From NCBI RefSeq assembly GCF_963675165.1, contig NC_087377.1, forward strand, positions 16,658,518 to 16,722,517: a DNA stretch of 64,000 nt, read 5' to 3'. This document shows, in pieces, positions 1 through 64,000 of this stretch. The notes below the pieces were generated by a model. That model saw only the letters and a program-made list of their open reading frames with translations, searched no databases and had not been told where the DNA came from. The stretch is from Halichondria panicea. Taxonomy: Eukaryota > Porifera > Demospongiae > Suberitida > Halichondriidae. Within the stretch, counting starts at the first letter, position 1, and every line of letters begins with the position of its first letter. The position numbers were made by a program, and so were the translations under genes.

Positions 1-307
1 CTTTACATACAGTATAGAGAGCCAGCCAGTTGATGAATTTCATTAACATGCTATTGAGTTACACTTTAAAATGATTTAGAAGAAGAATTCCATTGCAGCA
101 AAAAAAATTGCGCCTAATTAGATAAGAAAATACATTTTTCAGCAGTTAAAAATTAAAAAGCTATACATACAGCGAGCTAAAAAATAAATGATCGTGCAGC
201 TTGATTGATACAATCTAACAAATTAAAGTCATGACCTAATAATGTAGTCACTGTTTCAAGTACTTCCAATGTAAAAGCAATACAACAGGAGAGGAGGTGG
301 AGTTTCA

Positions 308-997
308 CTAGCAGATGAAGCGGGTATGGGTTATATCGGTGCTGTCATAGGTGCAGCTAGCAGTTGTGAGGATGGTGGAACTGAGGGACATAGGCTCGGG
401 AACCAGGTTGCGACTCAGCCAATGCTCAGCTGAGTGAGGGTTCACTGCAGCTTTGTCTTCACTCACACGACTACTGGTCATTTCACTTATACGCTTGTCC
501 AGGTGACAGCGAAGCTCTTCCAGGTGTCCATAGAGACGGAACTTGGTGCAAGCTTCTCTTATCTCTGGGACGGTGCAGGAGGGGACAAACGTGTCGCCAG
601 TAGTTTGTCTCACCCAGCTGCAGGTGCTGTTGAGACTCCTCCAGGCAACATACTGGTTGGCTTTGTAGCCCTCCAGGAGGGGACTGTCTAGGGGGGTGGT
701 CAACACACTGTAGGAGTGGTGAATGTAGCGATCGTATACATAGCAGAGTGCTTCTTGCTCCAGATAGAACGTTTCGTCGCATTCTCCTTTCGGTACTGAT
801 ACAGGGCCAAAGAATTGTATACACTCTGAGAATTTTCCTGGGCAGAAAGTTCCCCTGGCAACTTTCCTCATCATATACAAATTGTCATTTATTGCCTCCA
901 TTTTCTCGACTTCTTCATCAGTAAATGATTGGCTTTTGACGGGGACGGCCTGGCAGTGGAGGAGATAAAGAGCGAGGAGAAAGATAAATGTCTTCAT
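308..997 (-). CDS. Family A secreted cysteine-rich protein, copy A1 (inverted)
   Basis: A 229-aa intronless ORF, nearly identical to A2-A4 but on the opposite strand and at the left edge of the array. It has a hydrophobic signal peptide (residues 1-17, ending CQA), the CYVYDR motif and all ten mature cysteines of the family. Unlike the other A copies the dibasic KR after the signal peptide is KS (VPVKSQS), so a Kex2/furin-like cut would be lost. The C-terminus reads RFIC rather than RFDC/RFNC. A TATTTAAG-like box lies about 100 bp upstream on the minus strand (near 1095-1102). Its 3' flank matches that of A5 and differs from those of A2-A4. Function unknown; secretion is inferred from the signal peptide. 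Confidence 0.8.
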   Translation of the reverse strand: MKTFIFLLALYLLHCQAVPVKSQSFTDEEVEKMEAINDNLYMMRKVARGTFCPGKFSECIQFFGPVSVPKGECDETFYLEQEALCYVYDRYIHHSYSVLTTPLDSPLLEGYKANQYVAWRSLNSTCSWVRQTTGDTFVPSCTVPEIREACTKFRLYGHLEELRCHLDKRISEMTSSRVSEDKAAVNPHSAEHWLSRNLVPEPMSLSSTILTTASCTYDSTDITHTRFIC

Positions 998-1440
998 GAT
1001 CGTTGGAGATGATATAGTTATCGTTGATTACTGATTATCAATGGTTAATTGTTGATGTTTGCAGTTGTGTGGAGAATGGCTGAGGGCAAGTGCTTAAATA
1101 TGAGTCTCATCCCTGGGGTAGCTAGGGAACGTAACGTGCCTCACTGCTATCTCTCCTGGCCCAGTTAATGAGAAATGATGTAACGAGATATTCAAATGAG
1201 ATTAATGTCAAGTTCAATTTGTTGTCTTAGTAACACGGACAAACATTTTGTACTTCCTTCCAGGATATGCAGTGGTGCTATGGCCAGTATGTGCACTATA
1301 GCCGCAGGTTTTAAGTTAATGATATTCATTGATTCTGGATGTATTACGTAACTAAGGAAGCCGACAGACTATAGACTATAGTCTGTCTATAGTAAGAAAG
1401 TAATACTGAAAGAAGAAGTACAGTATATATAATAGTTATA

Positions 1441-1571
1441 GACACTGTTTATAGGAAGTTTCTATACATGATTTAGAAGTCCAAAGGACTGGTTGTAGTA
1501 TCCCGAACGCAGTGAGGATTCTACTAGCCCTGAGGACTTCTAAATCATGTGGAACTTCCTAAACAGTGTCT
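1441..1571. repeat. Fold-back (MITE-like) element
   Basis: The left arm starts GACACTGTTTATAGGAAGTT and the right arm ends with its near-complement AACTTCCTAAACAGTGTC. The inner arms also pair (ATGATTTAGAAGTCC against GGACTTCTAAATCAT). Total length is about 131 bp with a loop near 1490-1530. No coding capacity. Confidence 0.7.
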
Positions 1572-1642
1572 AAGCATTTTAGATCATAGCAACCGTCAGT
1601 ATTTTAGCCAATCAGATTTGAATGTTCTTATCTAATCTTTGC

Positions 1643-1721
1643 TACATGATTTTCTAAGTGAAGTACATGATTTTCTAAAGTAAGTACATGATTTTCTAAA
1701 TAAGTACATGATTTTCTAAGT
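1643..1721. repeat. Short tandem repeat, about 20-bp unit, four copies
   Basis: The motif TACATGATTTTCTAA recurs four times with small spacers (GTGAAG, AGTAAG, ATAAG). Imperfect minisatellite; no other function visible. Confidence 0.7.
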
Positions 1722-1795
1722 TGGATGAACACTTTCTTTAGCCAATCAAATTGCAGTATTTATGGCAAACATGATCTAAACGTAGCTTATAGAGG

Positions 1796-1847
1796 CTAAT
1801 ACACACACCCCACCCCCACACCCACACCCACACACACACACACAACC
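1796..1847. repeat. CA-rich microsatellite
   Basis: A run of CA and CCA units interrupted by C tracts. Confidence 0.8.
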
Positions 1848-3505
1848 CTGATTAGCAAAGTGTTTGCACACTTGTAGGAGCTGTTACGGTACGGTAAACA
1901 TCTATGCAGGGCTTCTGTTGCTATACGTACGCACTATTCTTCTAAATCACACATTGTTAGTTTATAGGACACACACAATAATCAAAAGAAAGTCCATTGA
2001 TTGACTTTCTACGTTATTTCCTATATACAATAACTACGTATATACCACAAAGGTTACCAAGTAAGTAATTGAAAACGCATTAATTTGGCAAGTCACTAGA
2101 TAAGCGATAATAACATGCCATGCATGTGAATGTGAACATTAGACTATAATTATAGAGTGTTCTAGAATGGTGTGTGGTAGGCTTTGCACATTTAAAGTGC
2201 CGGGGGAGAGGACTACTATACATACGTACGCTAACACCATGCCGACTAAAAATAATAGAAATAATGATATTCATGAGATTTCCCAGTAAGTGATTAAAAA
2301 TTTCTGGCTCTCCATGGAAACTGGATCACATGCTCTTAATTGATAGTTCTTTGGGAAATGGAAATGGAGATGATACAGATAGTGCCTAAAAGTAACATTC
2401 CATACATTTTATCAGTCCGTGAAATCTATACATGTTGTAAGGCCATGCAGAAGTAAGAATGAGAACTACCCCTTTTAAAACCTGAAGTACACTGCAATTA
2501 GGATACGGAGTAAACACAGAGGGGACTTTTTCAACCAGCACTTGTTAGTCCCAATTGTGAACTCACCAAACCTGTTTGTCTATAGACGCACATATAATTA
2601 TAGATAGTGATTTCAGAGGAGCAATAATTTTTTAAGTTTTCCCAATGGTGACGAAATTGCATGCATGGCTGGTTATAGCGAATATACATTAATGTACAAC
2701 CTGAGTGTGTATATTAGTTATAGGTGCATGCATGGCTATACTGGGAAATGTTTTTTGAAAGGCTGGCAAAGTGCAGATTTTGATAATGATTTCATGGATC
2801 ACCATTGGCAATAATTTTTCCCAATGGTGAATTACGGGTACGTGGCTATTGGGGAAACGATTCTTTGAAAGGAGCTATAATTATACAGAATGGAATAATT
2901 ATTAGGAGGGAAGGTTTGTTCTGACGACAACTGAGCTAGCACAGCTGGAACATAATTATGTAATGGAGAACTCTGAATATGAAAAATAATATCGTTCATG
3001 TAAGCTGATTGAGCAGTATACATGCATGTACGGTAACGAGATTAATACAACAATGTTGATACTGAAGCCAAGCACAAACATACACATATGTATACATGCA
3101 TGCAAGACATTAATTGCATGTACAGCTTCAAACAACAACCTTAGTATATATGTATTGTACACATTGAAACACTAGAAGACTGCAAGCAGACTGCAGACTT
3201 AAAAATTCAAATTCTTAGAGTAATGTGATCCTAATAAAAATTCCAACACCAATTAATTAATCCATTGCCGTAAGTTCTGAATGGAAGGATTCTTTACATA
3301 GTTAAGCTGCCCCCAGATCAGGAACTAACCCTGAGGCTGGGCTTTAATGAATTGTTGCTAAGATATCCTGGATGCAATATTATGAACACTGATATTAAAT
3401 TTTTCATATTCAGAGTTCTCCATTACATAATTTCTCATTAACTGGGCCAGGAGAGATTGTAGTGAGGCATGTTACGTTCCCTAGCTACCCCAGGGATGAG
3501 ACTCA

Positions 3506-3513
3506 TATTTAAG
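3506..3513 (+). promoter_or_regulatory. TATA-like box of A2
   Basis: TATTTAAG about 96 bp upstream of the A2 ATG. The same box at the same spacing precedes A3 (10683-10690) and A4 (23585-23592). In every copy it is followed by a conserved stretch containing CTCAGCCATTCTCCA, the likely transcription start area. Confidence 0.55.
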
Positions 3514-3608
3514 CACTTGCCCTCAGCCATTCTCCACACAACTGCAAACAGCAACAATTAACCATTGATAATCAGTAATCAACGATAACTATATCATCTC
3601 CAACAATC

Positions 3609-4301
3609 ATGAAGACATTTATTCTTCTCCTCGCTCTTTATCTCCTCCACTGCCAGGCCGTCCCAGTCAAAAGGCAATCATTATTTACTGATGAAGAAGT
3701 TGAGAAAATGGAGGCAATAAATGACAATTTGTATATGATGAGGAAAGTTGCCAGGGGAACTTTCTGCCCAGGAAAATTCTCAGAGTGTATACAATTCTTT
3801 GGCCCTGTGTCAGTGCCGAAAGGAGAATGCGACGAAACGTTCTATCTGGAGCAAGAAGCACTCTGCTATGTATACGATCGCTACATTGACCACTCCTACA
3901 GTGTGTTGACCACCTCCCTAGACAGTCCCCTCCTGGAGGGCTACAGAGCCAACCAGTACGTTGCCTGGAGGAGTCTCAACAGCACCTGCAGCTGGGTGAG
4001 ACAAACTACTGGCGACACGTTTGTCCCCTCCTGCACCGTCCCAGAGATAAGAGAAGCTTGCACCAAGTTCCGTCTCTATGGACACCTGGAAGAGCTTCGC
4101 TGTCACCTGGACAAGCGTATAAGTGAAATAACCAGTAGTCGTGTGAGTGAAAACAAAGCTGCAGTAAACCCTCACTCAGCTGAGCATTGGCTGAGTCGCA
4201 ACCTGGTTCCCGAGCCTATGTCCCTCAGTTCCACCATCCTCACTACTGCTAGCTGCACCTATGACAGCACCGATATAACCCGTACCCGCTTCGACTGCTA
4301 G
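3609..4301 (+). CDS. Family A secreted cysteine-rich protein, copy A2
   Basis: A 230-aa intronless ORF; reference copy for family A. Residues 1-17 form a signal peptide ending HCQA. VPVKRQ follows, with dibasic K21-R22 as a possible proprotein cleavage site, then a TDEE acidic stretch at 27-30. Mature cysteines are at 53, 60, 74, 86, 127, 142, 151, 165, 216 and 230 (the last residue). C86 lies in LCYVYDRY; C127/C142/C151 form the core shared with families B and C. One N-glycosylation sequon (N124-S-T). The ATG at 3609 is conserved in all intact A copies and directly precedes the signal peptide. It lies upstream of B1 on the same strand. The family is not one I recognise; an extracellular, disulfide-bonded product is inferred. 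Confidence 0.85.
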   Translation: MKTFILLLALYLLHCQAVPVKRQSLFTDEEVEKMEAINDNLYMMRKVARGTFCPGKFSECIQFFGPVSVPKGECDETFYLEQEALCYVYDRYIDHSYSVLTTSLDSPLLEGYRANQYVAWRSLNSTCSWVRQTTGDTFVPSCTVPEIREACTKFRLYGHLEELRCHLDKRISEITSSRVSENKAAVNPHSAEHWLSRNLVPEPMSLSSTILTTASCTYDSTDITRTRFDC

Positions 4302-5328
4302 TGAAACTCCACCTCCTCTCCTGTGGTATTGCTTTTACATTGGAAGTACTTGAAACAGTGACTACATTATTAGGTCATGACTTGTGTTGGATTGTATCAA
4401 TCTTCACCAAATGTATATATATCATCTAATATTATGCTATTAGAATTATTTTTTTATGATGCATTTTTATACTGCCTATATTGCTTTTTCTGTACAAAAT
4501 GAAATTCTATGATTATAATAATATAACTGAAAATGAATATAATTATACGTACAATTAACAAACACAACACACAACACAACAACACTCAAGAAGTATACTA
4601 ACACATAATCACTATCATAAATCTAACGTATTTACTTTTTAAATAATAACATGGCATGCACACTATATATGTATATATATCCGACATTATATAGGAGAGT
4701 CCCAAGTTGTTGTCACGGTAATAGAGCCACTAAAACAGTGGGCGGTGTACATAATCAATTGCATGTATATATACATAGGCTGAAATTGACCGCTCGTTAA
4801 ATCATACTATTTATTGCCAAGGTAATGATGATAATGAATCTATTTATTGCAATAGCAAAAGGCGTAGGCTACAGGAATGCATGGAATGTTCACTTAAAGT
4901 GTTTTCTTTTTGTTCTGTTTTTTCTTCGTTACTACGCATGGGGGATAATTATTTAGCGTTCTTTGTCTATTAATAGAACCAGGAGCACATGAAGGAGCAA
5001 CTACTATACACACCATATCAATTTGTTATTGTCTCATTACGTCACAAACACTTGTAAACTGTGCATGGTTTGACATGACCATGTATGGCTAAGGCTAAGG
5101 CAGGCTACGATCAGAAATTCTACCACATGTGCATGCTTGCGCAATACCTGTTTTCAGTGCCGTCGTATACAGCCACTTGAGATGTGGGCGTTACACAACA
5201 TAGTTTGACAGAGCTAGTGAGACAACAACACGTTTGTAAGGGCTGTACAGCATGCAGTTGCCCACTCCCCTCATGTATACTCCTGATAGAACTCAGAATC
5301 AGGCATGGTGCTTACACTGGTACAGAGG

Positions 5329-5467
5329 ATTTCAAGTTGGTTGGCAGAAGTTAAAAGTTGAAGTGCAGTCAACCATGACCACTAATTACATTAAACACAC
5401 ACGGTATGTGGTCATGGGGTTGCATGAGTGCATTTCAACTTTTAACTTCTGCCAACCAACCTGAAAT
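5329..5467. repeat. Inverted-repeat element, copy 1
   Basis: Arms of about 38 bp: the left arm begins ATTTCAAGTTGGTTGGCAGA and the right arm ends TCTGCCAACCAACCTGAAAT. An inner pairing around CATGACCAC / GTGGTCATG extends the stem. A MITE-like fold-back that was carried along when the block duplicated. Confidence 0.75.
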
Positions 5468-6170
5468 TCTCTGTAGGTGGTGAGTGATGGTGCATGGTGC
5501 ACTGTACTAACAAAATAACCAACAGCCTATACTAAAGAGGTGTGTTGTATTGAGATTGAGGATTAAAATAGCCACCACTTAGGGCATCCTGCACAGACAG
5601 AGAGGGCAACAGGATGTGCGATCATGCATGCAAGCAGCCAGAGAAGGGCTTGTGCGCAAATATCAGCAAATTTGCAGTTTGCAAGCACTTAAGCCGCTTC
5701 CATAAAAGGAAGTGCAGTTTCACCGGCAATTACGAAACATGATCCTGAGTATACGTTGAAGTTAGCCGCTCCTTCTCTTATTTATGGGCTCCTGTATAAA
5801 CAGAGTCTTGTTTCTGGGGTTCCACTCGATCACGAGGTCATTGAATATCACCACGGAGTTTAATTACTTTCCCTTCGATGTGGGCCAAGGATCATTTAAT
5901 AAGCAACTAACTTTAAAAGTGATAAACATATTGTTGTTCAATCTATTCTTACAAAGCCTCTCTTCTTGACAACCAACTACATTGTGCTGGCATGCGTGTC
6001 GATTAAACGGCTAATGAATATCGGATCATTAACATACCACCCACACAAACTGTGTTTATTATCCTGGTTTCTAAGACGACAACTTACAATGAATAAACTT
6101 AATATTCTAATCGGTTAGAACATTCCTAGCAGACGCGCTGAGAGATCTTAGTTACAGGGGCAAAACTATG

Positions 6171-6178
6171 TATATAAG
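6171..6178 (+). promoter_or_regulatory. TATA box of B1
   Basis: TATATAAG, about 155 bp before the B1 ATG, followed by the conserved GTCAGTGGGGGAACACATTC. Identical boxes precede B2 (13301-13308) and B3 (26194-26201). Confidence 0.6.
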
Positions 6179-6325
6179 TCAGTGGGGGAACACATTCACA
6201 ACAAAACAAAAACAAATCTCAAAGGAGAAGAAAGAAAAGAACAAAGAAAGTACTTCCGCAATAAAAATCCAACAATAAAAATCCAACAATTCGAAAAAAA
6301 ACTTCACCGATTAAAGAAACTCATC

Positions 6326-6994
6326 ATGAACTACATGGCACTCGTTCTTTCCCTCATCGTTTGCCTCCTCCACGTTCAAGCGGCTCCAGTAAAGAGACAA
6401 CTCTCTACAGATGAAGAAGCCGGCAACCTGGAGGTCGTTAACAGAGCCTTGATCCTAACACACGGCGAATCCATGCGGCCATCGTACAGCCTTCCAAACT
6501 TCCTCATTGGTCAAAAAGTGCTGTGTTACATGTACGACCGACACAGTGACTTCTACCACAGTCTGCAAGACGGTCTTAGAAGCCACTCGGAATACAGCAG
6601 TGATACTGTGGAGGAATTCATTCTGAAGTACACAGATGGGGAGAGCATCACCGGGGAACTTAGCGAACAACTGGCTGACCTCGCTAGCAAAGAGTACATC
6701 GGAAGAGAGATACTTGGCCGGACATGTCGCTGGGTGCAACCACGCTCAAGTGGTTTTGTGAGCAGCTGTTCCGTCTCGCAAATTTCTCAAAGCTGCGCTC
6801 GATACCGGCTGCAAGAAAAGCACGAAGAGGTAGTACCGCTGTTTGACAATTATTCCCGAGCCTTTGGAGTGGAGGGGAGGCTGGTGGGCCGAATTGCAAA
6901 CTGTCAGTGGCTGAACCCCAACCCCAACATACCACAGGCAATCATTGAAAAGATTAACAAGAATGGAAAAGTGGATACAACCGATTGCAATTAA
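6326..6994 (+). CDS. Family B secreted cysteine-containing protein, copy B1
   Basis: A 222-aa intronless ORF; reference for family B. The frame is open further upstream, but the ATG at 6326 is preferred because it directly starts the signal peptide (residues 1-19, ending HVQA) and is the only start conserved in B2 and B3. APVKRQL follows, with dibasic K23-R24, then TDEE. Six cysteines: 67 (LCYMYDR), 134 (TCRWV), 148 (SCSV), 157 (SCARYR), 193 (NCQWL) and 221 (next to last residue). They align with six of the ten in family A, including the same 8-residue gap between the third and fourth. The NYS sequon at 175-177 is specific to this copy. It is convergent with C1. Role unknown. Confidence 0.83.
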   Translation: MNYMALVLSLIVCLLHVQAAPVKRQLSTDEEAGNLEVVNRALILTHGESMRPSYSLPNFLIGQKVLCYMYDRHSDFYHSLQDGLRSHSEYSSDTVEEFILKYTDGESITGELSEQLADLASKEYIGREILGRTCRWVQPRSSGFVSSCSVSQISQSCARYRLQEKHEEVVPLFDNYSRAFGVEGRLVGRIANCQWLNPNPNIPQAIIEKINKNGKVDTTDCN

Positions 6995-7676
6995 CTGAGA
7001 ACTTTTATGTTATACAGTATACACGCTGACACAATTAGGTATACAAACACTTTGTATACATGTAGTATTATATGCATGTGCATATAATGCATGTAGTTAG
7101 ACTTTTAGACTAGACTATCGTGTAATGTTGAAGTCAAAATAAGTGTTAAACGACCTTCATCTAAACATACTATCTTGTAGACCTCTCCAAGGGCTACTAA
7201 GTGCATCTTTTAATTGTGAAATTGCTATAACAAAAGTTGTGGACAGTCAAAGACACCAATCCCAATCTAAACACATCCAGAATAATTATAAAAACAAAAA
7301 GTTATAAGGAATGTGGTCATATCCTCACACACAGACAGCTGGTTAGGATATCACTATTCATGACTCAATTAAGAAAATATGCAATGGCTTCTCAAAGGTG
7401 GATTACATTCATAGCTTGAACTACTTGGTTGCTAAGAAGACTGGTAATTAGGGAATTTTATGGAAATGGAAGTACATTTTGAGTGGGCTACTTAAATACC
7501 TGAGACAAATGGCCAGTTACTATAATAAGCTATATACATAATATCAGCTTAGAACTAAAAATAAAACTATATATAAAAACTAAAAACCTACATGGCTAAC
7601 AAACTCCTACACAATATATTTACATGGCTAATGATAACAAGACAGGGAAAGCTACAAAATGTGTAATAATTATCGT

Positions 7677-8291
7677 TCATTCATCACAACTAACAGACCG
7701 ATAGCCTTCACGTCCGTTGCATTCTGATTGGTTAATGTTTGCCAAGTCGTGGATCTCACAAACGTTGAGGGAAGTCATGCAAGGGGGCACGCCCTGAGGC
7801 TGTAGCCACACGCACCTGTCAGCAAAGCCGGCACTACGATTCAAATCACCGCTCACATAGACATCGTGAACGTCGGCAATTTCAATCGCACTTTTCCCCA
7901 TGACGATCCTGTAGATATTGCACATTCTCTTGACACTAGAAACAGTACACTCGGGGAGGAGTGTGTCGTCTAGGAAACGGACTAATTCGCATGATTGGAC
8001 GACACTCTGCTCTGCGATGTATTTGAGACTGGAGCAACTGTCATTAGAGGGGCGTGGCATCAACTGAGCATCAACGAGGAGGAGCCGATCGTACATGTGA
8101 CATACTACCTCATGGCCACCAGTAAAATTGAAATCCATTGGAAGAGACGCCTGGAAGTGGTTATCGAGGCTACCCATCACCGCGGTTACGCTGTTCACCA
8201 CTGCTATCAATTCTTGTAGTCTGTCATCAGGAACGGCGTCGGCGTGAAGGAAATAAAGAGCGAGCAGAGGAATCAATGCAAGGTACTTCAT
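7677..8291 (-). CDS. Family C secreted cysteine-rich protein, copy C1
   Basis: A 204-aa intronless ORF on the minus strand, converging on B1. The signal peptide starts MKYLALIPLL and ends HADA. It then reads VPDDRLQ: the five codons that encode the KR site in most C copies are deleted in frame, as in C11. The family core (VCHMYDR, SCELV, ECTV, MCNIYR, RCVWLQ) is intact, and an extra cysteine sits in SNDSCSS. NFT, NDS, NRS and NQS sequons are present. A TATA box (TATATAAGG on the minus strand, 8391-8398 region) lies about 100 bp upstream. Confidence 0.8.
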   Translation of the reverse strand: MKYLALIPLLALYFLHADAVPDDRLQELIAVVNSVTAVMGSLDNHFQASLPMDFNFTGGHEVVCHMYDRLLLVDAQLMPRPSNDSCSSLKYIAEQSVVQSCELVRFLDDTLLPECTVSSVKRMCNIYRIVMGKSAIEIADVHDVYVSGDLNRSAGFADRCVWLQPQGVPPCMTSLNVCEIHDLANINQSECNGREGYRSVSCDE

Positions 8292-8390
8292 TGTAGTGGC
8301 TGTCAGTTTGGTTGGAGTAAATTCTGAACTGAAATTCTTTCTCTATTGCTGGAGAGGATGGTTGGATGACTGCTCTCTGTTTGCTGGGCC

Positions 8391-8398
8391 TTATATAC
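8391..8398 (-). promoter_or_regulatory. TATA box of C1
   Basis: On the minus strand the sequence reads TTGTATATAAGGCCCAGC, about 100 bp before the C1 ATG. The same element is found upstream of C3, C4, C5, C6, C8 and C11, and about 920 bp upstream of C9 because of an insertion. Confidence 0.6.
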
Positions 8399-8981
8399 AA
8401 GAGAGTTGGTAGCTAGGAAACACGTATTGTACAGAACGCCATATCTCTAATATTATGAGCGCAAAGCCCGTGCAGTAAATTACAAGTAAAACGAAGTCAC
8501 TAGTATCGATGAAGTATGACTGTATGTGCGTACAGGTGGACAAAATGTAAACATATTGCACCTATACGGATAATTTCATGACCACAACATTATGCATGTA
8601 CATACATGTACGAGGCTAGTTGTGTTAATTTTCTTAAGAAATATGCCCCAAGAAGCGCTTGCATCAATCCTTTCCATGAACATCATGCCAATTAGATATA
8701 ATCACATTCATTAACTAATTAACACCCACAGACCGTGTGTTCGTATCCTATTGTATTATCCTTATTTAGAGCTTATAACTGGAAGTCAATTTTGAATACA
8801 TATAACAATGGTCATGTTGTATGCAAAAATTGGGAAATGATTTAAGCTTCCAGTATGTGATAATGCAAGGTACCGCACACCCCCACAATACGTAACCATG
8901 GCACCTGAGCCACCTGTACAGTGTACACTATAGGCTAGTCCATACACTGCAGGTCAATTAGTCTAACATTTTTGGTTATAG

Positions 8982-9095
8982 TGAAAAGTGGATATAAACG
9001 ATTGCAACTGAGAGAACTTTTATCCCAACATACCACAGGCAATCATTAAAAAGATTAACAAGAATGGAAAAGTAGATACAACCGATTGCAATTAA
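8982..9095 (+). pseudogene. B 3'-end stub between C1 and C2
   Basis: Two partial copies of the last codons of family B. A short one (8982-9022, GAAAAGTGGATATAA type) is followed by a longer one (about 9024-9095) that ends with the B stop codon. The body of B is absent. It marks the edge of the tandemly amplified C unit. Confidence 0.7.
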
Positions 9096-9897
9096 CTGAG
9101 AGAACTTTTATCTTTATACAGTGTGCCATATACGCTGACACGATTAGGTATATACAAACACTTTGTATACATGTAGTACATGCATGTACATATATAGCTA
9201 GACTTTTAGACTATAGGCTATTGTTCAAGTCAAAAATAAGTGTCAAACGACCTTTAATCTAAACATACTAACTTATAGACCTCTCCAAGGGCTACTAAAT
9301 GCATCTTTTAATTGTGAAATTGGGTCTTCCTAACACAAGTTGTGGACAGTCAAAGACACCAATCCCATTCATGCACAGTATATAGGCAAACTAAACACGT
9401 CCAGAATAATTATAAAAACAAAAAGTTATAAGGAATGTGGTCATATCCTCACACATAGACAGCTGGTTAATACGAGCGGATATCATTATTCATGACTCAA
9501 TTAAGAAAATATGCAATGGCTTCTTAAAGACATTCATAGCTTCAGCTACTCGGTTGCTAAGAAAAACCGGTAATTAGGGAATTTTATGGAAATGGAACTT
9601 CCATTTCCAGTATGGAAGTACAATCATGTTTTGAGTGGGTGACTCAAATACCTGAGACAAATGGCCAGCTACTATAATAAGATTTGAGCTATAAAGATAA
9701 TTATTTTTAGCTTAGGAAAGATAAAACAAATTATTATATAGCTATTATACATATAAACTAAAAATCTATAACATGGCTAACGTACATGTAGTTAAGATCT
9801 AGCTACACAACATGGCTAATGATACAAGATAGGGCTAGCTAGTCTACACAATATTTATATTTACATTCTGTAATTATAATAACACAAGTTAGGGAAG

Positions 9898-10463
9898 CTA
9901 CAAAATGTATTGTTCATTCATACATTCATCACAGTTAACAGACTGATAGCCTTCACGTCCGTTGCATTCTGATTGGTTAATGTTTGCCAAGTCATGGATC
10001 TCACAAACATTGAGGGAAGCCATGCAAGGGGGCACGCCCTGAGGCTGTAGCCACACGCATCTGTCAGCAAAGCCGGCACTGCTATTCAAATCACCGCTCA
10101 CATAGACATCGTGAATGTCGGCAATTTCAATCGCACTTTTCCCCATGATGATCCTGTAGATATTGCACATTCTCTTGACAGTAGGAACAGTGCACTCACG
10201 GAGGAGTGTGTCGTCTAGGAAACGGACTAATTCGCATGATTGGACGACACTCTGCTCTGCGATGTATTTGAGACTGGAGCGACTGTAATTAGAGGGGCGT
10301 GGCATCAACTGAGCATCTATGAGAAGGAACCGATCGTACATGTGACATACTACCTCATGGCCACGGGTAAAATTGAAATCTATCGGAAGAGACGCCTGGA
10401 AGTGGTTATCGAGACTACCCATCACCGCGGTTATGCTGTTCACCACTGCTATCAATTCTTGTA
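9898..10463 (-). pseudogene. Family C copy C2, 5'-truncated
   Basis: Matches C1/C3 from about residue 30 to the C-terminus, but the signal peptide and promoter are missing. At about 10463 the sequence switches abruptly to the A-type upstream region. An ORF of 185 aa is still open from an internal ATG (MIAVVNSITAV). The normal TGA stop has become TGT, adding nine residues (CMNEQYIL and so on). Without a signal peptide it is unlikely to act like its relatives. Confidence 0.75.
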
Positions 10464-10787
10464 AAATATCATTAACTTAAAACCTGCGGCGATAGTGCAC
10501 ATACTGGCCATAGCACCACTGCATATCCTGGAAGGAAGTACAAAAATGTTTGTCCGTGTTACTAAGACAACAAATTGAACTTGACATTGAATATCTCGTT
10601 ACATCATTTCTCCATTAACTGGGCCAGGAGAGATTGCAGTGAGGCCCGTTACGTTCCCTAGCTACCCCAAGGATGAGACTCATATTTAAGCACTTGCCCT
10701 CAGCCATTCTCCACACAACTGCAAACAGCAACAATTAACCATTGATAATCAGTAATCAACGATAACTATATGTCATCTCCAACGATC

Positions 10788-11480
10788 ATGAAGACATTTA
10801 TCCTTCTCCTCGCTCTTTATCTCCTCCACTGCCAGGCCGTCCCCATCAAAAGGCAATCATCATTTACTGATGAAGAAATTGAGAAAATGGAGGCAATAAA
10901 TGACAATTTGTATATGATGAGGAAAGTTGCCAGGGGAACTTTCTGCCCAGGAAAATTCTCAGAGTGTATACAATTCTTTGGCCCTGTGTCAGTGCCGAAA
11001 GGAGAATGCGACGAAACGTTCTATCTGGAGCAAGAAGCACTCTGCTATGTATACGATCGCTACATTGACCATTCCTACAGTGTGTTGACCACCTCCCTAG
11101 ACAGTCCCCTCCTGGAGGGCTACAGAGCCAACCAGTACGTTGCCTGGAGGAGTCTCAACAGCACCTGCAGCTGGGTGAGACAAACTACTGGCGACACGTT
11201 TATCCCCTCCTGCACCGTCCCAGAGATAAGAGAAACTTGCACCAAGTTTCGTCTCTATGGACACCTGGAAGAGCTTCGCTGTCACCTGGACAAGCGTATA
11301 AGTGAAATGACTAGTAGTCGTGTGAGTGAAAACAAAGCTGCAGTGAACCCTCACTCAGCTGAGCATTGGCTGAGTCGCAACCTGGTTCCCGAGCCTATGT
11401 CCCTCAGTTCCACCATCCTCACTACTGCTAGCTGCACCTATGACAGCACCGATATAACCCGTACCCGCTTCAACTGCTAG
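10788..11480 (+). CDS. Family A secreted cysteine-rich protein, copy A3
   Basis: A 230-aa ORF almost identical to A2. An in-frame ATG lies 18 bp further upstream (10770), but the start at 10788 is aligned with all other A copies and with the signal peptide. Differences from A2 include VPIKRQSS, EIEKME and FIPSC. Dibasic KR is retained, as are all ten cysteines and the NST sequon. It is separated by only about 325 bp from truncated C2, so its upstream region is shortened compared with A1. Confidence 0.85.
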   Translation: MKTFILLLALYLLHCQAVPIKRQSSFTDEEIEKMEAINDNLYMMRKVARGTFCPGKFSECIQFFGPVSVPKGECDETFYLEQEALCYVYDRYIDHSYSVLTTSLDSPLLEGYRANQYVAWRSLNSTCSWVRQTTGDTFIPSCTVPEIRETCTKFRLYGHLEELRCHLDKRISEMTSSRVSENKAAVNPHSAEHWLSRNLVPEPMSLSSTILTTASCTYDSTDITRTRFNC

Positions 11481-13443
11481 TGAAACTCCACCTCCTCTCC
11501 TGTTGTATTGCTTTTACATCGGAAGTACTTGAAACAGTGACTACATTATTAGGTCATGACTTGTGTTGGATTGTATCAATCTTCACCAAATGTATATATA
11601 TCATCTAATATTATGCTATTAGAATTGTTTTTTTATGATGCATTTTTATACTGCCTATATTGCTTTTTCTGTACAAAATGAAATTCTATGATTATAATAA
11701 TATAACTGAAAATGAATATAATTATACGTACAATTAACAAACACAACACACAACACAACAACACTCAAGAAGTATACTAACACATAATCACTATCACTAT
11801 CATAAATCTAACGTACTTACTTTTTAAATAATAACATGGCATGCACACTATATATGTATATATATCCGACATTATATAGGAGAGTCCCAAGTTGTTGTCA
11901 CGGTAATAGAGCCACTAAAACAGTGGGCGGTGTACATAATCAATTGCATGTTGTATATATACATAGGCTGAAATTGACCGCTCGTTAAATCATACTATTT
12001 GTTGCCAAGGTAATGATGATAATGAATCTATTTATTGCAATAGCAAAAGGCGTAGGCTAGAGGAATGCATGGAATGTTCACTTAAAGTGTTTTCTTTTTG
12101 TTCTGTTTTCTACGCATGGGGGATAATTGTTTAGCGTTCTTCGTCTATTAATAGAACCAGGAGCACATGAAGGAGCAACTACTATACACACACCATATCA
12201 ATTTGTTATTGTCTTATTACGTCACAAACACTTGTAAACTGTGCATGGTTTGACATGACCATGTATGGCTAAGGCTAAGGCAGGCTACGATCAGAAATTC
12301 TACCACATGTGCATGCTTGCGCAATACCTGTTTTGAGTGCCGTTGTATACAGCCACTTGAGATGTGGGCGTTACACAACATAGTATGACAGAGCTAGTGA
12401 GACAACAACACGTTTGTATGGGCTGTACAGCATGCAGTTGCCCACTCCCCTCATGTATATACTCCTGATAGAACTCAGAATCAGGCATGGTGCTTACGCT
12501 GGTACAGAGGATTTCAAGTTGGTTGGCAGAAGTTAAAAGTTGAAGTGCAGTCAATCATGACCACTAATTACATTAAACACACGGTATGTGGTCATGGGGT
12601 TGCATGAGTGCACTTCAACTTTTAACTTCTGCCAACCAACCTGAAATAACCAACAGCCTATAATAAAGAGGTGTGTTGTATTGAGATTGAGGATTAAAAT
12701 AGCCACCACTTAGGGCATCCTGCACAGACAGAGAGGGAAACAGGATGTGTGATCATGCATGCAAGCAGCCAGAGAAGGGCTTGTGCGCAAATCTCAGCAA
12801 ATTTGCAGTTTGCAAGCACTTAAGCCGCTTCCATAAAAGGAAGTGCAGTTTCACCGGCAATTACGAAATATGATCCCGAGTATACGTTGAAGTTAGCCGC
12901 TCCTTCTCTTATTTATGGGCTCCTGTATAAACAGAGTCTTGTTTCTGGGGTTCCACTTGATCACAAGATCATGGAATACCACCACGGAGTTTAATTACTT
13001 TCCCTTCGATGTGGGGCAAGGATCATTTAATAAGCAACTAACTTTAAAAGTGATAAACATATTGTTGTTCAATCTATTCTTACAAAGCCTCTCTTCTTGA
13101 CAACCAACTACATTGTGCTGGCATGCGTGTCGATTAAACGGCTAATGAATATCGGATCATTAACATACCACCCACACAAACTGTGTTTATTGTCCTGGTT
13201 TCTAAACAACAACTTACAATGAATAAACTTAATATTCTAATCGGTTAGAACATTCCTAGCAGACGCGCTGAGAGATCTTAGTTACAGGGGCAAAACTATG
13301 TATATAAGTCAGTGGGGGAACACATTCACAACAAAATAAAAACAAATCTCAAAAGAGAAGAAAGAAAAAGAACAAAGAAAGTACTTCCGCAATAAAAATC
13401 CAGCAATTCGAAAAAAAAACTTCACCGATTAAAGAAACTCATC
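11481..13443. other. A3-B2 spacer
   Basis: Near-copy of the A2-B1 spacer. It contains the second inverted-repeat element and the B promoter. No supported gene. Confidence 0.7.
12511..12647. repeat. Inverted-repeat element, copy 2
   Basis: Same fold-back as at 5329-5467 with a few substitutions, at the equivalent position in the A3-B2 spacer. Confidence 0.75.
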
Positions 13444-14112
13444 ATGAACTACACGGCACTTGTTCTTTCCCTCATCGTTTGCCTCCTCCACGTTCAAGCG
13501 GCTCCAGTAAAGAGACAACTCTCTACAGATGAAGAAGCCGGCAACCTGGAGGTCGTCAACAGAGCCTTGATCCTAACACACGGTGAATCCATGCGGCCAT
13601 CGTACAGCCTTCCAAACTTCCTCATTGGTCAAAAAGTGTTGTGTTACATGTACGACCGACACAGTGACTTTTACCACAGTCTGCAAGATCGTCTTAGAAG
13701 CCACTTGGAATACAGCAGTGATACTGTGGAGGAATTCATTCTGAAGTACACAGATGGGGAGAACATCACCGGGGAACTTAGCAAACAACTGGCTGACCTC
13801 GCTAGCAAAGAGTACATCGGAAGAGAGATGCTTGGCCGGACATGTCGCTGGGTGCAACCACGCTCGAGTGGTTTTGTGAGCAGCTGTTCCGTCTCGCAAA
13901 TTTCTCAAAGCTGCGCTCGATACCGGCTGCAAGAAAAGCACGAAGAGGTAGTACCGCTGTTTGACGATTATGCGCGAGCCTTTGGAGTGGAGGGAAGGCT
14001 GGTGGGCCGAATTGCAAACTGTCAGTGGCTGAACCCCAACCCCAACATACCACAGGCAATCATTGAAAAGATTAACAAGAATGGAAAAGTGGATACAACC
14101 GATTGCAATTAA
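13444..14112 (+). CDS. Family B secreted cysteine-containing protein, copy B2
   Basis: 222 aa, starting at the conserved ATG. Differs from B1 at a few sites: MNYTAL, DRLRSHLEY, GENITGE (a new NIT sequon), REML, DDYARAF. All six cysteines and KR at 23-24 are present. Converges on C3. Confidence 0.85.
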   Translation: MNYTALVLSLIVCLLHVQAAPVKRQLSTDEEAGNLEVVNRALILTHGESMRPSYSLPNFLIGQKVLCYMYDRHSDFYHSLQDRLRSHLEYSSDTVEEFILKYTDGENITGELSKQLADLASKEYIGREMLGRTCRWVQPRSSGFVSSCSVSQISQSCARYRLQEKHEEVVPLFDDYARAFGVEGRLVGRIANCQWLNPNPNIPQAIIEKINKNGKVDTTDCN

Positions 14113-14808
14113 CCGAGAGAACTTTTATGTTATACAGTATACACGCTGACACAATTAGGTATACAAACACTTTGTATACATGTAGTATACATGCATGTAC
14201 ATATAATGCATGTAGCTAGACTTTTAGACTAGACTATCGTGTAATGTTGAAGTCAAAAATAAGTGTTAAACGACCTTAATCTAAACATACTATCTTGTAG
14301 ACCTCTCCAAGGGCTACTAAGTGCATCTTTTAATTGTGAAATTGCTATAACAAAAGTTGTGGACAGTCAAAGACACCAATCCCAATCTAAACACATCCAG
14401 AATAATTATAAAGACAAAAAGTTATAAGGAATGTGGTCATATCCTCACACACAGACAGCTGGTTAGGATATCACTATTCATGACTCAATTAAGAAAATAT
14501 GCAATGGCTTCTCAAAGGTGGATTACATTCATAGCTTGAACTACTTGGTTGCTAAAACTGGTAATTAAGGAATTTATGGAAATGGAAGTACATTTTGAGT
14601 GGGCTACTTAAATACCTGAGACAAATGGCCAGCTACTATAATAAGACTATAGAGCTATATACATAATATTAGCTTAGAACTAAAAATAAAACTATACAGT
14701 GTACATAAAAACTAAAAACCTACATGGCTAACAAACTCCTACACAATATATTTACATGGCTAATGATAACAAGACAGGGAAAGCTACAAAATGTGTAATA
14801 ATTATCGT

Positions 14809-15438
14809 TCATTCATCACAACTAACAGACCGATAGCCTTCACGTCCGTTGCATTCTGATTGGTTAATGTTTGCCAAGTCGTGGATCTCACAAACGTTGA
14901 GGGAAGTCATGCAAGGGGGCACGCCCTGAGGCTGTAGCCACACGCACCTGTCAGCAAAGCCGGCACTACGATTCAAATCACCGCTCACATAGACATCGTG
15001 AACGTCGGTAATTTCAATCGCACTTTTTCCCATGACGATCCTGTAGATATTGCACATTCTCTTGACAGTAGAAACAGTACACTCGGGGAGGAGTGTGTCG
15101 TCTAGGAAACGGACTAATTCACATGATTGGACGACACTCAGCTCTGCGATGTATTTGAGACTGGAGCGACTGTCATTAGAGGGGCGTGGCATCAACTGAG
15201 CATCAACGAGGAGGAGCCGATCGTACATGTGACATACTACCTCATGGCCACGGGTAAAATTGAAATCCATCGGAAGAGACGCCTGGAAGTGGTTGTCGAG
15301 GCTACCCATCACCGCGGTTACGCTGTTCACCACTGCTATCAATTCTTGTAGTCTATCATTTGTTTTTCTTTTGACAGGAACGGCGTCAGCGTGAAGGAGA
15401 GAAAGAGCGAGGAGAGGAATCAATGCAAGGTAATTCAT
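14809..15438 (-). CDS. Family C secreted cysteine-rich protein, copy C3
   Basis: A 209-aa ORF; reference for the long C form. Signal peptide at 1-19 (ending HADA), then VPVKRKTND with dibasic K23-R24. Nine mature cysteines: 69 (VCHMYDR), 106, 120, 129, 165, 176, 183, 196 and 207. C106-C120-C129 reproduce the spacing of families A and B. Sequons at N60, N88, N156 and N192. TATA box about 100 bp upstream on the minus strand. Intronless. Function unknown. Confidence 0.83.
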   Translation of the reverse strand: MNYLALIPLLALSLLHADAVPVKRKTNDRLQELIAVVNSVTAVMGSLDNHFQASLPMDFNFTRGHEVVCHMYDRLLLVDAQLMPRPSNDSRSSLKYIAELSVVQSCELVRFLDDTLLPECTVSTVKRMCNIYRIVMGKSAIEITDVHDVYVSGDLNRSAGFADRCVWLQPQGVPPCMTSLNVCEIHDLANINQSECNGREGYRSVSCDE

Positions 15439-16141
15439 TGTTTTCGTTTAGTGGCTGTCAATTCGGATAAATTTTGAAGTAAGTTTTGAACTTGATTTCT
15501 TTCTCTATTGCTGGAGAGGTGAGGATGGTTGGATGACTGTTCTCTGTTTGCTGGGCTTTATATACAAGAGTTGGTAGCTATAGGAAACACGTATAGCACA
15601 GAACGCCATCTCTCTAATATCACGAGAGCAAAGCACGTGCAGTAAATTACAAGTAAAACGAAGTCACTAGTATCGGTGAAGTATGACTGTATGTGCGTAC
15701 AGGTGGACAAAATGTAAACACATTGCACCTATACGGATAATTTCATGACCACAACATTATGCATGTACATACATGTACGAGGCTAGTACTGTTAATTTTC
15801 TTAAGAAATATGCCCCAAGAAGCGCTTGCATCCATCCTTTCCGTGAACATCATGCCAATTAGATATAATCACATTCATTAACTCATTAACAACCACGGAT
15901 CGTGTATTCGTATCCTATTGTATTATCCTTATTTAGAGCTTATAACTGGAAGTCAATTTTGAATACATATAACAATGGTCACGTTGTATGCAAAAATTGG
16001 GAAATGATTTAAGCTTCCAGTATGTGATAATGCAAGGGACCTCACACCCCCGGAATATGTAACCATGGCACCTGAGCCACCTGTACAGTGTACACTATAG
16101 GCTAGTCCATACACTGCAGGTCAATTAGTCTACCATTTTTG

Positions 16142-16239
16142 GTTATAGTGAAAAGTGGATATAACGGATTGCAACTGAGAGAACTTTTATCCCAAAGATT
16201 AACAAGAATGGAAAAGTGGATACAACCGATTGCAATTAA
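16142..16239 (+). pseudogene. B 3'-end stub between C3 and C4
   Basis: The degenerate double stub of the B C-terminus (GAAAAGTGGATATAAC, then AAGATTAACAAGAATGGAAA to the stop), lacking the rest of B. Confidence 0.65.
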
Positions 16240-17064
16240 CTGAGAGAACTTTTATCTTTATACAGTGTGCCCTATACGCTGACACGATTAGGTATACACA
16301 AACACTTTGTATACATGTAGTACATGCATGTACATAATTATGTAGTTAGACTTTTAGACTATAGGCTATTGTTCAAGTCAAAAATAAGTGTCAAACGACC
16401 TTTAATCTAAACATACTAACTTATATACACCTCTCCAAGGGCTACTAAATGCATCTTTTAATTGTGAAATTGGGTCTTCCTAACACAAGTTGTGGACAGT
16501 CAAAGACACCAATCCCATTCATGCACAGAATATAGGCAAACTAAACACGTCCAGAAAAACAAAGGAATGTGGTCATGCATATCCTCACACACAGACAGCT
16601 GGTTACTACGAGCGGATATCACTATTCATGACTCAATTAAGAAAATATGCAATGGCTTCTCAAAGGTGGATTACATTCATAGCTTCACTACTTGGTTGCT
16701 AAGAAGACTGGTAATTAGGGAATTTTATGGAAATGGAACTTCTATTTCAAGTTCCATTTCAAGTATGGAAGTAAAATCATGTTTTGAGTGGGTGACTCAA
16801 ATACCTGAGACAAATGGCCAGCTACTATAATAAGATTTGAGCTATAAAGATAATTATTTAGCTTAGGAAAGATATAACAAATTATTATATATACATAAAA
16901 CTAAAAATCTATAACATGGCTAACGTACATGTAGGTTAAATCTAGCTACACAACATGGCTAATGATACAAGATAGGGCTAGCTAGTCTACACAATGTTTA
17001 TATTTACATGCTATAATTATAATAACACAAGTTAGGGAAGCTACAAAATGTATTGTTCATTCAT

Positions 17065-17684
17065 TCATTCATCACAGTTAACAGACTGATAGCCTTCACG
17101 TCCGTTGCATTCTGATTGGTTAATGTTTGCCAAGTCGTGGATCTCACAAACGTTGAGGGAAGCCATGCAAGGGGACACGCCCTGAGGTTGTAGCCATACG
17201 CATCTGTCAGCAAAGCCGGCACTGCTATTCAAATCACCGCTCACATAGACATCGCAATTTCAACTGCACTCCTCCCCATGACGATCCTGTAGATATTACA
17301 CATTCGCTCGACACTAGAAACAGTACACTCGAGGAGGAGTGTGTCGTCTAGGAAACGGTCTAATTTACATGATTGGACGACACTCTGCTCTGCGATGTAT
17401 TTGAGACTGGAGCGACTGTAATTAGAGGGGCGTGGCATCAACTGAGCATCTATGAGAAGGAACCGATCGTACATGTGACATACTACCTCATGGCCACGGG
17501 TAAAATTGAAATCCATTGGAAGAGACGCCTGGAAGTGGTTGTCGAGGCTACCCATCACCGCGGTTATGCTGTTTACCACTGCTATCAATTCTTGTAGTCT
17601 ATCATTTGTTTCTCTTTTGACAGGAACGGCGTCAGCGTGAAGGAGAGAAAGAGCGAGAAGAGGAATCAATGCAAGGTAATTCAT
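17065..17684 (-). pseudogene. Family C copy C4, frameshifted
   Basis: Signal peptide and promoter intact (MNYLALIPLLALSLLHADA, VPVKRETND), open to about residue 144. A 10-bp deletion near 17252 (ATCG-CAATTTC instead of ATCG-TGAACGTCGG-CAATTTC) then shifts the frame and stops translation. The remaining C-terminal codons to the original stop at 17065-17067 are still recognisable. The truncated product would lack the last five cysteines. Confidence 0.8.
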
Positions 17685-18404
17685 TGTAGTGGCTGTCAAT
17701 TCGAATAAATTTTGAAGTAAATTTTGAACTTGATTTCTTTCTCTATTGCTGGAGAGGTGAGGATGGTTGGATGACTGTTCTCTGTTTGCTGGGCCTTATA
17801 TACAAGAGAGTTGGTAGCTATAGCAAACACGTATTGCACAGAACGCCATCTCTCTAATATCACGAGCGCAAAGCACATGCAGTAAATTACAAGTAAAACG
17901 AAGTCACTAGTATCGGTGAAGTATGACTGTATGTGGGTACAGGTGGACAAAATGTAAACACATTGCACCTATATATGGATAATTTCATGACCACAACATT
18001 ATGCATGTACATACATGTACGAGGCTAGCACTGTTAATTTTCTTAAGAAATATGTCCCAAGAAGCGCTTGCATCCATCCTTTCCATGAACATCATGCCAA
18101 TTAGATATACGTAATCACATTCATTAACTAATTAACAACCACGGATCGTGTATTCGTATCCTATTGTATTATCCTTATTTAGAGCTTATAACTGGAAGTC
18201 AATTTTGAATACATATATATTAACAATCAATGGTCACGTTGTATGCAAAAATTGGGAAATGATTTAAGCTTCCAGTATGTGATAATGCCAAGGGACCTCA
18301 CACCCCCGCAATATGTAACCATGGCACCTGAGCCACCTGTACAGTGTACACTATAGGCTAGTCCATACACTGCAGGTCAATTAGTCTAACATTTTTGGTT
18401 ATAG

Positions 18405-18514
18405 TGAAAAGTGGATATAACCGAGTGCAACTGAGAGAACTTTTATCCCAACATACCACAGGCAATCATTGAAAAGATTAACAAGAATGGAAAAGTGGAT
18501 ACAACCGATTGCAG
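18405..18514 (+). pseudogene. B 3'-end stub between C4 and C5
   Basis: Two partial copies of the last B codons. The downstream one is cut just before the stop (GATTGCAGAGAAC rather than GATTGCAATTAA). Confidence 0.65.
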
Positions 18515-19311
18515 AGAACTTTTATCTTTATACAGTGTGCCATATACGCTGACACGATTAAGTATATACAAACACTTTGTATACATGTAGTACATGCATG
18601 TACATATGTAGCTAGACTTTTAGACTATAGGCTATTGTTCAAGTCAAAAATAAGTGTCAAACGACCTTTAATCTAAACATACTAACTTATAGACCTCTCC
18701 AAGGGCTACTAAATGCATCTTTTAATTGTGAAATTGGGTCTTTCTAACACAAGTTGTGGACAGTCAAAGACACCAATCCCATTCATGCACAGTATATAGG
18801 CAAACTAAACACGTCTATAAAAACAAAAAGTTATAAGGAATGTGGTCATATCCTCACACACAGACAGCTGGATATCACTATTCATGACTCAATTAAGAAA
18901 ATATGTAATGGCTTCTTAAAGGTGGATTACATTCATAGCTTGAACTACTTGGTTGCTAAGAAGACTGGTAATTAGGGAATTTTATGGAAATGGAACTTCC
19001 ATTTCAAGTTCCATTTCCAGTATTGAAGTACAATCATGTTTTAAGTGGGTGACTCAAATACCTGAGACAAATGGCCAGCTACTATAATAAGATTTGCGCT
19101 ATAAAGATAATTATTTAGCTTAGGAAAGATAAAACAAATTATTATATAGGTATTATACATAAAAACTAAAAATCTATAACATGGCTAACGTAGCTACACA
19201 ACATGGCTAATGATACAAGATAGGGCTAGCTAGTCTAGTCTACACAATATTTACATGCTATAATTATAATAACACAAGTTAGGGAAGCTACAAAATGTAT
19301 TGTTCATTCAT

Positions 19312-19941
19312 TCATTCATCACAGTTAACAGACTGATAGCCTTCACGTCCGTTGCATTCTGATTGGTTAATGTTTGCCAAGTCGTGGATCTCACAAACGT
19401 TGAGGGAAGCCATGCAAGGGGACACGGCCTGAGGCTGTAGCCACACACACCTGTCAGCAAAGCCGGCACTGCGATTCAAATCACCGCTCACATAGACATC
19501 GTGAACGTCGGCAATTTCAACTGCACTCCTCCCCATGACGATCCTGTAGATATTACACATTCGCTCGACACTAGAAACAGTACACTCGGGGAGGAGTGTG
19601 TAGTCTAGGAAACGGACTAATTTGCATGATTGGACAACACTCTGCTATGCAATGTATTTGAGACTGGAGCGACTGTAATTAGAGGGGCGTGGCATCAACT
19701 GAGCATCAACGAGAAGGAACCGATCGTACATGTGACATACTACCTCATGGCCACTGGTAAAATTGAAATCCATTGGAAGAGACGCCTGGAAGTGGTTGTC
19801 GAGGCTACCCATCACCGCGGTTACGCTGTTCACCACTACTATCAATTCTTGTAGTCTATTATTTGTTTCTCTTTTGACAGGAACGGCGTCAGCGTGAAGG
19901 AGAGAAAGAGCGAGGAGAGGAATCAATGCAAGGTAATTCAT
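19312..19941 (-). pseudogene. Family C copy C5, single nonsense codon
   Basis: Full-length (630 bp) and collinear with C3 and C6, but codon 99 (GAG, Glu, in KYIAEQS) is TAG, at 19645-19647. The remainder stays in frame to the normal stop. A second change (D to Y in RFLDDT) is present. Otherwise signal peptide, KR site, cysteines and promoter are intact, so the inactivation looks recent. A sequencing error cannot be excluded. Confidence 0.8.
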
Positions 19942-20657
19942 TGTTTTCGTTTAGTGGTTGTCAATTCGGATAAATTTTGAAGTAAATTTTCAACTTGATT
20001 TCTTTCTCTATTGCTGGAGAGGTGAGGATGGTTGGATGACTGTTCTCTGTTTGCTGGGCCTTATATACAAGAGTTGGTAGCTATAGCAAACACGTATTGC
20101 ACAGAACGCCATCTCTCTAATATCACGAGCACAAAGCACGTGCTGTAAATTACAAGTAAAACGAAGTCACTAGTATCGATGAAGTATGACTGTATGTGCG
20201 TACAGGTGGACAAAATGTAAACACATTGCACCTATACGGATAATTTCATGACCACAACATTATGCATGTACATACATGTACGAGGCTAGCACTATTAATT
20301 TTCTTAAGAAATATGCCCTAAGAAGCGCTTGCATCCATCCTTTCCATGAACATCATGCCTATTAGATAATCACATTCATTAGCTAATTAACACCCACGGA
20401 CCGTGTGTTCGTATCCTATTGTATCATCCTTATTTAGAGCTTATAACTGGAAGTCAATTTTGAATACATATATATTAACAATCAATGGTCACGTTGTATG
20501 CAAAAATTGGGAAATGATTTAAGCTTCCAGTATGTGATAATGCAAGGGATCTCACACCCCCGCAATATGTAACCATGGCACCTGAGCCACCTGTACAGTG
20601 TACACTATAGGCTAGTCCATACACTGCAGGTCAATTAGTCCAACATTTTTGGTTATA

Positions 20658-20768
20658 GTGAAAAGTAGATATAACCGATTGCAACTGAGAGAACTTTTAT
20701 CCCAACATACCACCTGTAGGCAATCAGATTAACAAGAATGGAAAAGTGGATACAACCGATTGCAATTA
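20658..20768 (+). pseudogene. B 3'-end stub between C5 and C6
   Basis: Same double stub as the other C spacers, with a small insertion (CACCTGTAGGCAATC). Confidence 0.65.
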
Positions 20769-21589
20769 ACTGAGAGAACTTTTATCTTTATACAGTGTGC
20801 CATATACGCTGACACGATTAGGTATATACAAACACTTTGTATACATGTAGTACATGCATGTACATATGTAGCTAGACTTTTAGACTATAGGTCAAGTCAA
20901 AAATAAGTGTCAAACGACCTTAAATCTGAACATACTAACTTATATACACCTCTCCAAGGGCTACTAAATGCATCTTTTAATTGTGAAATTGGGTCTTCCT
21001 AACACAAGTTGTGGACAGTCAAAGACACCAATCCCATTCATGCACAGTATATAGGCAAACTAAACACGTCCAGAATAATTATAAAAACAAAAAGTTATAA
21101 GGAATGTGGTCATATCCTCTCACACACAGACAGCTGGATATCACTATTCACGACTCAATTAAGAAAATATGCAATGGCTTCTTAAAGGTGGATTACATTC
21201 ATAGCTTGGTTGCTAAGAAGACTGGTAATTAGGGAATTTTATGGAAATGGAACTTCCATTTCCAGTATGGAAGTACAATCATGTTTTGAGTGGGTGACTC
21301 AAATACCTGAGACAAATGGCCAGCTACTATAATAAGATTCGAGCTATAAAGATAATTATTTAGCTTAGGAAAGATAAAACAAATTATTATATAGCTATTA
21401 TACATAAAAACTAAAAATCTATAACATGGCTAACGTACATGTAGTTTAAATCTAGCTACACAACATGGCTAATGATACAAGATAGGGCTAGCTAGTCTAC
21501 ACAATGTTTATATTTACATGCTATAATTATAATAACACAAGTTAGGGAAAGCTACAAAATGTATTGTTCATTCGCATTCATTCATTCAT

Positions 21590-22219
21590 TCATTCATCAC
21601 AGTTAACAGACTGATAGCCTTCACGTCCGTTGCATTCTGATTGGTTAATGTTTGCCAAGTCGTGGATCTCACAAACGTTGAGGGAAGCCATGCAAGGGGA
21701 CACGGCCTGAGGCTGTAGCCACACGCACCTGTCAGCAAAGCCGGCACTGCGATTCAAATCATCACTCACATAAACATCGTGAACGTCGGCAATTTCAATC
21801 GCACTCTTTCCCATGACGATCCTGTAGATATTGCACATTCTCTTGACACTAGAAACAGTACACTCAGGGAGGAGTGTGTCGTCTAGGAAACGGACTAATT
21901 CGCATGATTGGACGACACTCTGCTCTGCGATGTATTTGAGACTGGAGCGACTGTAATTAGAGGGGCGCGGCATCAACTGAGCATCTACGAGGAGGAACTG
22001 ATCGTACATGTGACATACTACCTCATGGCCACCAGTAAAATTGAAATCCATCGGAAGAGACGCCTGGAAGTGGTTGTCGAGGCTACCCATCACCGCGGTT
22101 ACGCTGTTCACCACTGCTATCAATTCTTGTAGTCTATCATTTGTTTCTCTTTTGACAGGAACGGCGTCAGCGTGAAGGAGAGAAAGAGCGAGGAGAGGAA
22201 TCAATGCAAGGTAATTCAT
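21590..22219 (-). CDS. Family C secreted cysteine-rich protein, copy C6
   Basis: A 209-aa intact ORF with signal peptide, VPVKRETND and all nine cysteines. Copy-specific residues include MYDQF instead of MYDRF, which breaks the otherwise invariant YDR motif, and VSDDLNRS. Its 3' flank has an expanded TTCA tetranucleotide run (about 21569-21596). Confidence 0.83.
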   Translation of the reverse strand: MNYLALIPLLALSLLHADAVPVKRETNDRLQELIAVVNSVTAVMGSLDNHFQASLPMDFNFTGGHEVVCHMYDQFLLVDAQLMPRPSNYSRSSLKYIAEQSVVQSCELVRFLDDTLLPECTVSSVKRMCNIYRIVMGKSAIEIADVHDVYVSDDLNRSAGFADRCVWLQPQAVSPCMASLNVCEIHDLANINQSECNGREGYQSVNCDE

Positions 22220-23050
22220 TGTTTTCGTTTAGTGGCTGTCAATTCGGATAAATTTTGACGTAAATTTTGAAGTTGATTTCTTTCTCTATTGCTGGAGAGG
22301 TGAGGATGGTTGAATGACTGTTCTCTGTTTGCTGGGCCTTATATACGAGAGAGTTGGTAGCTATAGGAAACACGTATAGCACATGCAGAACGCCATCTCT
22401 CTAATATCACGAGAGCAAACCACGTGCAGTAAATTACAAGTAAAACGAAGTCACTAGTATGGTGAAGTATGACTGTATGTGCGTACAGGTGGACAAAATG
22501 TAAACACATTGCACCTATACGGATAATTTCATGACCACAACATTATGCATGTACATACATGCACGAGGCTAGTACTGTTAATTTTCTTAAGAAAAATGTC
22601 CCAAGAAGCGCTTGCATCCATCCTTTCCATGAACATCATGCCAATTAGATATAATCACTTCATTAGCGAATTAACAACCACGAATCGTGTGTTCCTATCC
22701 TATTGATTATCCTTATTTAGAGCTTATAACTGGAAGTCAATTTTGAATACATAACAATGGTCACGTTGTATGCAAAAATTGGGAAATGATTTAAGCTTCC
22801 AGTATGTGATAATGCAAGGGACCTCATACCACACTTTATGGAAATCAGTACGGAAGCACAATCATGTTATGAGTGGGTGACTCAAACACCTGAGACAAAT
22901 AGCCAGCTAGTATAATAAGATTTGAGTTACATACATTAATTTAGGCAAATTTGGACAAGATATATTACATAAAAACTAAAAACCTATAATTTAAATGGCT
23001 AATGACACATATTAGGGCTAACTACAAAATTATGTTTGGTGAAACATTGT

Positions 23051-23324
23051 TCATTGGTCACAAGTAACAGATTGATAGCCTTCTCGTCTGTTGCATTCTG
23101 ATTGGTTAATGTTTGCCAAGTCGTGGATCTCACAAACGTTGAGGGAAGCCATGCAAGGGAATACGCCCTAAAGCTGTAGCCATACGCATCTGTCAGCAAA
23201 GCCGGCACTACTATTCAAATCATCGCTCACATAATCTATCAGAAGAGACGCCTAGAAGTGGTTGTCGAGGCTACCCATCACCGCGGTTATGCTGTTCACC
23301 ACTGCTATCAATTCTTGTAGTCTA
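23051..23324 (-). pseudogene. Family C copy C7, internally deleted and 5'-truncated
   Basis: The C-terminal part is recognisable from the stop (23051) to about SDDLN. About 270 bp are then missing, and the sequence resumes near FQASLPID and runs to about residue 29 before joining the A-type upstream region. No signal peptide or promoter. C10 has the same two breakpoints. Confidence 0.8.
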
Positions 23325-23686
23325 GTCTGTCGGCTTCCTTAGTTACGCAGAATCAATGAATATCATTAACTTAAAACCTGCGGCTATAGTGCACATACTG
23401 GCCATAGCACCACTGCATATCCTGGAAGGAAGTACAAAATGTTTGTCCGTGTTACTAAGACAACAAATTGAACTTGACATTAATCTCATTTGAATATCTC
23501 GTTACATCATTTCTCATTAACTGGGCCAGGAGAGATAGCAGTGAGGCACGTTACGTTCCCTAGCTACCCCAAGGATGAGACTCATATTTAAGCACTGGTC
23601 CTCAGCCATTCTCCATACAACTGCAAACATCAACAATAACCATTGATAATCAGTAATCAACGATAACTATATCATCTCCAACGATC

Positions 23687-24379
23687 ATGAAGACATTTAT
23701 CCTTCTCCTTGCTCTTTATCTCCTCCACTGCCAGGCCGTCCCTGTCAAAAGGCAATCATCATTTACTGATGAAGAAGTTGAGAAAATGGAGGCAATAAAT
23801 GACAATTTGTATATGATGAGGAAAGTTGCCAGGGGAACTTTCTGCCCAGGAAAATTCTCAGAGTGTATACAATTCTTTGGCCCTGTGTTAGTGCCGAAAG
23901 GAGAATGCGACGAAACGTTCTATCTGGAGCAAGAAGCACTCTGCTATGTATACGATCGCTACATTGACCACTCCTACAGTGTGTTGACCACCTCCCTAGA
24001 CAGTCCCCTCCTGGAGGGCTACAGAGCCAACCAGTACGTTGCCTGGAGGAGTCTCAACAGCACCTGCAGCTGGGTGAGACAAATTACTGGCGACACGTTT
24101 GTCCCCTCCTGCACCGTCCCAGAGATAAGAGAAGCTTGCACCAAGTTTCGTCTCTATGGACACCTGGAAGAGCTTCGCTGTCACCTAGACAAGCGTATAA
24201 GTGAAATGACCAGTAGTCGTGTGAGTGAAAACAAAGCTGCAGTGAACCCTCACTCAGCTGAGCATTGGCTGAGTCGCAACCTGGTTCCCGAGCCTATGTC
24301 CCTCAGTTCCACCATCCTCACTACTGCTAGCTGCACCTATGACAGCACCGATATAACCCGTACCCGCTTCGACTGCTAG
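23687..24379 (+). CDS. Family A secreted cysteine-rich protein, copy A4
   Basis: 230 aa. KR site, ten cysteines and the NST sequon retained. Distinguishing changes are GPVLVPKG (S to L, shared with A5) and VRQITGD. Preceded by the C7 fragment and the A promoter (TATTTAAG, 23585-23592). Confidence 0.85.
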   Translation: MKTFILLLALYLLHCQAVPVKRQSSFTDEEVEKMEAINDNLYMMRKVARGTFCPGKFSECIQFFGPVLVPKGECDETFYLEQEALCYVYDRYIDHSYSVLTTSLDSPLLEGYRANQYVAWRSLNSTCSWVRQITGDTFVPSCTVPEIREACTKFRLYGHLEELRCHLDKRISEMTSSRVSENKAAVNPHSAEHWLSRNLVPEPMSLSSTILTTASCTYDSTDITRTRFDC

Positions 24380-26335
24380 TGAAACTCCACCTCCTCTCCT
24401 GTGGTATTGCTTTTACATCGGAAGTACTTGAAACAATGACTACATTATTAGGTCATGACTTGTGTTGGATTGTATCAATCTTCACCAAATGTATATAATT
24501 ATATCATCTAATATTATGCTATTAGAATTGTTTTTTTATGATGCATTTTTATACTGCCTATATTGCTTTTTCTGTACAAAATGAAATTCTATGATTATAA
24601 TAATATAACTGAAAATGAATATAATTATACGTACAATTAACAAACACAACACACAACACAACAACACTCAAGAAGTATACTAACACATAATCACTATCAC
24701 TATCATAAATCTAACGTATTTACTTTTTAAATAATAACATGGCATGCACACTATATATGTATATATATCCGACATTATATAGGAGAGTCCCAAATTGTTG
24801 TCACGGTAATAGAGCCACTAAAACAGTGGGCGGTGTACATAATCAATTGCATGTATATATACATAGGCTGAAATTGACCGCTCGTTAAATCATACTATTT
24901 GTTGCCAAGGTAATGATGATAATGAATCTATTTATTGCAATACCAAAAGGCGTAGGCTAGAGGAATGCATGGAATGTTCACTTAAAGTGTTTTCTTTTTG
25001 TTCTGTTTTTTCTTCTTTTACTACGCATGGGGGATAATTGTTTAGCGTTCTTCGTCTATTAATAGAACCAGGAGCACATGAAGGAGCAACTACTATACAT
25101 ACCATATCAATTTGTTATTGTCTCATTACGTCACAAACACTTGTAAACTGTGCATGGTTTGACATGACCATGTATGGCTAAGGCTAAGGCAGGCTACGAT
25201 CAGAAATTCTACCACATGTGCATGCTTGCGCAATACCTGTTTTGAGTGCCGTTGTATACAGCCACTTGAGATGTGACAACATAGTATGACAGAGCTAGTG
25301 AGACAACAACACGTTTGTATGGGCTGTACAGCATGCAGTTGCCCATGCACTCCCCTCATGTATACTCCTGATAGAACTTAGAATCAGGCATGGTGCTTAC
25401 GCTGGTACAGAGGATTTAAAGTTGGTTGGCAGAAGTTAAAAGTTGAAGTGCAGTCAACCATGACCACTAATTACATTAAACACACGGTATGTGGTCATAG
25501 GGTTGCATGGGTGCACTTCAACTTTTAACTTCTGCCAACCAACCTGAAATAACCAACAGCCTATAATAAAAAGGTGTATTGTATTGAGATTGAGGATTAA
25601 AATAGCCACCACTTAGGGCATCCTGCACAGACAGCAAACAGGATGTGCGATCGATCATGCATGCAAGCAGCCAGAGAAGGGCTTGTGCGCAAATCTCAGC
25701 AAATTTGCAGTTTGCAGGCACTTAAGTCGCTTCCATTAAAGGAAGTGCAGTTTCACCGGCAATTATGAAACGTGATCCCGAGTATACGTTGAAGTTAGCC
25801 GCTCCTTTTCTTATTTATGGGCTACTGTATAAACAGAGTCTTGTTTCTGGGGTTCCACTCGATCACGAGGTCATTGAATATCACCACGGAGTTTACCTTT
25901 GATGTGGGGCAAGGATCATTTAATAAGCAACTAACTTTAAAAGCGATAAACATATTGTTGTTCAATCTATTCTTATGAAGCCTCTCTTCTTGACAACCAA
26001 CTACATTGTGCTGGCATGTGTGTCGATTAAACGGCTAATGAATATCGGATCATTAACATACCACCCACACAAACTGTGTTTATTGTCCTGGTTTCTAAAC
26101 AACAACTTACAATGAATAAACTTAATATTCTAATCGGTTAGAACATTTCTAGCGGACGCGCTGAGAGATCTTAGTTACAGGGGCAAAACTATGTATATAA
26201 GTCAGTGGGGGAACACATTCACAACAAAACAAAAACAAATCTCAAAGGAGAAGAAAGAAAAAGAACAAAGAAAGTACTTCAGCAATAAAAATCCAGCAAT
26301 TCGAAAAAAAACTTCACCGATTAAAGAAACTCATC
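24380..26335. other. A4-B3 spacer
   Basis: Third near-copy of the A-B spacer, with the third inverted-repeat element and the B promoter. No supported gene. Confidence 0.7.
25414..25550. repeat. Inverted-repeat element, copy 3
   Basis: Same fold-back as at 5329-5467 and 12511-12647, at the equivalent position. Confidence 0.75.
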
Positions 26336-27004
26336 ATGAACTACACGGCACTCGTTCTTTCCCTCATCGTTTGCCTCCTCCACGTTCAAGCGGCTCCAGT
26401 AAAGAGACAACTCTCTACAGATGAAGAAGCCGGCAACCTGGAGGTCGTCAATAGAGCCTTGATCCTAACACACGGCGAATCCATGCGGCCATCGTACAGC
26501 CTTCCAAACTTCCTCATTGGTCAAAAAGTGCTGTGTTACATGTACGACCGACACAGTGACTTTTACCACAGTCTGCAAGACGGTCTAAGAAACCACTCGG
26601 AATACAGCAGTGATACTGTGGAGGAATTCATTCTGAAGTACACAGATGGGGAGAGCATCACCCGGGAACTTAGCGAACAACTGGCTGACCTCGCTAGCAA
26701 AGAGTACATCGGAAGAGAGATGCTTGGCCAGACATGTCGCTGGGTGCAACCACGCTCGAGTGGTTTTGTGAGCAGCTGTTCCGTCTCGCAAATTTCTCAA
26801 AGCTGCGCTCGATACCGGCTGCAAGAAAAGCACGAAGAGGTAGTACCGCTGTTTGACGATTATGCGCGTGCCTTTGGAGTGGAGGGAAGGCTGGTGGGCC
26901 GAATTGCAAACTGTCAGTGGCTGAACCCCAACCCCAACACCCCACAGGCAATCATTGAAAAGATTAACAAGAACGGAAAAGTGGATACAACCGATTGCAA
27001 TTAA
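26336..27004 (+). CDS. Family B secreted cysteine-containing protein, copy B3
   Basis: 222 aa, all six cysteines and KR. Differs from B1 and B2 at LRNHSEY (a new NHS sequon), ESITREL, GQTCRW and NPNTPQ. Converges on C8. Confidence 0.85.
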   Translation: MNYTALVLSLIVCLLHVQAAPVKRQLSTDEEAGNLEVVNRALILTHGESMRPSYSLPNFLIGQKVLCYMYDRHSDFYHSLQDGLRNHSEYSSDTVEEFILKYTDGESITRELSEQLADLASKEYIGREMLGQTCRWVQPRSSGFVSSCSVSQISQSCARYRLQEKHEEVVPLFDDYARAFGVEGRLVGRIANCQWLNPNPNTPQAIIEKINKNGKVDTTDCN

Positions 27005-27904
27005 CTGAGAACTTTTATGTTATACAGTATACACGCTGACACAATTAGGTATACAAACACTTTGTATACATGTAGTATACATGCATGTGCGTATAATGCA
27101 TGTAGCTAGACTTTTAGACTAGACTATCGTGTAATGTTGAAGTCAAAATAAGTGTTAAACGACCTTAATCTAAACATACTGTCTTGTAGACCTCTCCAAG
27201 GGCTACTAAGTGCATCTTTTAATTGTGAAATTGCTATAACAAAAGTTGTAGACAGTCAAAGACACCAATCCCAATCTAAACACATCCAGAATAATTATAA
27301 AAACAAAAAGTTATAAGGAATGTGGTCATATCGTCACACACAGACAGCTGGTTAATACGAGCAGATATCACTATTCATGATTCAATTAAGAAAATATGCA
27401 ATGGCTTCTCAAAGGTGGATTACATTCATAACTTGAACTACTTGGTTGCTAAGAATACTGGTAATTAGGGAATTTTATGGAAATGGAAGTACATTTTGAG
27501 TGGGCTACTTAAATACCTGAGACAAATGGCCAGCTACTATAGTAAGATTATAGAGCTATATACATAATATACGAGTGGATATGACTCAATTAAAAGGATA
27601 TGACTTAATTAAAAGGATAATGCAATATGGCTTCAAAGGTGAATTGCATTCATAGCTTGACCTACTTGGTTGCTAAGAAGACCAGGGAATTTTATGGAAA
27701 TGGAAGTTCCATTTCCAGTATTGAAGTACAATCATGTTATGAGTGGGTGACTCAAATACCTGTGACAGATGGCCAGCTACTATAATAAGATTTGAGTTGC
27801 ATACATTAATTTAGGCAAATTTAGGACAAAAACTTATACATTACATAAAAACTAAAAAACTAAATGGAGGGCTAACTACAAAATTATGTTTGGTGAAACA
27901 TTGT

Positions 27905-28534
27905 TCATTGGTCACAACTAACAGACTGATAGCCTTCTCGTCCGTTGCATTCTGATTGGTTAATGTTTGCCAAGTCTTGGATCTCACAAACGTTGAGGGA
28001 AGCCATGCAAGGGGATACGCCTTGAGGCTGTAGCCACACGCACTTGTCAGCAAAGCCGGCACTACGATTCAAATCACGGCTCACATAGACATCGTGAACG
28101 TTGGCAATTTCAACTGCACTCCTCCCCATGACGATCCTGTAGATATTACACATTCGCTCGACACTAGAAACAGTACACTCGGGGAGGAGTGTGTCGTCTA
28201 GGAAACGGACTAATTCGCATGATTGGACGACACTCTGCTCTGCAATGTATTTGAGACTGGAGCGACTGTAATTAGAGGGACGTGGCGTCAACTGAGCATC
28301 AACGAGAAGGAACCGATCATACATGTGACATACTACCTCATGGCCACTGGTGAAATTGAAATCCATCGGAAGAGTCGCCTGGAAGTGGTTGTCGAGGCTA
28401 CCCATCACCGCGGTTACGCTGTTCACCACTGCTATCAATTCTTGTAGTCTATCATTTGTTTCTCTTTTGACAGGAACGGCGTCAGCGTGAAGGAGAGAAA
28501 GAGCGAGGAGAGGAATCAATGCAAGGTAATTCAT
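27905..28534 (-). CDS. Family C secreted cysteine-rich protein, copy C8
   Basis: 209 aa, intact. Ends SCDQ rather than SCDE or NCDE. Copy-specific residues include FQATLPM, AQLTPRP, VSRDLN, DKCVWLQ and IQDLAN. Signal peptide, KR and nine cysteines present. Its 3' flank is of the C7/C10 type, not the C3-C6 type, suggesting exchange between copies. Confidence 0.83.
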   Translation of the reverse strand: MNYLALIPLLALSLLHADAVPVKRETNDRLQELIAVVNSVTAVMGSLDNHFQATLPMDFNFTSGHEVVCHMYDRFLLVDAQLTPRPSNYSRSSLKYIAEQSVVQSCELVRFLDDTLLPECTVSSVERMCNIYRIVMGRSAVEIANVHDVYVSRDLNRSAGFADKCVWLQPQGVSPCMASLNVCEIQDLANINQSECNGREGYQSVSCDQ

Positions 28535-29240
28535 TGTTTTCGTTTAGTGGCTGTCAATTCGGATAAATTTTGAAGTAAATTTTGAACTTGATTTCTTTCT
28601 CTATTGCTGGAGAGGTGAGGATGGTTGGATGACTGTTCTCTATTTGCTGGGCCTTATATACAAGAGAGTTGGTAGCTATAGGAACACGTATTGCACAGAA
28701 CGCCATCTCTCTAATATCACGAGCGCAAAGCCCGTGCAGTAAATTACAAGTAAAACGAAGTCACTAGTATCGGTGAAGTATGACTGTATGTGCGTACAGG
28801 TGGACAAAATGTAAACACATTACACCTATATATGGATAATTTCATGACCACAACATTATGCATGTACATACATGTACGAGGCTAGCACTGTTAATTTTCT
28901 TAAGAAATATGCCCCAAGAAGCGCTTGCATCCATCCTTTCCATGAACATCATGCCAATTAGATATAATCACATTCCAATTAATACCCACGGATCGTGTGT
29001 TCGTATCCTATTGTATTATCCTTATTTAGAGCTTATAACTGGAAGTCAATTTTGAATACACATAACAATGGTCACGTTGTATGCAAAAATTGGGAAATGA
29101 TTTAAGCTTCCAGTATGTGATAATGCAAGGGACCTCACACCCCCGCAATATGTAACCATGGCACCTGAGCCACCTGTACAGTGACACTATAGGCTAGTCC
29201 ATACATTGCAGGTCAATTAGTCTAACATTTTTGGTTATAG

Positions 29241-29342
29241 TGAAAAGTGGATATAATCGATTGCAACTGAGAGAACTTTTATCCCAACATACCACATGCA
29301 GGCAATCATTGAAAAGAAGTGGATACAACCGATTGCAATTAA
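29241..29342 (+). pseudogene. B 3'-end stub between C8 and C9
   Basis: Double stub of the last B codons, with an internal deletion removing the AACAAGAATGG part. Confidence 0.65.
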
Positions 29343-30177
29343 CTGAGAGAACTTTTATATTTATACAGTGTGCCATATACGCTGACACGATTAGGTATAT
29401 ACAAACACTTTGTATACATGTAGTACATGCATGTACATATATAGCTAGACTTTTAGACTATAGGCTATTGTTCAAGTCAAAAATAAGTGTCAAACGACTT
29501 TTAATCTAAACATATACTAACTTATAGACCTCTCCAAGGGCTACTAAATGCATCTTTTAATTGTGAAATTGGGTCTTCCTAACACAAGTTGTGGACAGTC
29601 AAAGACACCAATCCCATTCATGCACAGTATATAGGCAAACTAAACACGTCCAGAATAATTATAAAAACAAAAAGTTATAAGGAATGTGGTCATATCCTCA
29701 CACACAGACAGCTGGTTAATACGAGCGGATATCACTATTCATGACTCAATTAAGAAAGTATGCAATGGCTTCTTAAAGGTGGATTACATTCATAGCTTCA
29801 GCTACTTGGTTGCTAAGAAAAACCGGTAATTAGGGAATTTTATGGAAATGGAACTTCCATTTCCAGCATGGAAGTACAATCATGTTTTGAGTGGGTGACT
29901 CAAATACCTGAGACAAATGGCCAGCTACTATAATAAGATTCGAGCTATAAAGATAATTATTTAGCTTAGGAAAGATAAAACAAATTATTATATAGCTATT
30001 ATACATAAAAACTAAAAATCTATAACATGGCTAACGTACATGTAGTTTAGATCTAGCTACACAACATGGCTAATGATATACAAGATAGGGCTAGCTAGTC
30101 TACACAATATTTATATTTACATGCTATAATTATAATAACACAAGTTAGGGAAGCTACAAAATGTATTGTTCATTCAT

Positions 30178-30807
30178 TCATTCATCACAGTTAACAGACT
30201 GATAGCCTTCACGTCCGTTGCATTCTGATTGGTTAATGTTTGCCAAGTCGTGGATCTCACAAACGTTGAGGGAAGCCATGCAAGGAGACACGCCCTGAGG
30301 CTGTAGCCACACGCACCTGTCAGCAAAGCCGGCACTGCGATTTAAATCATCGCTTACATAGACATCGTGAACGTCGGCAATTTCAACTGCACTCCTCCCC
30401 ATGACGATCCTGTAGATATTACACATTCGCTCGACCCTAGAAACAGTACACTCGGGGAGGAGTGTGTCGTCTAGGAAACGGACTAATTCGCATGATTGGA
30501 CAACACTCTGCTCTGCAATGTATTTGAAACTGGAGCGACTGTAATTAGAGGGACGTGGCATCAACTGAGCATCTACGAGAAAGAACCGATCGTACATGTG
30601 ACATACTACCTCATGGCCACTGGTAAAATTGAAATCCATCGGAAGAGACGCCTGGAAGTGGTTGTCGAGGCTACCCATTACTGCGGTTACGCTGTTCACC
30701 ACTGCTATCAATTCTTGTAGTCTATCATTTGTTTCTCTTTTGACAGGAACGGCGTCAGCGTGAAGGAGAGAAAGAGCGAGGAGAGGAATCAATGCAAGGT
30801 AATTCAT
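30178..30807 (-). CDS. Family C secreted cysteine-rich protein, copy C9 (promoter displaced)
   Basis: 209 aa, intact from the conserved ATG at 30807. The frame is open upstream into inserted DNA (adding MTNKQTNRPTDYY and so on), but that start is not conserved. Signal peptide, KR and cysteines are normal. The sequence directly before the ATG is foreign. About 0.8 kb (30808-31601) has been inserted between the start codon and the native 5' UTR and TATA box (near 31721-31730), so expression is doubtful. Confidence 0.72.
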   Translation of the reverse strand: MNYLALIPLLALSLLHADAVPVKRETNDRLQELIAVVNSVTAVMGSLDNHFQASLPMDFNFTSGHEVVCHMYDRFFLVDAQLMPRPSNYSRSSFKYIAEQSVVQSCELVRFLDDTLLPECTVSRVERMCNIYRIVMGRSAVEIADVHDVYVSDDLNRSAGFADRCVWLQPQGVSPCMASLNVCEIHDLANINQSECNGREGYQSVNCDE

Positions 30808-31601
30808 TACCCGAGGCGCGCGTGGGCGGCCACGGGTATAGTAGTCTGTTGGTCTGTTTGTTTGTTTGTTTGTCACAGGTATATCTACTCACCTGGATGC
30901 CACATCACTGCGTTTACAGCATGGATAGCCTTCACACAACAATATCTTGATTTAAATAGTGGCAGATTTTGCTGTTAAAGCTTCTTTCAATCTTTGTCGA
31001 GCAAAAGCTAAGAAGCTTGAATAAGCTTGTGACTAGGTCTGCTTACCTGGATGCTCTAGCACTGCGTTTACAGCATGAGTAGCCTCCACACAACAAGTTA
31101 GTACTTTTGATAGTGACAGCTTTCGGTGTTAAAGCTCCTTTGTCCAATAAAAGCGAGCAAAATGTAGCTTGAACAGAACTTGCACATGCGTTACTTATAA
31201 CTGAAGTGATCCTGTACCAAGAAAACGATGGAACAGGGTCACTAAAGTAGAAAGCTATATATACCAGGAACAATGGAACAGGGTCACTAAAGTAGAAGCT
31301 TGAATTATAGCTCCTGCTGCTGACTGGGATCCTACTCCATGCAGAACCTGGAGCCATACTTCTCTGAGACTCCAGGCTTCTTTACTGTGATCCTAATCCA
31401 TAGTGCATATATCTGTAGTACCACTACCTGTTCTCAAAATGTTTCAGCATGCCTCCAGTCTGGTTTAGTTTTATTGCTCCTGAGTTGCTGTGCAAGTCAT
31501 ACATGATAACAACATCACTATATGCACTGCATTATATTTCTGGTTTCTTTTTAATCATGTCACCATGTACCAGCCGAGGGTTTGCACTTTAGTGCTCTAG
31601 T
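30808..31601. mobile_element. Inserted repeat element upstream of C9
   Basis: Absent from all other C promoters, where AATTCATT continues directly into GTTTTCGTTTAGTGG. It starts with a GC-rich head (CCCGAGGCGCGCGTGGGCGG) and a TTTG run. Two tandem copies of a roughly 140-bp unit follow, each with a GCGTTTACAGCATG core and a TAGCCTYCACACAACAA motif, then a duplicated GGAACAGGGTCACTAAAGTA, and it ends near GCACTTTAGTGCTCTAG. Parts of it recur at 55070-55150 and (ending, inverted) at 53710-53740 and 57615-57640. No coding domain seen; probably a non-autonomous element, class undetermined. Confidence 0.65.
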
Positions 31602-32404
31602 TGTTTTCGTTTAGTGGCTGTCAATTCGGATAAATTTTGAAGTAAATCTTGAACTTGATTTCTTTCTCTATTGCTGGAGAGGTGAGGATAGTTGGATGAC
31701 TGTTCTCTGTTTGCTGGGCCTTATATACAAAAGAGTTGGTAGCTATAGGAAACACGTATAGCACAGAACGCCATCTCTCTAATATCACGAGAGCAAAGCA
31801 TGTGCAGTAAATTACAAGTAAAATGAAGTCACTAGTATCGGTGAAGTATGACTGTATGTGCGTACAGGTGGACAAAATGTAAACACATTACACCTATACG
31901 GATAATTTCATGACCACAACATTATGCATGTACATACATGTACGAGGCTAGTACTGTTAATTTTCTTAAGAAATATGCCCCAAGAAGCGCTTGCATCCAT
32001 CCTTTCCATGAACATCATGCCAATTAGATATAATCACATTCCTTAACTCATTAACACCCACGGACTATGTGTTCGTATCCTATCCTTATTTAGAGCTTAT
32101 AACTGGAAGTCAATTTTGAATACATGACAATGATCACGTTGTATGCAAAAATTGGGAAATGATTTAAGCTTCCAGTATGTGATAATGCAAGGGACCTCAT
32201 ACCACACTTTATGGAAATCAGTACGGAAGCACAATCATGTTATGAGTGGGTGACTCAAACACCTGAGACAAATGGCCAGCTACTATAATAAGATTTGAGT
32301 TACTTTAGGCAAATTTGGACAAGATACATTACATAAAAACTAATTTAAATGGCTGATGATACATGTTAGGGCTAACTACAAAATTATGTTTGGTGAAACA
32401 TTGT

Positions 32405-32678
32405 TCATTGGTCACAAGTAACAGATTGATAGCCTTCTCGTCTGTTGCATTCTGATTGGTTAATGTTTGCCAAGTCGTGGATCTCACAAACGTTGAGGGA
32501 AGCCATGCAAGGGGACACGCCCTGAGGCTGTAGCCATACGCATCTGTCAGCAAAGCCGGCACTGCTATTCAAATCACCGCTCACATAAATCTATCGGAAG
32601 AGACGCCTGGAAGTGGTTGTCGAAGCTACCCATCACCGCGGTTATGCTGTTCACCACTGCTATCAATTCTTGTAGTCT
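32405..32678 (-). pseudogene. Family C copy C10, internally deleted and 5'-truncated
   Basis: Same structure as C7: the C-terminal part, then a deletion of about 270 bp, then a short segment around FQASLPID and RLQEL, then a junction to the A-type upstream region. It was duplicated together with the neighbouring A copy. Confidence 0.8.
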
Positions 32679-33065
32679 AGTCTGTCGGCTTCCTTAGTCA
32701 CGTAATACATCCAGAATCAATGAATATCATTAACTTAAAACCTGCGGCTATAGTGCACATACTGGCCATAGCACCACTGCATATCCTGGAAGGAAGTACA
32801 AAAATGTTTGTCCGTGTTACTAAGATGTCCGTGTTACTAAGACAACAAATTGAACGTAACATTAATCTCATTTGAATATCTCATTATATCATTTCTCGGC
32901 CAGGAGAGATAGCAGTGAGGCACGTTACGTTCCCTAGCTACCCCAAGGATGAGACTCATATTTAAGCACTGGTCCTCAGCCATTCTCCACACAACATTCT
33001 GCAAACATCACCAATTAACCATTGATAATCAGTAATCAACGATAACTATATCATCTCCAACGATC

Positions 33066-33755
33066 ATAAAGACATTTATCCTTCTCCTCGCTCTTTATCT
33101 CCTCCACTGCCAGGCCGTCCCTGTCAAAAGGCAATCATCATTTACTGATGAAGAAGTTGAGAAAATGGAGGCAATAAATGACAATTTGTATATGTTGGAA
33201 AGTTGCCAGGGGAACTTTCTGCCCAGGAAATTCTCAGAGTGTATACAATTCTTTGGCCCTGTGTTAGTGCCGAAAGGAGAATGCGACGAAACGTTCTATC
33301 TGGAGCAAGAAGCACTCTGCTATGTATACGATCGCTACATTGACCACTCCTACAGTGTGTTGACCACCTCCCTAGACAGTCCCCTCCTGGAGGGCTACAG
33401 AGCCAACCAGTACGTTGCCTGGAGGAGTCTCAACAGCACCTGCAGCTGGGTGAGACAAACTACTGGCGACACGTTTGTCCCCTCCTGCACCGTCCCAGAG
33501 ATAAGAGAAGCTTGCACCAAGTTCCGTCTTTATGGACACCTGGAAGAGCTTCGCTGTCACCTGGACAAGCGTATAAGTGAAATAACCAGTAGTCGTGTGA
33601 GTGAAAACAAAGCTGCAGTGAACCCTCACTCAGCTGAGCATTGGCTGAGTCGCAACCTGGTTCCCGAGCCTATGTCCCTCAGTTCCACCATCCTCACTAC
33701 TGCTAGCTGCACCTATGACAGCACCGATATAACCCGTACCCGCTTCAACTGCTAG
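33066..33755 (+). pseudogene. Family A copy A5, start codon lost, compensated frameshift
   Basis: The conserved ATG is ATA (33066-33068). A 2-bp deletion after LYM and a 1-bp deletion in the CCAGGAAATTC region together remove one codon and garble about 14 residues between them, after which the normal frame resumes to the stop. All downstream cysteines survive. The first usable ATG is residue 34, giving a 196-aa product without a signal peptide. GPVLVPKG is shared with A4, indicating a common recent source. Confidence 0.82.
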
Positions 33756-34167
33756 TGAAACTCCACCTCCTCTCCTGTTGTATTGCTTTTACATTGGAAG
33801 TACTTGAAACAGTGACTACATTATTTAGGTCATGACTTTAATTTGTTGGATTGTATCAATCAAGCTGCACGATTATCTATTTTTTTAGCTCGCTGTATGT
33901 ATAGCTTTTTAATTTAACTGCTGAACCACCTCTATATAGACAAAAGTAACCAACTCTTATAGGCAGCCTATAATATTATACACAATACATAAAAGAGGTG
34001 TGTTGTACTGAGATTAAGGGCCACCACTTAGGACATCCTGCGCACAGACAGAGAGGGCAAGAGGATGTGCGATCATGCATGCAAGCAGCCAGAGAAGGGC
34101 TTGTGTGCAAATCTCAGCAAAAAAAATTAATATGTGGATACTAACACCCAGCAGCTATTATGTATTA

Positions 34168-34269
34168 TTTAGAACACACCTAGCCAAGATTAAGTGTTTT
34201 AATCTGCGTGCCGAGGCCATCCGAGTGCACCAGCATTAAAACACGTGACTTGGCTAGGTGTGTTCTAAA
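34168..34269. repeat. Fold-back element
   Basis: Starts TTTAGAACACACCTAGCCAA and ends TTGGCTAGGTGTGTTCTAAA. An inner pairing (GTGTTTTAAT / ATTAAAACAC) gives a hairpin of about 102 bp. Confidence 0.75.
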
Positions 34270-34401
34270 GGATTTAGTGCTGTCACGTGAGCTCTAGCCT
34301 CGTGGCAGCTAGATCTAGCTACATTTTAAATCAGTTGCTGGTGGCTAGCTAGCTAGCTAGACGTAATAGCAAGTTTTAGAGGTTTGTAGATCCAGTAACT
34401 G

Positions 34402-34599
34402 ATGCAAAGGAGAAGGTACTATCTAAAGCTATCTGGACTGACTGGGCATGTTCTCGACTTATTTCTCCTGCTGACCAACAGTCCCGATCCCACTATACTA
34501 CTGGATATGCCTCCAGCTGATCTGGCTTACTGGATGGGAAACTTTGTGTGCAAACTATATGGCAATGAGTATCTGGTTTGCTCTTTTGGAAAGCTATGA
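34402..34599 (+). pseudogene. Possible recombinase-derived (Crypton/DUF3504-like) fragment
   Basis: A short open frame contains ILLDMPPADLAYWMGNFVCK. This resembles the MxxxDLxYWLxKFVxE region that I associate with Crypton-derived DUF3504 proteins (ZMYM/QRICH1 type). An upstream piece in another frame (KAIWTDWACSRLISPADQQS) would fit the segment before it, implying a frameshift. No catalytic residues remain. Weak call based on a short motif. Confidence 0.35.
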
Positions 34600-34815
34600 T
34601 ATTCGAAGCACCTTTGATGAAACGATTATATGGATCTGGCTTAGGTACAGGTATGTGCATCTTCGAAGCAAGCTGAGCCTATTTCTTCAGACGAAAAAAC
34701 GATGCTATGATCAAGTCAGCAATTTGGTACACATGAAACAAGTCGAAACAATAACATTCAACTTTCTAATACTTTTCAGCTTTGCTTGTGTACATATTCA
34801 ATCTGCTTGTATTAT

Positions 34816-35422
34816 TATTATGCCTCGAGGCGTAGCCGCAGGAGGGATACGGTAAAGCTGACTGTGTGTGTGTCTGTCTGTGTGTGTGTGTGTGTATTCC
34901 AGCAGTAACTGCTCAACGGTTGCAATGCGACGAAAACTAACAGCTTCTATAGGCTTCTAGCCACGTTCTCTTGGATTTTGATTCGTGGATTAGCAAACTA
35001 AAGCTTCTTTCTCGAGTTATGGCTAGTTTGACTCACATTAAAGGCTGTTGCAGTCTCTTCAGAATCTTTCATAGCATCATCTGTCCGTACAAACTTTCTA
35101 TTCAACATATGAGTTAGCCTTGCACTAAAGCGCTAGCTTTTTGTTAGCTACAAGATATTATATACACTGAACTACAGATCCTGGAAGAATCAATTTTCTT
35201 CTTTCTTGAGGTCCTGGTAAGCCACATAATACAACAATAGATGCATGTAAATAAGTCTTTTCTTCTCAGTGACTTTATATATAGATAAGCTAACTTTCAT
35301 TATAGATAACACTCTAATACTTTTGAGCGAAAGCAAAAACATGGCGAGAGGCATTAGCACAGCGCCAGCTTGAACACTAGTTATAATTATGATGACATTC
35401 AGATTCAATCTGCTTGTATTAT
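34816..35422. mobile_element. Retroposon-like insertion with 20-bp target-site duplication
   Basis: The 20-bp sequence ATTCAATCTGCTTGTATTAT occurs at 34796-34815 and again perfectly at 35403-35422, flanking about 587 bp. The insert starts with TATTATGCCTCGAGGCGTAG, a GC-rich head followed by a TG/CTGT run. This head resembles the start of the insert at 30808. No reverse transcriptase is present. A long TSD is the signature of target-primed insertion (SINE or truncated LINE). Confidence 0.7.
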
Positions 35423-35590
35423 GGTTGTTTGATTAAAAAGTGTGCATTAACAAACCAACTTAAAGCACACTTAACCAACTTAGAGCACACTTAAGTGTGG
35501 ATTAAGTTATTTAATCCATGGTCACCTGACTGCTTTCAGATAAGCTGATTGGCTGGAGATCATGTGATGAGCACTAATATACCATAATTA

Positions 35591-35864
35591 TACTGTATAG
35601 CGGGAAATTTTCGCTATTTGGCCCAGAGCCCTTAGCAGAAATTTTCGTGGGTATAGCGGGTAATTTTCGTTGGTGCAAATTTTCGTATGAACAACCTATT
35701 TAAATATTTCAGATTTTTAATTTAGTACAGCTCAGGATAGTGACATTGAACCTATTGCGGTAGAATAATTTCGTAGTTTTAATTTTCATATGATGCTCTT
35801 TAATACGAAATTATCATACGAAAATTCAAGTTCCACCATCCAAAAATAACCCGCTATACGGTAC
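35591..35864. mobile_element. MITE with TATAGCGGG-type terminal inverted repeats
   Basis: The left end reads TACTGTATAGCGGGAAATTT; the right end complements to GTACCGTATAGCGGGTTATT. About 274 bp, no ORF. Related termini are visible near 42285 and 52846. Confidence 0.65.
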
Positions 35865-35904
35865 TTCTCTGAATCTTCATGAGTACAAAAGTGCACAACG
35901 GGTA

Positions 35905-36268
35905 TTGTATAAATCAGAGTCTTGTTTCTGGGGTTCCACTCGATCACGAGGTCATGGAATATCACCACGGAGTTTAATTACTTTCTCTTTGATGTGGAAC
36001 AAGGATCATTTAATAAGCAACTAACTTTAAAAGCGATAAACATATTGTTGTTCAATCTATTCTTACGAAGCCTCTCTTCTTGACAACCAACTACATTGTG
36101 CTGGCATGCGTGTCGATTAAACGGCTAATGAATATCAGATCATTAACATACCACCCACACAAACTGTGTTTACTGATTGTCAGTGGCTGAACCCCGACCC
36201 CAACATACCACAGGCAATCATTGAAAAGATACAAGAATGGAAAAGTAGATACAACCGATTGCAATTAA
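35905..36268 (+). pseudogene. Family B copy B4, nearly all coding sequence deleted
   Basis: The B upstream region (35905 to about 36172) is joined directly to the last roughly 30 codons of B (GTCAGTGGCTGAACCCCGAC onward to TAA at 36266-36268). Signal peptide and five of six cysteines are gone. A further 2-bp deletion sits in the AAAAGATTAACAAG stretch. Confidence 0.8.
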
Positions 36269-37046
36269 CTGAGAGAACTTTTATGTAACACAATTAGGCG
36301 TACAAACACTTTGTATAGATGTAGTATACATGCATGTGCATGTATAGCTAGACTTTTAGACTATAGACTATATCAAAATCAAAAATAAGTTTCAAACGAC
36401 CTTTAACTATAATTATAAATAAACACACTAACTTGTAGACCTCTCTAAGGGCTAATAAATGCATCTGGGTGTTCCTAATAAAAGTTGTAGACAGTCGAAG
36501 ATACCAATCCCAATCTAAACACATCCAGAATAATTATAAAAACAACAGTTATAAGGAATGTGGTCATATCCTCACACACAGACAGCTGGTTAATACGAGC
36601 GGATATCACTATTCATGACTCAATTAAGAAAATATGCAATGGCTTCTCAAAGGTGGATTACATTCATAGCTTGAACTACTTGGTTGCTAAGAAGACTGGT
36701 AATTAGGGAATTTTATGGAAATGGAACTTCCATTTCAAGTTCCATTTCCAGTACGGAAGTACAATCATGTTTTGAGTGGGTGACTCAAATACCTGAGACA
36801 AATGGCCAGCTACTATAATAAGACTATAGAGCTATATACATAATAATTATTAGCTTAGGAAAAATAATAAAACTATATAGCTACAGTGTACGGCATAAAA
36901 ACTATAATATACATGGCTAACAAACTCATTGGGTCATACACAATTATTATATTTACATGGCTAATGATAACAAGACAGGGCTAGCTATATATATTTACAT
37001 GGCTAATGATACAAGTTAGGGGTAGCTACAAAATGTATAATATCGT

Positions 37047-37661
37047 TCATTCATCACAACTAACAGACCGATAGCCTTCTCGTCCGTTGCATTCTGATTG
37101 GTTAATGTTTGCCAAGTCGTGGATCTCACAAATGTTGAGGGAAGCCATGCAAGGGGACACGGTCTGAGGCTGTAGCCACACACACCTGTCAGCAAAGCCG
37201 GCACTACGATTCAAATCACCGCTCACATAGACATCGTGAACATCGGCAATTTCAACCGCACTTTTCCCCATGACGATCCTGTAGATATTGCACATTCTCT
37301 TGACACTAAAAACAGTGCACTCACGGAGGAGTGTGTTGTCTAGGAAACGGACTAATTCGCATGATTGGACGACACTCTGCTCTGCAATGTATTTGAAACT
37401 GGAGCGACTGTAATTAGAGGGACGTGGCATCAACTGAGCATCTACGAGGAGGAGCCGATCGTACATGTGACATACTACCTCATGGCCACGGGTAAAATTG
37501 AAATCCATTGGAAGAGACGCCTGGAAGTGGTTGTCGAGGCTACCCATCACCGCGGTTACGCTGTTCACCACTGCTATCAATTCTTGTAGTCTGTCATCAG
37601 GAACGGCGTCGGCGTGAAGGAAATAAAGAGCGAGCAGAGGAATCAATGCAAGGTACTTCAT
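37047..37661 (-). CDS. Family C secreted cysteine-rich protein, copy C11
   Basis: 204 aa, intact. Like C1 it begins MKYLALIPLLALYFLHADA and lacks the KR codons (VPDDRLQ). Copy-specific residues include LDNTLLREC, FSVKRM and QTVSPCM. It is the last array copy on the right, as C1 is the first on the left, and the two are each other's closest match at the N-terminus. Confidence 0.82.
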   Translation of the reverse strand: MKYLALIPLLALYFLHADAVPDDRLQELIAVVNSVTAVMGSLDNHFQASLPMDFNFTRGHEVVCHMYDRLLLVDAQLMPRPSNYSRSSFKYIAEQSVVQSCELVRFLDNTLLRECTVFSVKRMCNIYRIVMGKSAVEIADVHDVYVSGDLNRSAGFADRCVWLQPQTVSPCMASLNICEIHDLANINQSECNGREGYRSVSCDE

Positions 37662-38313
37662 TGTAGTGGCTGTCAGTTTGGTTGGAGTAAATTCTAAACT
37701 GAAATTCTTTCTCTATTGCTGGAGAGATGGGGATGGTTGGATGACTGCTCTCTGTTTGCTGGGGCCTTATATACGAGAGAGTTGGTAGCTAGGAAACACA
37801 TATTGCACAGAATACCATCTCTCTAATATCACAAACGCAAAGCCCGTGCAGTAAATTACAAGTAAAATGAAGTCACTAGTATCGGTAAAATAAGTAAAAG
37901 TGGACAAAATGTAAACATATTGCACCAATACGGATAATTTCATGACCACAACATTATAATTATATGCATGTACATACATGTACGAGGCTAGTACTGTTAA
38001 TTTTCTTAAGAAAAATGTCCCAAGAAGCGCTTGCATCAATCCTTTCCATGAACATTAGGCCAATTAGATATAATCACATTCCTTAACTAATTAACACCCA
38101 CGGACTATGTGTTTATCTACGGTGACCTATTTTTTAGAGCCTATAACTGGAAATCAATCATGCATGCATTAAATTGTGCACATTACAAATTGGTAAGCTT
38201 CCAGTATGTGATCATGCAAGCTAGGGACTCACACCCCCACAACATGTAACTACTGCAACCTACATGTAGTCCTATAGTGTAGTCCTTAAGTTTACCCACA
38301 CAAAAAAAGTGTA

Positions 38314-39027
38314 TACAGTGGGACCGCACTATAGGCTCTGTACACTAGCTACAGTGCGCACAGTGGGACCGCACTATAGGCTCTGTACACTAGCTACAGT
38401 GCGCACAGTGGGACCGCACTATAGGCTCTGTACACTAGCTACAGTGTGCACAGTGGGACCACACTATAGGCTCTGTACACTAGCTACAGTGTGCACAGTG
38501 GGACCACACTATAGGCTCTGTACACTAGCTACAGTGCACACAGTGGGACCACACTATAGGCTCTGTACACTAGCTACAGTGTGCACAGTGGGACCACACT
38601 ATAGGCTCTGTACACTAGCTACAGTGTGCACAGTGGGACCACACTATAGGCTCTGTACACTAGCTACAGTGCGCACAGTGGGACCACACTATAGGCTCTG
38701 TACACTAGCTACAGTGCACACAGTGGGACCACACTATAGGCTCTGTACACTAGCTACAGTGCACACAGTGGGACCACACTATAGGCTCTGTACACTAGTT
38801 ACAGTGCACACAGTGGGACCACACTAGAGGCTCTGTACACTAGCTACAGTGCACACAGTGGGACCACGCTATAGGCTCTGTACACAGTGGGACCACACTA
38901 TAGGCTCTGTACACTAGCTACAGTGCACACAGTGGGACCACACTATAGGCTCTGTACACTAGCTACAGTGCACACAGTGGGACCACACTACAGGCTGTAT
39001 AATTGTACACTGTACACTAGCTACATG
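38314..39027. repeat. 45-bp minisatellite, about 15 copies
   Basis: The unit reads about CAGTGGGACCACACTATAGG and continues CTCTGTACACTAGCTACAGTGCA. Copies are highly similar, with one shortened unit near 38870-38890. Because 45 is divisible by 3, one frame stays open for 172 codons; I regard that as a by-product, not a gene. Confidence 0.88.
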
Positions 39028-39060
39028 CAGTTGAATTGCCAAACAGCAAAATCACAATAA

Positions 39061-39243
39061 CTATTCGATAATACTTCTAAGCCTGTGTTGCACCAAGCAA
39101 GAGCACTCTCTCTTGCATGTGTGTATAAAACAATCCCTCAACAAAAAAAGGCCACCTCTGTACAAAGGCCAAAACATTGCTCCCCAAAGGTGTCCGTTAT
39201 AGAGGGGTTCCACTGTACTGTCTAGGTGACGGGTAGAAAGCAA
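39061..39243 (-). mobile_element. Transposon-derived relic (CCTCTATAACGGACACC type)
   Basis: The minus strand contains AGTGGAACCCCTCTATAACG followed by GACACCTTTGGGG and an AT-rich stretch. I recognise this only as a common interspersed-repeat style; no transposase remains. Confidence 0.35.
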
Positions 39244-39394
39244 ACTGAAATGATATAACAGTTGTTCAGCAGATCGACTCTCTTCGAACCTCTCTAAACA
39301 TGAGCTCTAGATATACGTACATGCAAATTTTCTTTTGCAAGTGCAATGCAAATCTGCAATCGACTATAAGTATGTGATGACTAGGGACAGAATA

Positions 39395-39476
39395 GGTGTG
39401 GCTTAGTGGTTAAGGTGGTGGCTTAGTAGATTAGATGATAGATTAGGCATGGGTTCGATTCCCTCTTGGGGGACTT
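39395..39476 (+). mobile_element. tRNA-like sequence, probably a SINE head
   Basis: It has a good pol III A box (TGGCTTAGTGG, 39399-39409) and a perfect B box (GGTTCGATTCC, about 39452-39462). The spacing would fit a long-variable-arm tRNA. The acceptor stem does not pair and the T stem is weak, so a functional tRNA is unlikely. Confidence 0.45.
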
Positions 39477-39554
39477 TTCTTGTATTTCTTTACAAATCAG
39501 TTAGTCATTTCCCTAAATTTTGAATACATCATACGCCTTCTCAAGTACATAATC

Positions 39555-39619
39555 AAGTTGGGGCGTCGCCCGGTTTCTGTGAAACGAAGTTTCACGGAAA
39601 CCGGGCGACGACCCAACTT
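39555..39619. repeat. Strong 65-bp hairpin
   Basis: Two 31-nt arms (AAGTTGGGGCGTCGCCCGGT and so on) pair with two mismatches around a 3-nt loop (GAA). It lies downstream of SDHC exon 4 on that gene's strand, in its intron or 3' region. GC-rich compared with its surroundings. Confidence 0.8.
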
Positions 39620-39771
39620 GCCCCCTGTCTTTCTTTCAGTTTGGCCCTTAGGCTAGAATTAAATAATAATGTCAAGTGGTTTTGTCCAGGCTCTGTACAA
39701 GTCAGTTAATATTGCTTCAGCATTTCTATTTCTTGGTTTTAAAATTTTTAATTGTGCAGGTGCAGACTCAC

Positions 39772-41254
39772 GAGATGCCTGAAGCCATTGAAGCAGTGAT
39801 AGGCGAACGGAAAGGCCATCATGAACTTGAAGGAGGTCCACAATGCTGCGTTGGAAGTGAGCCACTCGAAAGAGTTGAGAAACTCTGGAAACTTCTTCCC
39901 ACTTATCATGTACTCCATCGTTGTCGTGGCAATCACTAGAGGAGGGGGAATTTTTATTCTGTCAATGTGTGGTTTTATTACCTTCTGTGAAATTTTTATA
40001 TTATACGTATAAGTCCTCAAAACAGCTCATAATTATTGTTATTATTGTACACATTTGCATAATAATTTATCACGAACCAAAATAAGGAAGTTTTCTAAAT
40101 AAAAGCAGATAATTTTAGATTGGGAATTATGAGACAGGTACACAGTGTACCTGGAGTCAGGATCAAGGCTGAAGCTCTGTGTCCAATAGAGAGCATCCAC
40201 ACTGGTTCAGGACTGTTGGAATAGGGGATAGGAATGGGAATTGACACATTAATTAGAAAGAGCAGTACTGTTGTATAACAGCTGAAGCAGTATACACACA
40301 CATAGTTAGTGTAGTTGTGTATGGGTCACTTCTGGGCAAACTGTAAAAACAGTGAATTTCAGAAGTGAATAGTGGGAATTATGAAATCAACTAACTTATC
40401 GACGAGAAGCTTTAAACTGGGGGAGAGAGGACGTCCCATCTTCTTGTTACGAGACACATAACCCTCCGAGTTCTGACACGCCACGGCCGTTATGATTGGT
40501 CGATAGCTGGAGGGGGGGGGGTGTGTGTGCAGAATCGTCTTATTACAGAACTCAACAGAAATTTAGAGATAAGACTGTCTTAAGGCTTTTCAAGACGGAC
40601 CTGTTTTTCTAATGGGCAGTGGAGTAGATGGAAATGCATATATCTACTTCCAAGTACAACAGTGCATTAGTGCATCAGCAAAATAGATTTCACATTAATT
40701 TCCTGGTTTGTGCGTGTACGCAACCGTAAGATAAATAATAGTGATCTGCTCAGATTATATAATCTCTGTCAGTATAATATTATTATTGTGTGCCCATACA
40801 TGTATGGTTACTCACAGAGAGGTTCCTCTCAATGCACTCCGCATCACAGGGAACTTGGCCCTACAGAAAGAGAGCATACCATAAAGGTCACCTTTACTAT
40901 AGAGACAGGATACCTACTAGTGAAGTACATGCAGACTACGAGGTGCATTCCGAACTCAACATGTTATGTTAATGCGGATGATGTCAATAAATTATACATT
41001 TTTGATCAGGGCATCTTGAAGGCTCCCGGTAACTGAGTGGGAGTCATGGCCTCACACAAACAATTCACAAGAACATTTCTGCATTGACTACTTATTTCTG
41101 CACAGCACCAAATTCTTCTGAGTACAAATGAGTATTTCTCACACAAGTCCCAGACAATTAGTCTGACAGACTCAAGGGCTCTGGGTAACCTGAATGCATG
41201 ATATAGGATCCCAGAAATATTCTGATCTTACCCAATTCTCACAAGAGACGCCAT
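39772..41254 (-). CDS. SDHC: Succinate dehydrogenase cytochrome b560 subunit, four exons, 3' end not found
   Basis: Complex II membrane anchor of the mitochondrial inner membrane; helps bind heme b and ubiquinone. Exons on the minus strand: 41232-41254 (MASLVRIG start, donor GTAAGA), 40396-40506, 40151-40212 and 39772-39935. All junctions are GT-AG and the phases agree, giving 120 codons. Exon 2 ends in NKKMGRPLSPSLK, matching the RPLSPH signature. Exon 3 has LSIGHR, matching the SI[CT]HR ubiquinone-site motif. Exon 4 has AFPFAYHCFNGFRHL, matching the YH-x(2)-NG-[IF]-RH heme-ligand motif. The residue count between HR and the next conserved phenylalanine equals that of human SDHC. The third membrane helix (after RHL, normally starting WD) is missing: no matching exon was found down to 38.3 kb. 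Intronic reads would add only VSLHLHN before a stop. Confidence 0.85.
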
Positions 41255-41426
41255 TATCTGCTGTCTTGCTGTATTTTCTAATCCTCCACCACTTGTACTC
41301 GCACTTGTACTTCTATTTAGTTTGCTGTCTCAGCTCCGCCCCCTTTCTTTGGACACACCCACCCATAGTCTTAGAGGTCAAAGGTCATCCTCAGTTTAGT
41401 GCCAACAAATTTTTGTTGTAGACAAA
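41255..41426. promoter_or_regulatory. Putative bidirectional SDHC/SDHD promoter
   Basis: Only 172 bp separate the divergent start codons of SDHC and SDHD. No TATA box is obvious; a GGCGGAGC motif (GCTCCGCCCC on plus, about 41333-41342) could be a GC box. Shared control of the two complex II anchors is inferred from the arrangement. Confidence 0.6.
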
Positions 41427-42752
41427 ATGGCTACAGCTCTGTGTATGGCTCGTTTGGCTAGGAGAGGACTGCACGGGAGATACACACTACCTCAGCTACA
41501 CGCTGCAGGTAAGCTAATGTCCTTAGCAGTCTAGAAAAGGAGTTTTTTGTACTTGTTTCTAATAAAAGAGCATCACAATGTTTACTTTGTTTCTTTGGTT
41601 TTTTGTAGGTGGTGTAGTTGGATCTCCATCTGTTGAGTCCGGAGCTGTTGTGAGATATGGTAAGAGCTGACACCACATGCACACACAATCAGAAATAGTG
41701 TATTTTGGCACTTTAATTTTATATTCAATAATTACAGGCACACACCACACACACTCACGCTCTCTCTCTCTCACACACACACACTCTCCACACCAAGCTC
41801 ACACACAAAAAGTAGTTACCAAATTCTCTGGTCAGATATAAGGCAGTTCCTCACAATTTATTCAACCCCTCACTCACACACACACACAGCTGGTAGTAGT
41901 ACAGCCAGCAAGCATTGGAAGTACGAGAGATTGGTGACGGTTGGCCTGGTAGCACTCCTACCAGCAGCTGTACTCTACCCCTGCGCTGTCGTCGACTATG
42001 GACTGGCCGTCACGGTACCATTACACGGACATTGGTAAATTGTTTAATAGCTTATTTGAGCGCCCATAACTTGAGTTAGAAGAAACCAATTTCTGTGGTT
42101 TTAGTGACCTCTTTAACACGATAATTATATTCCATCATGATTCCATGTAGTGGTAAATATGAATGACCATAACTAACTTATTGGAGCTCTATAGTCATTA
42201 CGATAGTCTACAGAGCTTTCTGTGATGCTGTAGTATACACAGTATTTGTTCCGGTGTATTAGTAGATGATGCTATAGTACTACCATATAGCGGATAAATT
42301 TGGCTATTTGGCGAATCAAGGTGAGGGTCGCCAGAATTAAAAATTGCCAATGTTTTAGCTTGATACTCAGTCCCGTGCAGTATTTTTCGATAAAGCCATG
42401 CAGCATGATCGTCAAATAAGTTGTGTTAAATATCGCCAATAATAGTTCAATTTTCCCTCGTTTGTACGTGCGTTATACTGAGTTTTAGGCTAGAGGTGTC
42501 AGAAAAGTATCGCAGGGATAACACTGGCTCATAGCTTTTGTCGGCTCTTCATATGATATCGGTATACCCATGTATTATTGTTACTACAGGGGCATGCAGT
42601 CTGTGATAGCAGACTACAGTTCTGAGGCCATGAAGAAGATACTCCATCCTCTGCTCTATCTGGTCTCCCTGGGAACATTCGCTGGCCTCGTTTACCTCAA
42701 TGTTGCTGACGTCGGCATTTGTGCAGCAGTTAAACTAATATGGTCCAAGTAG
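41427..42752 (+). CDS. SDHD: Succinate dehydrogenase cytochrome b small subunit, four exons
   Basis: Second membrane anchor of complex II. Exons 41427-41508, 41609-41659, 41890-42034 and 42590-42752, all GT-AG with matching phases, give 146 aa (human SDHD is 159). The N-terminus MATALCMARLARRGLHGRYT is a plausible mitochondrial presequence, rich in Arg and lacking acidic residues. Exon 3 carries SKHWKYERLVTVGLVALLPA and DYGLAVTVPLHGHW, matching the conserved SxxHW-x(2)-ER and DY-x-LA-x(4)-LHGHWG signatures. Exon 4 gives two further hydrophobic helices and NVADVGICAAVKLIW, matching the DVGI-x-x-AV end. Intron 3 contains a TATAGCGG-type MITE fragment. Confidence 0.92.
42280..42480. mobile_element. 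MITE fragment in SDHD intron 3
   Basis: Begins near ACCATATAGCGGATAAATTT and resembles the left end of the element at 35591. The second terminus is not clear. Confidence 0.4.
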
Positions 42753-43505
42753 CAGAAACTTACACAATTTCTCTTAATAATTATCTGTTTATGCTGTTAC
42801 TGTTGTGTGTGTGTTTAATATGAATGTTAGCATAAGCATAATTATAAAATGGGCGGTACCCTCATACAACCAGGCCACACCCAATAATTGCTCTGCAAGA
42901 GAAAGGCGTGTCTTAAGCTTGCCACCCCATTCGCATGGGTCAGCACTGGTTAATAGTAGTCTTATGGTCAGCATTGGCACTGCATGTAGTCAAGGCTGGT
43001 TATAGTCAGATCACTTGACCTATGAACTCAAGATATACCACACCCACACGGTTTGCACTGCACTGCACTACATGTAGTACTACTGCACTGTACTGGGGAC
43101 TGGACAACGCAGCTGGTTGGTACAAGGTGGAGAGTAGTGCTAGTGATCAGTAGAATCATGACTTCCCGAACAGTGATCACAATAGAGAATTTCTTGTGAG
43201 GAAATTTGAAGAAGGGATGCACAGTTGTGGACAGAATACTCTGAATGCTCGACAAGCTGTACTGAGACTGGCTTGACATTAAATACTATAAACGTGAGAT
43301 TGACCTGTCAACATTGGTATCAGGATGATATACATGCAGTCTCTAAAATTGAGTCTGGTCATGCTATATGCGATATGCTCTATAGTCAGTATGATATAGT
43401 CAGGCTAGTCACTGTGTGCACATTGCTAGTCGGCTAGTCTGTATGTACGTTGCTTAGTAACAGTATTGATCATAGTCAACTGGTTAGTTACCTTGTAGGC
43501 TGACG

Positions 43506-43977
43506 TCACGTGACCAAAATTGCAGAAAGCGCAATGCTTTCTTGGCATATACTGTTTTAGGATCTTTTTTGAACATAAGCAGTCACTTAGAGATGTAGAG
43601 AGTATTTGTATAGCTAGAAAGTAATTGTGTATAGGATTACTTTAATTAAAAATCGGGATAAGTTGTAACAGTTATGTCGACTTTTTAATTAAGGAGTCTT
43701 GAGCTTGCTTGTAGCTTTACCTTGGATGCCTTAGACTTCTTTTTAGGTATGCGGTCCATATCTGATACCTATACGTCAAAAATGTACATTGTCACTAACA
43801 AGCTGTCATCAAATACATGCATTTGTAATTAAACTTCGTCTAGCCCCTATATACAATTAATTTCTAGCTATACAAATACTCTCTACATCTCTTACCGTCT
43901 GCTTATGTCCAAAAAAGATCCTAAAAAATTGCCAAGTAAGCATTGCGCTTTGGACAGCAATTTTGGTCACGTGACCA
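43506..43977. repeat. Large fold-back element with CACGTGACC ends
   Basis: The left arm (about 43506-43640) begins GTCACGTGACCAAAATTGC. The right arm (about 43846-43977) is its inverted near-copy, ending GCAATTTTGGTCACGTGACC. Arms of about 130 bp, unpaired centre about 200 bp, no ORF. Confidence 0.8.
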
Positions 43978-44073
43978 GTTAATTGCGTTTTACCTCTGCC
44001 TTTTTACTAGCATTTGCGTGAGAGTTGAGTAAATTACCAGTATATTGATCGTAGAGTCAACATAGTTTATTAT

Positions 44074-44281
44074 AAAGGGTTAATAAATAGAAGAGGGCAT
44101 GCAACAGCTTGCGAGCAAAAACTGTAAGTGCATGGGCGGTGGAATTTACTGGAAAAGTACAAACTACTTCTGATTTTGTGTAAAGTACGTGTGCAGATAG
44201 CTATAAAATAAATTGAATGCAGTTTTGCTCGCACATTAAACTAATAGTGAGTTGCATGCCCTCTTCTCTTTATCAGCCCTT
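44074..44281. repeat. Fold-back element
   Basis: The left arm contains AGAAGAGGGCATGCAAC and the right arm GTTGCATGCCCTCTTCT, with an inner pairing GCGAGCAAAAACTG / CAGTTTTGCTCGC. About 208 bp. Confidence 0.75.
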
Positions 44282-44572
44282 GCAGCTAATTAAGGTACAG
44301 ATGTTTTCACAGTTCACCCTGTACACATCACCTGCTGTAAAGACTAGCAGTATTGATTGTAGTCAAGCATTGGTTACTCTTAGGCTGTAGCCTGACACAT
44401 GTAGCTACTACTTGGTAGTAGCATTGATTGCAGTCAATATTGGTTATGTGTATACACGCTGCCTTAGTATTATATGGACTTTAATTGTATTTGTAACATG
44501 TACATGCAGTCGGTATTGGTTACACATGAGATGGCTTTAGCTTTGTCCAATTATTTAGTCTGGGATCATTAA

Positions 44573-44845
<273 letters not shown>

Positions 44846-44858
44846 AAGTACAATGCAG

Positions 44859-45942
44859 TAGCAAACGATATTGAGGGTAGCAATGAGGAGGAGGATGAGG
44901 AGGAACTAACGCCGGAAAAGAAGAGGCAGCTCATTGTTCGGGTTGCTAAGAGACATCAGGGAGATGTAGGTGTTGTGAGTACTGTATGTGCACGTAGACG
45001 GCACATATAATAATGTATTTTATCACCTAAAATTAATTTTGTGAACATAATTATTATGATATTGCGACATAATTATTATGATTTATGCGAGCTAAGGAAA
45101 TAATTACTTTTACTATGAGGCGGGCTTATAAATGATATAATGCCTATAATGTAGACAACACACTAAACCCTAACATGTGGCTATATTTACCTTGTGCACT
45201 TATACAGGCCAATCTGCTGCAATCACTTGGTTGTGAGATGGCTACAATGATGTTTGTTGATAAAAAGGTTTTAAGTGTGGGAACCACAGATGGGAAAAAA
45301 TTTCTTCAATCTCACCCTGCAATCCTGTCATCCTTCAGCTCCTACTTTCTGTATGGTAAGGCTTTATAAGTAAATGTAATGTAGATACCATTATTTGATT
45401 ACGTAAAACTGATTGCTTTGGGTGCACGACAAACTGTACACCTCGTTTCTCTAATTATTACCACAGATGACCTGTCCAAGAAACAATTTGCTACCCCAGC
45501 CACTGCAGCCTCGGCAAGTACAACCAGTCTCAACACAAATTCCAGTGTTACCTCAACAAACGCAAACCCAATCAACACCACCTCATCTACTACATCCAAA
45601 GCTGTTATTTCCACTGTGAAGAAATCAACCACTAAAACTACAACCAAAGCAACACCTTCTGGAATCTTGTCCAATCAAGCTATTTCTAACACTGATACCG
45701 TCAGTACGATTTTTATGAAAGGCAGAGATGGAAGTATTGTTGCGACAGGTACAGTGCTTCCTGGTGTACATAAAACCATTCATGGTTGTCCTTGCCAAAA
45801 AGATTGTGAAACGCTTTCCGTTGTGGATGTTGTACAAGTTGGTGCTGAAGCTTGGTTTGAAGATGCTTTTGGGGAAAATAAATTGAGCACAGGGATCATC
45901 GTGGAATGGCCAAGCAGTACACTGCAAAAACACTTTTGTTAA
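44859..45942 (+). CDS. Unrecognised gene, three 3' exons, ending inside a transposon TIR
   Basis: Exons 44859-44974, 45208-45355 and 45467-45942 join in phase by GT-AG rules; upstream exons were not found. Exon 1 encodes an acidic run then TPEKKRQLIVRVAKRHQGD. Exon 2 contains ANLLQSLGCEMATMMFVDKK. Exon 3 has a roughly 60-residue Ser/Thr/Asn-rich low-complexity linker, then a C-terminal domain with TIHGCPCQKDCETLSVVDV and GAEAWFEDAFGENKLSTGI, ending IVEWPSSTLQKHFC. The pattern of an IHG, a valine-rich strand, a late GExxLxxG and a WP ending resembles domains seen in some transposon-associated and BEN-type proteins, but I cannot assign it. The last seven codons and stop come from the terminal repeat of the adjacent element. 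Confidence 0.55.
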
Positions 45943-46339
45943 TTTAACAAACAAAAGTTTGTCCCGGTGATGAATCTCACATGACAGAATAATATTTGTT
46001 AGAATGACAAAGGTAAAACAACCTACAATGTTTTGTCATTCAAGCAAAGAAATTATGTCAAAACAACAAAGTATTATGTCATCTGAATTTCACCAATTTA
46101 TTGTACTTCTATGTCAAAATAGCAAAGTGAATGCTGAATTAACACTGCTATAAAGTGAATTTCTTTGTTAAATTAACACTATACCTTTGTCATTTAATTA
46201 GTTGTTTTCTCGCGCACGTACGCACATGCAGAAGGTCAAACGGTATTAGAACAATGAGTTTATGATAGAATAAGATCACTGGATCACATGACATGCAGCA
46301 CAATAATTTCTTCTGTCAGTAAATTGTTTTTAGTGTTCA

Positions 46340-46437
46340 TCACTTAGCGTTTCTTGAAATTCCAGTACAGTGAACTGCAGGCGTTTCGTTTGGTTTCATG
46401 AACGCTACATCCCTCAGATCATTTTCGCCCCTACAGA
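46340..46437 (-). other. Possible terminal exon inside the element
   Basis: The minus strand has an acceptor-like TTTTGTTCTGTAG followed by an open stretch encoding GENDLRDVAFMKPNETPAVH and nine more residues, ending SRNAK and a stop. No upstream exon or similarity was found. Speculative. Confidence 0.2.
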
Positions 46438-46499
46438 ACAAAAGATTGAAGTCACTAAAGTTACCAACACATATGTAGTGCAAAATGTAAATAGTATAA

Positions 46500-47948
46500 G
46501 CTATCACCCCCATGGACGAAGTTGACCAGTGTAACTGACACGTGAGGACACATATACACACAAACTCGTAAATCAGTATGCTATAGCTATCACCCCATGG
46601 ACGAAGTTGACCAGTCGAAACCAGTGTAACTGACACGTGAGGACACATACACACAAAATCGTAAATCAGTATGCTAGCTATCACCCCATGGACGAAGTTG
46701 ACCAGTTGAAACCAGTGTAACTGACACATGAGGACACATACACACAAACTCGTAAATCAGTATGCTAGCTATCACCCCATGGACGAAGTTGACCAGTCGA
46801 AACCAGTGTAACTGACACGTGAGGACACATACACACAAACTAGTAAATTACAATGCTAGCTATCACCCCATGGACGAAGTTGACCAGTCGAAACCAGTGT
46901 AACTGACGCATGAGGACACATACACACAAACTGGTAAATTACAGTGTAACTGACACGTGAGGACACATACACACAAACTGGTAAATTACAATGCTAGCTA
47001 TCACCCCATGGACGAAGTTGACCAGTCGAAACCAGTGTAACTGACACATGAGGACACATACACACAAACTGGTAAATTACAATGCTAGCTATCACCCCAT
47101 GGACGAAGTTGACCAGTCGAAACCAGTGTAACTGACGCGTGAGGACACATACACACAAACTGGTAAATTACAATGCTAGCTATCACTCCATGGACGAAGT
47201 TGACCAGTCGAAACCAGTGTAACTGACACGTGAGGACACATACACACAAAATCGTAAATCAGTATGCTAGCTATCACCCCATGGACGAAGTTGACCAGTT
47301 GAAACCAGTGTAACTGACACATGAGGACACATACACACAAACTCGTAAATCAGTATGCTAGCTATCACCCCATGGACGAAGTTGACCAGTCGAAACCAGT
47401 GTAACTGACACGTGAGGACACATACACACAAACTAGTAAATTACAATGCTAGCTATCACCCCATGGACGAAGTTGACCAGTCGAAACCAGTGTAACTGAC
47501 GCATGAGGACACATACACACAAACTGGTAAATTACAATGCTAGCTATCACCCCATGGACGAAGTTGACCAGTCGAAACCAGTGTAACTGACACGTGAGGA
47601 CACATACACACAAACTGGTAAATTACAATGCTAGCTATCACCCCATGGACGAAGTTGACCAGTCGAAACCAGTGTAACTGACGCGTGAGGACACATACAC
47701 ACAAACTGGTAAATTACAATGCTAGCTATCACTCCATGGACGAAGTTGACCAGTCGAAACCAGTGTAACTGACACGTGAGGACACATACACACAAACTCG
47801 TAAATCAGTATGCTAGCTATCACCCCATGGACGAAGTTGACCAGTCGAAACCAGTGTAACTGACACATGAAGACACATACACACAAACTCGTAAATCAGT
47901 ATACTAGCTATCACCCCATGGACGAAGTTGACCAGTCGAAACCAGTGC
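46500..47948. repeat. 91-bp minisatellite, about 15-16 copies
   Basis: The unit includes GCTAGCTATCACCCCATGGA, then CGAAGTTGACCAGTCGAAAC and ACTGACACGTGAGGACACAT. Variant units (CTCGTAAATCAG, CTAGTAAATTAC, CTGGTAAATTAC; ACGCG/ACGCA/ACACG) recur in the same order about 590 bp apart (46840 against 47432), showing higher-order duplication. One unit is shortened near 46940. Confidence 0.9.
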
Positions 47949-48245
47949 AAACTCGTAAATCAGTATGCTACAGATGAAGGTCGAAACCAGGCCAGGGACA
48001 GTTGCCCTCTAGCTAGCTATATAGTTTTATGGAATCTGACATAACTTGCAAGTCGTTTCTTTGAAGTCGATGAAGGTGGTTAAGTTGACCAGTCGAAACC
48101 AGTGCAAACTCGTAAATCAGTATGCTACAGATGAAGGTCGAAACCAGGCCAGGGACAGTTGCCCTCTAGCTAGCTATATAGTTTTATGGAATCTGACATA
48201 ACTTGCAAGTCGTTTCTTTGAAGTCGATGAAGGTGGTTAAGTAGA
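47925..48245. repeat. Two tandem copies of a 157-bp unit
   Basis: ACCAGTGCAAACTCGTAAAT starts at 47941 and again at 48098; both copies run on through ACTTGCAAGTCGTTTCTTTG. The unit overlaps the end of the 91-bp array. Confidence 0.85.
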
Positions 48246-48249
48246 CTCC

Positions 48250-49140
48250 TAGCTGGTACACATTGTGGGGCCGAGGTACGGTAAAATCTGCAGCTGGAAG
48301 AAACACGTAAACACATTTATTTAGCAATGAGCAACATAACTTAAATCCTTTTTCTTTGAAGCTGGTACATGGTGGAGTTATACGCCGATACGGTATAGCA
48401 GTGATTTGTAAACTGTGAATTCAGAGAGTTTTGGGATCATGTACATGCCATGCGCCAACAGCATGCAATGGAACTTAACTTTTTTCTTTGAGATGGTGGT
48501 ACTATCTACTCTTTAAGAAAATCTGAAAGAGAGTATTGGGCAATAAGTTGAGTTTAGCAATGAGCACTGACTAACTTGCAATTGTCTTTTCTTTCAAGCT
48601 GCAGATGCAGGTGACTCTTGACTCCTAGATCCTAGCTGGTGTACATGGAACATGGTAGCCCAGGGCCAGGGGTACAGGCATGCAGTCAGTGATGGTATAA
48701 AGGCCTTGCCCTGTTATTCTTGAACGCCCCCTCATGCCACACCTATAGTTCCAGCTTATAATAATTATAGTCTCGAGGCCAAACTCTCCTGGCCTCGAGA
48801 CTAGCTAGAGTTAGAGGCTAGAGCAGAAGCTCGATCCCAGGCCGCTCTTCAGGCCAGGCCTTGTGAAGGAGGCTATAGAGAGAAGGCTGCCTGCACTGCA
48901 CTGCACTGAAGGACTCTGGAGGCTCCCGACTTCTTCACTGCCACTGTAACTTACCATGCCCAGTCACAAGTCTCCAATTGCTACATACACAATTGAACAT
49001 GAGCATGCAAAGATATAAGCATCAGGGCAACTGAGATGTTTGAGTGTAGACAATTTATTACGAGCTAGGGTAATCGAGTATAGGTTGAGTAGGTTGAAAT
49101 CAGTGATGCAAACTTGCACGTATCTTTTAGTAGAGTTCTA
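48250..49140. other. Element interior without recognised features
   Basis: Unique-looking DNA with a perfect 13-bp stem hairpin (TAGTCTCGAGGCC / GGCCTCGAGACTA, 48768-48804). No gene supported. Confidence 0.5.
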
Positions 49141-49547
49141 GCTGTAACTTTATAATTTGTTATTGTCACACATTAATGTTAATTTGACAATGAACGGTAA
49201 CTTCCACTAAATGTGAGATCAACAACGCTTCGACAAAATGACAACACATGTGTTCAAATAACAATCTACCAATATAATAACAAATATTAATAGTTAGATA
49301 AACTATATTAATAGTTAAATAAACTATGATTTGTCGTTATAACAATAATTGCAGGAAATTGACAAACGTTTTGTCAAGATAACATTTTGTGCCGGTAGCA
49401 AACTGTGTCACAATAACAAAAGTGTTTTTGCAGTGTACATGATTTAGATGGCATGATATAATTTGCACACACTATTAAAGTCTGACATAATATATAATTA
49501 TTTAATATACATTCATTGTTTATCTTATTCCACTCTCTACAGAGAAG

Positions 49548-49951
49548 ATGTCTGACTATCTCACAATAGCAGATCTAGGAGATCTATACATAGCTACGTT
49601 TGATGCTCGAATCGAGTGGCGAAACTTCTTGCTGGTTCTTAAAATACCTTCTGATAAAATCGACAGTATTGGGAAAGAATGGCGTGACGATCCAAAGGAA
49701 TGCTATCGGGAGGGTTTGAAAGAATGGCTGAAAGGTGGTGAGAGAAGCTGGGAAAATGTTGTCAAAGCTTTGTCAAGTCCTATTGTGGGCCACAGTGACA
49801 TAGCCAGGACCATCGAGAAAGATCGTCTACAGTCTACTGATGCAAGCAATCCTACTGATGTGAAGTCAGAGGGTAAGCACTAGTTCAGCACAGGAATGCA
49901 TATCTCATACATGCATGATGTTAGGTGCTATTATTCACCCCCTGGACCCCC

Positions 49952-49995
<44 letters not shown>

Positions 49996-52729
49996 AATCT
50001 ACAGTTTATCAAAATCGCCAGCTGATCAACGACGATTTGACCGTTTTCCTAGACAAGCCTCTCGGTAAAGGTGCATTTGGAGCAGTCTTCAAAGGCAGCT
50101 ACAAGGGCGAGATATGTGCAGTCAAACTTCTAATTTATGAGGCTGTAGAAATGCAGACAGGTTTCCCAGCCGGTAAAAGTGAAGAAGCTAGCAAAGCATT
50201 TGATCGTGAATGTGAGTTTCTCCAGTCACTCCAGCACCCAAACGTTGTTCTGTATTTGTCGACAGCTAAGCACCCCAAATCAGGGAGCACAATCCTCGTT
50301 GTTGAGCTGATGGATTGCAATCTGAGATCCTATTTCTCCGGCCTTGGTGAAGAGTCCCTCACTAGCAAATGTGAAATTAGCCTCTCCAAAGACATTGCTT
50401 ATGGTCTGGCCTACATTCACAGCAAGCAGATTATCCACCGTGACCTCTGTGGCGATAACGTCTTGCTGAAGCTTACACGACCAGTGCCTGTCGCAAAGAT
50501 ATCCGACTTTGGCATGTCACGGCTATACGATTCCTCCAAGCTTAGCCACACCCTCACAGCCATTGGTCACCGTATGGGGTATCTACCTCTCGAGGCTATT
50601 CGATTGGACAAGGAGAATTACGATAATAGCGTCGATGTTTTTTCCCTTGGGGTGATTATGGTACAGATTGTTCGCAAGCTGAAGACGGTCAAATCTGTGG
50701 AAGATCGATTAGACCGTGTTGCCCAGATCCCTCACACACACAGGTTGAGGAAGCTTATCGACAGTTGCTTGCAAGAAGACATGAGGAGGAGACCATCTGC
50801 CAGGGACATCTGTGAGTCAATTAAATAATTAATGTGTTTTATATTTTACCGCAAATAATTTGTGAGTCAATTGTGTCTTATTTTATTCGGAAAAAGTTCC
50901 TTATTGAAGATTTAACTTTTACTTTAGATGCTTCACTGACAAGCGACTCTGACACAGTGGAGGCAACAAAGAGGGAGTCCAAGGACACTCAAGTAAAACT
51001 TTTACATCAAGTATCTGAGAAAGACACTCATTCACAAGCATCTATCGATCGGCTTCAAGCTGAGCAAGTTTATGGACTAGAAGAAGTGACCACTCCTCAA
51101 CAAGAACAGTTTGAAGTTCAACCCAGAGAAATTGATCATCTAGTGAAGTCTCTACAGATACAACCTCGGGAGGACACTCAACCAGATAATAACTTGACTG
51201 CAGATGTTGACCTGACAAGTGGCTCGGACACAGTGGAGGCAACAAAGAGGGAGTCAAAGGACACTCAACCAGTCAAGAAGGTGCGTACATGTAGTGTGAT
51301 AATGAGATTCCCACAGCAACAATAGTATTGTACCTTAACATGCATGGATGCTGTCTCATGTGTTAAGCCGTAACTACACATCCGTTTGAGTGTGCCTATA
51401 ATTATGTACTTCCTTTAGCGCAAATTGTTTCTTGTTCTCGTCCTGTTGTAGAATTTCAACTAATGATATTCACGTCTGTGTTTTAATTCAAAGATTTCCA
51501 CCAACGTTCTCCTATACAGGCACACGGAGAGCAGATTGGGCACAAAGATGCTGAGCTGGTCAGGAGAGACGCCATCATTCAACAGCAGAGACTGGTGAGA
51601 CAAAATGCACCATTATATTATTGCAGAGCTATAGTAGAAGCTTTGATCTCTTATAATCGTACTGTATATTCTATTAGACTGGTGGGCGTGGCCTCTTAAG
51701 CTAATTAGAGAAAGTGATTTAGTGTGCATGCAATTATTGCTACAAGTAACACTCGCTTGTTAGTAGACACTATCCTAATTACACTCATTCATTATTCAGG
51801 GTCCCCCTCCCAGAGAGTTGAGACCTCCACTCACTCTGAAATGGAGAAGAGGAAAAGACATGCCAATCAAGATGGGCATCTCGGTACAGAGTGTTGTTAT
51901 CGGTGACACGGTGTATGTTGGTGGAGGTACTGCAGTCAATGATCGTGACAAGTGTACAGTGATGAAGCTCGAGCAAGATCAATGGACCAAACTACCAGAG
52001 TACACTGCCAAATGGTTCGCTATGACATCACTCGCTAATCGACTAGTGCTGGTGGGAGGAATTGATCCAAGAAACCTCAAACGCGCCAATCAGCTTGCAG
52101 TATTTGAATCAGGGGAATGGACTCACCCGTACCCACCAATGAACATTGCTCGTTCTTCCTCAACAGCTGTCTCCTTCAACAACCACATCATTGTAGCTGG
52201 TGGGCGTGATAATTACCGATGTGCCATCTCCTCTGTGGAGGTGTTGGACGTGGCATCAAGAAGATGGTACATTGCTCAGTCACTACCTAACCCACGATCA
52301 GTACTGAAATCGACTCTCATAGGAAACACCCTCTACCTAATGGGAGGGTACGATCACACTGTGTGTGCAACCAAGACAGTGCACCACGTCGACCTCAATG
52401 AACTCATTGCAAAAGCCCTTTCCAACCTGGACACACCCACTCTATGGCAGACCTTACAGGAAGTACCACTCGTGTTGTCAGCTCCTCTCAGTATTGGGAG
52501 GTCACTATTAGCCGTTGGTGGACTGGACGACAGAGGCAACCCAAGTTCATCGATCCACCTCTACCAGCCTGACACCAGGAGGTGGGTGAAAGTGGGAGAC
52601 CTGCCTACTGCACGATACTTCTGCACATGCTCAGTACTTTCTAGTGGAGAAGTCATTGTAGCCGGAGGACAGACAAAACTACTTAATTATTATGTTCAAA
52701 CAGTTGATTTCTTTTGTATAAGCGATTAA
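49548..52729 (+). CDS. Death-domain / TKL-like protein kinase / Kelch fusion protein
   Basis: Five exons with GT-AG junctions and matching phases: 49548-49872, 50005-50811, 50928-51280, 51520-51594 and 51800-52729, giving 829 aa. Residues about 5-95 form a death-fold domain (FDARIEWRNFLLVLKIPSDK, then DDPKECYREGLKEWLKGGE and IVGHSDIAR). Residues about 125-377 form a protein kinase: GKGAFGAV loop at 129-136, K149 in AVKLL, HRDLCGDN at 253-260, DFG at 276-278 and DVFSLGV. The APE motif is replaced by PLEAI, as in TKL kinases. All catalytic residues are present, so activity is likely. Residues 378-520 are a linker and short coiled coil, with a 17-residue repeat (SDTVEATKRESKDTQ core). Residues 521-829 hold six Kelch blades (VGG, AGG, MGG motifs), a likely substrate-binding propeller. 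A splice acceptor directly before the ATG suggests a 5' UTR intron. Role in innate or apoptotic-type signalling is inferred from domain content. Confidence 0.88.
49945..49993. repeat. CA microsatellite in intron 1 of the kinase gene
   Basis: A run of AC dinucleotides directly before the exon 2 acceptor. Confidence 0.85.
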
Positions 52730-52842
52730 TTAGTTATTGTAATATGTTGTGCATTGTTAACGATCTTTTTGAAAAAAAGTTTTCTAATTAATTTCGCATA
52801 AAAATATTTCATTTGAACTGTTGATTTCTTCTCTGTAAGTGC

Positions 52843-52975
52843 TAATTACCGTATAGCGCGAAATTTTTGAGGCATTTATATTTTGTGGATAGGCCTCTTT
52901 TCGTTGCACAATGTTCGCGGAATGACTGCTTACCGGAAGCCACGCCTTAAATATTTGCACGTTATAAGCAGGTAA
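52843..52975. mobile_element. MITE fragment (CCGTATAGCG type)
   Basis: Begins ATTACCGTATAGCGCGAAAT, related to the ends of the element at 35591. The second end is not defined. Confidence 0.4.
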
Positions 52976-53100
52976 TAGAATATTAAGTTGCAACAGAATT
53001 TTAATCGCATATAAAGTTATTATGATGACATGAAGTGGTACATACATAATTACATGGCCAGAAAATAGTACAAAAACAGACAAAATAATATTTAACAGTC

Positions 53101-53636
53101 TCATAACAAGTTCAGGTCCTTGGTTGGGGTCTTGTCCGAGGGTAGGGTGGAAGCCTTCTCCCAGAATACAAAGTCTATCTCCTCTTCCGAGTCAGACAGT
53201 GAGGGGTGGGGCTCGGGAACTGAGGGGTTAAAGATTCACATGATCATAGTCACACTGAGTGGCCAGTTTACGTGAGGCCCCTCTCTTTCTTAGCAGCATA
53301 GTAGGCTTATCTTTTCCGGCCCCCAGTTATCCTAATGGAACTGAGGGGTTAAAGAGTCACACGGTCATAGTCACACTGAGTGGCCTTCTTAGCAGCATAG
53401 TACGCCTAAAGGTGTGTGTGTGTGTGTGTGTGGGGGGGGGGGTCGTACATGATTGTACATTGCACACCTCAAATAGGACACACTATAGCTGACCTTGAAT
53501 GACTTTAAGGGACTCTACAAAGTATGACACAAATGCATTTTCCAGCTAATGTACTCTGTACCTCTACCTCCATTCTCAGTGCCTCTTCTTGTCTCCTCAA
53601 CACTTGGCCGGGCTGAAAAATGGCCACATAACTGGG
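53101..53636 (-). CDS. 3' end of an unrecognised minus-strand gene
   Basis: The terminal exon 53101-53219 follows a CCCCTCAG acceptor and encodes PEPHPSLSDSEEEIDFVFWE and about 19 more residues to a TGA stop at 53101-53103. Upstream lies an exon-like segment (about 53580-53636) encoding YVAIFQPGQVLRRQEEALRM, a near-copy of the exon at 57487-57550. Between them are two degenerate versions of the AYYAAK exon that open into stops, so the path from one to the other is uncertain. Whether this gene is functional is unclear. Confidence 0.4.
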
Positions 53637-53735
53637 GGCCAGAAAAGATGAGGGGCGGAAAAATCAAACAATAGTACAGAAGACAAATCGATCAGTCAAT
53701 CTACAATTAGAACTAGAGCACTGAAGTGCTACCCT
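53240..53735. repeat. Segmental duplication, copy 1 (partner at 57240-57640)
   Basis: Direct-orientation similarity between the two regions covers the AYYAAK exon, a TG microsatellite, the TACAAAGTATGACACAAATG stretch, the FQPGQVLRR exon and a following ACTAGAGCACTGAAGTGCTA end. Confidence 0.7.
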
Positions 53736-54048
53736 CGGCAGTGTCCTGTAGCCAGGATAAACAACACATGGACACATTCAAACTGGTAGTGTGATGAAGG
53801 GTCTGGTACACGTACTGTACAATGTCATGTACAAATATTGTGAGCTAGTGTTCTCAATTGACACACGTTTCCCTGTACACACCTAAACTGCATACATTGA
53901 AGCATACCTTGTATACAAGTGCATGTACATACAGACTAGTACTGAAGCATGCTAGGTTCCCATTCTTTGTACTGTACATTCAATAGTACACAGTCAACTC
54001 ATTGCACTGCATAACTACACATTATACACACTTACCTTGTTCTTGATG

Positions 54049-54082
54049 AAGGTTCTTCTCAATGCCAGCTAATGGTTAGCTC
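54049..54082 (-). other. Possible micro-exon
   Basis: The minus strand has a good donor (CAAG/GTAAGTGTGT) preceded by about 33 nt and a CCATTAG acceptor-like site. Reading frame unknown; I could not link it to a gene. Confidence 0.2.
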
Positions 54083-54355
54083 ATGCACAAGCAGTCCATT
54101 ACCAGGCCAACTTTCTAGGAAGTGCGGCTTGAGATGGAGGCTAGGCTGCACATAATTATAATGGGCGTGGTTACATATAAATGGGCTTGGCTACAATATT
54201 TTTCTCAAAGAGCTCCACACAAATATCATGTATAAAAACTATGTATACATAATAATACTGACAATGTAGCTATAGTAAGTGAAGGAGAGATTACTAAAAA
54301 ACACACGTTAAAACTAGAACAGTATAAACAGTCCACAATTATAATATACTGTACA

Positions 54356-57300
54356 CTACTGTTGAGAGGATTGGTCCACCGTTTCCATAGACATTGAATC
54401 TTGCCCGGGGCTACCAGCACTTGAGTTGCTTGTGAGCACATTCTGAGCCAGAATCAGAGTGTTGAGCAGACTAGCAGCAGCCGCGGCAGAGAGACCACCA
54501 CCACCACCACCGCCACCCCCGCCATTGTTGTTGGCTTGTGCCAGCATGGAGGATTTCGGTACAGGAGTGGACGGAGAAGTGGTCGTGCTCGCAATGGAGG
54601 ATAGAGTTTGTACGAGTGAGCTTAAGAGTGGTGTGTTTGGATTAGAGGCTCCAGTCGGCAACGATGATTGTAAGAGGGGAGAGAATTGTGACGAAGCTGA
54701 CAAGTGCATAGGTTGTGCTTGCGAAGGTGCCAGACTGTCTTGTCCAGTACCGTTCCCTTGCTGTACACATACTGCAGTCAAGGAAACATGACGTGAGGGT
54801 GAGACATGAACGTGGAGATAACAAAAAAACATGCTTAGCTATTAAAAAATAGCATAAATTATTAATTTTATGTACAACTAACTACATGTGTTATATACGA
54901 TGAACTCTGCTGGATTCTATGATACTAGTAACTAACATAACACTGGGCTCTACACTAATGCATGCTTAGCAATAATATTAGGAAATTTAGGCTTAAAAAA
55001 AACCAAGTTAGTAGATATTTCGATGGCTTTCGATAGTACTTTAGTACACACATGAACAGACACACACACTAAGACGTTTACAGCATGGATGGATAGCCTC
55101 CACACAAATATGTTATTAGTTTTAGAAGTGGCAGATTTGATATTAAAGCTTCGTTAACTGTATTTTGTGGGAAATGCTTCTATTTGATTATGACCACATA
55201 AGTACATGTACATCTGTTGTACATTATAACTTTCAGTATTGAATTTGCAGCACCTTCATTGTGTGTAGCCTTCCTCTGAGCTTCCCTGTTGGCGGCCATA
55301 TCCCCAGACCTGCAAACCAACCACCATAATAACAACACTCCTCACAGTTACCGTATTACTAGAATGTTTTACGAGCATAATTATGCGAATTTGAGAGGGT
55401 TGATCAATTTGCAACAATAAAATCGCAAAACCTACTAGTAAATACACACGATCCTTGCCAGAACACACTAGTTAGATCGCAAAGGGTTAAATTTGTTGCT
55501 GATTTGGCTGATTCGCAAAGGTTTTTACCCGCAAAATATTCTAGTAATACTGTATGTAGCAAGAATGATGCTTTCCCTAACACACACTGTCATACATGTT
55601 ATGCAGAGGTAGGCAATCACATGAACTGTGTACTCACAACTGCATTTGAATGATGGGGTCGGCCGTGTGATAATCCATAGTTGATATCCCGCTCATCTTG
55701 GGTGCTATAGGTCGACCCATTGCATGCAGTATCTCAGCACTACTGGATGGTGGGATCATCACATACAGAGGACCTGAACACACTGAACACACACAACAAC
55801 ATAGTAAAAACTGACTATTTTTCAACACCACTTCGAAGAAACCTTATTTTATAATTAAAACATTAGCAATAATACTCATGGTTCTACATGTAATTAGTAT
55901 GTACAAGCACTTGGATAACTTATCGAAGCCTATATATAATTTTGGATTTGCCCCCAAAAATGTATCGTCACACTGATAAATTTGGCCTCCATTACTCACC
56001 ATTTTGGCCAGACTCTGAACCAGATGAGGTGCTCCTAGTGATGAGGAACTGAGATGAGGGGGTGGTCTGTCCACCTTGCTGCATCTGAATGAGGGCGTGG
56101 CCTATAGCGTTGAGGGTGGAGCCATCCTCAGAGGTCATGTCAGAGGGCAAACCATCATCGCTAGTGAGCGTGTGGACCTCCTGTGTGAGTGGGCAGGAAC
56201 AACAAGCGTGTGTGTGTGTGTGTGTGTGTGTGTGAGTGTGTGTGTGTGTGAGTGTGTGTGTGTGTGTGTGTGTTCGTTATTTGGGAGGTAGTTACCATCA
56301 TGCAAATTCTAACCATGTAATACGAAAGTAAAAATAATACGAAAACGAAACGTCTTAGAAGCCGGATACCTTTAAAAAAGCGTTTTTAAGTGCTAGTTTT
56401 TATATATTACTTGGTGTGAACTGTGTGTGTGTGTGTTACCTGGGTATCATGCACAAGGCCAAAGTTAGGGTCCAAGTCACTGGCCTGTAGCTGCTCCACA
56501 CTCTCCCCATCATCACTCTGACTTATCTCTATCTCAAACTGTGAACTGGGTACCACCTCTTCAGTAGCGATAGTAACCGTCTCCACGTCGGTCGGCTCTG
56601 TTCCTACGTGTAGTATCTCTGTATTAAAACAGTTTTTAAGTGTTTGCTTTTATGTTACTTGGTGTGAACTCTGTGTGGGTACATACCTGGGTATCATGCA
56701 CAAGACCAAAGTTAGGGCCCACATTATAACCAACTACACATTATACACAAGTACCGTACTTGTTCAATTTAAGGCGACCCTCCAAATATGCGACACCCTC
56801 GATCTTAGGTAATATTTTGACCTCTAAAAGTAGCGACTGCTGCGGGTGACAATTATATTTTTATGTCGCGTCCTAAATAGAGGTCAAACCACAGCCTCGA
56901 TTCCAGGCCGCTAGAAACAATATAATTTTAAGCAGCCTATAATCGAGGATAGTAGAGTAACCTCCAATTAGATGCGACCCTCTAAATATGCGACACCAAG
57001 ACTTCACCATAATTGTTCAGTCTCCAAAAGAAACGAGCTCTGTGGCTTCCTAATAGTATCGCCTTAAATCAAATAAGTACGTACCTTGGATGTTCCTCAG
57101 TAGCCCCTGTCCATGGACCCATGTCTTCAGACTGTCCCTCACTGCTTATAGGCTGCTCACCAGACTGGAGGTGGGCTGCATGTAAGGGCTGGGCAGTTTG
57201 TAGTCTCTGATGACAGACCCTTTTCCATACTGCTGAGGTCTGTTAGCGTCTGAGTGGCCAGTTTACGTGAGACCCCTCTCTTAGCAGCATAGTAGGCCTA

Positions 57301-57550
57301 AAGGTGTGTGTGTGTGTGTGCGGGTCGTACATGATTGTACATGGCACACCTTCCAATACATTACAGGGAAACACACATCATGTGCTGAATAGGACACACT
57401 ATAATAGCTGACCTTGAATGACTTTAAGGGACTCTACAAAGTATGACACAAATGCATTTTCCAGCTAATGTACTCTGTACCTCTACCTCCATTCTCAGTG
57501 CCTCTTCTTGTCTCCTCAACACTTGGCCGGGCTGAAAAATGGCCGCATAA
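54356..57550 (-). CDS. USF-like transcription factor gene lacking the bHLH exon (5' incomplete)
   Basis: Eight predicted exons, minus strand: 57487-57550, 57219-57297, 57085-57144, 56440-56618, 56000-56180, 55638-55773, 55254-55309 and 54356-54771. From 56618 to the stop all GT-AG junctions and phases agree; the three upstream joins are less certain (GT donors at 57218 and 57084, weak acceptor at 57145). The sixth and seventh exons read PLYVMIPPSSSAEILHAMGR, PIAPK and NREAQRKATHNE. This resembles the USF stretch QF[FY]VM..., [ST]IAPR and RRAQHNEVERRRR that leads into the basic helix-loop-helix. Here the THNE exon splices in phase to a final exon (starting VCVQQGN) that is Ser/Gln-rich with an oligo-Gly run, and no bHLH exon is visible between 54772 and 55253. 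Earlier exons are acidic and Gln/Ser/Thr-rich, as in activation domains. USF identity is inferred from a short stretch. Confidence 0.5.
55070..55150. mobile_element. Fragment of the 30808-type repeat in an intron
   Basis: ACGTTTACAGCATGGATGGA followed by TAGCCTCCACACAAATATG and GTGGCAGATTTGATATTAAA matches the tandem unit of the insertion upstream of C9. It lies in the intron where a bHLH exon would be expected. Confidence 0.6.
56206..56273. repeat. TG microsatellite
   Basis: GTGTGT runs with occasional GA interruptions, in an intron of the USF-like gene. Confidence 0.9.
56685..56730 (-). pseudogene. Partial tandem duplicate of the 56440-56618 exon end
   Basis: The 3' end of that exon and its donor (CTAACTTTGGTCTTGTGCAT, GATACCCAG/GTATGT) recur here with the downstream intron start, followed by a different sequence. 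Probably non-functional, or an alternative micro-exon. Confidence 0.55.
56751..57085. mobile_element. MITE with TTTAAGGCGA-type TIRs
   Basis: The left end reads GTACTTGTTCAATTTAAGGC; the right end complements to GTACTTATTTGATTTAAGGC. Internal GCGACCCTCYAAATATGCGAC is also repeated at both ends. Its right edge abuts the predicted exon at 57085-57144, and the exon's GT donor lies at the border. Confidence 0.7.
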
Positions 57551-57640
57551 CTGGGGGCAAAGGTCAGAGGTGGAAAAATTAAACTGGAAGACAAATCAAT
57601 CAGTCGATTTACAATTAGAACTAGAGCACTGAAGTGCTAA
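57240..57640. repeat. Segmental duplication, copy 2
   Basis: Partner of 53240-53735. The exons here (AYYAAKRGVSRKLATQTLTD and YAAIFQPGQVLRRQEEALRM) are open and fit into the USF-like gene. Confidence 0.7.
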
Positions 57641-57783
57641 CCCTGCTGATACAGCTGTTTGCATACATACAAGAGTAGAATAATTATCTACTCTTGATAC
57701 ATATCGTTCACTGCTTACCACAAAACCACCATGCAATGTTGCTATGCAAACAAATAGTATTGGGTACATTCACATTCACATTC

Positions 57784-58226
57784 ACATGACCAAGAGTTTA
57801 TGATAGAGAGTCTATGATAGAGAGAGAGTCTATGATAGAGAGAGAGAGTACCGAACGTAGGCATACTGTACGTAGGCATACTGTACATCAGATGTATGCG
57901 GAGAGTAACGTGACTTCCTGTATCTGTCACAAGCTTGGAATTTGCACACTGACCAATCCAAGCGTGGGTGATGTAATCTATCAACCCATCCAAGTGTGGG
58001 TGATGTAATCTACTTTCTTGATAGAGTACATCACCCACACTGGATTGGTCAGTGTGCAAATTCCAAGCTTGTGACAGATACAGGAAGTTACGTTACTCTC
58101 CGCATACATCTGATGTACAGTATGCCTAGTGACAGATACAGGAAGTCACGTTACTCTCCGCATACATCTGATACACAGTATGCCTACGTTCGATACTCTC
58201 TCCTCTATCATAAACTCTTGACATGA
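57784..58226. repeat. Large fold-back element
   Basis: The left arm begins CATGACCAAGAGTTTATGAT; the right arm ends ATCATAAACTCTTGACATG. Arms pair over about 200 bp (including GGAATTTGCACACTGACCAA and its complement). A segment around GACAGATACAGGAAGT is duplicated in the right arm. GA-rich tandem repeats lie in the left arm. No ORF of interest. Confidence 0.8.
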
Positions 58227-59348
58227 CTAAATAAAAAGTGAGCAATGGTGCATGGCTTCTAGAACTAGACTATGGAGACTCATAGAACCGGGAGGATTTG
58301 AAGTAGAGAATGGTCTAATGCTGAGACTTGTACTGTACGAACAATTGTTACCCTAAAGAACCTACTAACTCGCTCACTGCCGTATACCGGTTTTGAACAT
58401 CAGGTCCGAACATAATTATTCCTCTACTAGATAAGCTATAGGCTTTCACTCCCTTCACTTCCAAACAATATTTGGTGATCTGTCAGTGTTTAAGGTTATG
58501 GGCAACAGTTGCACCCACGCATACAAATTTCGCTATGAATATAATTATAAAACCTGCAAAGCCCACAAAGACACTCGTGCGATAGTGGTCCAATAGTTCT
58601 GCGTCAGTTTTTGCAGCTCTGACAGCATGCTTAGCTCTGAAATATTGATTTTCTAATTATCAGAATGTCAGGGCAGGGCCAGAAACAAAAAATCCAAGTA
58701 CACTCATAATTAGAGAAGAGTTATTCTTGTTTTAGTCTGCTTTCTTTCTGCTCTACTGAGTAATCCACGGTATGTTCTCAAGTACTGAGCTCTCTATGGA
58801 ATGAAAAAGAAGGATCTGGTTATTTCTGGCCCTCCAGTATAGGTTGATACCTTGCCATGGATACTGCAAGCCCCTGGTTCTGAGCCTTCTCCTGTCCATA
58901 AACTGTTGCGAAAAATTTATTTTTATGCAATCATGTATATGTTAGACCAGCACCTACAATAAGCTGGAATAGTGTCCATATTTTCTTTTCTAGGTTATTT
59001 GTGCTGTTGAGATATGTGTATAAAGTTTGGTACTGCAAAACTTTCTTTGTTCTCTGGATATAATTATAATAAACATGTACCTAATTAAATATTCATAAAC
59101 ATTGTTTCCCATAACCTTAAGGTACTTCGTACTAACAGTTTCTTCAGCCTGAAACTTCTTCAAACCTCACCATAATTTATATGTGAGTTTCCACACACCA
59201 AGAGTAGATAAAAGCATCTACTCTTGATACCTTATAGTGGGTACTTTTGAGGGTCTACTCAAAAAGTACCGCTATACAAATTCTAGAAGCCCTTATTGCT
59301 CAGGACTACATGTTGTTTGCATAGCAACATTGTATAGTGATTTGTGTT
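58227..59348. other. Intergenic DNA without a supported gene
   Basis: Scattered short inverted repeats are visible: GTTGCTATGCAAACAA near 57735 against its complement near 59310, and ATCTACTCTTGATAC at 57690 and 59215. They suggest nested old fold-back insertions. No gene seen. Confidence 0.5.
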
Positions 59349-60020
59349 ACAACCTCACTTGAAATATCAGTTTAAAAACAAAAAAAGAAATGTACCACTA
59401 ATTGACCTCAGGTATGTGTACATATAGTAATGGTCAGAGCTGGGCATGCTCACAGTTTCAAATTGTAAATGAATGATTGGTTGTGCAAGACCTACATCTA
59501 TTTTTAGAGCATTGTATTGATGTGTTTAGCCTTCTTTCGAGTGAATCCTAGGCGTTTAAGTAGACAGCATAATGTGGCAGCAGCTTTAGATCTACTTTAG
59601 ATCTGACGCAATTGGGTCTGAATTTTAGGTAGTCGGCTTTTCACAAATCATTTTAATTCATCGTGAGACAGTGCTCCCTTGAGCTGGCTTTATAAGCAGC
59701 GACACATCTCCAGTGCATTGAAATCTATCAACAACCCTCAGGCCAAACATGTAGTAGCTTCAGCAACAAACAATCTATCTGCTGCTTCCCGATGGTACAG
59801 CAATTGACAAGCTTTTGCCATACCATTCTCCACCTCAGATACAAATAATTATAGGATTTTGTATAGCCAGGTTCCCCCATTATTACTTGCAATCATTCAT
59901 TTACTGTGAGCATGCCCAGCTCTGACCATTACTATATGTACACATACCTGAGGTCAATTAGTGGTACATTTCTTTTTTTGTTTTTAAAATGTACATTTCA
60001 AGTGAGGTGAAAAAGGTTGT
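59349..60020. repeat. Fold-back element, about 670 bp
   Basis: Long terminal inverted repeats of about 120 bp: the left contains ACCACTAATTGACCTCAGGT and GGTCAGAGCTGGGCATGCTC; the right holds the complements (GAGCATGCCCAGCTCTGACC, ACCTGAGGTCAATTAGTGGT). No transposase in the centre. Confidence 0.8.
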
Positions 60021-60170
60021 ACTACAGTGGTTTGCAAGTTGCTTACAGTCTCAGTTGTAGGAGATTTGATAACTTATGGTTTGTCTTAATGTAAACTATC
60101 CCACAACTTTGGAATGCAAAATTAATAGATTAATAGGCACATATCCATCCAATTGCCAAGTATGTTACTG

Positions 60171-60476
60171 TTAGGTTTTAAAGCGCTGTGTGTAGCTCCT
60201 CCATGTACATTGTTGGCTTATTCGCAAATATTGCAATATCGATAAATCAGAGAGTAAATATTTGAGGTCCATGGCGTTGCTTAGCTGCTTGTCAGTACCA
60301 GTTGTATTGTACAGAGCAATGTACCTATTTATGACCTCTTTGACATGAAAAGAATATTTGTATGCTATTTCATGTTTAATTGATTTGCCACATATCAAAT
60401 CAATCCAAACAGCTCTCCATGCACCTAAGCTCCACAGAGTATTCAATATAGATTTCCTCAGATCAGTTGTAGCCAA
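60171..60476 (-). CDS. Uncharacterised 101-aa ORF
   Basis: Open from ATG to stop (MATTDLRKSILNTLWSLGAW start). Trp/Leu/Ile-rich, no signal peptide, no recognised motif, no conserved neighbours. Could be a fragment of a mobile-element protein or chance. Confidence 0.2.
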   Translation of the reverse strand: MATTDLRKSILNTLWSLGAWRAVWIDLICGKSIKHEIAYKYSFHVKEVINRYIALYNTTGTDKQLSNAMDLKYLLSDLSILQYLRISQQCTWRSYTQRFKT

Positions 60477-60828
60477 TGTTTACATAACTAAAACCTCACA
60501 TGCAACAATCTCCTACTACTGAGACAAGCAACTAAGGGTAGTAATTTTAAGGTTGGTAAACAGTTTGCTCAATGAATATTCATGATTTTCTTATAATGAT
60601 TTTTGTGAAACTATAAGTGCCATGATAAAAGTTTGAAGCACATACATGATAAATATATTGGTGTATCTATCTGTATGACAAGTATCAATCTTCAAAACAT
60701 CTTTCAGTGGAAGCTCTGAGCGATCATCAAGTTACTGGAAACAACACAAACTAGTAGTCATTTTATGCTTCCAAAAATACTTTTAGCTTTGTGTTCTTGT
60801 TCTTATAGGATACTTCTTACCATTTTGG

Positions 60829-60954
60829 AGGGCTACACGAAGCGTTTTTTCGTTCCAGGCCAGGAAACTCTCACAAAACACAAATGGCTGACAGAGCCAA
60901 GGAAAACAGCCTCTTCAGTAGCCTTTTTTTAAAATATCTCTTCGTGTGGCCCTG
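60829..60954. repeat. Short fold-back element
   Basis: AGGGCTACACGAAGCG at the left and CTCTTCGTGTGGCCCT at the right. About 126 bp. Confidence 0.6.
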
Positions 60955-61433
60955 CATATAGCTTAGTTCAGACTGCACCTAAAAGTGTCTATTCGAGCCA
61001 TGAAATGACTACTGCGTTTCAGCTGGACTTCCAGCTCATTCTAGCTGGACAGATCTAGCTCATGAATAATTAATGAGCAAACGGTTACCGTAACCTTAAG
61101 ATTTTCCTCTATTTTTAGGGTACTAATTTTTTATATTTGTCAAGATCGATGTACAAGTATGAGTTTTAAGGAAGTTTGCGGTTAGATACAGATACTTAGG
61201 TAGCTGGTTATTTTCAATTAAGTACAATTTGCAATTTGGGCCTGAAATAAATACTATTATTGATCTAAGCACACTATAATTATTGCAGCACTATTAAAGA
61301 TGCTATTAAATACGATAAAATCGGAGGTTTGCAACACCAGATGACTACACAAGTCAACAAAGCTCTCAGAAAGAGACCTCCAATGTATGTAGTTGTCTGA
61401 CATGCTAGCACTCACTTCTCCAGTATTAGTTTC

Positions 61434-61554
61434 TCATTGTATCTGATCCACTCCAGGTGCGTTGCTACCGCTGGTTGCTAGGTGGAGCTCCGCTAGTAAA
61501 CTCTCATAGTTGGGGTCAAAGTCCACCTCACCTGTTTTGTACAAATCCTCAGGT
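61434..61554 (-). CDS. Predicted terminal exon of an unrecognised gene
   Basis: After a TTTCTAG acceptor the minus strand encodes PEDLYKTGEVDFDPNYESLL and 20 further residues, ending GVDQIQ and TGA. Composition looks like real protein. The nearest upstream exon-like piece (61930-62012) does not join in phase, so gene structure is unresolved. Confidence 0.35.
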
Positions 61555-61923
61555 CTAGAAAGGAGAAAACATGTGAACAGTACTTACTACGAATTATGGC
61601 CAAACAATAATAACGCTACACACACAAGCACGTCTTCAAACACTGCACATGTAACCAAGGCAATGGCTATAATAGTCTCAAGCAACTTCACCATAACATG
61701 ACCCCTGGCTATAAGGTCAAATACTCGTGTCATTAGAGCCCTTGTCAGAGCTTGCTACATGATGGTAGTCTACTGGCGCACTCTTCAACATACTATTTAA
61801 AAGTTTCAAACAGCTTTAATTCTAAACAATCCAAACAAAATCAAATGCGTCCTATAGGAACAGTGTACATGTAAATGTTGGCAGTAGGTATATCCTATCA
61901 GGCTATTAAATAACAACACTATC

Positions 61924-62012
61924 ACTCACTCATCATCCTGAGTTTGTCATCAGACTCTGCATCTTTACGAGCAGCTTTGTCATGTAAGATCATCTGATTG
62001 ACCAGGAACTTG
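61924..62012 (-). CDS. Exon-like segment
   Basis: The minus strand encodes GEGKFLVNQMILHDKAARKD followed by AESDDKLRMM, ending at a good donor (GATGA/GTGAGT). No family recognised; possibly belongs with the exon at 61434-61554. Confidence 0.3.
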
Positions 62013-62026
62013 CCCTCCCCACCTCC

Positions 62027-62131
62027 TCAGCAATGGTCTCTCTCCATGGTCCTGGCTATGTCACTATGGCCCACAGTAGGACTGGACAAAGCATCCACCA
62101 AATACAGATGTGGCAATTTAACTGGCTCCAT
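62027..62131 (-). pseudogene. Death-domain shard
   Basis: The minus strand from an ATG at 62131 reads into DALSSPTVGHSDIARTMERD, nearly the same as KALSSPIVGHSDIARTIEKD in the death domain of the gene at 49548, with nucleotide similarity to match. The rest of the domain is absent and a stop follows. Confidence 0.6.
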
Positions 62132-62649
62132 GCTTAAAAATTAAAAGTGATTTGTTGTTTCTCCAGAGGCACCACGTGGCTTGCTGATTCAGCATTGGAT
62201 CGAGATAGAATAGGAAAAGAGCGTGTCTTGTAGCTGTGTCACTGCCACTCTTAGTCTCGACAAGAAGTATGGGAGGGCGTGGCCAGACTAACTAGCCTAG
62301 CCAGTCTATCAATAAGGGCGCATGCATCACAGAGCATCGTATCCGTATCTATGCATGCATGCACTGAAGGAAGATTATCAATGGTTTTGTGGGTCCTTCA
62401 CCAGTTCACTTCCTATCTAATCCCATGACTTAGAGCTAGGGCCTATATATAAGGAGTGAGTGCATGATTCATATCTCAGAAGATTTTTTTCGCAGTATAG
62501 CTAGCCTATCTCAAAGTTGCAATTGATCAAGAGTCTCAGTTTAACTTCACTAAAAAATATAATAAGCCTTTTAGATTCTACATGCTAAATTGATGTGCAC
62601 CATATGCCATTGTATGAAATGCCCTGGTCCACTCACAGGCTAGCTGTCA

Positions 62650-64000
62650 ATGGCCACTCAAGCAACCCCCGACCATTCTCCAGAGTACCTGTCCTTTCAA
62701 GAGAACTTTGAAGCATTGGTGTCCACCTTCAAAGCTCAAACTGCTGCATATGCTGATAGCCTCTTCTCCAATGGCTACATACCAGATGAAGTTCTCGAGT
62801 ACTCTAGACTGAATGGAGTCATGGATTCCGATAAGTCTCGAAAGATTTTAGATACCATCATCCATCGAATTAAGCTCAATCCCAGTGTATTCCATGGCTT
62901 TATTGCTGCCATCGCTGGCCCTTCTACTGACGATGTTGTCAAGAAGCTGCACGATAGTTACGAACGTCACAAGACTGCGACCAGCCGTGTTGAACAGCCA
63001 CCACTCTCTCCACCCCCACACCAGCAACATCCACCAGAGGCTCCGACGTCCTTCAGCTTCCCACACCTCGACACCTCTAGCCTTGATGAAGATATTAGAA
63101 TTGAATTGGAGGATCGGCTCATACGTGATACAAGGAAAATGATAATTAGTTTCACTGCTTTTACTCTAATTATCCAAAGATCATTTGAAAACCAACGAAT
63201 CCCTTTGGAAAGGATTAAAGATCTTATTCTCAGCCTTGACGCTTTCAACGACGGGATTGGAGTCAAAGTACTTGATCCAGAAGATAAGCAAGAAATCAAA
63301 AATGCCAAAAATTTGCCTGAAGTGTTCATGACTCTACGTGATTACATCTCCTTCTTCAATTATGAGATAGTGCAGTACCTCATCGAGCTGCTGGGATCAC
63401 CAGACGACCAAGCACAACTACATGAGCATTGTTCTGCACTTGATCAGTTCTGTCATCGAAATGTGTTTGAAGTTCCGGCCGAATCTTTCTCTTCAAAATC
63501 TCGTATGAAAACGGCCAAAGTATTTGTTCTCAAATGCACGGAGCGAGTAGCCACACTGGAGTATGTGAAAAGGCTGACTTCGAGAATTGCTGAAGCACTT
63601 GGTCTACAAAGAGCAGCGCTACAACTCCGTTCAGTCAAACAAGGCTGCTTGGAGCTTCACTTTCTCGTCACTGTAGCTGTTGCCAAGCGTATCTACCCAG
63701 TGTCCCCTACTGTACAGGCTGCTCTCAGTGTGATGGGGGTCAAAGTTCTCACCTGTGGAAGTACGGATGAGGTGGAGACATTTCTGCTGGAACAGTAAGT
63801 TCTTGAAGAGGTACTATATACCCATACTCCATACTCCTGGCATAATATAATAATTATACCGTAAGTTAAGAAGCATGGGCCGTATATAGTTACAGTAATA
63901 TAATATTCGTATTATTATAATAATTACAAGTATGTACCTGTCACGTACAGGGATCTGAGCAAACTCAAACTAGAAGGTATTGAGGAGATGTCTAAAGACA
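62650..64000 (+). CDS. CARD-like N-terminal protein, first two exons (runs off window)
   Basis: Exon 1 62650-63794 and exon 2 from 63951 join GT-AG in phase (CA/G, Gln, then DLSKLKLEGIEE). The first about 95 residues form a CARD/death-fold-like helical domain (FQENFEALVSTFKAQTAAYA start, NPSVFHGFIAAI end). A Pro/His/Ser linker is at about 105-145. From 150 to 381 comes a helical domain with LRDYISFFNYEIVQYLIELL and a strand-rich part ending GCLELHFLVTVAVAKRIYPV, a layout I associate with sponge death-fold receptor-like genes. What follows (for example NACHT, TIR or repeat domains) lies beyond the window. Function in innate immune or cell-death signalling is inferred. Confidence 0.7.

Follow-up and report, generated by a model that had tools for sequence, protein, structure and literature searches.

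The genome of the sponge Halichondria panicea carries, within the 64,000-nucleotide window analyzed here, a crowded array of short genes, and the question that it raises is what the genes encode and why so many copies stand side by side. A preliminary description had put the array at 20 or more copies and fragments, twelve of them open. By blastn and sequence comparison within the window, 25 copies and fragments were counted at positions 308-37661 (Table 1). Seventeen are long (five A, three B, and nine C, the last including one 5′-truncated, one frameshifted, and one stop-containing copy), and the remainder are two C fragments with internal deletions and six fragments of the B 3′ tail. An open frame preceded by a hydrophobic leader was found in 13 of the 17 long copies (4 A, 3 B, and 6 C), one more than had been reported, and the open copies encode 204 to 230 amino acids from the aligned ATG; when the 38.3 kb of sequence was shuffled 30 times, the longest frame reached 185 amino acids. 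Signal peptides had been ascribed to every copy, which stands for these 13 and fails for C2x, the C fragments, and the B tails, which lack a leader, and for A5, which starts with ATA. Likewise, "intronless" holds for the coding frame, which is a single exon in each copy, and the 5′ untranslated region (UTR) may contain introns. Uninterrupted long frames are ordinary in this genome, as 15 of 47 Peptidase_C1 matches span at least 195 of 220 positions without a stop; a silicatein signature, taken as a mark of sponges, was absent from the four cathepsin-like genes read out of those 47, a result that says nothing either way about the phylum.

Table 1. Positions of gene copies, fragments, and promoter elements in the window
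Feature	Position	Strand	Comment
A1	308..997	-	open, 229 aa; inverted relative to other A copies; 96% identical to A2
A2 TATA-type box TATTTAAG	3506..3513	+	at -103; all 5 A copies carry a homologous box, between -102 and -107
A2	3609..4301	+	open, 230 aa
B1 TATA box TATATAAG	6171..6178	+	at -155; B2 at -143, B3 at -142
B1	6326..6994	+	open, 222 aa
C1	7677..8291	-	open, 204 aa; lacks pro-segment with KR
C1 promoter block TAGCTACC-N10-TATATAAG	8390..8415	-	pattern found 8 times genome-wide, 7 in array
B 3′-tail remnant	8983..9095	+	span of two blastn hits
C2x	9923..10473	-	5′-truncated at about codon 27; lacks leader and promoter; continues beyond usual stop
A3	10788..11480	+	open, 230 aa; in-frame ATG also 18 bases upstream
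B2	13444..14112	+	open, 222 aa
C3	14809..15438	-	open, 209 aa
B 3′-tail remnant	16150..16239	+	span of two blastn hits
C4x	17065..17684	-	frameshift near codon 145
B 3′-tail remnant	18406..18513	+	span of two blastn hits
C5x	19312..19941	-	one in-frame stop
B 3′-tail remnant	20660..20769	+	span of two blastn hits
C6	21590..22219	-	open, 209 aa
C fragment, internal deletion	23051..23324	-	about codons 59-149 absent; lacks leader
A4	23687..24379	+	open, 230 aa
B3	26336..27004	+	open, 222 aa
C7	27905..28534	-	open, 209 aa
B 3′-tail remnant	29242..29342	+	span of two blastn hits
C8	30178..30807	-	open, 209 aa; insert separates C8 from its promoter
Insert, about 0.8 kb	30808..31600		separates C8 ATG from C8 5′ UTR and TATA promoter (these continue from about 31601)
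C fragment	32405..32679	-	internal deletion identical in extent to that of 23051-23324; lacks leader
A5	33066..33755	+	ATA replaces ATG; frame shifted for about a dozen codons near N terminus; remainder about 95% identical to A2
B 3′-tail remnant	36178..36268	+	
C9	37047..37661	-	open, 204 aa; lacks pro-segment with KR

A, B, and C had been described as three families. Their proteins match one another at about 22-30% identity and have four cysteines common to all, and we conclude that, as judged from these alignments, A, B, and C are homologous and form three branches of one family. Trees of the C copies and of the A copies gave no well-supported branch. No significant match was obtained for A2, B1, and C6 in Pfam, PHROGs, or NCBIfam (matches at E 0.08-0.26 were unrelated and taken as chance), and across all 13 open copies the best Pfam match was unrelated (E 0.06); no Pfam domain, whether typical of matrix proteins or otherwise, was recognized. 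Single-sequence and profile searches of PDB sequences returned nothing below E 1; TFIIB and MSL3 appeared at E of about 1 and were taken as chance. Neither Pfam nor PDB sequences contained a relative of any effector or cytokine. No relative was found in viral contigs or prokaryote genomes, in searches that start from short degenerate patterns and so can miss distant relatives. "Unrecognised" therefore remains the right word for the proteins in all of these collections, and the HMM search that had been named beforehand as a possible refutation gave no clear match.

The family appears confined to one locus. A search of the 131-Mb genome with a single representative protein of each branch yielded no further copy outside positions 16658828-16696178 of the contig carrying the window, among the matches listed (E to 10), which come from the best candidates scored. 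One outlier, in a surrounding frame that looked transposon-like by eye, was taken as chance. When the unit at 3400-10600 was used as a DNA query, the 39 of 476 candidates that were scored showed no similarity beyond a pair of short repeats located in the A-B spacer (about 5321-5480 and about 5673-5807), and a reading of the genes as transposon cargo is thus unsupported.

The layout points to how the array arose. An ancestral block consisting of A, B, and then C on the opposite strand would have been duplicated, unequal exchange being the simplest route, and two such blocks that were compared differ by 0.4-6.5% per 250-base window. Within the blocks, a 2.2-kb cassette of B tail plus C would have multiplied independently. 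We conclude from the arrangement of copies that the array most plausibly grew from an A-B-C block, and the multiplication of the cassette inside it is a new point. Inactivated and truncated copies are interspersed with near-identical open ones, and the earlier characterization of the array as tandemly expanded with fast turnover is sound as regards copy number. The three branches themselves may be old, with amplification taking place locally at the single locus.

TATA boxes had also been assigned to all copies. A TATATAA- or TATTTAA-type box lies 102-155 bases upstream of the ATG in all 16 long copies whose 5′ end is preserved (C2x, which lacks that end and its promoter, was left out of the 17, and the distance for C8, now separated from its box, was counted from the distal edge of the insert). 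The C promoter pattern is almost exclusive to the array, as seven of its eight genome-wide matches fall inside it and a reversed control pattern matched once. In the 3 kb examined around the sole outside match, no related open reading frame was seen by eye; the gene there is presumably SPRING/C12orf49-like, to judge from a motif. Regions upstream of the ATG were also compared between branches. The A2-C6 score was reached in 20 of 300 shuffles and the A4-C1 score in 4 of 300; in another run, the scores were reached in 27 of 500 (A2-C6), 9 of 500 (A2-B1), 484 of 500 (B1-C6), and 4 of 500 (A4-C1), and a common origin of the A, B, and C promoters is unproven. Downstream, AATAAA or ATTAAA was absent within 400 bases in 14 of 14 copies examined, a count made without a shuffle control on the 17 long copies less C2x, C4x, and A1, which lies too near the end of the window.

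The encoded proteins, with one copy measured per branch, have a hydrophobic leader and no further membrane span, a pI of 4.8-5.6, and a mature chain of 21-24 kDa with 6 to 10 cysteines. Secondary-structure propensities, by a simple method, were mixed and not clearly helical. In most copies the leader ends in a VPVKR-type dibasic site; the site is not essential, because it is absent in C1 and C9 and changed to KS in A1. Such features suggest that the products are probably secreted, soluble, acidic, cysteine-rich extracellular proteins, in which disulfides would form and the dibasic site would be processed.

Selection on the recent copies was estimated over entire coding frames, using 13 of the 17 long copies (A5, C2x, C4x, and C5x were left out, and C8 was kept despite its displaced promoter). 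Pooled dN/dS was 0.34 for A (0.16-0.76), 0.25 for B (0.11-0.51), and 0.27 for C (0.18-0.43), with all bootstrap ranges below 1, and silent changes were about three to four times denser per site than replacements. The recent copies are under purifying selection, which disfavors the diversity pressure that had been offered as one explanation; dosage fits the array better. Between branches, silent-site difference for A and C was 0.30 in the leader and 0.85 in the rest (P = 5e-6), the effect was weaker for B and C (P = 0.03), and it was not significant for A and B (P = 0.24). We conclude that A and C share a leader at silent sites, which is a new point.

Taken together, we tentatively favor, at somewhat less than even confidence, a dosage-type array of secreted soluble proteins at a single locus. 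Each gene cassette would run from a TATA box through a short 5′ UTR to a single-exon frame with a leader, mostly with a VPVKR-type site, and a cysteine-rich body. Surplus copies would be retained since extra product is useful, the protein being held by purifying selection while excess copies are steadily lost. The likeliest role would be that of an extracellular effector or signal, defensive or cytokine-like, made in bulk on demand from a cluster organized like those of mammalian interferons. Confinement to one region, pseudogenes, and purifying selection, all of which also characterize the bovine type I interferon locus (PMC2680415), speak for this reading. Against it stand the absence of AATAAA or ATTAAA downstream, the lack of effector or cytokine relatives, the mixed secondary-structure propensities, the dispensable dibasic site, and a few 30-codon windows (A 121-150 and B 91-120) with replacements only, on very small counts.

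A structural product, in which components of the extracellular matrix or skeleton were amplified for dosage, is an unlikely alternative. Acidic, cysteine-rich proteins with a leader, purifying selection, and TATA-type promoters would suit it, and a part in biomineralization was proposed on similar grounds for coral SCRiPs, which are acidic, secreted, and cysteine-rich, according to the excerpted text of PMC2652719. Against it, Pfam returned no matrix domain, and the translations, scanned by eye, showed neither a repeat nor an acidic run. A test for an internal repeat was only suggestive: of 500 shuffles per branch, 3 reached the observed score in B, 37 in C, and 337 in A. Three diverged branches side by side would also seem better suited to specialized soluble factors. 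Rather improbable is mostly neutral amplification and decay, in which unequal crossing-over keeps copying a modestly important gene and copy number has no function. The four broken copies among 17 (A5, C2x, C4x, and C5x), the lost promoter of C8, the eight short fragments, and the difference of only a few percent between blocks are all consistent with decay, but 13 frames are still open and silent changes outnumber replacements per site as given above. Very doubtful is an array driven by diversity, through allorecognition or a venom-like or antimicrobial arms race, since, although it would account for tandem expansion with pseudogenes, for A-C bodies near saturation at silent sites behind a conserved leader as in conotoxins and myticalins (PMC10561478 and PMC5577615, in excerpt), and for a few replacement-only 30-codon windows with very small counts (A 121-150 and B 91-120), dN/dS is below 1 in every branch, no membrane span follows the leader, and the acidic products of 21-24 kDa differ from the cationic peptides described in PMC5577615.

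Tandem arrays of secreted proteins restricted to one taxon are familiar as a kind of locus. What this one offers is a family with no significant match in the libraries searched, whose history of duplication, shared leaders, and decay can be followed from one copy to the next, and, if expression is inducible, a testable candidate for an extracellular defense or signaling factor outside the known cytokine families.

Among known systems, conotoxin and myticalin precursors also combine a conserved leader with strongly diverged bodies (PMC10561478 and PMC5577615, as excerpted), which in the array is seen for A and C, and a Lys-Arg site occurs in myticalins too (PMC5577615, same excerpt). The array differs in that its recent copies are under purifying selection, with whole-frame dN/dS (13 of 17 copies) giving no sign of positive selection on the mature region, and in its larger, acidic bodies; a cationic mature peptide of the myticalin type was not found. 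Most conotoxin genes comprise three exons, and introns interrupt those of myticalins, versus a single-exon frame here (PMC10561478 and PMC5577615). SCRiPs, in the excerpted part of PMC2652719, are taxonomically restricted and cysteine-rich, with a leader, a proprotein-convertase-type site in almost all, and a low pI in some. The array proteins resemble them in cysteine content, leader, basic processing-type site, and low pI, and are set apart by length, as mature SCRiP chains of 41-48 residues compare with about 185-211 here, roughly fourfold longer than that short domain; an intron is present in at least one gene of that family, Mfav-SCRiP1 (PMC2652719, excerpt).

The array is a tandem cluster of genes with single-exon coding frames, pseudogenes, and purifying selection, an organization like that of interferons but no proof of membership. 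Interferon genes are generally intronless. No sequence relationship to interferons was found for the 13 open copies in Pfam or in PDB sequences. Most array copies, unlike those of the interferon locus, have a basic pair after the leader, and copy number is below that of cattle, where IFNW alone counts 24 potentially functional genes (PMC2680415, as excerpted). It is a speculative and highly improbable extension that an early-branching animal uses interferon-cluster logic outright, with a TATA-driven single-exon array at one locus encoding three kinds of secreted factor that have no kinship with known cytokines, expanded to allow rapid release in bulk and exchanging leaders between branches. 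For its IFNA and IFNW clusters, the excerpted account of the bovine type I interferon locus describes the combination seen here: secreted proteins in one region, subfamilies, inverted gene sets, pseudogenes, and selection that is purifying, not positive (PMC2680415).

With a single protein and gene from each of A, B and C placed back onto the window, 17 long copies (A1 to A5, B1 to B3 and C1 to C9), two C fragments with internal deletions and six short remnants of the B gene 3′ end (B-tails) were found, all within positions 308 to 37661. Thirteen of the long copies (A1 to A4, B1 to B3, C1, C3, C6, C7, C8 and C9) are open with a hydrophobic N-terminal leader; the broken copies are listed in the table. 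Open frames, counted from the aligned ATG, are 204 to 230 amino acids long; shuffling the same 38.3 kb 30 times gave no frame above 185 amino acids, and the longest frame per shuffle averaged 121. Searches of the genome (131,455,214 bases in 39 contigs, with the window at 16658518-16722517 of contig C1) with the A, B and C proteins, taken to an E value of 10 with the best candidates scored, indicated no copy beyond the array; the sole other match was taken as chance. The array seen in the preliminary description, with at least 20 copies and fragments and 12 frames open, stands, but its counts are corrected as given here and its three families become homologous branches. The array is not alone in having long single-exon frames, as 15 of the 47 Peptidase_C1 matches in the genome span at least 195 of 220 positions without a stop (contigs C3, C6, C8, C9, C12 and C15), 7 of them clustered on contig C8 at 493 to 521 kb.

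Broken copies, insert and flanking features in the window
Feature	Position	Remark	Source
A5		Broken copy; ATA as first codon	
C2x		Broken copy; 5′ end missing	
C4x		Broken copy; frameshift	
C5x		Broken copy; in-frame stop	
Insert at C8 ATG, ~0.8 kb	30808-31600	Parts open frame from usual 5′ UTR and TATA promoter	
Minisatellite, 45-base units	38308-38996	Right of gene array	
Minisatellites, 91-base and 157-base units	46525-48246	Right of gene array	
Protein kinase domain	50151-50828	Same strand as Kelch repeats	Pfam
Kelch repeats	51860-52729	After kinase domain, same strand	Pfam

Comparison of A, B and C by tblastn gave identities of about 22 to 30% with E values of about 1e-4 to 1e-15, and in a 13-row alignment identity to A2 across branches was 26 to 30%. 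Invariant positions in that alignment include four cysteines (C86, C127, C142 and C151 of A2), YD at 89 to 90, and R155, and a later C-x-W-L-x-P, read from the alignment, is common to B and C. Outside the leader, branches differ at 0.50 to 0.55 of replacement sites and 0.77 to 0.85 of silent sites, which argues that the branch split is old relative to the copies within each branch. These alignments show A, B and C to be three branches of one family.

Block 3423-10473 is 94% identical to block 10599-17606, and block 10377-14669 is 95% identical to block 23233-27570. Divergence per 250-base window is 0.4 to 6.5% in coding and spacer DNA alike, with a peak upstream of C1, as would be expected of block duplication and not of conversion of genes alone. 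Along the array, A is followed by B and then by C in reverse orientation; counting long and partial ones together, the successive blocks hold two, five, three and one C copies. A B-tail of 90 to 113 bases lies on the 3′ side of six C copies (C2x, C4x, C5x, C6, C8 and C9), indicating that a cassette of roughly 2.2 kb, comprising the C gene and the B tail, multiplied within the blocks; a whole B gene takes its place before C1, C3 and C7. The three C remnants adjoining A genes (ends at 10473, 23324 and 32679) all break near codons 23 to 28, just past the leader, and end 315 to 387 bases from the A start. One internal deletion is common to two of them, and thus the loss was copied. Similarity of A1 to other A copies extends 186 to 381 bases upstream and 105 to 170 bases downstream, and A1 is a copy of just the A cassette, in inverted orientation.

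DNA similarity between A and C by blastn is limited to a leader-coding stretch of 48 to 58 bases (78 to 81%) that stops about at the VPVKR-type dibasic site. Between A2 and C6, silent differences were 5.0 per 16.8 sites (0.30) in the first 27 alignment columns and 92.9 per 108.8 sites (0.85) in the remainder of the frame (Fisher P of 4.8e-6, counts rounded). The same effect was weak for B and C (P of 0.03) and was not seen for A and B (P of 0.24). Leader exchange by conversion and mRNA constraint can both explain the A-C similarity.

Every long copy that retains its 5′ end (16 in all) is preceded by a TATATAA- or TATTTAA-type box, at 102 to 107 (A), 142 to 155 (B) and 106 to 126 (C) bases from the ATG, the C8 distance being measured from the far side of its insert. 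Because copies within a branch are not independent, the boxes should be counted as three observations rather than as sixteen, and the one in A, TATTTAA, is of the weaker type. Of eight genomic occurrences of the pattern TAGCTACC-N8..19-TATATAAG, seven fall inside the array, and the reversed control pattern occurs once. The TAGCTACC word upstream of the box is common to A and C; promoter alignments between branches were unconvincing. Neither AATAAA nor ATTAAA was found within 400 bases downstream of any of the 14 copies examined, a count made without a control run, and this absence counts against the genes.

The A-B spacer holds two short repeats (5321-5480 and 5673-5807) that occur genome-wide at 82 to 86% and 88 to 94% identity, respectively, among the 39 of 476 candidates scored. 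In the same set, the places matched by the 5321-5480 repeat were also matched inverted at 75 to 80%, as a fold-back element would give. Right of the array, a 121-amino-acid frame at 44569-44934 was rejected as a gene, being mostly a long GT/CA repeat. The kinase domain and Kelch repeats (50151-52729) are possibly one gene, and a 382-amino-acid open frame at 62650-63798 had no Pfam match at an E value of 0.001.

One copy per branch was measured: A2, B1 and C6, respectively, have mature masses of 24.2, 23.0 and 21.3 kDa, pI values of 5.4, 5.6 and 4.8, and 10, 6 and 9 cysteines. Each has a leader judged hydrophobic by composition and mixed secondary-structure propensities, and no membrane span was found after the leader. 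Six prohormone convertases are reported for the demosponge Amphimedon queenslandica (PMC6850559), making cleavage at the putative KR site plausible for a sponge; the site is absent from C1 and C9, and in A1 it reads KS.

We tentatively favor the reading that the array encodes dosage-type, soluble extracellular effectors or signals. That the proteins are a matrix secretion is possible with lower probability, and neutral amplification of the copies is unlikely. Diversity pressure is the least probable alternative, as pooled Nei-Gojobori dN/dS was 0.34 for A (4 of 5 copies; bootstrap, 0.16 to 0.76), 0.25 for B (3 of 3; 0.11 to 0.51) and 0.27 for C (6 of 9; 0.18 to 0.43), the ranges being rough since the pairs are related. 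Two 30-codon windows, A 121-150 and B 91-120, held replacements only, and the A 211-230 window gave 0.98, all on small counts. Cysteines were neither gained nor lost among the compared A or B copies, and one C column varies. The dN/dS below 1 in all three branches is the finding that weighs most against diversity pressure.

The proposal that the family is unrecognised was borne out: it is an orphan in the libraries and collections searched, with no significant relative in Pfam, NCBIfam, PHROGs, PDB sequences, viral contigs or prokaryote genomes. In the portions of the literature consulted on tandem, intronless or lineage-specific secreted sponge families, nothing was recognised as the A/B/C family. 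The following likenesses are not claims of membership. Coral SCRiPs (PMC2652719) share with the array proteins a leader and a convertase-type site, and some have a low pI; toxin and antimicrobial precursors (PMC10561478 and PMC5577615) have a conserved leader, as in the array. In organisation, the bovine type I interferon locus (PMC2680415), in which subfamilies, inverted sets and many pseudogenes occupy one region under purifying selection, comes nearest among the systems compared.
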